Assembly: GCA_030737835.1 (NCBI GenBank)
Contig: CM060847.1
Location: 21,292,433 to 21,356,432 of the forward strand
Direction: 5' to 3'
Source: Acorus gramineus
Lineage: Eukaryota; Streptophyta; Magnoliopsida; Acorales; Acoraceae
DNA length: 64,000 bases
Part shown: positions 1 to 64,000 of the stretch, one piece after another
How positions within the stretch are numbered: position 1 is the first letter of the stretch
How the letters are laid out: the number at the start of each line of letters is the position of its first letter
Notes under the pieces: generated by a model
The model's database searches: none
Told to the model about the DNA's origin: nothing
The model's input: the letters and a program-made list of their open reading frames with translations, nothing else
Made by a program: the position numbers and the translations under genes

Positions 1-400
1 ATGTAAAAGACAAAAATGCCCCTTAAGAATTTTTACATTTAATTGTGTAGAAATTGCAGTATTTTAGAGGGTATTTAACTTTTAAATTGCAATGTCTGCA
101 CAATTAAATATAAAAATCCTTCAAGGGTATTTTTATCTTTTAGAGGGACCAATTTGTCTTTACGATTGTTTATAAGGACTGTAATGTCTATTCAATTATA
201 TGTAAAAGTCTTTCAAGGGCAATTTTGTCTTTTGCGGGGACTAATTTGTCTTTATGATTATTTATAGGGACTACAATATATACACAATTTAATGTAAAAG
301 TCTTTTAGGAGCAATTTTATCTTTTGCAGGGACTAATTTGTCTTTATGACTGTTTATAAGGATTTCAATGTCTACACAATTATATATGATAGAATATTCT
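1..400. repeat. Tandem repeat, unit about 92-95 bp
   Basis: Three to four diverged copies follow each other. Each contains a 'GGGACTAATTTGTCTTTA'-like core and a 'TGTAAAAGTC' or related block, with cores near 150, 238 and 332. A shorter 'AGGGACTT' phrase recurs from 470 to 550. No coding potential was seen. The family is unknown; it could be the end of a larger element that continues beyond the window edge. Confidence 0.7.
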
Positions 401-1256
401 AGGAATATTCCATTACATTTGGATGGAAATTTAACTCAGGGATGATAATTGGGTTTTTTTGAGTTTTCAGGGACTCGTACGTCTGTCCTAATTTTAGTAG
501 GGACTTATATGGATTTTCTCATGTTTGTAGGGACTTAGATGTCTTTAACCCTAAAGAAAAACATGCAACAAAAGCATAGATACTCCTAACAAAAATAAAA
601 TAAAGAACACATTCAAAGAAGATAAAAACTACTGCATTTATTCACTAGTGCATTTTTTTTCAAACACCCATGTGCACTATTCAAAATAAAACAAATGATG
701 ATTCAGCTCAAGTTGTTGAGACTTCAAATTCAATTACAAATCAGATAATTTGATTTGCTTCTTCTCATAGATGAAAAATAAACAAAAAACAAAAAAAAAA
801 GGTTTGGGGAGGGGGAAACAGAGCACCACCAGAGAGAGAGAGAATGAACACAAAACACAGCACGCCATGTCTATGTTACTGACATAGTCAACAGTAACAT
901 GTGTTACCATTGGAATTTTCTAAAAATGACATAAAAAAAAAGAGTCAAATGGAGAGCTTGGGCGCTCGCCCCCTCTAGCGAGCTAAAACGGAACCCCTTA
1001 AAATGGGGGTTTGTTTGGAGAGTCTGTTGGAGGAAATTTTTTCGGTGATGCTCCATAATCTGGTGAAGGAGAGGTGATGCCGAGCCCTTTGGAGATGCTC
1101 TAATAAGAACAATTCTTGGTGAAGGTTTTCAATAACAAGTGCAGCATAAGAATGCGATCTTCAAATAACTTCATCTGCAACAGGATGCTTTCAGTTTTTT
1201 TTTAAAAAAATCTCTTCATACTGTACTGAACTCATTTTAACTGTTAAATTATATTA
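401..1256. other. AT-rich intergenic, nothing recognised
   Basis: Contains a short GA microsatellite near 832-843 and A/T runs. A short GC-richer patch (955-1080) has no long reading frame. Confidence 0.5.
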
Positions 1257-1843
1257 AGGGATGGTAATGGGACGGGTTTGGGTCACATTTGGTCAACCCG
1301 AACCCATATCCAATAATAAAATCACATCCCAGACTAGTCCCAACCCGGGATCCAAACCCATCCCAATTGGTACTTAAGAATCCTGAGCCCGTCCTGCCCC
1401 GTTTAGGCCAGGTTTTGGAACCTGATTCTTCAAATATTTATCTAAATAATCTAATACTAGAAGCCTTGATCAGAAGACATTATGTTGTATAATTTTATTT
1501 GATAAATGCATATGTATTTCATCAATTGTAAGAGAGGAAAAGAAAAATAATGTGATGGGCAAGTTTTATTTACAATGCAAAAATTGTCTCCTGCATTCCA
1601 TTCTTGATCCTTCATCTATAGTTTGATTTTTAACTCATCTCGGTGTGCATGTGTCCATGTGAGAAACATTAATGTCTACCATGCACCAAAACTTTAAAAT
1701 TACAAAAGATATGGGATATTTTCAAATTGGGGGGGGGGGGGGGGGGGGGGGGGGGTTCGGTATAATATTAGGGAACCATCCCCATCCCGACAGGGTCATG
1801 TTGGGGACAGGTTACCCAGATAGCCCATCCCATTGCCATCCCT
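1257..1843. mobile_element. hAT-like non-autonomous element
   Basis: The ends are inverted: AGGGATGGTAATGGGACGGG at the left and the complement of AGGGATGGCAATGGGATGGG at the right, about 590 bp apart. No transposase frame lies inside. The interior contains a run of 27 G (1729-1755). hAT elements often begin with a similar terminal sequence, but I could not find a clear 8-bp target duplication, so class assignment is by terminal resemblance only. Confidence 0.5.
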
Positions 1844-1895
1844 AAAAGGTAGGGATACAGGAAAGTAGGGGTATAGAGTGCACAGGAAATACCTT

Positions 1896-4800
1896 TCAGA
1901 GGCCATGCTTGAGTCCTAATATCTTCGCAGCAAGCTCCCAAGTAACAATGGCAGCGGCATTTGCCGGAAAGGCACGCACTAATGTAGGTCCCAAACCAGC
2001 ATAGCATCCTCTAAACCCAACCCTTCTATATATCTACAACAAAAGAAAACAAGTATAACATACTGTTCCACAAAACGAATTCCAAGACACAGCAAGGTTA
2101 GATGCTTACAGAATGCAGTGTCCAGAATGGATTTCTACTTGAATGAACATCTGGTGTTGTTTGAATAACAGTTTTTGCAACATCAAAAGGAAGAACTGCA
2201 GACCAATACTGTTGAGGACAAACAATTGAACCATATAAATATGTAAAAGATCTATCTAATAGTGAAGCTTTCTGTCAAGTACAATTACATTGAAGTGGGT
2301 ACAACATGAAGGAGCTATATAGATAATATCATACATCCGGGACAAGATACTAGAATTCACCCATTTGATTAAAATCAATGCAGTAGTAGCAAAGATCCAG
2401 GAAAATGCATGGATCATGAAGCAGAGATTTAGAATTTATATCCTACATCCAAGATGAGCTATTAGAGTCCCAAGAAATTGTTCAAAGCATGAAAAGTGGA
2501 GTTGTGTTCACGGGGAAGAGAGGGATTTATTTCACACTTCAACCTATATCCTTGCAAATGTTGAAAAAGGATGTGTCCAGTCTGTTATTAGAAAACCATT
2601 TTCCCAAGCCCTATGAATATTCTATGGCATGCTAACCATACAGTTTTAATATTTGCAAAGAGAAAGAAAGGTTTCTGGACATTTAGGCTCTGTTTGGGAG
2701 CGCGTCCATGGCCGTCGCATCGGGGAAATCAAGAGAGAAATGCAGAAGGGTTGTTTTAACGCATCGGCAAAGTCGGCAAAAAATACACATGCAACGCAAA
2801 CACTATACATCAAACGCAGAAGCTATTTTTTCGTTTATTTCAGAGGTTGCATCCGCTGACGCAAACACGGGTGGGACGCGGAGCCAAACAGACCCTTAGT
2901 TTATTTTTATCACACCTGGACAGAAGTATAATCTAGCATTAAACAGAGTGCCAAACCATCCAGAATTTGAAATATCCAGCTTAGCTCCATTTCAAACACC
3001 CATCTACAATTTTATTGAGGTAGTGATGCTAAGTCCACAATGGACTAGAAACATAGTTTTTAAGGTGCAAAGACAAACAAGGCACATTGTAGGCAATAAC
3101 CTAATTTGCAGCAAACATAACATCCCTGACCTTCATATTCCCATTCCTTAAATGATTGTCAAAGCATTTTCTTATATTACTTAATTTGATTACATGAAAT
3201 CCAAATCGATGGTTGAAATTAAGTGGTGTTCTATTTTTGTTTTGAAAAAAGTTAGAAACTCCACCACCCTTAATTATATTAGAATTGATTTCGGGTACTC
3301 CAACAAAAATTTAAATAAAACTGAAAACATGGTAGATGAAAAATATACACAATTACACAGTATCTCCAAATTCAAAAGAAAAAACAGCAGAGAAATCACA
3401 ACCAACTTCTATCCAGCCCTGCTTCCTTTATATCAAAACCAGGATCCCAGAACCCCAGAGTAGATGGAGAATTTAAATGTGTCTTGAATCCAACGGTTGA
3501 GGTTTAACTTTTAGTTTGCTTTATTAATAGGTGCCAAGTGTCTTAGGCCCACCAGGCAGCACTTAGTGCACCTAACACCCAAGGTGATAGTTTAGTTTAA
3601 TCTTGTTCGAGGGGCATCATTTATTTATATATGAATGTTTATCTTTTATTCAAAAAAAAAAAAAAAGCCTACGTGAACCAGGTTTAAGGTACTGTAGGAG
3701 GCCTTGTGGCTTAAGCATGGCCTTAACAACTGGAAACTAATTTCAGCTCACATTAACATATTAAGATGTATTTCAGATGAATCAAATATGTTTTTTTGTT
3801 CTTACTTTTCATATCATTTATGATAAATTTGTAATATTTCAGTTATTCATCACCATTCAAACAGGGAAACTTTACTGGAAAAACTAAAATGGACCCTTTC
3901 TTGGTTAAAGGCTTGATCTGGTCTTCAGAACATTGCTTCGAATGCTAGAGATATTCTGTGCTATGATTAAAACCCATCATAGCTCTCAGTTTAAAATAGC
4001 TGTATCCAGGAATAGAGTTATTCTCTGAACGCCCAACACTGCACCAAATGCAACCCTTATTTAGAAAGCACTATGCAACTTCCCTATAACATTGATAAAT
4101 GAATTAAAATTGCTAGGGGTTTTATTTCTGTTGAATTTCAAACAGGATATGCTAAAAAATGATAGTCACGAAAACAATGAGAACTTAATCAACCATATTG
4201 TAAAATAGACTATCACTTCATAAACTCAGTTGATTGCACTTACAGCTATTCCAGAGAGCCCACCGGTCATAATGCCAATTCCCACATCAATGAATAGATT
4301 AGACCCGTAGCTAACTTCAGATGAATTGGAATTCAGTTGCAAATGAATGTAATGACGAGAAAACTCATATGTGCTGAAGAAGACGGAATTCCCAATTGAT
4401 TCTCTTAACAATGTTGCTTTACCGCCACGAAATATGCCCTTAATCTGAGGATGGCTTTCCATTAGTTCAAATCTCAACTATAATGCATAAGTAAACCATG
4501 AATAGTGCTCACCCCTTCATTTTTCACGGTTTTAAGAGCACAATCAAGAGGCCCATTGTTGATCCCCTGAACTTGCATTCTACACTGGACAAAAATGGCG
4601 TCAGATGTGGGGGGAAAAACAAAGGGACGGAGATGTCAGTCATCATTGCTTACACACTTTAACCAATTCTGCTGGACAAAGTATTAGGCTAATTAATGCC
4701 CCGCCATATGCCGCCGAAGGAATAATTACTTGAAGTTGTGGTCTGTTACTGCTCTGTAATTCACCCTTCACAGCCAACAATAATTTAATAAGAACATTGT

Positions 4801-7800
4801 CATACATTAGAAAGAAATAATATCTAATTATACGTGTCTGGCAAGCAAGTCAGCCTCCAGCACTAAATTCGGAAATCTATGTAAAATTTAATCCTCACTA
4901 GAGGTACATTCATTCACATGGTTCTGTTATAACCTGCAGTAACTGTTTTGTTTGAGAATAAAAGCCAAAAAGGAGTGAGCTTTCAAATGCCATCCCAATA
5001 AAGGAAGGTGATGCACCTTTGTAAAGCCCTCTCACCTGAAAATGGATTAATGGAATTATTAATTAATGAGTTCCAAAGATTGGGAAAAAAAAATTAAGCG
5101 AATGACTATCAATAAGCATCTACCATGATTCAGAAATTGGAAAAAAGATTGTAGACAGAAAGAAAAGAAAAAAAAAAGTCAACCCACATGTAGAAGATGT
5201 GAAATATTCTAACATAACATATATAAGTAACTAGTACTGTTTATCAATTAATTTTCCAAATTATCTCAAGCTAAAGCAGCCCAGTTTAATTAAAAAGGAC
5301 ATGCCATGGTGATAATCCAATAATAAAAAACCCTCAAAATGAATTCAGGTGAAATAGGATTTAGAGAGAGAGAGAGAGAGAGATGCATAGTAAGGTCACT
5401 GAATCATTTCACAAATACAATCACTTCATATAGTCACTATATTTGCAGTTACATCGTTTTAAGGACTAATGTGAGGCACAATAAATCATGCCCAGTCACT
5501 GAAATGCTTTTGAAATGAGGTACAGAATCAATTATTGGCATTAATGTTTTTTTTTTTTGTGGGTTTTTTTTTTTTCCTTGATCAAATCTTCCCCTATCAG
5601 GGACGGCAAGACTTGAACATAAGTCCCCTCACTAAAGAGGGGGTACCTCTCCCATCCTACCAAGAGGAGGTTCGGTATACCGTCGAAGAGTAAAGAAGTG
5701 TTATGTAATATCAGAAAATTGGATTGCTTTACCACAGCACATCCAAAAGAGGGAAGTGGTTTCTATGTAATATCAGAAAATTGGATTGATTTACCACAAA
5801 ATATCCAAAGATATTCATGTTTTATTTTTTTAAAATTGAGTATGTATTAACCAAAAAGGGTTACAAATAAGTCAACTTTGTACAACAAGTGCATTTACAA
5901 GAGTAAGCTGAAATGATGGGCTACCCAGAAGGGGATGCCCCCCTTGAACGCTATCATATATTAATGCAGTCAATTACGAACTTCTGAAGAGAAAGCTGCA
6001 GATTTCTGATAACCATCATGCATGAGAGGGAATACTCGAGGTACACCGTGCTTACTTTAGATTTGTTCTCATCTGGGAAATCTGTCTTATATCCTCCTCA
6101 ATTAACCAGAGATCCTCCATAGCAAGAAATCCATATTTGATAAGATAATTTATTGTGTTTAAATTAACATGGATAAAAATGTGATGTAGATAGCTACCAA
6201 TTCATGACATAGACAAGTTCTTCACTTTATTTCTGAGAAGTATTTGACAAACTATTATAAAGTTTCTCCCTGGATATAGTTTGAGAATCATACTCCCTCT
6301 TTACTTAGTATTTGAGCAGTACAGTGCAATGCATTCTTATATTCCCTTTTCTGTGTCCTGGTGTTGTATGCCTGGAGCTTGACCTGATAAAGATAACACA
6401 TTAAATCAGAACAAGAATCATACGAGAAGACAGTACAATATCATACTAAAATAATTAACACTATTTTTTACAAAGATTGCACAAAAAACAAACGAATGAA
6501 CAAGAAACGAAGAGTCAAAGACTAATTCTTTCTTGTACAAATCTCAACTTGTTTGCATAAGATGGTACACTTCATCACTGCCAATTTTGCTTTATATAAA
6601 AAGTTAGTTATTATCGAGTCCTAAGAAGAGGAAAATTCTAATCAATTAGGTTGATAATGGGTAATGCGATATTAAGACATACAAGAAAATGGCATTAACT
6701 TTGGCAAGAAGATAGATGAGTAATATGTTACACAAATGGATGAACCATGAACTTTCATGATGAATTGATGATGAAACAATGAAGACAACTGTAAGTGAAT
6801 TAATATTAATAGTAACATAATATAGCAACAAGTTTCACAATGAAGCTCAAAGCATACATACATTTAAAAAACTTCAACAAGATTTTTACAAATTAAATAT
6901 ATAAATCCTCTCTTTTGAGGAAAAAGTTTTCCTAAAGAACTTGTGTATCCCTTTTGCCTTTCTGACAATAACCTAATCTGTATGCATCCTTACAAAATAT
7001 CTTCAAAGGAAAAAATATGTTTTTGGAATTTCAATAATACATCCACAATATACTTTAAAACTCACCATATATCTTCTTCAAGATGGCAATAAGAAATCAA
7101 GGCAATCTAACCCACTCACTAGGCTGCAAACTTCACCTTACCAAGCATAACATGACTACATCATTCATTTTCATCAGATAACTAATGCTAGATAGATACA
7201 AAAATCCTATAAGGTAGGAAGCAGGGTTAAGAAAACAAGGAATAATAAAAACAAAAAACAATAAAAGATACCTGAGCAGAGCTTGGATCAAAAGCTCAAT
7301 GCTTGATAACAGAATTTGCAACTACAAGGTTTTGGGTTCTAGCTCCAACACTTAATTTGGATAAAAAGATAACCCGATACAGAAGTTATTTATGTTTCCC
7401 CGCTTCTATGTTTACCAATCTTTTTAAGAGTCCATATTCATCTACATAGCAAAGCATCCTCCAAAGGCAACATATCTGAAATGGAGATCCGCCAAACTAT
7501 AATTTTTGAGTCAGCATTGAACATCACTCTTCCACCTCTCACCCCATAGTTTATTAACATTTTTTCACAACATAAGCCCTTGAGACAGCAGCGAAGGCGA
7601 TGATGACAATCAGGATTAACTTTTTAAATTATGAAGAATGTGATATACCATTCATATTAAATGGATACCCAGATTCTAAGCCCTTATTTGGGTAGAGGAA
7701 TAGGTGGGGGAACAGGGTGGAATAGAGGCGAATATTCCTAAAAATTTGTTTGTTTGCAACAAATAAGTGGATACAGATATGCCAGAATAGCTGAGAATAA

Positions 7801-8202
7801 ACTGAAAAATGTTCACCTGATATGATTTTTCACCATAAGTCCATAACCCATCATTAGGTAACAATTTTTACTAAATAAAACATTACACAATGGTAGTACA
7901 CAAAAAATAGTTTTCCTCTTAAAAAAATTGCCCTAAATGAACAAGACCCTAGATCCATAAGTAATGATAATCGAAATTGAGCAATGTTGATACACAAGAA
8001 CAACAATCGGCATGTAATCATGTTTAATGGAAGACAAGACAGAAGGGACAGAAGTGAATCGAAAAAAAAAGGAAACCTTGACGGTGTCGAAGGGATGGCC
8101 TACGACGACGGTGGAGATCCCGGCCGCGAACCCTGCAATGTATCGCTTTGCAGCGTCAACACGGCCTCCTCCTCCGCCGCCGCCGCCGCCATCGCTCGTC
8201 AT
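1896..8202 (-). CDS. BAC1: Mitochondrial basic amino acid carrier (BAC1-like), 8 exons
   Basis: Inner mitochondrial membrane carrier of the SLC25 family; the Arabidopsis relative BAC1 exchanges arginine, ornithine and lysine. Exons in coding order: 8202-8077, 6383-6294, 5035-4934, 4765-4658, 4584-4513, 4444-4244, 2208-2110, 2033-1896 (TGA at 1898-1896). All borders are GT-AG and phase 0, giving 312 aa, about the length of BAC1. The three carrier signatures are intact: PFDTVK (37-42), PAELVK (137-142) and PFDVAK (240-245). Further matches to BAC1 are FRGGKATLLRE, DVGIGIMTGGLSGIA and AGLGPTLVRAFPANAAAIV. The N terminus carries a nine-glycine run from a GCC/GGC-type repeat. The ATG at 8202 is supported by the conserved YIAGFAAG start of the first repeat. 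Introns hold a Tourist-type MITE and a possible SINE. The strong match over all exons makes the identification firm; substrate is inferred from the family. Confidence 0.93.
2686..2895. mobile_element. Tourist-like (PIF/Harbinger) MITE in a BAC1-like gene intron
   Basis: The 210-bp element has ends GGCTCTGTTTGG and CCAAACAGACCC, flanked by TTA on both sides (2683-2685 and 2896-2898). TTA/TAA duplications and this terminal sequence are typical of PIF/Harbinger MITEs. It lies in the intron between 2208 and 4244 and does not touch splice sites. Confidence 0.75.
5548..5690 (-). mobile_element. Possible SINE in a BAC1-like gene intron
   Basis: Read on the minus strand, a short body with a box-B-like GTTCAAGTCTTGCC (complement of 5605-5618) ends in an A-rich tail (the T run 5548-5576). 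A short body with a tRNA-like internal promoter half and a poly(A) tail suggests a SINE. Box A is not convincing and no clean target duplication was found. Confidence 0.35.
5702..5812. repeat. 62-bp direct duplication
   Basis: The phrase TATGTAATATCAGAAAATT starts at 5702 and again at 5764, with similar flanking sequence in both copies. It sits in the large intron between exons 2 and 3 of the carrier gene. Confidence 0.7.
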
Positions 8203-8622
8203 CGCTCGGCCGCCCTCGGAGGTTCACAGCCCTCGGAGGCTTGTTCGGTCTCCTGTCTCTCCGTGTTAGCTTGGCCGATCAAGCTTGGATCTTGTTTAGG
8301 TTTGGATTTTTATATTATTATTAGTTATTAGGAAAAAAAAAACGGCACTGTTCGTCCGTCTGATGCGTACAGAGTTCTTATTATTACTACATTATATCTA
8401 TAATTTTTATTAATGTGTTTCTTATCTATACTTTTTAATTAAAGAAAGATTCTTAATTTTTTTTTTTATGAACACTTACCATGTATCTAAATATATAATA
8501 ATGATATTCTCATCAATACATGGTAACAGGAAAAATTTTCAATGTTTGTAGTCACATACGTGGTATTATTTTTGTGATTTCTATCTATAGTTTTTCCTAA
8601 TGTAATTTCTATTTATAATTTT
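8203..8622. other. 5' flank of the BAC1-like gene
   Basis: Upstream region on the minus strand: a GC-rich leader to about 8290, then AT-rich DNA. No certain TATA box or other site could be chosen. Confidence 0.4.
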
Positions 8623-10667
8623 GGGAAATTTGCATGTATACCCCTATTAAATATAGTATTTTGCGTTATACCCCATTAAAAAGCTAATTGCATCTATACC
8701 CCTGAAAAAATCTTTCGTGTTGCAACTGTGCCCCTGAAGTTAAGTTCCGTCGGATGAGAGTGGAATATACCGGGAATATTCCATTAACGGCGTTAAATGC
8801 AAAATGAATTGACCAAACTACCCTTTGGACCGTAGGGGCTTGAAAAATTACATTTATACCCGTGTCTGTCTGAAATTTCATCTATGCCCCTGTGCTTGCC
8901 TGATGCTTATAAAATCCATTTTCTTCAACCTCCATACCTGCTGAAACCCTTTTTTTCTCATCTTCTTCAATAATTGATTGAAAACCTTATAATTATTCAA
9001 AAGACTAAGATAGATAGTGTTTATTTGGGTTTCACTAACAGATTTTATTTTCCATAATAGAAAATCTATCAACAAACACTATTTCAATCATATAACCATA
9101 CCAGAAAATAATCACAAAATTCATTTTGAAATAAAAAAGCAATGACTAATTGCCCTTAAAAAATTATGAAGTGATAACTCCAGTTCCTTTCATTCTTTTT
9201 GAAACCAGAAGTTAGGTATTTCATTCTAAAGTGAAAAACAAAATAAAAAAATTACTAAATTAAATTTTTTTTTTGTTATGGTTGTTCATTTAAATTAAAA
9301 AATTATTACAAAAAATAACATAATACAAAACTTTAACTATTAGGATTTCTATTTATTTATTTGATCTTTTGTATAAATGACACAATAGTATTAAATATGA
9401 ATTAAATGAAATAATCAAAATTACATGTTACAAAAAAAAAACATAACGTGTTTAAAGACTTTTAATATCAAATTATATCTTCAATTGTATGTGAACATCA
9501 TGTCAAGAGTGAGTTTTGCAACCTCCAGACCTATTGAAACTCTTTTTTCACCTTCTTCAACATAAAAACAAATATACCAGGATCTAGCTAAATTCTTCAT
9601 GTTGAAAACCTTACAATTATTCAAAAGACTAAGATAAATAGTGTTTATTTGGGTTTCATTGATAGATATTATTTTCCATAATAGAAAATATCAACAAACA
9701 CTATTTCAATCATATAACCATTCTAGAAAGTAAGGCATAATCATCCTAACTATCACAGTGAAAAAAATATAAAAATATTGATTGGCAAAATTTTCATGTC
9801 AGATGATCCTCAACATGTAGAATAAGCATCAATTAGCATAATACACCACATAGAGACAAAAAAACACCGATTGATTGTAGGATGAACAAAAGTAAAAAAT
9901 CACAAATTTTATTTCAATGTTGAGATTTCACGAACAAAAATCAAAAGACAATAGAATCTCTATTAGCATAATGAGAACCATATGGAACTCAACAATGATC
10001 CACTCCAAGCATAGAAGAACCAAGTAGAAATTTGATACTTTTTAGATAAACTGTTTAAACAATTGTCTTGATTTTAAAGTTGATATTACAAATATTTCAA
10101 GAAAAAAAATGGATCTATGTATATTTGTCTATTCAGCTACTTATTTTTGCTGTTTAATAAACAAGATCACAATGATATGTGAAATGTATAAGCATTGAAA
10201 AATACAAGACATATGTTCTTATATGTTCCTTTTCCTAAGCTATTATCAATCTTCCAAAACCCTCCATACCTAAAAATTAGATCAACATGAGTGTTCTATT
10301 CTAACTGCAATACAAAACAACATAAATTATATGTTCAGCCTTGGTAACGGAGATGGACGGAGGGGCACAGTTGTAACACGAAAGAAGTTTCCAGGGGTAT
10401 AGAGGCAATTAGCTTTTCAATGGGGGTATAACACAAAATACCATATTTAACAGGGGTATAAATGCAAAATTCCATGGGGTAAAAGAGACATTTCGTGGGG
10501 TAGAGTTAGGTTCGTAACCATGGTTGGTTCAGCCTTGGTAACGGAGACAGACGGAGGGGCACAGTTGCAACACGAAAGAGTTTTTCAGGGGTATAGATGC
10601 AATTAGCTTTTTAAGGGGGGTATAACGCAAAATACCATATTTAACAGGGGTATAAATGAAAAATCCC
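8623..10667. mobile_element. MULE-like non-autonomous element with 9-bp target duplication
   Basis: The 2045-bp element is bounded by TATAATTTT at 8614-8622 and 10668-10676. The first and last 120 bp are inverted copies of each other (left begins GGGAAATTTGCATG and carries repeated TATACCCC). A second, partial copy of the right end lies at 10332-10490. Inside, a 200-bp block near 8890-9110 is repeated directly near 9510-9730. No transposase frame is present. Long inverted ends plus a 9-bp duplication fit Mutator-like elements. Confidence 0.7.
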
Positions 10668-12492
10668 TATAATTTTTTATTGATAAAATGTTCTTAATAT
10701 TTTTTATGGACACTTATCATCCATCCAAACATGTAATGATGACATTCTCATCATTACATAATAACATAAAAAAATGTTTCTATTTTTACAGTCACGTACA
10801 CAGTATCATTTATAACTTGTACATTAAATTTTTTTTAATATATTAAACACCCGCCTATTAGGATTTTCATCTCTTTTTCAATTGCTTATCTAATAAACAT
10901 CTATCTATACATTGTTACCATGTACAATTTTATACATTCTATTTATATTATTAATTCTCACACTCCATCAATCATTTTACGTATATTGTTAACCAATAGC
11001 ACTTCTTATAAATCACTTGTCAAATTAACTATCATTATTTTTTCATCTTTTATAAATCTTTATCCATACTTTATTCACATTTTACCGAAACAACAAAATA
11101 TTTATTCTTACGTTTACGAACGAGAATAATTCAACACACAACCAAACACAAAATTACTTTATTCTTATTTATACTCACTTATGCTTAGATAAATGTATAT
11201 CCAAGAATAAATCATATTCCCGTTCCAAATAGGAGTTTAGGAAATATGTTGGGGAACCCCAAAAATCTCATTAATGGATAACCGTGAGGAAATAAACATG
11301 CTTGCTAGATTTAGGAGAAGCTTTTGGAGTATGGGCTCCACTATTTTTAAATTTTAAGGCACTTTTTTTTAAAAGTGGAACCAACCTTGTTTTCATATTT
11401 ATTATATAAATTTATTATGTTTTTTTAAAAATACCTTAATAAGGAAATTGAGAGAACTATAGGAGAACGATTGTTATAAAGTTAAAGTTTTTCTTATGCT
11501 CAACAAATTAATGGAGACAATTTATGGAGTATGATTGAAGATATTGATGCGTGTACCAATGATATTTGATGAAAGATGTTATGAATTTTGATATGATAAA
11601 AAAAAAGACATATTTTCTTTTAGAAACGGTAGACAATTGTTATCTCGATTTCATTAAGATAAACCGAAGTTACAAAAGTCTGAAAGGGATATACATAAGA
11701 TGGGAAATAAATTCAATAAAAAAAAAAGAGAAAAAGGATAAGAAAAGCATATAAAGAGCAATAGGGTAGAAGAAAATTCTAACCACAAAACCTTATCCGC
11801 ACCCGTCATCGGGTTCTCACTCCATGATTCGCAAGGACCCACTCTGCATCTCAGTGGCACTGGCACCTGCTAAACAACGACTCCAATCTTTGATGAATCC
11901 TTCTACAATTGTTCATATTTTATTTTTAAAAAAGAAGCGCGAGGCGTCACTGAGATAACAAGTAATGAGCTGTAACACTATCGAATATTGAATACTGTTA
12001 CATAGTTTATTTTGAAAACTGATTCAATTCTAATCCACACATGTAGTCTATTTCGAATATCGATTTTAATCCACACATATTTTGATTTTAAAAAAACAAT
12101 AATCAATATCTAATGAAGTATAAGATTTTATGGAAAGCATATAACTTTATGATCAAACACGTGTTGGAATTTTGTGACCAAAATTACATAATCAAATTTC
12201 ACTAATGTGTTGCAAGTTGTAACAGACCCCATATAATTACATGCATTTTGAAGATTACATTCGCATATAACTGTTTTAATTACATGCACAAATGGAAATA
12301 AAATGCATGAGTTATCAGTGAATCCTTGCATACCTCACGTCAATGCATGAATTTGGTAGGCTTGCCTTTCTTGCATGCGCTTCATTTTTACCCTTAATGC
12401 ATGCATTAATACAAAGCAAGTGCGCGGAATGGATTCGAGATCTATTACGATTTGTATTCTTGCTTATATATATATAATGGCCTCGTGCACCC
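10668..12492. other. AT-rich intergenic, nothing recognised
   Basis: Short frames on both strands show no family resemblance or codon bias. A TATATATATA microsatellite lies near 12466. Confidence 0.5.
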
Positions 12493-12709
12493 TTTGGTAG
12501 CGTGATTGTGCAGAGTTTGCGATTGTAGGAAGCATGTTCTATAATTGTGCAACTAAACAGTTTTATAATCACAGTTTTAAATCCAGCGATTACAGACAAA
12601 TAGTGTCCAAAAGCTACAATTTCAGAAAATTGGAGGAAGGCAGCTTCCTGCAATTGCAATTTTAAACCTAGCGATTGCAGAAAATCAATTTTACAATCAC
12701 GTTACTAAA
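12493..12709. mobile_element. MITE with TTTGGTAGCGTGATTGT ends
   Basis: Left TTTGGTAGCGTGATTGT pairs with the complement of the right end, TTTAGTAACGTGATTGT, about 217 bp apart. The interior also holds several related GCGATT(G/A)CAG and CAATTGCAAT phrases in both orientations. No frame; class not certain. Confidence 0.6.
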
Positions 12710-13070
12710 CACTATCTAAGTGTTATAAAAATATAAAAAAACACCGTCCAGTGATCATCCCATCACCAACCCGTTAGAAAGTGATTCATCTCTCTTCAAT
12801 GGTTTACATTCATCAACATCTCATGTGCTTGTTGATTCAATTCCTGATTTGCGTGTCTAAAAATATCACAATCCGTTCACCGCAATTTTTTCTTAGCTCA
12901 CACTATGGAAAAACAAAACCCATGCATTGTGGTCCTATCTCTCCGTGGTAGGAGTCATTCAACCATGTGAGTGAAAAGACTTATTCACTGAGGACAGAGC
13001 GTCTCTGCTCGCTTCCACATTTCCGAATACACTTTTCTAATCCCTAACCATTTGTTTCTTGCTTTTGTTA

Positions 13071-13543
13071 TAAGGGAAAAATCCATATAACCCTATCTAA
13101 TCTTTCTAATATCCATATAACCCCCTGTAATCTCAATATATTCATATAACCCCCTGTAAACACACTATAAATACAAATAACTCCCTACGGTTAAATTTTT
13201 TTTAACAGAATTGGAATATTTCAGACATATTGCGTTATCTAAACCATAGTTAACAAATATGTATCATTTTAACCTTATGAAAGCAGTCAATATTTAAAAA
13301 AAAAACCCTTAAACGAGTGTAAAATTAAAAATATGAGGGGTTTTTTTTAAGTATTGACCGTTTTTTTAGGGTTAAAAAAAATACATATTTGTTAATCATG
13401 GTTTAGATAACGCAATATGTCAGAAATATTTTAATTCTGTTAAAAAAAATTTAATCACAGGAGGTTATTTGCATTTATGATGTATTTACAGAGGGTTACA
13501 TGGATATATTGAAATTACAGGGGTTATATGGATATTTCCCTTA
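13071..13543. mobile_element. Foldback MITE, arms about 220 bp
   Basis: Nearly the whole 473-bp element is an inverted repeat: TAAGGGAAAAATCC at the left and GGATATTTCCCTTA at the right, with matching blocks (ATATAACCCCCTGTAA, TTATCTAAACCATAGTTAAC) through both arms. TTA flanks both ends (13068-13070, 13544-13546). It is flanked by AT-rich DNA upstream of the PPR gene. A related fragment lies at 29300-29380. Confidence 0.75.
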
Positions 13544-13990
13544 TTATAAATATGATCATGCATGACTATGGTTGATATTTGATCCTTATAGTATTAATGT
13601 GATAATATATTTTAATTTGTGTATTGCCTAAATATTTATATGTCATGCACAACATTACATATATATATATACCTCGTGTTGGGAGATATATATCTCTATA
13701 GATGCTATACTATCCACGAGATTATCCCCATAGAATACGTATAACAATATTCAAATAATATATCACAATATTTAATACGGTACATATTTAATAAAAAATA
13801 AAATCACATCCTTCAATAAATTATAAGAATTCATTTATAAAATATTTGAAAACTTTTAAACACTTTATTAATTAATATGGGGGGTATATAGGATTAAAAT
13901 TTGCGCTGGAAAAGGGACCTTGTGTGACAGCCTTCTTGAATATTATCTAAATCAAAACTATAATGTATATGTCAGCATTAACTGCCATTG

Positions 13991-16613
13991 ATGCTTCAAC
14001 TCCTCCTGCAACCATTGCTCCACAACAACCAGCCGCGCCAATTCATCACGCACTGTCTCCGCCGCGCCTCTTCATGGAACTCCAGACTCCAAACTCTCTC
14101 CCTCTACGCGCGCATGCTCGACTCCTCCTCCTCCGTCGATTCCGTGCACGCCCACATCGCCAAGTCGGGCCTCCATGGCGACGTCATCATCCAGACATCC
14201 CTCATCGTCGCCCATTCAAATCGCTCCGACGTCGACAGCGCGCGCGCGGTGTTTGATAGTATGACCCACAGAGACGTCGCCGCATGGAACGCGATGCTCT
14301 CTGCCTATTCCCGCAACGGGTGCGTCAATCAGACGGTCTCGCTCTTCCGACGGATGATCGTTGTCTTCCGCGAAGGACCCAATTCCCGGACTCTGTCGAT
14401 TCTGCTCGGCGTGTGCGAGTATCGGCTCGGGAAGTGCGTGCATGCTTACGCGCGCAGGCGTGGCATCGTGGACGGGGACGTGTTCTTCTGCAACTCTCTG
14501 TTGGTCTTCTACGGGCGATGTGGAGACGTTGCGGCGTCTGAAGCACTGTTTTCGACGATGGGGAGGAGAGACTTGGTGAGTTGGAACGCCATGGTCTCTT
14601 CTTTATCGTCTGTCGAGGCGTTGGAGACGTTTCGATTGATGCGCGTGGAAGGCGTTCGTCCGGATATCATCACCGTCGAAGGTGTGGTCCATGCTTGCAC
14701 TCGGTTGGGGGACTTGTCTGTCTCGGAATCTGTGCATGGGCTGCTCGTCCGGTCGGGGTTCCCTTTGGATGTCTATGTTGAGAACTCTCTCATCCTAATG
14801 TACTGCAGGTATGGGGTGTTAGAGTCCGGAAGGCGACTCTTTGATGCGATGCGAGTGAGGAATTCTGTTTCTTGGAACATTCTTTTGAATGGGTATGTTC
14901 GGGTTTTCGATTTCGAGGAGGCGTGGAAATTGTTTCGATGGATGAGGGGAGATGATTTCGATGTGAGTTCCGAAGCTTTGGTGAGTGCAATTCAAGCAGC
15001 CAAGTTGTCATCTTTAGTTGGTTCTCTGCATTGCCTTGTTATCGTGATGGGATTCACGCATGATGCATTTGTTAACAGTGCGCTTGTGTCTGCCTACGGT
15101 GAGGTTGGGCTCATTGGGATGTCTCGTAAATGTTGCTTCGATGAAGGCAATGCTCATACAGTGAGCCAGAACACGTTGCTTTCTGTTTTCGTGCAAAATG
15201 GGCATACACATGAAGCACTAGAACTGCTTGGGAAAATATTTTTTGGTGGGCGTGGTTGCGACTCTTTTGCATTAGTTCAAGCTCTTACTCTTTCCACTGA
15301 ACTAGAGGATTTAGTACTTGGGAAGGCCATTCACGGGTATGTGATTCGAACCTACCTTGAATCGAATGTATATGTTGGTAGCTCACTCTTGGAAATGTAT
15401 GCTAGTTGTGGTCAGTTAAGAAATGCATGCGTGTTGTTCTCAAAGATGCCTCGGAAGAATATAGTGGCATGGAACACTATGATATCTGGTTGTTCTCGGA
15501 ACGGGTATCCTCACTCTTCTTTGAGTCTCTTCCACCTCTTGCAGAACCAGGATAATGGGTTGGAACCGGATGCGATGACAGTAGTGGGAGTTATTGATGC
15601 CATTTCTCATAGTGGTTTCGATCGGGAGGCGAAGTACATACACGAGTATGCGATTCGGGCTGCTCTCCATGAAGATGAATATGTTTCGAGTTCATTGATT
15701 GCGATGTACATCAATATGGGAAACATTGATGGGGCTATAACGGTGTTAGATAAATCAAGCAAACTCAGCACTGTCCCATGGAACACCATGATCGCGGAGT
15801 GCGCTCACCATGGCTTGCCAAGCGAGGCTATATCGGTATTCCATGAGATGAGGCTGAGAGATGTCACACCAGTAACCTTGGTTTTGGTTTTCTCCCTGCC
15901 TTCTCTCTCTCTTCTATCTTCCCAATGGGGTTGTGGATCCACTCACATCATCAAAAAACAAACAGAGAGTGTGATGTGTGTGTAGGGACTTCACTAGTTG
16001 ATATGTATTCAAAATGCGGAGATCTCGACATGGCTCGACTAGTCTTTGAAGAGATGAGCAGAAAAACGATCGCACCGGAACACTGCATTATGGGGGGGGG
16101 GGATATGGCATGGGACGGGGGAGGAGTTGATAGACTTCTCTCTTCTCGCGAAGATTCAGGGAAGGATCCTGATATCACTACTTTTCTCATCCTCGCATCG
16201 GCCTGTATCATGCAGGGTGATGTGAGAAGGTCTTCAACTATGTGGATATCATGATATCAGAATACTCACTTCCTCTGAAGGCCGAGCATTATGCGAGCAT
16301 TGTTGACCTCCTTCTTGCAAGGGGACTAATAAAAGAGGCATTTGAGTTTCTTAAGCAAATGCCGACAGTGGTGGCGCAAAAATGTGGTTGGGGCGCCTTG
16401 CTTGGTGCTTGTAGAGCGCATGGAGACTTGGAGGTTGGGCTTACAGCAGCAGAGAAGGTGTTGGAATTGGAGGGGTTGCATTGTGGGTATAACGTGTTGT
16501 TGTCTAACTTGTATGCAGAACAAGAGAAATGGATGGATGCTTCTGTTGTTAGAAGGCATTTAGGAGAGTTGGGAATCAAGAAAATCAGTGGTTGGAGCAT
16601 GGTCGATGGATAG
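13991..16613 (+). pseudogene. PPR protein, PLS class with E-type end, frameshifted
   Basis: Pentatricopeptide repeat proteins bind organellar RNA and act in C-to-U editing, splicing or stability. From the ATG at 13991 an intronless frame runs to 15985 with many 31-36-aa repeats, for example AVFDSMTHRDVAAWNAMLSA, LFSTMGRRDLVSWNAMVSS, LFSKMPRKNIVAWNTMISG and repeated SLIxMY segments. Near 15920 the homology leaves this frame and continues from 15925 (GTSLVDMYSKCGDLDMARLV), then shifts again near 16210-16250 into the frame ending at 16613. That end carries E-motif features (LLGACRAHGDLEVG, YNVLLSNLYAEQ, GIKKISGWSMVDG); no DYW domain follows. Between 16070 and 16140 the repeat is also poor, next to a run of nine to ten G. 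Either a young pseudogene or assembly indels; the long clean first 1.9 kb favours recent damage or sequence error. Confidence 0.85.
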
Positions 16614-16989
16614 GCAATTTTAGCTTGAGTTTCTGACTCTTGTAGATTACAGTTGTAAAGATGTTGGAGCAGTTTTTTTTCTCTAGATCCACATGTTGGA
16701 CTAGGATTGGTTAGACGAGCCTGCAAAGACACTCTGATGTTAGAAAAACTATGTCATGTCGTACGAGGATTGGAACATGGAAATGGACAATCCATTTGTA
16801 CGAGGAAAGCTTCATCTGATGAAAACTTGTCAACATTGGAGAGGTACTTTGATTGATCTTTGCCGAGAATGATTTCGATTTTTATGACTTGCATTATGTT
16901 CTTACAGCAAACCAAAGATCAGATGTCTATGATAAAGATTTTGTACTATAGTTTTTTTTTATAGTAAGCATTTTGTACCATAGTTCCTC

Positions 16990-17445
16990 ATATATGAATA
17001 ATTAAGAGTAATGTGCTTTTGTTACATCTGCGAATTGATCTTTGATGGAGATATAGCCCACAATATCTAATTCTATCACCGCATTGCAGATGAAATGGAT
17101 TTCCATCTGTTCAATGTTAGCACAAATGATGGCATAAACATTGTCATAAGATAGGATATGTGCTAAGAGATTTCTCAGGCTCAAATGATAAATGAATGGT
17201 GCAAGTAAGCTCTGCTGCAGTGTGATAGCCACAGATTGAGTTTAGCTTTCATAGAACATATAACCAAAGAAGGATTCCATACCACCAATTGACTTGCCAT
17301 TGTTAGGGCAACCTGTCTGATCTGCATCAGAGATTGCTTGAAGGTGAACTGATGATGATCGAGTGAAGCGAAGGTTATGTGAGATTGTTTGTTTTAAACA
17401 ACTGAATTTTCTTAACAGTGGTGAAGGATGCAACATTGGCAATGA
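16990..17445 (-). mobile_element. Ty1/copia RNase H relic
   Basis: Minus-strand fragments read like the end of a copia polyprotein: LKQTISHNLRFTRSSSVHL, then SDADQTGCPNNGKSIGG, and lower down the IELDIVGYISIKDQFADV region that corresponds to the usual FISTKDQLAD end. Frames are broken and no LTR was found. It lies just downstream of the PPR gene. Confidence 0.7.
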
Positions 17446-18202
17446 ATGTTAGGAAGGGTATTTTCTTTCATCCTCTGATGGGATTATGATTTGATCCAGT
17501 TTTGAATATATTTCCTCTTGAGAACATTAGATTAAGTTCAATTCTCACTATTGTGTGGATTGATCAGTCATTTGTATAGTTTTGGCAGTTAAGGCCATTA
17601 GGTGGACGGTTCAAAGTCTCATACTTGTTTGAAGGGAAGATGGGTAATCAAATCTGGTAGGGTTAAAACTGTTCAATTTGGTCGAACCCCACTAGAGGAT
17701 TGAAATGTGACAAATCAAGTGCATAGACATGATCGAGCTGAAGCATGCATAAAATGAACTGAACAATTATTGAATCAAACTAGACACATGAATAAAATGA
17801 ACTGAACAATTATTGAATCAAATTAGACACATGAATCGAATTGAAATACTCATAAATCCAATCGAAACATACATGATTTGAATTGAATAAATTGTGAAAG
17901 CATACATGAATCGAAACAAACAATTATTGAATAAAACTAAACAACTATTGAATTGAACTGAACTAGAACCCTTTTACTCTGAATTAACCAATGAATGAAT
18001 AGAACTGAATCAGAGGACTTTCCACATGTCAGTCCCCTCTGATACCTGAAAAATGTGATACTTAACAAAAATATTACATAAAATTCTTTTTTCAACTCCA
18101 ATTCTCGTCTATACATATTTTGATTTTTATAGAAAAAAAAACACGATCTATATATTATAATAAATTGCATGAATCCGAACAGAGCTCCAACCTAATAGGT
18201 CA
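17446..18202. repeat. Intergenic with short tandem repeats
   Basis: Copies of a 41-bp unit containing GAACAATTATTGAATCAAA lie at about 17755-17840, and looser copies continue to 17950. No gene recognised. Confidence 0.55.
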
Positions 18203-18739
18203 CGCCCCAGGGCGGCCGTCCCTGGGTCGCGACAAGTGTATACAAGATATCAGCAGTCTAAACAGGGAATCAATAAATCACTCTAAAGAATACTAAAATG
18301 ACAACAACACAGATGAAAGCAAGGCTGACATAATATATACACAGATAGCGGAAGCTAAAAGGACTGAGTTTGTAATCCAAAAACATACTACAGACTCGAT
18401 ACAAATCAAATGTCCTGTGAGAGCCAATATATACACATACATCCAAATAATACACAACTGGGTGCCCAAGCACATAAATATATATACAATAAAAAGGAAG
18501 AATGCCGATGGCCTCAGAAACTCGCGGGACGTAGCGCTACTCCGCTACTGGTGCAGTCGCTCAAGGAGCTCCTCCTTCAAGTCCTCCTCAGTAATCACTG
18601 GAAAAATAATATGCGAGGGGTGAGCCACACGCTCAGTGAACGGCACAACCCATGCATCACAGTTTATATCAACCACAAATAATCAACAACCAGCCTCAAA
18701 GTGGCTTAACAACATAATCCAGTGATTCGTTACATCTCC

Positions 18740-18865
18740 GAACCACCATACCCTCACCCTCACCCCTCAATAGGTGACATAGGATTTTGGGACTTATAAT
18801 CATCCATACACATCCATACACCCTCACCCTCACCCCTCAACAGGTGACATAGAATATTAGGACTG
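18740..18865. repeat. Direct duplication, about 65-75 bp
   Basis: The phrase ACCCTCACCCTCACCCCTCAA followed by AGGTGACATAG occurs twice, at about 18749 and 18820, inside the LTR-like segment. Confidence 0.6.
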
Positions 18866-20049
18866 ACTAGGCTGTTAATCATCCTTGGTCCACCGATAGC
18901 CTCTCCTCCACACCGTAGCTTGCCTGGTCTACTCCCACATTCAGCACAGTCCGAGTCCAAGATCAGGAGGTGCCTAATGATGGGAGCCCTCTGTCAGGAT
19001 AGCCTGTCTAACGCTGAGGAGTCCCTACACGGATCCAACGAAGGGAAGAGAAATAGCCTACCCACACGCATATGATCCACTCGGATCCGCTGACAACACA
19101 TCTCTACAACTTTAGTGTCTTGAATTCATCAGAATTCCTCCAGGGCGCATAACCAAGATGCGGGGAACATGCATTATTATAGACGGGAAAAGAAACCTTG
19201 GGAGGGCACCATGAGGTCCCGATATAGGACATCCCGACAACCAAACAAGGAACACGGAGCACCCTAGCCCGGGTCTCAATCTTGACCTCGCAAGGCCCCT
19301 TAATATTCCCTAAGGCATGCAATAATATTACCAGTTGCATTTAGTTTAACAAATTAAACTAATAGGAGCATACAAAGGCCGAGGCTTTCCTAGCATGATA
19401 ACAAGGGGACAAGGTGCATGGCTCTTACACAACCTAAGGGTGCAAGCCCCTAACATACTCAGTCTAGGGTAGCATGCATACTACATATCAATCATGCTGC
19501 ATGGATTACATATTAAACAGGTTAATATTAATCTATGGTGCCCCAGGGGAGGACGGTATACGCTCAAGTGCATATAGCGCCTCCCAACTGGGTTGGGTTG
19601 TCCCACTCACAGGTAGTCGGGTCGTCGCGCGACCGTCCGTCAAGATCTGCAAGACAGGGTATCAACTTGGTGAGTAAAATCCACAAATACCACAAAATAC
19701 ACAAAATACTCTAAAAAATACCCAACACTCGGGCAAACGTACATACGGCCCGTACGCACGCTAGCCCGAGCACCCCGACTCACTCCCGCACCCCCGGCAA
19801 CCACCCGCACGGCCACCCGCCCCCGGATGCACCGCCGCGCCCCAGCCCGCGCACCCAGGCGCCCTGCCGAGCCCCTGCCCGCACGCCAGGACACGCCGCC
19901 GAGCTCCCCGGGTCGCGCTCACTGCGCCCCAGCGCAGCCGCCCGCGCGCACACCGCACGCCCCGCGCCCAGTGCCTCGCCCCGCGCGCACCCCGCGCGCA
20001 CCACCGCTCGCCTCGCCGCGCACCCCGCGCGCACCCCCGCTCTCATCAC

Positions 20050-20170
20050 CCACTCGACCAGCACCCCCAGCACGCCCAGCACCCAGCACGCCCAGATCCC
20101 AGCACGCCCAGATCCCAGCAAGCCCAACACGTCCAGCGCCCAGCACGCCCAACACGCCCAGTACACCCGC
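20050..20170. repeat. GC-rich minisatellite (CAGCACGCCCA-type)
   Basis: About ten diverged copies of a 10-13-bp unit (CAGCACGCCCA, CAGATCC, CAGCGCC) lie in a block (19740-20350) that is almost entirely C/G-rich. This produces long spurious frames on both strands. Confidence 0.75.
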
Positions 20171-21155
20171 GCCTGCGCCACCCGAGCGCACGCCCGCGCG
20201 CGTGCCTTGCCACTGCACGTCTGCTGCGCTTGTGCTGCCATCCTGCCCGGGACAGACAGCCACCCTGCCCGAGCACCTCTACCACCACCCACCGGCCATC
20301 CAACGGCCTCCGACCGCCCCCAACCACCACCGACAGCCACCAGCCACCCTCCTCACTCAACCCCACCCTCCTAACATGCATCTAAACATGAAAAAGAGGG
20401 AAAAACCCTTACCCAAGGAAAGGAGAGGAAAGGAAGGGAACCGGAGGATCTTCGTGCACCGAAACGCCTCCCAACGGATCTCCACCACCAAGACCTCCTC
20501 CTACCTCAAAAGGGGCAGAAAACAGGGGGTTAGAGGGGGCCAAACTTGTCGGAACTCGAATCCGAGAACACCGGGGGATAGATCGGCACCGGATCTAACC
20601 TTTCTATGTTTTGTGTTTTGAGTTTTGAGAACTCTAGGTGGCTCAAAACTAAGAAAAGGAGAGAGGGGGAGAGAGAAAACTCATTTGAGAAGATGATGAA
20701 TAGTGGGGGGCAACTTTTAGATTCACTTAAATATAACCCTCACTTAGATTAGGGTTAAGCAAGGTTAATTAGGTTTAAGTGAGGCTTTAAGTGGGATTTG
20801 ACTTGGGTCAACCCAACCACACAAAAAAACAAAAAGGGTTGACCAAGTCATGGGCCCACTTTGACCGAGTCAACTCTCCCAATGACTTCTCGCTCGATCA
20901 AAACCCGGATACGCCACGAAACTGTGAAATTCTGAAACGTGCCGGAATTCGATGAAATTTTCGTGAGTGGCTTGAAATGGCACAGGACACATAATATGCA
21001 GTTAGATTTTCAATCGGAGTCCTCAAACACAGGACGATAGCTAACAGTCCAAAATTTTGCGGTTCCGATCGAAAAACGAAAAAAACTCAAAAACTGCCAA
21101 AATGCTTCAATGGTTACCAGCAGGCTAAAAAGTGACACATATATAACAGTATCAG

Positions 21156-21714
21156 AGCCTGTCAATCGGACGGATACGGATCAGATAAGCCCATATCCGT
21201 ATCCGTATCCGAATTGGATATTCGAAAAAATATCCGTATCCGATATCCGACGGATATTCTAAAATCCATATCCGTATCCGATCTGAAAATTCGAATACGG
21301 ATTCAGTTAAAATCAGAAATATTCGAACCAGATTAAAATATAAATTTTTTATAAAATCTTAAGTCCTAACATGGTTAAATAGGTATCAACTAAAGACATA
21401 AAAACACAAATCTTAATATAGTTAAATAAGTATTCAACATGGTTAAATAGGTTTGTGTTTTGTCATAGATCATGAACCATTAGATTTTCATCTAAGGGTT
21501 GAAACTAATTCTAACATATGTAAATAAAATAACAATTTAGATATGAATATTTTTCAGATCGGATATAGGCTATATTCGATTCGATCCGAAAGTTTTTGGA
21601 TACGGATTATTTGGTTCGGATACGGATACGGATTTTTGGATATCGGATATTTTCTGCATTTTCGGATACGGATTCGGATCGGATACGGATATTTTTTCGG
21701 ATAATTGACAGGCT
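21156..21714. mobile_element. hAT-like non-autonomous element rich in ATCCGTATCCG
   Basis: Ends AGCCTGTCAAT and ATTGACAGGCT are inverted. The terminal 150 bp on each side are packed with ATCCGTATCCG in one orientation on the left and CGGATACGGAT on the right. The AT-rich centre has no frame. These subterminal repeats are typical of hAT-like elements; no clear 8-bp duplication was seen. Confidence 0.65.
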
Positions 21715-21995
21715 TACCTAATAGTGGTAGACATCACACGTGCATCACACGTGCAATCCAGAAGACCTATAAAAAAAGCACCGACGGAAGAGACGATCAG
21801 GAAAAACCAGTCACGCGCAAAAATCAATCCTTTCCACCACCGTCAAGAAATTCGCGCCTCAAAATCCAATTCCAACTGATTTCGCATCAATCAATCAATC
21901 GATTTAATCCTCTCTTTTTGTTCCCTTTGTTTTGATCTCTTGTTTGCAGGTCGTTATTCCATTCTCCCGAATAGCAATTCTCGTCTATTCCACAA

Positions 21996-23831
21996 ATGAG
22001 AGCCACCGAGAACAGCATCAGCAGTTCCTCCGATTCCTCCCCCCGAAGACCCACTCGCAAAATCAGTCTCCGAGAGGTTCCATTTTTTTCTTCTTTTTTT
22101 GATTTTTTGAGATTTTTAGGGTTTCGCTTTGATTCTCGGTTTCGTCGATTCAGAAGAAGAAGAAGAGGGCCAGGAAATCAAAGAAGAGGCGGAGCGTCTC
22201 TTCGTGTTCTTCTTCATCGTCGTCGTCGCCGTGCCGCAGCAGACGCCGCCGTCGAAGCCGTTCTCCGAGGCGTCACGGGACGAAATCTAGCGCTGGCAAG
22301 GACAAGCGGAGGAGGAAGCGAGGGAGGAGCCCTGTACGGTCGTCGAGGAGTTCGAGCAGCTGTTCCACTTGTAGAGGTGACTCGGAGTCGGTGGAGAGGC
22401 GGCCGAGGAAGAAATCAAAGAGGGGAGCCGAGGAGAAGAGGAGGTTGAGGGGGCGGAGTTGGTCTCGCAGAGGGGGCAGTCGGTCCTGCAGCGGCTCGAC
22501 GAGTAGCAGCAGCAGGAGTCGTGGATACAGTGAGGAGAAGCTTTTGAGGAAGAGGTCTGATTCGAGACGTGGGGGGAGTAGGAGCCAACGCAGTGAAGAG
22601 AGGTTTGAGAATGAGAATTCTGGTTCGAAGCGCGATAGAGGGTTGAGTTCGGGCCGAAATGGTGATTGGAGGAGGGATGGATTGTTGGAGGACAAGAGGG
22701 GTCCTACTAAACTGAAGAGAAGCCAAGAAAAGCATAGTAAGGAAGCCATTGATGGAAGTTATCAAATTGAAGCGATTGATAAGGCTCCCATAACAATGGG
22801 TCAATGGAGGAATGACAGTGAAGCAACAAAAGTAGATGCTAATGGCACTGAAGCGATTGCTAAGGCTTCCGTAACAATGGGTCAACCGAGGAATGACAGT
22901 GAGGCAACAGAAGCAGATGCTGATGGCACTGAAGCGATTGCTAGGGCTTCCATAACAATGGGTCAACAGAAGAATGACGGTGAGGCAACAAAAACAGATG
23001 CTAATGGCTTGGCGACCACTGAGATCGATGATTTGGAATCCATTTTAAGGCAAAAGGCATTGGAGAACTTCAAGAAGTTCCGTGATAGTGCCAAGAGCCA
23101 AGTTATGAAAGGTGATGAGAATGATGAGAACAACGATGCTAAGCGAGTGATTTCGAAACCCATATCAAAAACTATATCCATCAGAAGCGAAATAGTCCGA
23201 GTCTCCCATGATGTCATTGATAGTTCCGCTAATCCATCGGTTAATTCTACTTCCGTTGGCGGTTCTGTTCGACTTAGTGAAGAAGGCTGTAATTTGAAAG
23301 AACCCAAACCAGTGCAGGAGTCCTCTAACAATGTGTTGTTGGAAGGTGTAACCAATGAGAAAGTCATTAACAAACAAGGCAGTAGTGGTGGTGGTGATGC
23401 TCGAGTTGCTAAAGCTGATGGGAGAGCATCTCCTCCTCCTAATGGGGCTGCTATTTGTAACAACCCTGTTATGAGTGGGGAGCAACAGAAGGTGGAAACT
23501 AAAGATGGGTCTGAGTTTCAGCAGAAAACGATGTCTGTTATGAGAGGTGGAGAAGCTGTGCAGGTAAATTCCAGATGATGCTTTTAAAATTATTGCTATA
23601 TTTCTTGGATTAACTCTCAAGTCCTTGTTCTGGTGAGAAACCATCTGCTGTTATGGCTATGTTATTGTTTTTCATGAAGTTGTGCTTTAGTGAGAGAAAG
23701 TAGAGCTGGACAGAGAACTATATGCTTGCAGGTTGGTCCTCTAATGTGTTTAATGTGTTTTGCAGGTGAGTTACAAGGTCTATATACCCAAGAAAGCCCC
23801 AGCATTGGCACGGAGGCAGCTCCAGCGATGA
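21996..23831 (+). CDS. Arginine/serine-rich nuclear protein, 3 exons
   Basis: Three exons join in frame: 21996-22076, 22154-23563 and 23766-23831 (TGA), giving 518 aa. The N-terminal third is basic and rich in RS, SR, RRR and KKK (residues 28 to about 205), like splicing-related and nuclear-speckle proteins. Three tandem repeats of 27 aa (each with EAIxKAxxTMGQ and NDSEAT-like parts) follow at about 232-312. Then comes the motif DLESILRQKALENFKKFRD (320-338), which I recognise from uncharacterised plant RS-rich proteins. The third exon gives the C terminus VSYKVYIPKKAPALARRQL, a short conserved-looking tail that supports the splice. Codons 1-27 are serine-rich. No RRM, zinc finger or membrane segment is visible. 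Function is unknown; an RNA-processing role is inferred from composition only. Confidence 0.85.
22770..23012 (+). repeat. 81-bp in-frame coding tandem repeat
   Basis: Three copies of an 81-bp unit (27 codons) start with GAAGCGATTG; the third decays at its end. It keeps the reading frame of the RS-rich gene. Confidence 0.8.
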
Positions 23832-26800
23832 AGTTCTGCAGATTTTGAGAATTCTGCAGCAGTCAATACAGATAAATTTTGCTTTGCTCTCCAGTTTCTT
23901 ATTAGTGGTTTCGATAAATGAAATCCATTGTCGCATATTTTTGAGCCTCATTATCATGGTCTAGCAGCATCTGTCGAAAAGCTCACAACCTTGGTAAATG
24001 AATAATTTTGTGCCCAGAGTTTGTTCCTGAGCATGAATGTAAAAGCACCGTTTCATATAGACCCAGTCTATGTTTTTTTAAAAATTGTAGTGGATCTGAG
24101 GTTTTGCTGAAGCTCATGTATGAAACTAGTGAGAATGACTCAGTTTTTAGAGACATGAATTATATTACTATTACTTCAAATTGTTGGCTAAACTCATTGA
24201 TGTTAAATCTTTTCAGTTTGGGAATTCCATTATCTGGTAACAGAATGTTTGGAAAGGAGTTGTCTACCTGCCGTTCATTTATCTGTGGTGACAGATTGGA
24301 GCCCACCACCTTGACTTCATTATTAGATTGAATTTTATAAAACATGAGGGAACAAAATCCCAAACCTCAAAAACAAAAAGGAGCAGAACAAAAGGAGAAA
24401 GGGGAGGGAGATGAGGCATCTTAATAGGCTTTTTGAACCAAGAACATCTCCCAACATATCACATGAAGAATCATTTGTGAGAACTTTGTAGTTTGCTTCT
24501 ATTACCCTTCTTTTTTTAACTTTTTGAACTATTCCCACCATTGATGGGATTATTCCTCTTAATAGGCTCTCTCAAGGCCACACTTATCCACCTTAATTTC
24601 AAGCCATGTTACACTCAATCATCATTTCTAGTCCCACACACCTCGTCAGCTTCCTATACTCACATTAAGGACTCAATACAATTAATTGGAATATATAATT
24701 TATCTTTTACAAAACTATATATCTCATTAGATGAGGTATATGATTCTTAAAAAAAAAAAATCAAAACAGGTGGGAACTGAAAATGGGGCTGGAAAAGGGA
24801 TTGTATGTAACATTTTTCTTAAATTTCCAATATAAAAGGACACTTGAAAAGGAATTGCTTTACTACACCCCCCCCCCCCCCCCTCTCATATATGCTCAAC
24901 CCTCATTTGTTTCGGTTAAAGTGTTCATATTGCTTGTTTATTCATTATATCCTGCCTTTCTTTCTAACTTAGCCTTCCATGATTTATATTTCAAGAAGTG
25001 GAATCGTTCTATTTAGTCAACCGTTATTTCCTATTGACAGAGGAAACAATACACATTTGCATAATTAAAAAAATGTGAAACTTCCCCATGTTGACTCACA
25101 GGCACAATTCAAGTGTCTGACTTGTGCAATGTTTTTTGGTTAGAGGCTGATTGCTTCCAGAGTTTGAAGCATCAGCATGGGTGCTTGTAAGGAGATGTCA
25201 TGATGTTACAGAGTAACACAATATCAAAACCTTGGCATTTGTTTGATGTAACATCAAAGCTTTCTTAGTTAGATTTATTATCATATGGGAACAACATAAG
25301 AAAATCTTTTAGATGTCCCAAGAGGATGATGGAGATTGAGATCTAGTAGATGCCTTCCCAAGGCAGCAGATTTGTCAAGAAAGGGTAGAAGAAAACTCAG
25401 AACTTGGAGAATTTAACTTATTACTTGCCTAGGTTTGATATGAAAGCTGAAGGAATTATAGAGTTTCTAGAATGAAATATATGTTATTTGATTTGTGCAT
25501 TTTCAGGAATGGGTGATAAATAAGGATAGAAGGAGATGTATTTTCTGTAAGGTTATGTTGTTGTAAGGAAATAGAAGTACTGTTGATATGAGGGAAACAC
25601 ATAGAAGATTTTTAAAATTCTGATATTAGGATCATCCCTTGAAAAATCTATAAGTCAATCAGTCTAAATATTGAGCTCCAGGAAGTTTCTTTAAAAAGTA
25701 GGATTCATGCATGTTTATTTATCATTTCCCTGAATCACTGAGAGTCCCTTTTTACTGAATTATTTATTATTTCACGTATTAAATGCTCACTTTTCATTAA
25801 AAGTTTAATTACTGCTTCAATCTTGTCTCATTAACAATATGTATTGTCCAATAATTCACATATTAAATGAATTAAATGTATTTTACTTGTGTGACAGAAC
25901 CAAAACAAAAAGGTTAAAAAATGCTTGATTAGGCTTTCCTTTGCAAAAATTTTACATTGGTTTTGATTATTTTGCTTAAATTCAAATATTACAACTTGAA
26001 CCTGGAAGTATTTGTTTCTTTGATGTTATAACATCACTGACCATTCATTTTTAGTATAATAGTGGTGATTTTGCATGGGCAAGTAATTTTTCTGTTTTTG
26101 TAATTTTTATTTTCCAAATTTTCCAGAACCTAACCTTATTTAAACCAAATTGCGGATTGTTGTCCTCACCTAATTATTTTCGAATTCTGAACTGGTGACA
26201 AGGCTCAGGATAAGTGCAGCATAAGCTATAACATGAATGCTGTAAGAAAACTTCTCAAATACTCTCTATCATGTACTGTAGTATTCAATGTCTCCCTTTT
26301 CAAATTGAATTATTCCTTGAGTGGAAGCCCTCCTTGTTGCGTGAGAAAAACCTTGCTTTTATTCTGGCATTTTTTTAGTTTAATAAATTGGTGACGCTAT
26401 CCTCTGTCAAAAATAAGATGGAAAAGCATTCAAAATTTTATCATGTAAAATATTTGAATTTTTTTTTTCCTTTTATCATAACTGCAAAAATTATAGTCTC
26501 TCTGTTCCATAGCCTCTTTTGAGTTGAATTAAATGAAATATAACTTGTTTCTTTAAGGTCATCTCATAGGCATACATCCAACAATTTTTGGAGGATTCGT
26601 TTGGGTTCCAGACTGTCTGAAGACCTTTTTTTTTTGTGTCTTTATTACAACAACATTGCTTGTTGCATCTATAGTTTTTGGGCACGTCTATCCTCACCCA
26701 TCAGGATGCTGACCCCCCCAACCCAAAAAAGAAAGAAAACCCAAATCCTATTTTGTTTTGGAAACATTAAACCCACCAATCATTGGAAAAAAAAAACACA

Positions 26801-27939
26801 CACACCTTGTCCCTCTCCACGCAAACTTCCTCCCTCGTCAGTCGTCACATGCGACGGCCACCGGGGTACATCAGGTGACCCCCCCCCCCCCCCCCCCCCC
26901 CCGCGAGAATAATTGATGCTCGGTCAAGTAGTTTCCTTGTGACCTTGTCAATGTGTAAACAGAGTGTAAATGTTATATTATGAATTTGATAGAATGGTTG
27001 TGTAAATGGAATGCTATTTATAATGATTTTGTATTATGTGGTTCAACAAATGATATTTTTTTTTTTTGTGGTTGGGTAAATGGGCACTGATTTTTTTTAT
27101 CTTGTAGTGGAAATCGTAGGTCAACGGAAACAGAGTCGTCCTATCCTATCTAATTCGACAGACACACTTGTAGAGAAGGAACTCTCTGGTCGACTAACGC
27201 TCTGTCGTCGAACGGTACAGAAACTCTCGATAGATGTCTTATCGAACTGGTAAGAGTGATGTCGACACTAACGCTGTCGAATTAATAAGTCAAAATATGA
27301 TCGTGATTCCAACCCAATCGATGAACTTTCTGTTGAATTGGACACATATTTACCACACAAAGGTTGTCGAATTAGAACTCTGGATCGTCAATTGGCCTCT
27401 TTTTTTTTTTTTTTAAGAACTTGTTTTGAACACAACAAATAACACATTCATAGTAAGATTGTTCAACACATTGAACTCCTCCGAGACCGTCAAATAGCAA
27501 ACCTCCTCACCTCCCATATATCCACAATGTATCAAGTCAAACATTTTGTTTCTTTCCTCTCTTAGGGATTTTGAATATATGTAATCAATGTAATCAAGGT
27601 GCCTGAATAAGGCCATCTCACCAAAAACACACACACACACATTGAACTTTCAAAAACCCGCGACACAACTTTGAAAAAGAGGGAGAGAAGGGAAGCTGCA
27701 AGAGTGTGGATTGTGGAGGCGCTCATCGGGCGTGTCGTGAAGGGAGGGTTAGCGATAGAGAGTGGAGACGTTCACCACAGTGTGTTGAAGGGAGGTCGGC
27801 GACTGAGACAGCGACAACTGTTGGAGGCAGCGAGTGTGATTTTTAAGGGAGGAGAGAGATATATTTGTGAAAATGATTGTGGTGGGTTTAGGGTTAGATG
27901 TCTGATGAATATATATGATGGTGGGTTAAGAAATAACAA
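23832..27939. other. Intergenic, no gene recognised
   Basis: AT-rich with homopolymer runs: poly-C at about 24867-24882 and 26879-26902. Short frames have no recognisable family. A segment at 27120-27400 uses many TCGA/GTCGAA phrases but was not assigned. Confidence 0.5.
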
Positions 27940-28238
27940 AAAACTTGAGTGGTGAGTTTAGTTTTTTTTTTTTTTTTTTTTAAGAGGTGCCTCTAGGCAT
28001 TATATATATATATCATAAAAAATACATACTTATTTGGGTACAACTACCCTAAATTTATGTTTACAAACTCTACACAAGTATGTATAGACATTATAACAGG
28101 TCCCAACAACCTACGAATAAGTGGATTATGGAGCTCTATATACCATTTTGATTCTACTTTTCACTGGGCAAAACGCGCGAACACCTTAAGGGCACGAACT
28201 AAGTCTCTAGGGACTTTACAAAACTTGAGTGGTGAGTT
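27940..28238 (-). mobile_element. Short LINE-type insertion with 19-bp target duplication
   Basis: AAAACTTGAGTGGTGAGTT is present at 27940-27958 and again at 28220-28238. The segment between starts with a 20-plus T run (27962-27981, the poly(A) tail in minus orientation), as expected for a 5'-truncated LINE or other target-primed retroposon. The remaining 240 bp have no frame. Confidence 0.75.
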
Positions 28239-29380
28239 AAGTTAGATGGTGGGATCAGCTATTAGGGTAGTGGGTCTAGACTTGCCCATAGCTTTTTTGG
28301 ATGGATCTTGGTGCAGTAGGTCTCGGTGAAAGCAATTTTAATATTTGTTTCATGGAAAATGTTCGACTCAGTCATATTTACCAACCAAAACTCAAATCTC
28401 ACACGTTTTCAATTTTTAAAATAGTAAACATCATCTAATAACGTATATGCTTTGATAAAAAGTGCATATCGCTCCATTTCGAGTTGAATGAATCCATTTT
28501 TAGTAAATATAAGAAAATATTTAATGTGGTATATAAAACGTCTAACGAGGTATATGCTTCACTGGATTTCTAACGTGATATATAGGACAGTGTTTTGGAC
28601 TGAAAAAAAACTGAGTGTAACAACATTCTTATTTTATTATTTAGAGGCCTGATGTTATTCTTTTTTTTTTTTTTTTTGAAAAAAGGTAAACCATGCCACC
28701 ATTGCTTTCAGTCTTACCCCACTTGTCTTATGTTGGGTGTAATTATTCCCTCTCTCATTTGAGTAGCGACATGCTGTTTTGAAAAGATAATTATTCTAAT
28801 ATAAAAAAGTCATTTACGTTTGGTTGTATTATTAGTTATTTTGGTTGAAAATTATAATGATGAAGTTTTGTTGTTTGTTTGACTATGAATAAAATTGTAG
28901 ATAAAAATATAAATAAGATATAAATAAAGAATTATAAAATGTGAAAAATGATTTGAGATGTGGCCCTCTGGTTTATGAGAGGCGATGACATATAATTTGA
29001 CATGTGGGCTCCTTTATAGTAGTGAAATAAATTAGATACAATTCTAGGGGACTTAGAATATCATTACCAACTTATTGCACCTATTTTATACTCCCTTATA
29101 TCTTGCAAACAATCATTCACCCTTGTTCCATCATATTCTCCACCTATTTCGCTACCCAAATAGCAGGTAAGTCATTCCTCTAGTTCTACCTGAGTACATA
29201 CATCGATACTTGGGAGCAAAAAAGTAAGAAGATGTGCATCATATTCATTCGTGTATGGTTTATTAGACGTTTTTTTTTTTTGGGGGGGGGGGGGGGGAAA
29301 TCAAAATAATCCTCTATAAACTGTCTAAAATCCATATAACATGTAACCTCCTGAAAACACATATGTAAATCTAAATAACT
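28239..29380. other. AT-rich intergenic with poly-T and poly-G runs
   Basis: Poly-T runs at about 28660-28677 and 29269-29280, followed by a G run at 29281-29297. The piece 29300-29380 resembles the left arm of the foldback MITE at 13071 (ATCCATATAAC, TAAATCTAAATAAC). No gene. Confidence 0.5.
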
Positions 29381-29940
29381 TTTTTTTTTTTTTTTTTGAT
29401 GAACGGTTGATACACAACCACAATTTTGTAAAAACTAAGACATGTGCCCAAGCATACAAATATCGAGCAACTATATGCATGAAGGAACAACAAGAAAAAG
29501 TTTCTAAGGGTTCTCTCATGCAATCGAGGTCAGTTACATCACTTGGAGTATGTCTCTATAGAAATTAGAAAGCGACCCTTCCCGAACCAACTCCATTCAT
29601 ACCCCAATCTTTCATGAACCTCATGAAGGCTTCCCAGATGTTCTCCTTGTACCAAGCTTGATTATGAAAAATCAGTTGGTTGCGCCTGTTTCAAAGAGCC
29701 CACACAACCGCGGGGATAGCAAGTTGGGATACCTTTGCCTTGGAACTTCGATGCCCTTTGATGTGAGCTTGCGCCCCCCCCTCCCATATGCCGTCCAGAG
29801 TGGAGAGGCTGGTGGAGGATCCAACTCGGGTCTAGATTCGACGTGCCATTGGCATTGAATTAACAAATGCGCCATCTCTTCCCTATGATCATTGCAAACC
29901 AGGCACATCGTAACGTCTTGTGGGGCCCATTTTAGCCTGT
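29381..29940 (-). mobile_element. LINE 3' fragment with zf-RVT remnant
   Basis: The minus strand begins its tail at a T run (29381-29398) and carries, near 29860-29905, the frame with CLVCNDHREEMAHLLIQC. This is the Cys-Cys-His-Cys pattern that follows the reverse transcriptase in plant LINEs. The rest is degraded. A target duplication was not found. Confidence 0.65.
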
Positions 29941-30132
29941 AAATGGGGGTTACAATATGATCCTAATAGTTATGTCTAGATAAGTTAGGATAAGACTCAA
30001 TAACTATTCTAGGGCGTGCTGGAATAGCTTATCAGGATCTATTTATGCATATGGATTAAAATATTTTTTCTGTCATTTAAATTTTTTATCTTACCTAAAA
30101 TTCTTACACATTTAAAAAACTATCACATTTGT

Positions 30133-32590
30133 TAAAGAGTGGTGATACCCAGGCCCCAAAATATAAGCCCCACTCACAAGCCCCATGAGATGTTATCATT
30201 TCATTGGTTGGCTTGTTGACTTTTCAAAAAGGGTAAAATGATAAAAACAAAAAATACCCTAATTTAAAAACCCATCGAATTCAATGCGTGAATCAATCAA
30301 ATCCTTGTTTCACGTTCTTAATTGCACATCCCGTCTCTTCCGCCGAGCCAAAACAAACATTCAAATTCATATTTCCCCAAAATCAAATAAATCTAGATCA
30401 CAAAAATCCCAATCGTTTAGTCGAAACCCACCTTTCATTCCGATTTTGACAATACGAAGAGACATTTGATTTTATTTTTTGCATTACAACCCCAAAATCT
30501 GTTAGTCTGGTACCCTTAATTTAACATGAAGCTTCTTTGCAAATTTTTCAAAATCAGATTCGAGCAATGACGACGAACACCAAGGAACTTCTATTTTTTT
30601 TTTTTTATCAATTTTTTTATTGAATCACTTAGGTTTCTAACTATTCATTGTTTTGAAATAATTAATATTGCACTGTACAACAAATTTTCTAGATGAAATG
30701 TATTTTTTAATTTAGGTTTCTTATGAATTCTTCAAATGAATGTAATACTTTTAAAGCTGTGTAAAATGTAACAGTTGAATGCTACTTTGTTACATTTGTT
30801 ATAAGAAAAACATTTTTATGTTGCTCTATTACATTTCTAATTTACTCTGTTATAAGAAAGAAACAATTAGTTGTTTTGTGTTGTGGAGAATGTAACTTGT
30901 AACAATGTTGTGATTATATGTAACAGTGTTGTGGAGAATGTAACTTGTTTAGTTTCAATCTCCCATAATTGTAACAAAAAATTACACAAATGATTTGAAT
31001 TTGTGCAATGAAGGTAAGGTCTGATGGTGATAGGTACATTTGGTTACATTTATATGTGAATATCAAAAATCAGTGTATGTGTAGAAACATAAAAAAAATT
31101 TAATCATCAATGTAACATTCATGTGATTTATAACTGTTACATTCATGTGATTATAACAGTGTATGTGTTATTTTGGTACTGTTACATTCATGTGATTATG
31201 ACAGTGCATGTGTTATTTTGGTACTGTTACATTCATGTGATTATAACTGTTACAGAATGTAACAGTTTTGCTAAATGTGAGTTGTTACAGTCTCATGATT
31301 ATGTAATTGTGCTATATAAATGTAACAGTAAAATGATAATGTATCAGTGTTACCAATCAATGTCACATTAATGTAATAGAATGTAACAAACATATGACAT
31401 TCATGTTAAAAAATGTTGCACAAACAAAAAAAAACAAGCACATAAAAGCAAAGGGAAAAAGTATGGAAGGACATTCCAATAATAGGAACAATAACTTCTG
31501 CACTTTGCTCTTCAGAGTCGACAATTTGAATTTCACGTGGAATGCCTTCCAATGAAAATGTAACAGAATCCCCTGCAAAAGCAATTCAAACATTTGCTCT
31601 CGATATGTAGATACATTGTAATGTGATTGTATTGCATAAATGTGTCTCTTTCGCATCAATACACAGAAATAATTAACTGTTACATTTATGAATGTAACAA
31701 ATACAAATCAGTACACGCATGTGGAAGACTGTTACATTTCAAATCATCTATCCAAAAGACATTCCAACACGGAGAACAATAACTTCAGTACTTTGCTATT
31801 CGAAATCATCTATTTCACCTTCTAGTGCACTGCCTTCTAAAGAAAATGTAGCATAATCCTCTGCAAAAAGTATAAACTTCACTGTTACATTTATACATAA
31901 TTTCTATTTGCATTATTGAAAGAAATGCAATACACGAGTGAATGTTACATTTCAGACTGTTACATTTATGAATGCAACAAAATTTAGAAAATGAGTACTC
32001 GAGTTCAGGAATGTAATATTAACATCACACAAACCATTATCAAATTAAATGTAACAGTATCAAATGTTAAATTTATGAAATTAAAACGCAACAAAATCAA
32101 AGAATAAAAAAAATTCATTTTCTAAATTAGAAGATGTAACATAGATTAAATCTATGATCATTAAAAATTTAATTTTAATTTCAGATGTGAATTTCATTCC
32201 AATAAGATCAAAATACAATGAAAAACAATTGAAATACCTGATTTGGAAGACATTGATGGAAGATCCAAGTCGATGAAGAAGAAATCAGTGTTTTCAAACT
32301 TTTCAGGATTAAAATTCCGATACAACTACAATATATTCATTGTAAAAATAATCGGTTTTGATTTGCTGGAGATCGAAAATGATCGGCAATTGCAATCCTA
32401 AATGATCGGTAGTTGTAATTCTCCACGATATGCGGTTGTGATCGCATTCATTATTGACGCCTTAGTCGGAAACAAATTGTAACCGTCGGGGATCCCAAAT
32501 ATATTTTAAGGGTATTATAGACGATGTACACTTGCCACATCATGTGGCTAGGTTTGGGGCCTGTGAAGTTGGGGCCTAGAAAACATCTCT
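30133..32590. mobile_element. MULE-like element with dense TGTAAC/GTTACA motifs
   Basis: Ends share an inverted AGAG..GG(T)GAT..AGGCCCCAA block with a second GCCCC copy about 20 bp in. The flanks are CACATTTGT (30124-30132) and CACATTTAT (32591-32599), a 9-bp duplication with one mismatch, as for Mutator-like elements. From 30760 to 32110 at least 25 copies of TGTAAC or GTTACA are spread over both strands. Part of this is a 45-60-bp tandem repeat at 31123-31250. Confidence 0.6.
31460..32253 (-). pseudogene. Exon-like pieces inside the MULE, possibly FAR1-like N terminus
   Basis: A short start exon (ATG at 32253, MSSKS, then a GT donor at 32237) is followed by two duplicated exon-like blocks near 31870-31750 and 31580-31460. 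Both have a TTTTGCAG-type acceptor. The better one reads GDSVTFSLEGIP, EIQIVDSEEQSAEVIVP and IIGMSF. A 'GMxF' phrase before an acidic/serine stretch recalls the start of FAR1-related, MULE-derived proteins, but the FAR1 zinc-binding core is absent. The earlier block has an in-frame TAG. Assignment is weak. Confidence 0.25.
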
Positions 32591-33060
32591 CACATTTATT
32601 TCTGAACACCAACAATTTATGCAAAGTATGATTGTTATTTAAAAAGTCATAAACTTTTATTCATTTTTTATTCACTACTTATCCTCACTTTATCTAAGGT
32701 GAATTAAGTAATTTTTACATTTTATAATGAGAATAACATATTATACATGGATTGGTATAGTGCCAATAGCAAATAACCCACCAAATGGGAAGAGGGTGAT
32801 CTAACTATTAGTAGTGATCTAACTATTTTATGTTAGATTACAGTTTCTCTTTATGCTACTAATGCAGCAAATAAAATTACTTAACGCAATATATATTACA
32901 CTAACTCTTACAAAATATACCATTTATATTAGTATATTCTTTAGTTCTATAAAAAAAAATGTGATCAAGTAGTCAATAATATATTTATAAAAATGAAAAC
33001 ATCTACAAACAGGTATGTAAATGCAACTGAACATAACCTTTTCCTTGAAACATATAAAGA

Positions 33061-33952
33061 GTGAACTACCCAAATACCCTTGCAACCAACCCCCAATATT
33101 TCTTGTGCCCCGACCTTTTGAAATTTTTTTTCTGTTCCCCTGCAAAAAATACCTAAATTTTTTTCTACCCTCATCCCTTTAATTCCCCCGGCCCCACAAA
33201 ATCGCAGTTTCCCCCTGTAAGTGCATATATGCCTTTTGTAACTTTTAGAACACAAAATGTAATTTTTATAATTATTATTTGTAAATGTATTATTATGCAT
33301 GTCATGTAAAAATGCTTACTTGTAAAACACTAGAGAAACATACATTAACGCATAACACCTAAAAATATTATATCACAATAAATACATCAAAGCACTTGAA
33401 TTCATCGAATGTTTGCATTCCGATGTTCTTTTTCCTAGCCTAATGAACTAAAATGCTGTATTTTCTCTGATCATCTTCATGTCATTTTGGTTGAAATTGA
33501 ATCCACTGTTATATTTTCGAGTTAGCAAGCGTACATCATTAGGAAGAAAACGTAGTTCAAACTATACTAGAGATGCAACAATTAGTCAAACACCCAAATA
33601 AATCAAACACCAACAAATGTGTATTTCATGACAATATAAGAATTACATATATATTAATGTTATGTATTAATGTATGTTTTTTTAGTGTTTTATAAGTTAC
33701 CATTTTTACATGACATAATAATACATTTACATATAATACTTACAGAAATTTCATTTTGTGTTATCTAAATTACAGAAAACATATATGCACTTACAGAAGG
33801 GAAACTGTGATTTTGTGAGGCTGAGGGAATTAATGGGATGGGGGTAAAAAAAAAAATTAGGTGTTTGCTGTAGGGGTACATAAATTTTTTTTCAAAAGGT
33901 AGGGGTACATAAAATATTAGAAGTTGGCTGCAAGGGTATTTGGGCAATTCAC
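33061..33952. mobile_element. Foldback element, arms about 300 bp
   Basis: Left arm GTGAACTACCCAAATACCC and right arm GGGTATTTGGGCAATTCAC are inverted, and similarity continues inward for about 300 bp (for example TGTAAGTGCATATATG against CATATATGCACTTACAG). A 300-bp unique centre remains. No transposase. Flanks ATATAAAGA and ATATAAAAGA are similar but not an exact duplication. Confidence 0.6.
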
Positions 33953-34981
33953 CCAAATATAAAAGATGAAAAGCATTATGTAAAGTATATTTTCCAGCCC
34001 TATTTCTAATCCCCATATGTTTTGATTGTTTTAGTAATAATATATATACCGGTATATATATTTATAAAAAGTTAAATTATATACTCCAATAGATTACATA
34101 TATTTATTTATAGAAAAATTAAAACTTTTTAATTATATACTTCGCTAATGTGAGTGTATGAAGCCCAAAACGGCATGTGAAATTAGAAATTCCATGTGAC
34201 AATTATTTGGGTTGTCTAATAGAAACTAGACATGTTAATTGATCAACAAAAACTTGATAAAAAGTATAAAGTACTCGATCTGAAAGACTTGACCCGAATG
34301 ACCCAACAATCAAAATGGGCCGGGTTCGGATTCGAGCCCAACCTGATTTGACCCGGACCTAACCCGTTGACAAACTTAATAGAAACATGTGGCTTAGACG
34401 TGAAAAAAAATCTTTATAAATTTGTGGTGTTATTTCAAATTAAAAAAATAGTACATGCATATTTTAATTTCTTTTAAACCATGACACATAGTTTAATTGT
34501 TTTAAGAACATGTATTCCCATGTTTTGTTGGAGAATTAAGTTATCATTATGTTAAAATGATTTTTTGTTTGGTTGTATTTTGAATTATTCACGTTAGGAA
34601 GCGTAATAACAATAAAGTTTTTGTTGGTTAAATAAAATATAAATAATGTGTGGATAAAAATTTATAAAAAGATAAAAAAATGATGACAGTTGATTTAACA
34701 GTGGGTTCACATATTCTTTTGAGTTAAATAACCTGAAATAACTTAATTATAGAGATTGACTGTAATTTATATACCATTTTATTATAGTCAATTCTGACTT
34801 ATTCTAATATTTTAAACATCCATTTTAAAAATACTATGACTAATTCTAACTTATTCCGATCTTATTCTCGACTCAAACATGGGCTACTGAAAGATTTCAT
34901 TCCATTGGGGAGATAGCCTCCCCAATTGATTGGTTTTAAAAAAAAACAAAGTGAGAGCTCTCCCTCCACTCGAGAGAACCA
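33953..34981. other. Upstream region of the PrmA-like gene
   Basis: Mostly AT-rich. A G/C-rich phrase at 34316-34370 with repeated GACCCG/AACCCG resembles degraded hAT ends. The last 60 bp before the ATG are GC-rich. No promoter element could be chosen with confidence. Confidence 0.4.
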
Positions 34982-37900
34982 ATGCTGACCGCCTCCGCGC
35001 GTTGCCTCAAGCGCCTCTCCTCCTCCTCCGCCTCCCCCTCACACCACTCCCGCCTCGCCCCCTTCCTACTCTCATGGACCACCACCGCCTCCAACCCTCC
35101 AACGCACCCTCCCCTCGTCCGCCGCGCCAGTCACCACTCACGCAGCGCAACCGCAACCACCGCCGACGGCGCCTCCTCCGCCAATCCGACGGACCCGCCG
35201 TTCGTTTCGGTCCGAATCCGCTGCGACAGCCGAGTTGCCGTAAGTCGCCCCCTTCTTTTTGATGGATTGCCTTTTTGTTGTTTCACTTTGGACTGGTTTG
35301 GAATAAGATAAAATGGGAATAGTATGCTATTCTGATTTGTGTTTGGTGTTTCCATGGCTCAAAACCCTCTTTTTCCTATTCTTATGCGGGGCTTATTCCA
35401 CAAGCAAAATGGAGGATTTAGGTAGCGTTTGTAAAAGGGTCCGGAATAAGTGGGAATTAGTTGGAATAGCCTCAAAATGGGTGTTTGGAAGGCTGGAATA
35501 ATGAGAATCTGTATACTAGAATTAATTGATGTAAAGTGGTATATGGATTCCAGTCAACTCCTGGAATAAGTTATGAGATTACTCAACCCAAAAGATGTCC
35601 AACCTTGTTTAGATTAAGATTAATTACTGTAAAAGTAGAAACTTTAAAAAAAGTCCAACCTTGTTTTTAAGTGTTTCCATAGAGGTTGTCTGATTATCCC
35701 ATTCAGTTTCTTAAAGCTGAGTGAGGACTGACATGCATAATCACAAAGTTACTGATTTGGATTGTTGCATTTGATTTATAGGCATTGTTTTTTTTTTTTT
35801 TTTTCATTTTTGTGTTGAAGGGATGATTAATCTCAATGTTTATGTGGGTGCTTAAGAAGTGAATTGAGGTATTGATTCTTATTTCTGATCTGGCATATTC
35901 ATGTATTTTATGATTTGCAGTGACGCTGAGATGTTTGTTTGTGTGTGTTTTCTGACGCAGTTCCTCATTGGTTTGGGCAGGATACTCTTTCAGAAGCACT
36001 TATATGCTTTGGTGCTAGTTCTGCTAGCATGGATGAGTTAGACAGTAGTGAGAGCAATGAGGAGGTAAACCCAAGTATTTGAACTCTTCCTGGATTGTTT
36101 CTTGATAATACTCTGTTTTGCTTTAGTTTGAGTTAGTTCCTTGAAATGTTGTCTATGGTTTAATGTTCTTCAATTAGTGAGGAATGTGCAGTGTAAAAGA
36201 AGACTTCATGAGAAGAAAATGTGTGAACTTATGCAGCAGGGTAGTTTGACTTTTGATGGTTGGGGTTTAATATTTGTTGGTTGGGATTTGATGATTCGGA
36301 TATGGGATATCTGATTAGAGTTTTATTAATTTACAGCTTTTATGATTAAGGATACCTTTGTAATCAAGTTTTGACTTCAACTTGTGTCGTGGGGTCTATG
36401 CTATACCATCATTATTCGTACTTCTAAGATATAAGAAATCATACTTTGTGGTGGATATTTGGCACCCATTTCACTGTCAAGTGGGAGCTTCTCTTGTTAT
36501 TAGTGAATTGCGTATGGTGAACTCTTTTTCTCAGAAAATAAAGGAGCATCTATGGATGCTGAATTGGTTGCTTAAAATATGCATTACTAATATATTTACA
36601 CGATGAATTGTCATACATTTTCCTATTGGTTGCTCATTGTGTTTCTTTGGTCTTTGAAGCTGTGCCTGTAGACCTTCATCACTTCCTTATTTGTAGATGA
36701 ACAAGATGTTCAGAATTGCATCTTGTATGCTGCTCAGTCCATTGGATTACATGATATTCCACATTATGAAGCCAGAAATGGAGAACACTATGATTGGTTA
36801 AAAAATGTACAGGTAAACATGATTGCATAAAGAATTTTCCATCTTTTATTTTTCAAATACGTTAGTTGTGATCCATTTATGTTAAATATTTCTACTTTGA
36901 ACGATGGATAATGTTGAAATTCAGTGAAGAATACGCAAGACTGGAAATCCAAGGATGTTTGGCTCGCTTAGTCCCCTCATAAAGTACATATCATTATGTG
37001 GTTTGTACTTTTAGAAAAAGCACGCTCAAAGGTGAGGAGAAAGTAAATGGGCTCGAATGGTGGTACAAGATGTGCCCTTGATATGGGTCAAGGAGATCAT
37101 TGAGCATCTTGATCTGGTGGCCTATCAATCATGGGATTTGGGTGAGGTTCTCCATCTATTTGGAAAGAGGGTAAGCTTTCTGTTTATTCAAAGCAAATGG
37201 AGTCTATTCCATTGACTTGATAAGAAGAGTGAAAAGCAAAAGAAGAATACAGAAACTTCATCCATTGTATATGCCATTTGCTAGAATATATGGCTCATGG
37301 GAAATGAATTTTTAAGGAAGGAAATGGACATGGAAAATGGAGAAGCTAGCTCGTGAAGTGGAGCAACTCAGCCAATAGATAAGTCGACAATCACTTCGAA
37401 GACGAGCGGGGGAGGGGGGGTTTGATATGCTAAATCAAGAACTCCTCATGGGAATATTTTGAGACTCAGAGACAAAAGCAAGGGTAGGTGTTCGATACTG
37501 ACCACGATGGAAGTCGTCGAAGACGTTGTAGGTGGTAACAACATCGTTCCCACGTACGTCATATGAGACAATCAGGTCAGAATTAGGAATGGAAGACTTC
37601 AAGGAATCTGTCGAGGATGATTGGAATATGGTGTTCCCAGGTTTAAAATATTTGGAAGAGTCTGCATTTGAAGAAGCCTCTGTGGAAGAGCTTACCAACG
37701 ACAACTACACATCAAAAGTTGTTGATGGAGATGACTAATGTTTCGAATACCTTAACACATCAATGTGGGAATTGGCATACCATGTAGACGACGAAGTTGA
37801 CATGTTTTATCCGGGTGAATGTGAACCTTTTGAGTTCAAGTACGAAGTCTCTTCGGCATGGAGAGAATGATGCTAATGAAAGAGTCTGAGAATAAAGATG

Positions 37901-40900
37901 CCTCTCAGTCTCAATAAATGGTCCTCGATAGGATTGATCCTCAAGCATCTATCCAGAGGCAAACCATCACCTAGGGCGTCCAACAAATTCAAATTCAAGT
38001 TCTATTTCGTATTTGAGTTTAATTAAGGTTTCACCGGGTTCAAATCCAAAATTGATTCAAGAATTTGATGAAGGATTTGTGCAAAGAAGTTACAGAGAAT
38101 ACCAACAAAATCTGAGATTCGCAACCTTCTAGACCGTTTTTTTTCAAACTTTTCCATGCTAATCCAACACCTCAAATTTTTGGGATTTGCAATCGCTTTA
38201 AAGGCCTATAAATATCTCCCCTAATTCAGTCCAGTTTTGAAATTTAGATTGAGTTATTTTGTTATTCATATTGGTGTAGTTTGTGAGTTCCTAATTTATC
38301 TAGTTGTTTATACTTCAATGTTAGTTTGAGAGGTTATTTTTTAATTTATTGAGTGTTATGTTTCCATCATAATTTCGATTTACTTCATGTTTTCTTTCCT
38401 CTCTTGATCTCTTCACCTCCTGAACACTTTGATTTTGATTTATTCGATATGTTCATGTAGTGCCAGGAACCAGATTTGAACTGGTTGACACGAGAATTTT
38501 CATTCCTCTGCTCTACCAACTAGCTATCCCAGTTATTCCCGATAGATCATCTTTCTTAATGCAGCCTTTTTCTTTCTGTCAATTAAAGAGAGACAGACCG
38601 AGAGAATTGTATTAGAAAATGCTCCGCACCTGTGGTCACCTTCGGTCGCCTCCCTGTTTTAGTTTGAGATTTTTTTTTCAAAAGAGATTGAAAAGTCAAA
38701 GTGTGACGAATATGGACTGAATGATTCAATAATTGAGAATACTGAATTTCTTTGTCTTCGGTTGTGAATTCTGTCTTCGACTAAACGAAGTTGAACTAAC
38801 ATGAAACGAGGGAGAACTGAAGTTCTGGCTTGTCAACAGAAAGATTAGTGGACATTTGAGTGACTTAGACAAGACGCTTAAGCAGTGGAGATGTGTGACG
38901 AACCAAACAGATGCGCTTTTGTTGTTGTGCTATCTATTCAATTCTTTCTTCAACCGCTTGAAAAACAGTTCAGCTGGATATAAGAAAAAATAAAAGCCTT
39001 TTCGGTCTTTCATCTGTCTGTAATTATGGTTCGGTTCAGCCGAGTGCTACTATCATTTGTCACATTCATACATGCATTCTCTCTCTCTCTCTCTCAATCT
39101 TACTTAAAACATTTTGAACCTCTTCTTCACTTTGATCACCTCTGACTTTTGACCTTCACATAGTATAAAGTTCTTTGGAAGCTCACATAGGAGCGAAGCC
39201 TCTTGCTATAGCTTTCTGACCTGACTTCCCTATCAGTCACCTGGGCTCGTTTCACCGTTTCTAGTTCCTGGTTTTCATTCATTTGAACCTGCACCGTCCC
39301 TAGCACTGGTTTCAGTCTCCATATACAATCCGCAGATCTTACAGCTCCATAGTACCTTCTGGTCAGTACCAAGAATGAAAATAGTTTTTTGTCTATCTGA
39401 ACTGAACAAGCCTACTAAGAAGCCAATGGTCCAACAGTTCCCACTAGTCAGCTAGGAATGAGAGAATCCTAGTCCGACTATGAATGCTTGAGCATAGGTT
39501 TGAGATGCCTGAGTTTGAATCCTGACTTTCTTGCACTCGAGAGGCCTGAAACAGGATATTTCATGAGTTGTACATCACCTCAGCAAACATCTCCCATTGA
39601 AGCCATCACACATTGAATTTGAAATGTCATCTACATAGATCCGGGATCCCCTTCCCTTTCCAACAACAACGGGGAGTGGTCAGAACACAACCTTGGAAGA
39701 CCCTTCAGGGAGCAAAAGGAAAATGCTCTTTCCCAAAGCGGATCAATAAGCACCTGATCCAAGCGAGCTAGGGATGGATCCTTTCGCAGGCTACTCCATG
39801 TAAGGACTGGTTGGACAAAACTACATCCAACAACCATTTGCGTGAAATCCACTCGGAAAATTGCGGCATGACCTCATACATATGCTCGGGTCTATTTCCA
39901 TTCTCCGCGGACCTTGTCATGTTGAAGTCCCCCATGACACACCAGGGAAGATGTGACTGCTCCTTGATCAAATTCAACTCCTCCCACAACAATGAGCGCT
40001 GCCCATCCTCATTAGGCCCGTATACCCCTGAACAAATCCATCTCCAGCCCATAATCACATCTTCAAGAACCACCGAAGTGGAAAAAAATAACTCCTATAG
40101 AGACCTCAATCTTCCTCCATTTCAATGGGTTCCAACAAACTAGTATGCCTCCCGATGCAACAACGGAAGCTTTGAAGACAACAGTCTCCAGCCTACCCAC
40201 CCCTAGAGATATCAAGTCCGCCTGACTAACGTCCTCGAGCTTTGTCTCTTGTATGCAACATAAATGAATATTGTGCCTCCAAATCAGCTCCTTAACGGCT
40301 GCTTTCTCCATCGGGTCATGCAGACCCCTCACATTCTATCAAAGGAAATTAATCATTAATTGACAGTCTGATCCTTCACACCCAGGCCTGCACCTATGTC
40401 GCGAGCTCTCCTATCTGAACCACCATCCACCTGATCCTCCTGCCCATCCCTCAGACCTGCCCCCTTGAAAGCCTACTCGATTAATGGTCTTACAGGGTCC
40501 GATAAACTCCGTTCTATTGAGCAACTATCATAGTTTGAAGTGCACATGCTGATGTGCGCACAATAAGAGGGCTTTCGAAGTTCAGTTCGAACTAACTTCG
40601 AATAGTAAGAGGGTGTTTGAAGTTCAGTTCGAATTGACTTCGAACGGTAAAACTTACCTCTGAGTTTGAATTGCCATTCAAATGGAAACATATCGTTCGA
40701 AAGCCGTTTGAATGGCAATTCGAATGTCTAGAGGACGCTTGAAGTTCAATTCGAATGGGGGTTCGAACGACTGCCTTACCCTATGTGCGACCGCATTTCA
40801 GTACATGCGGCCGCATATGCCATGTGTAGACCCCACCGCACATGCGGTCCGCACAAGGTTTTGAACTATGGCAACTATTTATATCATCTAATCATAAATA

Positions 40901-43900
40901 TGATCCCCAGTTAAATTTTATTTAAAAAAAATTAAGAACTCTGCTGTTTTATTTCATAAGTGCATCTTATGATCTGTATAGCAAAAAGTTAATTTGAAGT
41001 TATCCATTGCATGATGACAATGTTAGTATGTTACATTATTTGTATCTACACTGTCTTTCTATATGTCAGTTTGCCTTTAGATAAATCTACTCACAAATTC
41101 TTTATATTTAATAGCTGAGTGTTTTCATTTTATCTTCAGGATTCATTTCACCCTGTGGAAGTCACTAATGGACTTTGGATTGTTCCTGAATGGAGAACCC
41201 CCCCGGTATGATTTAATTATAGTTTTCTTCTCACCATGGTTGCTAATAACATGAATAGGTTGTCGTTTATTTACGATTTTATTTGTTCATTATCAAGTTT
41301 TCTTTATGTGACCTAGTTTTACTGCAAGATTCATCCTTTATTGATAATTTTCCTTTGCCTCCTGTGTTTCTTTAGCTTTTCTTATCCGTGTGCTAGTTCC
41401 CAAATGAGATATCCTTCTTGTTTTGGGTCAATCAAACATCCAGTTGCTAGAAAGGAAGCAGACTTGTTAAATGTGCTAGCTAATCAAACATATTTCAATT
41501 ATGTGAAGAAAACTTCATAGTTTATGGTACTCCTTTTCCTCTTTCTTGGTGGAGTTCGTATGCTTGTGTATGATGAAGTTACTATTGTTGTCTTTTTTAT
41601 CTGTACCCACCACGTTGGAAGGTAAATTGTTTGCAGCCACATGACAGAATCCACATGTTGCCTTTAATTTGAAATTTGATTTTGTAGGAAAGAGTGTGCA
41701 AAATCATATTTTGTGATCTCTTAGCCATACAGATGATTGTGTTAAAGCTCTTTATCAACCATTGGACAGGAAAGATTGCTCTTTACAAAGTATTTACATG
41801 AGGGGCTTCTTGAGAAGTGTTTTTCATTAGTAAATGCAAACTGAATGTACACATAGTCAAATGGGCTATTGTATGAAGCATATGAAGGGTCGTGATGAAA
41901 TGTTGTTGACTTGATAGGGTCGGTTAAGTTCCAAAAATTAAGAATACCACTAATATCTATTGGGCTTTTAGGGAAGTGAACTCCCCATAGTTCCTCCACC
42001 AAATTGCTCAATTAATTAGAAAATTATGTTTTTCTCTTTTTTATTTCTTGAAGAAATACTTTTTATGCCCTTGGCATTCAACTCATCCCTTGTCTTTTCC
42101 ATACCACTCATACTCATGAGACGGATAAAAAGCACACGAGTTCCCATTATTTTTTTGTAATAAAAAATTTGGACCATTTCTCGATTTGTGCATGTAATCC
42201 CTGTGGCCCATTAATTATGATTAACTGTCACCTACTCAACCATGTTTCAAATAATTAATCAAGAATGCTTTTCTAAATGGTGGGTTTTTGAAGACCGTTT
42301 GACAGTTTTTGGTGCCTGCCCCAACATACAATTTCCAATCAGTTATCCATGTTCTTCTTGCTTTAGCCGTATTCCCAAACATTCATGCAGTAATTATTAG
42401 TTGAAATTTGACGTTGCATCATTGGTGGCTATAGTAAATCACCATAAATATCTTCAATGTTTCTCCTGCCAAGCAGGACTAGTTGCTTTCAAGGAATCCC
42501 TGATCCATTATTAACCGTAAGCATCCTTATCTTGAGTGTCTTCCATTTGTCAAGTAGGTTCTCAGCTTCTACACTGATTGAGGGCTTTATGTTTCTTTTG
42601 GCTCCTAAATTATCTTCTCCGAATGAATGTAAAGAAGAAATAAATGGAATAATGTATATATCGTAATGGAGGCCGAAAGGTCTTTTATATAGTTACAAGA
42701 TGTACAAACCCTAAAACAGAAAAAGACCAAAATACCCAAAAAACCCTCCAGCCCGGGGGGGGGGGGGGGGGGCTGCGGCCCATGGGGAGCGTTGCCCCCC
42801 AACCCCCGGGCCTCCGGGAATAGGCCCAACAACAGGCCTATCCAATAACTCCAATACTCTCCCTCAAGTTGGAGCGAAGATATCAATCAAGCCCAACTTG
42901 ATCAAGCTAGAACAAAGAACAGAGGGACCAACGGACTTGGTGAACATATCAACAAGTTACTCATTGGAAGAGACAAATGCTGTGTCAATGGCGTCTGACT
43001 GTACTTTCTCTCGAAGAAAGTGAATGTCAACCTCAATGTGTTTGGTCCGCTCATGAAGAACTGAGTCCGAGGCAAGCATAATGGCAGATCGGTTATCACA
43101 AAACAAAGTAGATGAACCAGCTACAGGGAATCCCAACTCTGTCAAAAGAGAGCGCAACCAAATGATCTCACATGTGCCTTGGGCCATGGCACGATACTCT
43201 GCCTCAGTAGAAGAACGAGAGACAACACTCTGTTTCTTACTTTTTCGGGAAATAAGGTTGTCCCCATGGAAAGTACAGAAACCGGAGGTGGATCGACGAT
43301 CAGTGAGTGAACCAGCATAATCTGCGTCAGTGTAACAAGAAATGATAGGCTGAGCACTAGTAGCATAGAATAAGCCAAGACCTGGGCATGACTTCAAGTA
43401 TCGAAGAATCCTGTAAACAACATCTAGGTGAGAAGTCCGTGGGGCATGCATGAATTGACTCACCACGCTGACAGCAAAAGTCAAATCAGGTCTAGTATTC
43501 GTCAGGTAGATCAAACGACCCACTAGACGCTGGCACAAAGAAGGATCTGGTAGAAGGTCGCCTGATTCAACATGAAGGCGATGGTTCGGGTCCATAGGAG
43601 AAGTGGCAAGGCGACATCCAAGCATACCGGTGTCCTCAAGAAGGTCAAGAGTGTATTTTCGCTGGGAGAGCGAAATACCATGGCGTGAGCGAGCAATCTC
43701 AATCCCCAAAAAATATCGAAGAGGACCTAAATCCTTCACATCAAACGCATGTCCAAGCTCAGTCTTCACTCTGACAATGTAATCAGCATCATCTCCTGTG
43801 ATAATGATATCATCCACGTAAACTAGAACAATGGTGCACCGTCCATTACTTCGACGAATGAAGCAAGTATGATCAGCATGACAACGAGTGAATCCAAGAG

Positions 43901-46900
43901 AGAGAATGATTACACTGAATCTTTGAAACCATGCTCTCGGTGATTGCTTCAGTCCATATAGAGACTTGAGAAGAAGACAGACCTTCCCGGAATACTCCCC
44001 CTGAAGACGAAAACCAGGCGGAGGATCCATATAAATTTTCTCTGTCAAGTCGCCATGAAGAAAAGCATTCTTCACATCCATCTGATGAAGAGGCCAGTTG
44101 TGACAAGCAGCAAGAGAGACAAGAAGCCGAACAGTAGTCAGCTTGGCAACAGGAGCAAATGTAGCATGGAAATCCTTCCCTGGAGTTTGAGTGAAACCTT
44201 TTGCAACAAGGCGTGCCTTATAGCGCTCAACAGCCCCATCAGCCTTGTATTTTACTGTGAAAACCCATCGACACAACAGTTCTCTCCCCTGGTGGAAGAT
44301 CAACTAACGCCCACGTATGATTTTTCTGCAAGGCATCCATCTCTGCGGTCATAGCGGCGGTCCAAAGAGGATCCTGTAATGCCTCAATTACAGTACGAGG
44401 AATACGGATAGACGATGTAGCAGCTAGGTAAGCTCTGTAGGAATCTGAAAGTCCCTGATAAGAAACAAACTGGGCAAGAGGATGAGCAGTGACACAACTC
44501 CGACGACCTTTGCGAAGAGCAATAGGTACATCAGAGTCAGATGGAGGCAAATCAGAAACAGAATATGGAGTGATCAAGGAAGAGGATATACCTGAGTCCG
44601 AGGAGGATGTCGACAAGTGAGCAGGAGAGAGAGGTGGTCGAGGTCTACGAGTGTATACAATAAGAGGAGACTGTGGTGGTGATGACTGTGGATGGAACGA
44701 CTGTGGTGGTGGCGACCGTGGCTGTGGCAAAGGCAATGGCTGAAAAAATGATGCCGGTCGAACTGGTGAAGAAGAATGTTGCAGAACCGTGTCAGAAAAA
44801 TATGGCACATCCTCAAAAAATGTAACATCAAGGGAATGGAACAATCTCCGAGAAATAGGATCATAGCATCTATATCCTTTGGACATGGTGGAATAACCAA
44901 GGAAAACACAACGTATAGACTTATCATCAAGCTTGGTGCGTGAAGGCCCCCTATCCTGAACAAAACAAGTACACCCGAAGACTCGAGGAGTGATGGGGAA
45001 AAGAGTACGACAGGATACAAAACATGGAAGGTAACTTGACCTCCTAAAGTACGACTGGGAGTCCGATTAGTCAAACAAGCAGCAGTGAGGACTGTCATAC
45101 TCCAATAGGACTTTGGAACACTCATTCCTCGAAGGAGACAACGAACCACATTCATGAGATGACGATTCTTACGTTCCGCCACCCCATTCTGCTCAGGTGT
45201 ATATGGACAAGTCAACTGTTGAAGGATTCCCAACTCATTCAGATGAGACCGAAAAGAATCCGAGACATACTCCCCCCCATTATCAGACCTGATACTCTTG
45301 ACAGTAATGTTAAACTGTGTTTTAATCATGCGTAAAAAATTAATACACTGAGAGGATACCTCAGACCGAGATTTAAGAAGATAAACCCAAGTATATCTAG
45401 AAAAATCATCAATGAATGTCAAGTAATATCTATGACCACCAAAAGCAGTAACAGGAGAGGGACCCCACACATCAGAATGAATCAAATCAAACAACCCAGA
45501 AGCTTTATTCATGCGAGAAATATAAGTTGTACGGGTATGTTTAGAAAGCTCACACACAGCACATTGAAATTTATGAGTCTTACATGAAGAGCGAAAAGTA
45601 GGAAATAAAGAACATAGATGCTGAAAATTGGCATGTCCTAAACGAGCATGCCATAAATCTAGAGATTGTAAAGAAAAACTATGCGAATGATCAGTGGACA
45701 AAATGGAAGCATGGGCCGTGGTGGGTGGTTCTCCGAAGACGTAAAGACCATCTCTCTCATACCCCTTGCCAAAAATCCTCCGTGTACTCAGGTCCTGAAA
45801 AACGCAATGATCAGGGTAAAAAGTCACTGAACAGTTCAAAGCCTTAGTCAATTGGCTAACAGAAAGAAGGTTAAGAGCAAGATTGGGAACATGTAACACA
45901 GAGTGTAATGATAAAGAGGAAGATAAAGGAACGGTACCCTTACTGATGACAGGTGTAAGTGAGCCATCAGCAAGGCGTACCTCTCTGTGTATAGAAGGTG
46001 ATGTCAAGGGAACAAACAATCGAGACTCACCAGACATGTGTTCTGTAGCGCCTGAATCAATGACCCAAGTAGGAGACCCTGATTGGTTAACATGGTAGGC
46101 GGAGGGGATACCTGAGGTAGAGGAAGAAGCAGCAGTGGATGTTGGACCAGCATTAGAGAGACCAGCATGAGAGACATGAGAGGCAAGACTCTCCCGAACC
46201 ATAGCATCAATATGGTTCTGAATATTACGCATATCAAAGGACCCAGATGGAGCAGAGGGGGCATCACCCGGAACCAAGGCATCAGCAACAGCAGCACGAG
46301 GGGCAGACGAAGTAGCTCCAACATTGTGAGATCGCATCAAGTGTGGGTACAGAATAAAACATCTGACTTTTTCATGACCTGTTTTTCCACAGTGGCCACA
46401 AGTCACAATATTGCGGTGTCCACGTCCACGACCACGACCACTATCCCCGTGGCCGCGAGAGTCATATCCAGAAGTGGCCGCCAATGCCATCTGATCGCCG
46501 AGGGTTCCAGTGGTCGCTGAGGAAGAGATCTGACGGCGATGCTCATCACCCTCAATAATAGCAAATGCCTCGAATAGAGAAGGAAGTGGTGTGGTATTCA
46601 AGATCTGAACACGAAGAGATTCGAACTCTGATCGAAGGCCCATAAGAAACGCATATGTCTGTTGGCGTTGTAGTCGGCCAACCACAATCGTGGCAGCCTC
46701 CTTAGGCAACTCCGAGAGAGGCTCATAGTGGGCAAGTTCCTCCCAACGAGCCTGCAGAAATCCAAAATAATCGGTAACTGATTGGGTACCTTGGGTGGCC
46801 TGGGCAATATCCTTGTACAACTCATAGATCCGTGAGTCATTCCTGGCATGACCATAGGTCTTCTTCAACGCAGCCCATAGAGAGTCGACCGTATCATGAT

Positions 46901-49900
46901 ACATGAACATATTGTAGATCCGGGTCTCCATGGAGTTGAAAAGCCAACCTAGAACCGTACAGTTGTTGATCTCCCACTGATTGAAAGTCGTATCGGTTTC
47001 TGCTGGCTTGTTAATGGTGCCAAGAAGAAGGCCTGACATACCTCGACTACCCAAATATAATCGAACAGAACGCGACCAGGACGGATAATTTCGTCCATCA
47101 AGAAGCACGGTGATAATCCGTTGAGCATGAGAATTGTGCCCTAACGGAATGGTGGTGTCCTTGATCTCCACACCCGACAGTGGCGTGGGGTCCTTCGGCG
47201 TTTTGTCCATTGCAAACCTCAAATCTCGACCCGAGAGAGGAAAAGATAATAGAGATCACTACTACCTGTGATGGAAAAAAAAAATCGTGAAACCCTAGGG
47301 TTTCTTTGTGGCTCTGATACCAAGAAGAAATAAATGGAATAATGTATATATCGTAATGGAGGCTGAAATGTCTCTTATATAGTTACAAGATGTACAAACC
47401 CTAAAACAGAAAAAGCTCAAAATACCCATGACAAAAATTCGAGTCGGGAGCCCCCGGACTCCCGTACGCCCACAATCGGCGATTCCCGGCGATTCCAGCC
47501 CGGGGGGGGGGGGGGGGGGGTGGGGGGCTGCGGCCCATGGGGGGCGTTGCCCCCGGGCCTTCGGGAATAGGCCCAACAACAAGCCTATCCAATAACTCCA
47601 ATATGTAAAATGCCTACCTCATAGCTCATATCCACCCTCCATTGAAAGTTTGCCAAACTGCCAATCATATTCTTGTGTGTTTGGGTCTATTTGGTACATC
47701 ACCAAATATATACGCTTTCATTGGTTGTTTTTATTGGAGACATTATATAAGCCTGTTGTTTGGCCTATTCCTGGAGGCCCGGGGGTTGGGGGACAACGCC
47801 TCCCATGGGCCGCAACAACAGGCCCATGTGGGGAATTGCTGATTGGGTGCACGGGGTTCAGGGACAGCGCCCCTGACTCAATTTTTGTCATAGGTATTTT
47901 GGTCATTTTCTATTTCTAAGGTTTGTATATCTTGTAACTATATAAGGGACCTTTTGGCCTCCATTACTCAATACAATATTATTCCATTTATTTCTTGGTA
48001 TTAGAGCCGCAAAGAAACCCTAGGGTTTCATGATTTTTTTTTTCTTCATCACGGGTCATGGTGATCACTATTATCTTTTCCTCTCTCGGGTCGAGATTTG
48101 AGGTTTGCAATGAATCCAACGCCAAAGGACCCCACGCCACTGTTGGGTGGGGAGATCGAGGAGACCACCATTCCGTTAGGGCATAACTCTGATGCTCAAC
48201 GGATTACCAATGTGCTTCTTGATGGACGAAATTATTCGTCCTGGTTGCGTTCCGTTTGATTATATTTGGGTAGTCAAGGCATGTCAGGCCTTCTTCTTGG
48301 CACCATTAAAAAGCCGGCAGAAACTGATGCAACCTTCAATCAGTGGGAGATCAACAACTGTACGGTTCTTGGTTGGCTCTACAACTCCATGGAGACCTGG
48401 ATCTATAATATGTTCATGTATCATGATACGGTCGACTCTCTATGGGCTGCGTTGAAGAAGACCTATGGTCATGCCAGGAATGACTCACGGATCTATGAGT
48501 TGTACAAGGATATTGCTCAGGCCACCCAAGGTACCCAATCTGTTACCGATTATTTTGGATTTCTTCAGGCTCGTTGGGAGGAACTTGCCCACTATGAGCC
48601 TCTCTCGGAGTTGCCTAAGGAGGCTGCCACGATTGTGGTTGGCCGACTACAACGCCAACAGACGTATGCGTTTCTTATGGGCCTTCGACCGGAGTTCGAA
48701 TTTCTTCGTGTTCAGATCTTGAATACCACACCACTTTCTTCTCTATTTGAGGCATTTTCTATTATTGAAGGTGATGAGCATCGCCGTCAGATCTCTTCCT
48801 CAGGGATCACTGGAACCCTTGATGATCAGATGGCATTGGCGGCCACCTCTGGATATGACTCTCGTGGCCATAGGGATAGCGGTCGTGGTCGTGGACCTGG
48901 ACGCAACAATATTGTGACTTGTGGCCACTGTGGAAAAACAGGGCATGAAAAAGTCAGATGTTTTCTCCTGTACCCACAATTGATGCGATCTCGCAATGTT
49001 GGAGCTCCTTCGTCTACCCCTCGTGTTGCTGTTGCTGATGCCTCGGTTCCATGTGATGCCCCCACTGCTCCATCTGGGTCCTTTGATATGCGTACTATTC
49101 AGAACCATATTGATGCCATGGTTCGGGAGAGCCTTGCCTCTCATGTCTCTCATGCTGGTCCAACATCCTCTGATGCTTCTTCCTCTACCTCAGGTATCCT
49201 CTCCGCCTACCATGTTAACCAATCAGGGTCTCCTACTTGGGTCATTGATTCAGGCGCTACTGAACATATGACTGGTGAGTCTCGATTGTTTGCTCTCTTG
49301 ACATCACCTTCTATGCACAGAGAGGTACGTCTTACTGATGGCTCACTTACACCTGTCATTAGTAAGAGTACCGTTCCTTTATCTTCCTTTTTATCATTAC
49401 ACTCTGTGTTTTATGTTCCCAGTCTTGCTTTTAACCTTCTTTCTGTTAGTCAATTGACTAAGGGGTTGTTTGGTTCAGCGGAAAGCTGATTTTAAGTCAT
49501 GATTTATAAGTGCGGATTATATAAGTTCTGATAAGTTTTAATCAGTTCAGAAGAAAAATTGTTTAGTTCAGTGAAAATTATAAGCTCTTATGAAAATAAG
49601 TGTGTTTGGTTCAGTACTAAAGAGTAGAGCTTATGATGAGGGTGTTTTGGTCTATTTAATAAGTGTTGAATGTAATTTGATGTTTGGTTGAAAACTTGAT
49701 TATTTGCTTATTTTTTCTATTTATTAAAAAAAGATACTTTGATATGTGTCTATTTAATAAATTATTAGATACTTATCTTTGATTACTTGTTAGAACCTGA
49801 TACAAGCCTATACAGATTTTAAAAAAATAACATGGGACATATGTGCCTTTTATGAAGCGGTAAATATGCAATCTATATTTACCATATTTGAAAAGTCATA

Positions 49901-52900
49901 GTAATCACATATTTGTCGAAATATTTTGACAAGTCTCACTTAATAGTGGCAAAGCTGCATATCATGTTATGCTACACAAGATAAATACAAGAGAATATTA
50001 CAACATTTTATGAATAAAAAAAAAAAAAACATGTACATCATCAAACATAATCCAAGCACACAAACATAGTACTAGAGTTGCATATATTTTCATTCTATAA
50101 TAGATAAATACATGAGAATGTTACAACATTCTCAAATAAAAAAAAAAGTTTCAGAGCAGTGAATATTTACATTACAGTGTTGGTTTCATAATTCAACTTC
50201 TACGGTCGTTTGATGGCCAGGAGTACAAGCAAACACCATCAATATGATACATAAGCATGAACAATATCCAAAGATGAGTATCCCTGTGGGGCGTTGAACT
50301 GCGGCGGCCTTCTCCACCTTCTTCTGAACTGGCACCTGGTAATACTCGGGTCCATGCGCCCGACACAATTCATCAACCCACATGAAGCATTGTGGATGTT
50401 CCTGATTACATGAATGTCAATAAACATTTTTTTTTATCTTGGGACCCCATGTAGCCCTCCCACGGTTGGCTTCCATTAGCTACCAACAACAAGGAGGGAA
50501 GAAAATTGTGAGACAAGGGATTTACGTATACCTATCATGTATTAATGCGAGCTAATGGTATGATTTATTAGTTGCGATAAATTTCAACAAGGAAAGGTAA
50601 ACACCTTTCAAAAAATTGAAAACTATTCTAGGATGGAGTAAACTCTAGATGAGTCACAAATACCCAAGAGTGTCCATGTTTAAGATTAATCAAATCATCC
50701 AGAGGAACTCATGTACATGATGTGCATGTAACAGCTCAAATATTGATAAAATCCTATAAAATGTAAACTCTATTTAGCAACATAGAATAAAAATAGATCC
50801 AAACCACAAGAAGAACCAGCTCCTCCTTGCTTTTTTACGAACAGATTGTATACTTGACTCATCTATTTCTATTACTGGTGATCATCATAGATAAATACTT
50901 TTCTTACAACTTGCTCAATTAATTTTGTTTATGGTTAATAGTTTAGACAACAACAGTGCATTGGAGGCAACATCCCAACAAAATCAGATAAATAATACAA
51001 GGCTGCCTAGATTTCTAAAGTATGGACCAGCAGTACATAAAGAACAACCCACGTTTTATCTTAGTTGTATCATATCCCATCTATACAAGGCTGCCTACAT
51101 AAATCACATCCCATCTATACAAGGCTGCCTACATAAATCACATCCCATCTATTGGTTGTTTATATTAAAGGACAAGTTTATCTTCTAACAATTGTATCAT
51201 AACAAGTTTTCTCTCTAATATGCAATCTTCATTCAACTTTGCTAAAACAAATGAGGTGTAAAACTGTTTCACCTCACTTGTATTCTTAGGTGTCCTTCAT
51301 TCAACTTCTTCAAAGATCAACAACAATATCATATTTATTTAAAGAAAAGCAATAGATTCATCCCCATGAGACCTGGAAACATAGATATCCAATCCCCTAT
51401 ATTTCAATTGTTATAACTACTAGAAACAATGTTAATTAAGAGAGTTCTCAATTGTCAACCCCAACCAACAATTAGTACCAAACTATCAATTTTTATATTG
51501 AATTATCCTAACAGTCATTTTTGCACATCCTCTCTTCCTCTCTGTCAAAATATTGTGGCCAGTCTGTTGCATATTAAGGAGTCTTTCATTTCTAATTATG
51601 ATAGTATCCAATTTGTATTACAACTAAATGGCATTTCAAAGGTATATAGCTGCACCCCTTCAGCCCTTCTCAAGACTTCTCAGAATATTACCCTGGATTA
51701 TAGAAGACTTGAGAAAAATAATAGAACAAAACAAAAAAAATATAATAAACAACTATTACCCAAGAGAAATGCACTTCACACACATACAGATCAAAGTGCC
51801 ACATAAACCCGTTAAAAGGAAAAATGTAAGAAACAATTATGTTTACAATTCTTTTTCAAATGTACGAAGTGTGTGTGTATATATATATATAAAAACAAGG
51901 ATCATTCAACTACAGATGCCATTTTCATCTATTCAATTAAGATCACATAACAAAAGTATCATTCAAACATTAAACCAGATAAAGAAAAAAAAAACAGTAG
52001 GTGCATGAAATAAGTCCCATAAAACCCCTCCAAAAAATAAAACAAAATAATAAGAGTGATAAAAATCCTTCATACTCTCATTAATTGACCACTTCCACCC
52101 TAGTACCACATATCTTAAGCATCACCAATCAATAAAATCATAATCTACAGACAATCCCACTTCAAAAAATCAGGTCTTGCACTAAAAAGCAATCAATCAT
52201 CTACCATTACATCTGATCTACCCAACAATGAAAAAGAACACACATTTCAGCCGACGCTCCCTATAGATTCATCTACATGAAACCCTAAGATCAACCCTAA
52301 CCTTGTTCATCTACATCAAACCACCCTAAGATCAACCCTAACCTTGTTCATCTACGTCAAACCCTAAGATCAGCCCTAACCTTGTTCTTCTACATCAAAC
52401 CCGAAGATCAACAAATCTGAAGAACATAAGCATGAGCAGAGAAGATTTGGTGGGTTTTACCTAGATCGTTGGCCGGGAGGAGATCCAAAGAAGCAGAGAG
52501 TGTCGGACAGCTTGTTGGAGATGGTGAGAGGGAGATCAGAGTGTATCGGGCTGTTTCGTGAGGAGGAAGCATATTGGAGTGTAGGATCAGTCAACGAACA
52601 TCATGGTCTTTTTGTAGGAGATTTGTGATCCTGGGTTTTAGTCGTCCGTTTTTTGGGTTTTTGGCGCAGAAGACAAAAGAAGGTCGAACAGGTTCACCGA
52701 TTGGGGTTCATGTCGTCCATGTTTTGGTAAAAAAGGGAGGGTTGTCTTCGGCGCATAAAAAAGGAGGAGAGAGAAGGTATGGTTAAGTGAAAGAGGATTT
52801 AAATACCCTATGTAAATATCAAACTTTTACAAGGGCATTCTTGTCTTTTCATAGATCAAACGAAACTCTGAATGCGTTTGTCGGATATTTAAGTGGGGTA

Positions 52901-55900
52901 ACCAGAGCTGAAAATTTTTGGGTAAAAATCACTGAATGAGGGACATAATCAGTACTTATTTAAAGTCCAACCAAATGAGCTTAAAGCAGATTTTAAGCTT
53001 TAAGTCGGAAAAGCACGGATTATAAGTGCAACCAAACAGGGGCTAAGGTTTTGAACTGTTCAGTGACTTTTTACCCTGATCATTGTATTTTTCGGAACCT
53101 GAGTACATGGAGGATTTTTGGCAAAGGGTATGAGAGAGATGCTCTTTACGTCTTCGGAGAACCACCCACCACGGCCCATTCTTCCATTTTGCCCACCGAT
53201 TATTCGTATAGTTTTTCTCTACAATCTCTAGATTTATGGCATGCTCGTTTAGGGCATGTCAATTTCCAGCATCTATGTTCTTTATTTCCTACTTTTCGCT
53301 CTTCATGTAAGACATAAATTTCAATGTGCTGTGTGTGAGCTTTCTAAATATACACGTACTACTTATATTTCTCGCATGAATAAAGCTTCTGGGTTATTTG
53401 ATTTGATTCATTCTGATGTGTGTGGTCCCTCTCCTGTTACTGCTTTTGGTGGTCATAGATATTACTTGACATTCATTGATGATTTTTCTAGATATACTTG
53501 GGTTTATCTTCTTAATTCTCGGTCTGAGGTATCCTCTCAGTGTGTTAATTTTTTACGCATGATTAAAACACAGTTTAACATTACTGTCAAGAGTATCAGG
53601 TCTGATAATGGGGGGGAGTATGTTTCGGATTCTTTTCGGTCTCATCTGCATGAGTTGGGAATTCTTCAACAGTTGACTTGTCCATATACACTTGAGCAGA
53701 ATGGGGTGGCGGAACGCAGGAATCGTCATCTCATGAATGTGGTTCGTTGTCTCCTTCGAGGAATGAATGTTCCAAAGTCCGATTGGAGTATGACAGTCCT
53801 CAGTGCGGCCTTTTTGATTAATCGGACTCCCAGTCATACTTTAGGAGATCAAGTTCCTTTTCATGTTTTGTATCCTGATTGTACTCTTTTCCCCATCCCT
53901 CTTCGAGTCTTCAGGTGTACTTGTTTTGTTCAGGATAGGGGACCCTCATGCACCAAGCTTGATGATAAGTCTATACGTTGTGTTTTCCTTGGTTATTCCA
54001 CCATGTCCAAAGGATATAGATGCTATGATCCTATTTCTCGGAGATTTTTTCATTCCTTTGATGTTACATTTTTTGAAGATGTGCCATATTTTTCTGACAC
54101 GGTTCTGTAACATTCGTCTTCACCAGTTTGACCGACTTCATTTTTTCCGTCATTGCCTTTGCCATAGCCACAGTCGCCACCACCACAGTCGTCACCACTA
54201 CCATTGTCACCATCACCGTCTCCTCTTATTGTATACACTCGTAGACCTCGGCCACCTCTCTCTCCTACTCACTTGTCAACATCCTCCTCGGACTCAGGTA
54301 TACATTCTTCCTTGATCACCCCATATTCTGTTCCTGATTTGCCTACATCTGACTATGATGTGCCTATTGCTCTTCGCAAAGGTCGTCGGAGTTGTGTCAC
54401 TGCTCATCTTCTTGCTCAGTTTGTTTCTTATCAGGGGCTTTTCGATTCCTACAGAGCTTACCTGGCTGCTACATCGTCTATCCGTATTCCTCGTACTGTT
54501 ACTGAGGCATTACAAGATTCTCTATGGACCGCCGCTATTACCGCTGAGATGGATGCCTTGCAAAAAAATCATACGTGGGAGTTAGTTGATCTTCCCCTAG
54601 GGGAGAGGACTGTTGGCTGTCGATGGGTTTTCATAGTAAAATACAAGGTTGATGGGGCTGTTGAGCGGTATAAGGCACGCCTTGTTGCGAAAGGCTTTAC
54701 TCAGACTCCAGGGAAGGATTTTCATGCTACATTTGCTTCTGTTGCCAAGTTGACTACTGTTTGGCTTTTTGTCTCTCTTGCTACTTGCCACAACTTGACT
54801 CTTCATGAGATGGATGTGAAGAATGCTTTTCTTCATGGCGACTTGCCGAGAAAATTTATATGGATCCTCTGCTTGGTTTTCGTCTTCAGGGGGAGTATTC
54901 CGGGAAGGTGCGTCTTCTTCTCAAATCTCTGTATGGATTGAAGCAGTCACCAAGAGCATGGTTTCAGAGATTCAGTGTAATCATTCTCTCTCTTGGATTT
55001 ACTCGTTGTCATGCTGATCATACTTGCTTCATTTGTCGAAGAAATGGACGGTGCACCATTGTTCTAGTTTACGTGGATGATATCATTATCACAGGAGATG
55101 ATGCTGATTACATTGTGATTAATTGATGGGGACATCAAGTCAATAGATGCATTTAAAGGTTATCAGAGGAGGAAGGGCAAGAGATCTAATCTTATTCCTC
55201 TGTGGATAGAGATTAGTTAGGTTTTTTATTTTATTTTGAATAAGAATTGTAGGATTTTATGTGGACCATTGATTTTTAGGATGATCAATGGCCTAAATTA
55301 AATCATTTAATTTGCTTGTTATTTAATTTAAGTTATTGTAGGATTCAATCTAGACCATAGATCTTTAGAATGATCAGTGGACTAGATTAAATCACTTTCT
55401 CATTAAATAAAGTTGGAATCTCTACGGAGAGACAGATTGAGAATGAATGAAAAGTTTCTTTTTGAGAGATCCTGCGATCGGATTTTTGTGAGGGTGTGAA
55501 ACTCTAATTTTCTTGGGTGTGAAGCCCTAGGGTGTGAAACCCTAACAAGAACTTGGGTGTGATGCCCTAGAATCTATTTTTTTAATTTTATTTTCTCAAA
55601 CTACATATCCCAACCCTAACCCTAATCTTAATCATCATCACATACCCCTCCATCGTATCCTGTCCTGCATCAATTTTGGTATTCGAGCCAAGGTTCCTAG
55701 GGTGTGAAACCCTAGATCTAAGCCTTCAACAGCCCCTGCTGCTGCTGCCTGGACCTCCAACAGCCCCTGCTGCTGCTGCCTGGGCCTCCATCAACCCTGC
55801 TGCTGCTGCCTGGACTTCCAACAGCCCTGCTGCTGCTGCCAGGACCTCCAACAGCCCCTGTTACTGCTGCCCTGGACCTCCAACAGCCCCCGTTTTGCTG

Positions 55901-58900
55901 CCCTTGTTGCTGCCGTGTTGCTGACGTGCTGCCCTTGTGTTGCTGCCATCAATATTCTTCTCGTGTTGCTGCCCTATTGTTGCTGTGTGAGTCCCTCCCT
56001 TGCATCCAAATCGGCAATACCATCGAGAGTAAAGAAGAAGAAGAAAAAAAAAATGGTTGATTCTATGTTCGTTCTGAAAACCCTAATTTGCTTTCCTAAT
56101 GGGAAAGGTGCTTCCTTGATTATCGATGAAAGTCTCGAGAAGAATATGATTTCTCAAGCAGTTGTGGCTATGTTATCTAAGACTGGGGAAATTATCGTAG
56201 AAAATCAAGCTGCTTTTGTTAAATGGTCTATGAAACCTTCGTATTTTGATGGAGAGTGGTGTGACATGTTTTCATCATCCAAACGTTCTATTACATTGGG
56301 TCAACCATGGATAAAAGCTTGGAAATGTATATTTGATTATGAAGGGAGATCATGCACCATACGCCCGCTTTGTATACAGAAGAAAATTATCCTTAAAGGA
56401 TTACCAGATGCAAGATCATCAACGTCAACAAAAGATGCACCTCCAAAGAGACAACATAAAAATGAAATTCAAGAGAAGGTTGATGTTTCATTTGTGGAAG
56501 ATCTGATACCTATTTCACAACAACTGTCTCCTATGCCTGTTTCACAACAACCGCCTCCAATGCCTGTTTTACAACAACCACCAACTTGCAAGGAAATTGC
56601 TATAGAGATCGGCGATCCAAAAGAAATTTATACGGTGATAGAGCAACTGAAGATTTCTCTGACAAATATTTGTGAAAGGCCGCAATTAAAGATTTTACTT
56701 TTCCATTAGGATCCTTTCAGATACATGCAACAAGAACCTCATGACCTTCGAGTTATATCATTCTCTAAAACTGGAGGACAAGTTTTCTCAAACAAGGGGA
56801 GAATTGATGGGGACATCAAGTCAATAGATGCATTTAAAGGTTATCAAAGGAGGAAGGGCAAGAGATCTAATCTTATTCCTCTGTGGATAGAGATTAGTTA
56901 GGTTTTTTATTTGATTTTGAATGAGAATTGTAGGATTTTATGTGGACCATTGATTTTTAGGATGATCAATGTCCTAGTGTAAATCATTTAATTTGTTTGT
57001 TATTTAATTTAAGTTATTGTAGGATTCAATCTAGACCATAGATCTTTAGAATGATCAGTGGACTAGATTAAATCACTTTCTTATTAAATAAAGTTGTAAT
57101 CTCTACGGAGAGACAGATTGAGAATGAATGAAAAGTTTCTTTTTGAGAGATCCTGCGATGGGATTTTTGTGAGGGTGTGAAACCCTAATTTTCTTGGGTG
57201 TGAAGCCCTAGGGTGTGAAACCCTAACAAGAACTTCTTGGGTGTGATGCCCTAGAATTTATTTTTTTAATTTTATTTTCTCAAACTACATATCCCAACCC
57301 TAACCCTAACCCTAATCATCATCACATACCCCTCCATCGTATCTTGTCCTGCATCACATTGTCAGAGTGAAGACTGAGCTTGGACATGCATTTGATGTGA
57401 ATGATTTAGGTCCTCTGCGGTATTTTTTGGGGATTGAGATTGCTCGCTCATGCCATGGTATTTTGCTCTCCCAGCGAAAATACACTCTTGACCTTCTTGA
57501 GGACACCTGTATGCTTGGATGTCGCCTTGCCACTTCTCCTATGGACCCAAACCATCGCCTTCATGTTGAATCAGGCGACTTTCTACCAGATCCTTCTTTG
57601 TACCAGCGTCTAGTGAGTCGTTTGATCTACCTGACGAATACTAGACCTGATTTGACTTTTGCTGTCTGCGTGGTGAGTCAATTCATGCATGCCCCACGGA
57701 CTTCTCACCTAGATGTTGTTTATAGGATTCTTTGATACTTGAAGTCATGCCCAGGTCTTGGCTTATTCTATGCTACTAGTGCTCAGCCTATCATTTCTTG
57801 CTACACTGATGTAGATTATGCTGGTTCACTCATTGATCGTCGATCCACTTCTGGTTTCTGTACTTTCCATGGGGACAACCTTATTTCCTGGAAAAGTATG
57901 AAACAAAGTGTTGTCTCTCGTTCTTCCACTGAGGCAAAATATTGTGCCATGGCCCAAGGCACATGTGAGATCATTTGGCTGCGCTCTCTTTTGACAGAGT
58001 TGGGATTCCCTGTAGCTGGTTCATCTACTTTGTTTTTTGATAATCGATCTGCCATTATGCTTGCCTTGGACTCAGTTCGTCATGAGTGGGCCAAACACAT
58101 TGAGGTTGATGTTCACTTTCTTCGAGAGAAAGTACAGTCGGGCGTCATTGACACAGTTTTTGTCTCTTCCAATGAGCAGCTTGTTGATATGTTCACCAAG
58201 TTTGTTGGTCCCTCTGTTCTTCGTTCTAGCTTGACCAAGTTGGGCTTAATTGATATCTTCGCTCTAATTTGAGGGGGGGGACTGGAGTCATTATATAGGC
58301 CTGTTGTTGGGCCTATTCCTGGAGGCCTAGGGGTTGGGGGGCAACGCCCCCCATGGGCCACAACAACAGGCCAATGTTGGCAATCGCTGATTGGGCACAC
58401 AAGGGTTCGGGGGCAGCGCCTCTGACTCGAATTTTTTGTCATGGGTATTTTGGTCATTTTCTGTTTTTAGGGTTTGTACATCTTGTAACTATATAAAGGA
58501 CCTTTTGACATCCATTACTCAATACAATATTATTCCATTTATTTCTTCTGTTTTCATCATCCAATTGCATCTTCTTGAAGAAATACTTGGACTTCCATTT
58601 TTGTGCATATCGATCTATCGCATTGGCAATCACCCAGAGTCCTCTTGTATATGCAAGGGTGCTATAGAAGAGAGACTGGATTTACTTTTAACCGTTGACA
58701 TATTTTTTTGCACAGAGTCCTAGGTTCAAGTATTTGGGGCAATCACTCTGTATAGTCCCAAAAGGTTAGGTTGTAATAGTGTATCTTGTCTTTCCCCTGT
58801 TAGCATGTTGTGTCATGTGTGGCCAATTATGGGGTGGTGGACTGTGCTATAGCACATTTTTACAAACCAATACATATTTTAAAAATTTGAGCCCACTTAG

Positions 58901-61100
58901 TGTGAAGAAGGACAATATCTTATTGTGAAACCTAGAGTGTTATAATTGGTATTAGTCTTATGCTATGCGGTGGGTCGGTATTGATCCCACATGAAGGCAT
59001 ATAGCCCATTAAGGGGGATGGATATCATGTATGACCCACTATGGGTGTGGTGGGCTGAGCTGGGTATGATCCTATTAGACCCATGTCGAGTGGGGTGAGT
59101 GAGAATTTCCACCATGGTTTAGTCCCACGTCGTCTAACAGGGGAGGATAATCTATGCTTATATGTTGGCACAATCCTTACACACCATCGTTTTTTAAAGC
59201 TGTGAAAGCACTAAGGGAAAAATGGATACTATCTTGTTGTATAAGCTGGGGCGTTACAAATGTGGGATCACTTATTTATCGCTTTACATATGTCTAGAAC
59301 TATAAACTTCTGATCCCAAATAAAGTTGTATTTCACCTTTTTTAGAATTTTGTGAGTTCTTTTAAAGCGTGTTCTTCTATCGGTCTTAGTGAAAATAGAA
59401 ATACAAGATCTCCATGAATTTCTGGAAGTATTTGACATTTTAGAATGATATGTGCATGTTGAACTCATTGGCAGGATCCACATGCAAAAAACATAATTCT
59501 GAACCCAGGATTGGCTTTTGGAACTGGGGATCACCCAACCACAAAATTGTGTTTGTTGTTGTTGAACGAGTCTATAAAAGGAGGAGAATGTATTTTGGAT
59601 TATGGCACTGGGTCCGGAATTCTTGGAATTGCAGCATTGAAGGTACAAACATCTTTAGTTGGACATTTCTGACAAGTTATTTTTGATTGTTTGATCCCAA
59701 ATAATTCTTTTCCAAAAATGTGGTAAAGTTAGTGGATGCCCTGTTGAAGATTTACTAAATGTAAAATTTTGTACTTCTGTTCTCACCAAAATCATTTGTT
59801 TAGTTTGGGTTGTATATTGTGAATTTGTAAGTTACAAAAACAAGTCTGCTAAAGAAATAACTGAGAATGGAGTAAAGAACTGACACCCAACTCCTACTTT
59901 ACACTTTTCTCACATATTGTTTCATTAGAAGCATTCCTTAAGCAACTTCCCGTGCCAGCCCATGTATTAAACAAGCAACCTGACTCTGTTCCAAAAACAT
60001 GCACTATAAGAAAATTTAGTTATTTTCTTTAGCTTGTTATAAACAACCTTTAAAGTCAATATTATGGATTCCTAAATGACATTGCATACTGTAGCTATTA
60101 TACAAATGTGGAACATTTAATTTTGTTAAACCTGTCTCTTATATCAGACTCTGGAACTTAACAAATATCTGCTTATCATTGTTTATCAGTTAGGTGCTGC
60201 TTTTTCTGTTGGAGTAGATATTGACCCTCAGGCGATAACTTCTGCACATCAAAACATTGTTTTGAATAAGATAGAACCAGACAAAATGCGGTTATACTTG
60301 GTTTCCCATCAGGGTGCTCCAATTTCCCCAGATGAAGGTACATGCAATGATAAAGAAGAGCCAAGTTCATGTAGCTCGGGGCTGAATATTAGGAGGGGTA
60401 AATTTGATATTGTTATAGCAAATATACTCTTGAATCCATTGGTGGAGTTGGCAAAAGATATTGTTGCCTATGCGAAACCGGGAGCAATCATTGGTCTGTC
60501 GGGAATTATAACTGACCAGGTAATTTTCCCAGTGCTGCACCATACAAGTGCATACGTGGATATCTATATCGTAAAGGTTTTCAGTGGATAAAATTTAGGG
60601 TCATTTGCATGAATACCCCTAAAAACCATATTTTGTTGGAATACCCCCATTGAAGCTCTATTTCCACAAAGACCCATGCATAAATTTAAAACATATATAT
60701 TTGTTATGACTGAAGGGCATTCGTGCACAACTTGAACCCTTTTTGATGGGTGTTGCTAGAATAGGGTTCCAATTGGAGTATTTTGACCAAATGGGGTTGT
60801 TTTAAGGGTATTTATGCAAATACCCTAAAATGGCTTTCATTTTTTATTGTTACTTTTTTTTTAAATGGCATATGTGAAATCTCTCCATTTTGTGTTTTTT
60901 TTTTTGTTGTGTGCATGTGTGATTTGCATACATGTGAATTCTATGTGGTTGTCCATAGATACTAATCATCTTGTGTCTCTTGTTTATGTGTGTAGGTTCT
61001 TCAAGTAGAGAAGCATTATTTACAATTCTTGGATGGAATTCGAGTGTCGGAAATGGATGGCTGGGTTTGTCTCAGTGGTACCAGAAAGATTAATATATGA
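34982..61100 (+). CDS. PrmA-like ribosomal protein L11 methyltransferase, 7 exons over 26 kb
   Basis: A SAM-dependent methyltransferase of the bacterial PrmA family, which methylates ribosomal protein L11; the plant form resembles Arabidopsis At5g53920. Exons: 34982-35239, 35981-36064, 36672-36812, 41140-41205, 59475-59642, 60190-60519 and 60996-61100 (TGA). All joins are phase 0 with GT-AG borders, giving 383 aa. The first 75 residues are rich in Ser, Arg, Pro and Thr with few acids, like an organelle transit peptide. Visible family parts: [14 protein letters not shown], then [14 protein letters not shown] (193-206), the SAM motif DYGTGSG (225-231), VDIDPQA, and ANILLNP (316-322). The C terminus has [12 protein letters not shown]. 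No in-frame stop was seen in any exon, so the gene looks intact. Introns 3 (4.3 kb) and 4 (18.3 kb) are swollen by mobile elements; intron 6 holds a MITE. Confidence 0.92.
37378..38450 (+). mobile_element. LTR-retroelement fragment in intron 3
   Basis: A coding-end-like stretch (TTCGAAGACGAGCGGGGGAG) followed by a purine tract (37400-37421) precedes an LTR-like segment with TATAAATA at 38207-38214. This order (polyprotein end, polypurine tract, LTR with TATA) fits the 3' end of a Ty3/gypsy-type element. The second LTR and pol were not found, and the 3' border is unclear. Confidence 0.35.
38461..38533 (-). pseudogene. Plastid-type trnF-GAA-like sequence
   Basis: Minus strand reads GGGATAGCTAGTTGGTAGAG, then an anticodon loop ATGAAAA (GAA) and GTTCAAATCTGGTTCC, very close to plastid tRNA-Phe. 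Differences: one base lost in the D arm, one extra A before the T arm, and a mismatched acceptor start. These make it a decayed copy transferred from an organelle. It lies in intron 3 of the PrmA-like gene. Confidence 0.7.
39620..40345 (-). mobile_element. LINE endonuclease-domain fragment in intron 3
   Basis: Minus-strand frames read as the AP-type endonuclease at the start of LINE ORF2: [41 protein letters not shown], then [13 protein letters not shown] and LCSDHSPLL. Frames shift at least twice, and the usual Trp before NVRGL is a TAG. Reverse transcriptase is absent here. Confidence 0.8.
40490..40860. repeat. TTCGAA-rich repeat with inverted parts
   Basis: Two 42-bp copies (40565-40606 and 40607-40648) of a unit with GAAGTTCAGTTCGAA are followed by a third, diverged copy at about 40730-40772. 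Between them are inverted TTTGAATTGCCATTCAAA-type phrases. The end carries GTGCGACCGCAT and its inverse ATGCGGTCCGCAC. Confidence 0.65.
42633..47603 (-). mobile_element. Ty1/copia retrotransposon A (intron 4, minus strand)
   Basis: The 4971-bp element is flanked by TGTAA at 42628-42632 and 47604-47608. 5' LTR 47323-47603 (281 bp) and 3' LTR 42633-42856 (224 bp) share AGAAGAAATAAATGG at the plus-strand left edge and CCAATAACTCCAATA at the right. Directly inside the 5' LTR is the primer site TGGTATCAGAGCC (complement of 47310-47322), complementary to initiator Met-tRNA. A purine tract GAGGGAGAG (complement of 42857-42865) precedes the 3' LTR. Both LTRs contain a long G run. The 5' LTR keeps about 60 bp that the 3' LTR lacks. 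Confidence 0.92.
42864..47210 (-). pseudogene. Copia A gag-pol, frameshifted
   Basis: Gag begins at the ATG 47210-47208 and ends in a CX2CX4HX4C zinc knuckle ([14 protein letters not shown]). Next come the protease motif DSGATEHM, the integrase His-Cys region ([20 protein letters not shown]) and core (DVWGP, DNGGEY, AERKNRH), then reverse transcriptase ([21 protein letters not shown]) and RNase H ([20 protein letters not shown]). This order (integrase before reverse transcriptase) defines Ty1/copia. The frame shifts near 45010 and 44275, and a TAA at 42957-42959 replaces the Gln codon of the sister copy. It could not make a full polyprotein. Confidence 0.9.
50186..52600 (-). pseudogene. Possible captured gene fragments in the PIF/Harbinger element
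   Basis: On the minus strand an exon-like block near 52590-52460 (GC-rich, ending in a GT donor near 52460) is followed far downstream by a block with a CAG acceptor near 50409. That block reads [14 protein letters not shown], a basic stretch and a hydrophobic segment ([19 protein letters not shown]), ending at 50186. 'CFMWVDE' plus a C-terminal membrane segment recalls small plant GRF-zinc-finger proteins, but the zinc ligands are not all visible. Gene capture is an inference. Confidence 0.25.
52270..52395. repeat. Tandem repeat, about 35-42 bp
   Basis: Three to four copies of a unit with CCTAAGATCAACCCTAACC followed by TTGTTCATCTAC lie within the PIF/Harbinger element. Confidence 0.7.
55728..55895 (+). 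repeat. CAACAGCCCCTGCTGCTGC minisatellite
   Basis: About five copies of a 30-33-bp unit (CCTGCTGCTGCTGCC, TGGACCTCCAACAG) lie in the leader of the small LTR element, just before its protease-like frame. Confidence 0.8.
56053..56709 (+). pseudogene. Degenerate retroelement aspartic-protease-like ORF
   Basis: From the ATG at 56053 a frame of about 218 aa is the only coding region of the small LTR element. Its middle ([21 protein letters not shown], then [13 protein letters not shown]) matches the flap and C-terminal half of Ty3/gypsy-type retropepsins, where one usually sees 'WCDV..LLGRPW..D'. The catalytic Asp-Ser/Thr-Gly is replaced by IIDESLEKN, so activity is unlikely. A Q/P-rich repeat ([13 protein letters not shown]) follows. 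An upstream extension of the frame to 55915 is low-complexity and not included. No Gag zinc knuckle is present. Confidence 0.6.
58860..59260 (+). other. Repeat-like segment with a USE/TATA-like pair
   Basis: Two related phrases, ACAATATCTTATTGTGAAACC (near 58912) and a TACTATCTTGTTGTATAAGC type (near 59227), bracket a segment. The segment contains GTCCCACGTCG (59122-59132) and TTATAT (59158-59163), about 25 bp apart. This is the layout of plant snRNA-type promoters, but a T6 run follows soon after and no known RNA is seen. Probably part of an unclassified repeat in intron 4. Confidence 0.3.
60595..60829. mobile_element. Foldback MITE in intron 6 of the PrmA-like gene
   Basis: Ends TTTAGGGTCATTTGCATGAA and the complement of TTTAGGGTATTTGCATAAAT are inverted, with CCCATTGAAGCTCTATT paired only loosely in the middle. 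About 235 bp, no frame, between exons 6 and 7 and clear of the splice sites. Confidence 0.7.
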
Positions 61101-61407
61101 AATGCATTGATCCAAAGGAATGGTGTTCACCATTGGCGAACATTGACAGGAGAATGGCTTTGTTGGAAGAAATCAACTGCTGATGTTGACCAGTAGCTTC
61201 ATGGTATTTTGGTATCTCCTCACTCTAATCAAATCATTCTGAAAAAAATTGCTGTTTGTGAAGTGCTCAGGGTACACAAAGTAGCATATTGTGTCACAAT
61301 TTTTCTTACATTGTGATTGCTTATGTCCTCCATTGTTTCTTCTCCAATATCTTTGTTTGACTTATGAATTTTACAGAAGTTTTTAAAACAGACAAGGCAA
61401 GTAAGTA

Positions 61408-61705
61408 GGCCTAGTTTTGCAAGGAGTCAGTGATGGGATAAATGGATAATTTGGGTGGATAAGTGTGGAGGAAAACTTAACTTGTTTGTTATAAAAGAAA
61501 ATTGGGATAAAGTGTGGACATTGTTCCTGATTTTGAATAAAAAATGGAGATATTTTGTTATGTCTGAAGGATAGAATAACATTTGTTCTCACTTTTTATC
61601 TTGATTTCGACAAATGTGAATAAGAACAAAATTAATAGATTTTTTTTTATCCACTAGAATCAGAATAGCTTATCTTCAAAATCTTATCCCTTTGCCAAAC
61701 TAGCC
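61408..61705. mobile_element. MITE downstream of the PrmA-like gene
   Basis: GGCCTAGTTTTGCAA at the left pairs with the complement of the right end, GGGCTAGTTTGGCAA; similarity continues into the GGGATAA phrases. About 300 bp with an AT-rich centre and no frame. Target duplication not clear. Confidence 0.6.
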
Positions 61706-62079
61706 CGAGTTCAAGGTTGGGCATCATTTTTTAGAAAAGTAGATAAACCACATCTCACTTGCATATTCTGAACTCCCCGTATAGTCAAGAAGTATTGTAC
61801 ATTATTGTCTTACAGAAAAATATTATCAGAATCTGAATGATTGTGTAGTCAAAGAAGTAATCTACTTCTGGTAAAATACATTGGCACCACTGATGCATGT
61901 GCTAATAAAATTTGACTGCTGAGATGATCAGCCCAAATTTCAATTACTTGTTGTATTTGTAGGAAATAAAGGCCACAGGACATTGTATAAACTAGCTTTC
62001 TTTATCAAGGAAGCTCAAATTCACGATCAAAGCTTCTTTTGCACAAACTTTTAAGAGCAAACCATGCTGATATTTTTCA

Positions 62080-63239
62080 AGAACATTCATGATTTTTTTT
62101 TTTTTTTATGGTAGGCATATATCATGTTTATATTATGATTAGAGCAAATGCCCCAAAGGGAAATTACAAAGTAGCAGCCCTTAAAGGGCTAGACCAAGTC
62201 GCAATAGAGGAGAGCTCTACCAATAACCGGTCAAAGAAATTACATCACCTCTGTTATTCCTCGATAACGAATTTACCCCTATCATAACAAACCCATGTAG
62301 CCCCGCAAATGTTGTTTCCCACATCTTAATAAAGTTTATAACCATCTCTCAAATGTTCTCGATATACACCCGCGAACTGCAAAAGACAACATGATTCTGA
62401 GTTAGCCGGATTGCCTAAACCACAGCTGGGATGAAAGTTCGAGAAGCCTTCGCTTTGTGGCTGCGATAACCTCATGCCGCCATCACCTTACCAGCCTCCT
62501 CCCACATGCCCTAAAGGGACGAAAAGGAGTTGAACATGCCCGTGGCCCCCCGGAGCAGCCTCCAAATCTGAGAAGCAATAGGACAAGTCACCAGAAGGTG
62601 TTCCGTTGTCTCTTCAGCACCATGACACATCGGACAGCGGGTATCCACCTGTTCTGCCCATTTCGCTCTGTAAGATTGGTTAGTAGTCTGTTTTGGTACA
62701 TCAACCAAGAGAAAACTTTGACCTTCAAAGGGACTTTAGGTTTCCAAATCTGAGCAGCCTTTTGAGTGGTGTCTTGCACAGAAGGACAGTCTCTCCTCCA
62801 CCAATCATATCCCTTCTGAACAGATTATCCCTGACGGGGTTGGGGACACCAAACCACAGCATCTGAGACCCCTTCCTAGAGAGTCAACCTGCAGGATATC
62901 AAGCAAATTCTGTCAGCACAATCACCTCCTCATCACACAAATTGCGCCGAAGTCTTAACTTCTCGAACCCGGCCACATTTGCTTTTGGATAGCTCAAAAA
63001 TGCTGGTGTAACGATCCTTCAAAGCACTGTCACCCAGCTATATGTTGTGCCAAAACAGGATTGAGGAACCATTCCCCACTGTCCAACCTATAGCCGATAA
63101 TATTGACTCCATGAGGAGCAAGATTTCTGACCAGATTCGGGACAATCTAGGAGAGGGGATTGGAAATCTGTTGGAAAACTCACCACTGCACCGATGCCGT
63201 ACTTCAAATTTTGTTAGGAGAGAGAACATTCATGATTTT
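62080..63239 (-). mobile_element. 5'-truncated LINE with 17-bp target duplication
   Basis: AGAACATTCATGATTTT occurs at 62080-62096 and 63223-63239. Between them, on the minus strand, is a LINE 3' part: RIWSEILLLMESILSAIGW and GNGSSILFWHN, then KPKVPLKVKVFSW and the zf-RVT pattern CPMCHGAEETTEHLLVTC, ending in a poly(A) tail (T run 62097-62107). Frames are shifted. The clear duplication shows insertion by target-primed reverse transcription. Confidence 0.88.
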
Positions 63240-64000
63240 GTTGGGAGGATTTTGATCATTTGAGATAAGGCATATTTTGCTGCACGTAATCACTTCAATA
63301 GAACTTTAATTCCTGAGGTCATGATCACTAGGGGAAAAGGCTCAATTCTCATGACCAATACTTTGTTGCCTCCTTATCAATCTTCTACACATTGGGTTCT
63401 TGCAAAAAATCTATTCAAGCTTTGTGTGGAGAATCCCTCATTTTCATAAATTCTACATGAAGCTGTTATAAGGAACCTTCAAATTCATGGCTAATTATTG
63501 TATTTGCTTTTAAAGTGGAAATGCTGACAGTCCATCAACGAGAGTTCTTTTATTATTATTATTCTTCATGTGCTACATTTGTTTATCTATAGTATCTAGG
63601 ATAATGAACTCATTTACCTCTGGTTCACTTTCATAGTTTCAAGATTTGCTGACTGCCTCCATACCAAAAAAAACAAAAAAAAACAAGGATTTGCTTACTG
63701 CCTTAAAAATAATGGATTTATAGAGAGAGATCAAAATATAAATTCATGGACCAATTCTTTAAATATGTTTTTTTTTTTTTTTTTTTAAATTTACTTTGAC
63801 CTTCCATGCTGTGTTCAATTTGACGAAAGAAACAGAGAATTGATAAATGTATTATACCACATTTTAAAATGATTTTTTAAAAATTTACCTGGAAATTTCT
63901 TCCCCCACTTTTACTCCAAATTTTAAAAACGAGGTTTATCATATTATTAATAAAAAACTACATTCAAAAATTAGATTTTATAGCTTTTACATATTTTTAC
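63240..64000. other. AT-rich, nothing recognised
   Basis: Contains A- and T-rich runs (63665-63685, 63769-63786) and no convincing frame. Confidence 0.5.

Follow-up and report, generated by a model that had tools for sequence, protein, structure and literature searches.

An intact PrmA-type gene of Acorus gramineus stretched by transposon insertions in an 18.3-kb intron

Can a plant gene stay whole, and in use, when one of its introns has been swollen to 18 kb by transposons? The question is raised by a PrmA-type gene located at 34982 to 61100 on the plus strand of the window, that is, the whole stretch of 64,000 nucleotides of Acorus gramineus DNA analyzed here. The gene model has seven exons, whose six joins are all in phase 0, and six introns that all run from GT to AG, giving a coding sequence of 1,152 bp (383 codons plus the stop codon).

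34982 to 35239, plus strand: exon 1, with the start codon and the N-terminal extension
35981 to 36064, plus strand: exon 2, 84 bp
36672 to 36812, plus strand: exon 3, 141 bp
41140 to 41205, plus strand: exon 4, 66 bp coding for 22 residues, in phase 0 at either end and covered by the alignment to a PrmA structure
59475 to 59642, plus strand: exon 5, carrying GTGDHPTT and the DYGTGSG motif
60190 to 60519, plus strand: exon 6, 330 bp
60996 to 61100, plus strand: exon 7, ending with the stop codon

The introns measure 741, 607, 4,327, 18,269, 547, and 476 bp, in order. The predicted protein matched the Pfam family PrmA (PF06325) in a single stretch, residues 74 to 379, which touches all exons (E = 1.5e-75; 254.9 bits against a cut-off of 22). 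The NCBIfam model TIGR00406 (prmA) was passed narrowly (183.7 against 183.15), and four other PrmA equivalog models (NF001784-6 and NF001790) scored under their cut-offs. Solved PrmA structures were also matched (3grz, E = 3e-22; 1ufk, E = 7.8e-19), and the best of these matches, 3grz, aligned to residues 164 to 268 with one two-residue gap, spanning the joins of exons 4/5 and 5/6. Since the WIVPEW segment of exon 4 aligns to PDB 3grz, we consider this a real exon and not a chance frame. An initial interpretation made from the letters alone (the sequence-only reading) had described seven phase-0 exons giving a continuous 383-residue methyltransferase; the GT/AG joins, the Pfam match, and the structure alignment bear this out. 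The five internal exons (35981 to 60519) are each in phase 0 on both sides, so that any single one could be skipped without loss of frame.

Reading the protein directly, we found residues 1 to 61 to be free of acidic residues, the first appearing at position 62, and the N-terminal extension resembles an organelle transit peptide. The product is predicted to be a PrmA-type methyltransferase, probably targeted to an organelle and acting on ribosomal protein L11; we infer both the targeting and the enzyme function from these sequence features. The Arabidopsis PrmA-like protein has GTGEHPTT where the present protein has GTGDHPTT. Both share the PrmA domain across the protein body and a transit-like N-terminal extension, whereas the present gene differs in spanning 26 kb. 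Alban 2014 and Mazzoleni 2015, both cited in a review (PMC5322211), reportedly deal with the Arabidopsis methyltransferase, and a paper on dual targeting is among the references of that review. Trimethylation of plastid L11 in Arabidopsis is ascribed by the review to a PrmA-like protein, depletion of whose gene had no phenotype.

Most of the length of the gene lies in intron 4, which we dissected by combining self-comparison, open reading frames (ORFs), Pfam searches, and inspection of the boundaries.

41206 to 59474, plus strand: intron 4, 18,269 bp, with four dissected insertions
42633 to 47603, minus strand (antisense to the gene): copia element A, target-site duplication TGTAA
47732 to 58549, plus strand (sense): copia element B, target-site duplication GTTTT
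49462 to 53043, no strand assigned: insert 1 in B, a 3.6-kb terminal-inverted-repeat (TIR) element, target-site duplication TAA
55116 to 57356, plus strand: insert 2 in B, a short 2.2-kb LTR element, target-site duplication CATTG

The filler thus comprises antisense element A (4,971 bp) and the 10,818-bp sense stretch of element B with its two inserts; subtracting the elements left 2,470 bp (about 2.5 kb) of intron. Without the inserts B measures 4,987 bp, near the length of A. Both A and B have the marks of Ty1/copia elements, namely an LTR pair, a 5-bp duplication, the integrase ahead of the reverse transcriptase, and copia-type profiles (Pfam rve, RVT_2, and SH3_retrovirus in both, copia gag in A). 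Their coding regions are broken across several frames, in contrast with the intact PrmA frame. The LTRs of A lie at 42633 to 42858 and 47323 to 47603 (K2P 0.048, 10 of 216 sites differing) and those of B at 47732 to 47993 and 58281 to 58549 (K2P 0.118, 28 of 261 sites). Neither element has the TG...CA ends of LTRs; in both the ends read TATTGG...TTCTTCT and were set where the two elements agree, although other readings of the duplications would allow other ends.

The ORF list gives insert 1 two frames, 126 and 129 aa long. Its ends resemble those of PIF/Harbinger elements, whose consensus we take to be a 3-bp TAA-type duplication with GGG..TGTTTGGTT-like inverted ends; CTAAG is common to both flanks, and a duplication longer than TAA can also be read there. 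Insert 2 has LTRs of about 555 bp (K2P 0.030, 16 of 551 sites differing), and the sole frame scanned in it, of 333 aa, had no Pfam match. The located ends and the target-site duplications uphold the earlier claim of two copia and two nested elements in this intron. Poly(A)-type hexamers on the plus strand occupy six positions in the 5' LTR of insert 2 and five in the 3' LTR, one in each LTR of A, and none in either LTR of B.

Element sequence stops 1.4 kb short of exon 4 and 0.9 kb short of exon 5 and has thus left both splice sites of the intron untouched. The donor (CCG/GTATGA) matches the consensus at 6 of 9 positions, and the six donors of the gene score 6, 6, 7, 6, 6, and 8. The acceptor tract, with 9 pyrimidines in 16, is the lowest among the six introns (10 to 13 in the others).

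Exon 4 does stand alone, as had been proposed, with repeat-bearing introns on either side. The content of intron 3 is more modest.

36813 to 41139, plus strand: intron 3, 4,327 bp, containing a tRNA relic and probably a LINE piece
38460 to 38533, minus strand: tRNA-Phe(GAA) relic, found by ARAGORN and matching Rfam RF00005 (36.8 bits, cut-off 29)
39771 to 40335, minus strand: probable LINE endonuclease-domain fragment, with weak Pfam matches

The tRNA relic, already recognized in the sequence-only reading, has the tRNA fold and a GAA anticodon. Its Rfam match comes from a scan of a 401-base stretch with permissive filters; at the gathering threshold, the whole window gave no Rfam match, the relic included. 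The site of primer f, assigned to the chloroplast trnL-trnF region in the part of PMC7821331 consulted, can be read directly in the relic at about 38474 to 38494, with one extra T. The relic therefore looks plastid-type and is probably organelle-type DNA that entered the nucleus, not the remnant of a transposon. The LINE piece that had been proposed is weakly supported, two of the three ORFs there having Exo_endo_phos matches below the Pfam cut-off (E = 2.9e-4 at 39771 to 40094 and 0.028 at 40066 to 40335), and the third, at 39634 to 39873, having no Pfam match. The LTR fragment proposed for the same intron could not be confirmed: both ORFs taken from about 37.0 to 37.7 kb were without Pfam match, and self-comparison gave no entry in intron 3, although a lone fragment would escape such a comparison.

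Elsewhere in the window, at 13982 to 16613 (plus strand), lies a PPR gene whose first ORF matches PPR_2 (E = 1.7e-56) and whose last matches the E motif (E = 8.6e-12). It is broken into three reading frames, the frame changing near 15847 to 15985 and again near 16221 to 16254; either the gene is a pseudogene, or it contains introns, or the sequence is in error. Two foldback repeats are MITE-like: at 13108 to 13536 a palindrome of some 430 bp with 82% self-complementarity, and at 33061 to 33952 a pair of inverted arms, each about 297 bp long, with 82% identity. The stretch at 19674 to 20621 is rich in Pro, Ala, and Thr, looks GC rich, and has several frames open on both strands, being probably of low complexity and not coding.

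Returning to intron 4, copia elements A and B belong to the same family and lie head to head with 128 bp between them, an arrangement that was not part of the sequence-only reading.

42777 to 58359, no strand assigned: inverted repeat of A and B, in three blocks, the B arm interrupted by the two inserts

The arms of about 4.7 kb are 93% alike (306 differences in 4,667 aligned positions), the longest perfectly complementary run is 110 bp, and of the 4,948 24-mers in A, 1,023 have a perfect complement in B, against none in one shuffled copy of A. The target-site duplications differ, so A and B represent two independent insertions, and we ruled out an inverted duplication as the source of the pair. 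Their interiors diverge by K = 0.069, below the 0.083 that the two LTR-pair divergences, each halved, would predict, and the LTRs of A differ from those of B by K = 0.18 to 0.24. In three coding stretches, differences fall on 118 of 1,369 third positions and on 137 of 2,742 first and second positions, an excess suggesting that the elements diverged under selection before they inserted. The mismatches cluster (P = 0.0035), while the longest identical run is unremarkable (P = 0.145; 2,000 shuffles). Rapidly evolving LTRs, subfamilies of recombinant origin, or gene conversion between A and B could account for the clustering and for the contrast between LTRs and interiors.

The LTR divergences make B the oldest dated insertion. 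Element A and insert 2 are younger, with divergences too close to order them; insert 1 carries no internal clock and is later than B by nesting. At a grass-type rate of 1.3e-8 per site and year, which may not be that of the host, B, A, and insert 2 would date to about 4.5, 1.8, and 1.1 million years. The rate of 1.51e-9, given in the relevant passage of PMC8626473 as adopted from magnoliid studies, may not be that of the host either, and converts the same K values to about 39, 16, and 10 million years. The ages depend on the borrowed rate, and we claim no absolute dates.

We then simulated the survival of the gene under free drift since each insertion, counting as intact a copy with frame, start, stop, and the 12 splice dinucleotides preserved. 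Indels entered at the rate measured in the alignment of A and B (17 frame-shifting indels per 306 substitutions); guessed rates of 0.1 to 0.2 per substitution were discarded, as they exceed it. Counting from B, A, and insert 2, the probability of remaining intact was 0.001, 0.05, and 0.16, respectively, with the full LTR rate and 0.024, 0.23, and 0.39 with half that rate, values to be read bearing in mind that LTR rates may exceed exon rates and that the A/B alignment partly predates insertion. The test is weak for insert 2, and for A at half rate. Survival by drift since B is improbable, so selection very probably acted on the gene when its intron measured at least 7.5 kb. The gene is probably still under selection at the present 18.3 kb, and its use with the full 18-kb intron is likely.

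Taken together, these results make it probable, in our judgment, that this is an intact PrmA-type gene stretched by transposons, in which four insertions lengthened intron 4 from about 2.5 to 18.3 kb, and that it is still transcribed and spliced. The whole frame and the dissected elements agree with the sequence-only reading on the stretching itself. Copia B would have entered an intron of about 2.5 kb, bringing it to about 7.5 kb; A would have followed beside it in opposite orientation, and the TIR element and the short LTR element inside it, the relative order of these three not being settled. Polymerase II most likely reads through intron 4, presumably methylated and silenced, and the spliceosome would then remove it; the sequence itself shows the anatomy, the intact frame, and B as the oldest dated insertion.

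An unlikely alternative is that the gene is a recently silenced copy, in which the latest insertions halted full-length transcription and the frame is intact for lack of time. Drift survival since insert 2 (about 0.16 to 0.39) would allow it, as would the depletion of the Arabidopsis PRMA-like gene without phenotype in the account of PMC5322211, by analogy with which the present gene may be dispensable. However, without selection the gene would hardly have survived since the insertion of B, which left an intron of about 7.5 kb (probability 0.001 to 0.024), and the intron 4 donor, at 6/9, is as strong as most in the gene. An assembly error that put together two unconnected halves, a possibility named in the sequence-only reading, is scarcely credible. 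Repeats of about 93% identity between the halves are a usual trouble spot, but all four insertions are flanked by their own matching target-site duplication, the halves agree in order, strand, and phase, and the window contains no N. The duplications TGTAA, GTTTT, TAA, and CATTG all differ, as they should if the elements inserted independently into a single uninterrupted host sequence. With just three bases, the TAA of insert 1 is weak evidence by itself, and the CTAAG flanks help. A false join could hide in the remaining intron (1,427, 128, and 925 bp) or in the interiors of the elements.

A different role for the transposons, very unlikely in our view, is that the A/B pair acts in the pre-mRNA, either as a hairpin that shortens the distance between exons 4 and 5 to about 2.4 to 2.7 kb and aids splicing or as a source of siRNAs that would silence this copia family and the intron. 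The length and identity of the arms, the 110-bp perfect run, and the shared 24-mers would permit pairing; distant splice sites can be brought close by long-range pairing, at least in cases described in PMC9198270, and in maize MuDR is silenced by Mu killer, a locus that contains transposon sequence duplicated in inverted orientation (PMC3440606, in the portion consulted). On the other hand, formation of the hairpin is hypothetical, and two independent insertions of one family account for the layout without any function. The same portion of PMC3440606 reports results contrary to a read-through hairpin model, and our search for a sign of selection for A/B pairing found none, the mismatch clustering having other explanations. 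Highly improbable, too, is the fuller scheme in which the opposed copia elements fold the 18-kb intron to about 2.4 to 2.7 kb, the siRNAs silence the family, and the second insertion neutralized the first, hence the tolerance of both. Mu killer is by analogy the nearest locus known to us, and the published cases consulted are mixed. Both place a transposon inverted repeat beside or within reach of host transcription (for Mu killer, as the consulted text of PMC3440606 has it), but the present one consists of two independent copia insertions in an intron and not of one rearranged MuDR. A narrow literature search returned no report of opposed LTR elements in one plant intron.

The preferred reading, an intact gene stretched by transposons and still spliced, fits what is known of other plants. 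In the sections of PMC8626473 concerned, long LTR-rich introns are prevalent in Chloranthus and magnoliids, 876 of 2,184 compared orthologs in Chloranthus exceed 20 kb, and its long-intron genes have higher expression until the introns exceed 40 kb. The corresponding passage of PMC3058033 describes large grapevine introns as more than 80% repetitive, with Copia more numerous than Gypsy. As there, LTR retrotransposons are the main filler here, Copia being prominent in grape, and we saw no difference in kind. In Arabidopsis, as summarized in PMC4417168, intragenic transposons are mostly shorter than 1 kb, and expression is lower in genes with intronic transposons than in those lacking them, so full-length insertions like the present ones may cost expression. 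Introns with silenced transposons for which the host factors IBM2/ASI1 and EDM2 are needed for transcription appear in the accounts of PMC4417168 and PMC7145194 for Arabidopsis and rice. The present gene shares with that class a long transposon-bearing intron within a protein-coding gene, while the Arabidopsis intragenic transposons are mostly short.

Splicing across silenced, transposon-bearing introns is thus a question already described for plants, and transposon-swollen plant introns are themselves well described, the present gene being a clean further example, ordinary in kind. What it adds is stepwise growth of one intron, which B enlarged from about 2.5 kb to some 7.5 kb and the later insertions to 18.3 kb, with the frame whole throughout, which makes the PrmA-type gene a handy test case for the splicing of long silenced introns in plants. 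The A/B pair raises the further, testable question of whether pairing of opposed insertions eases the splicing of an over-long intron or yields siRNAs.
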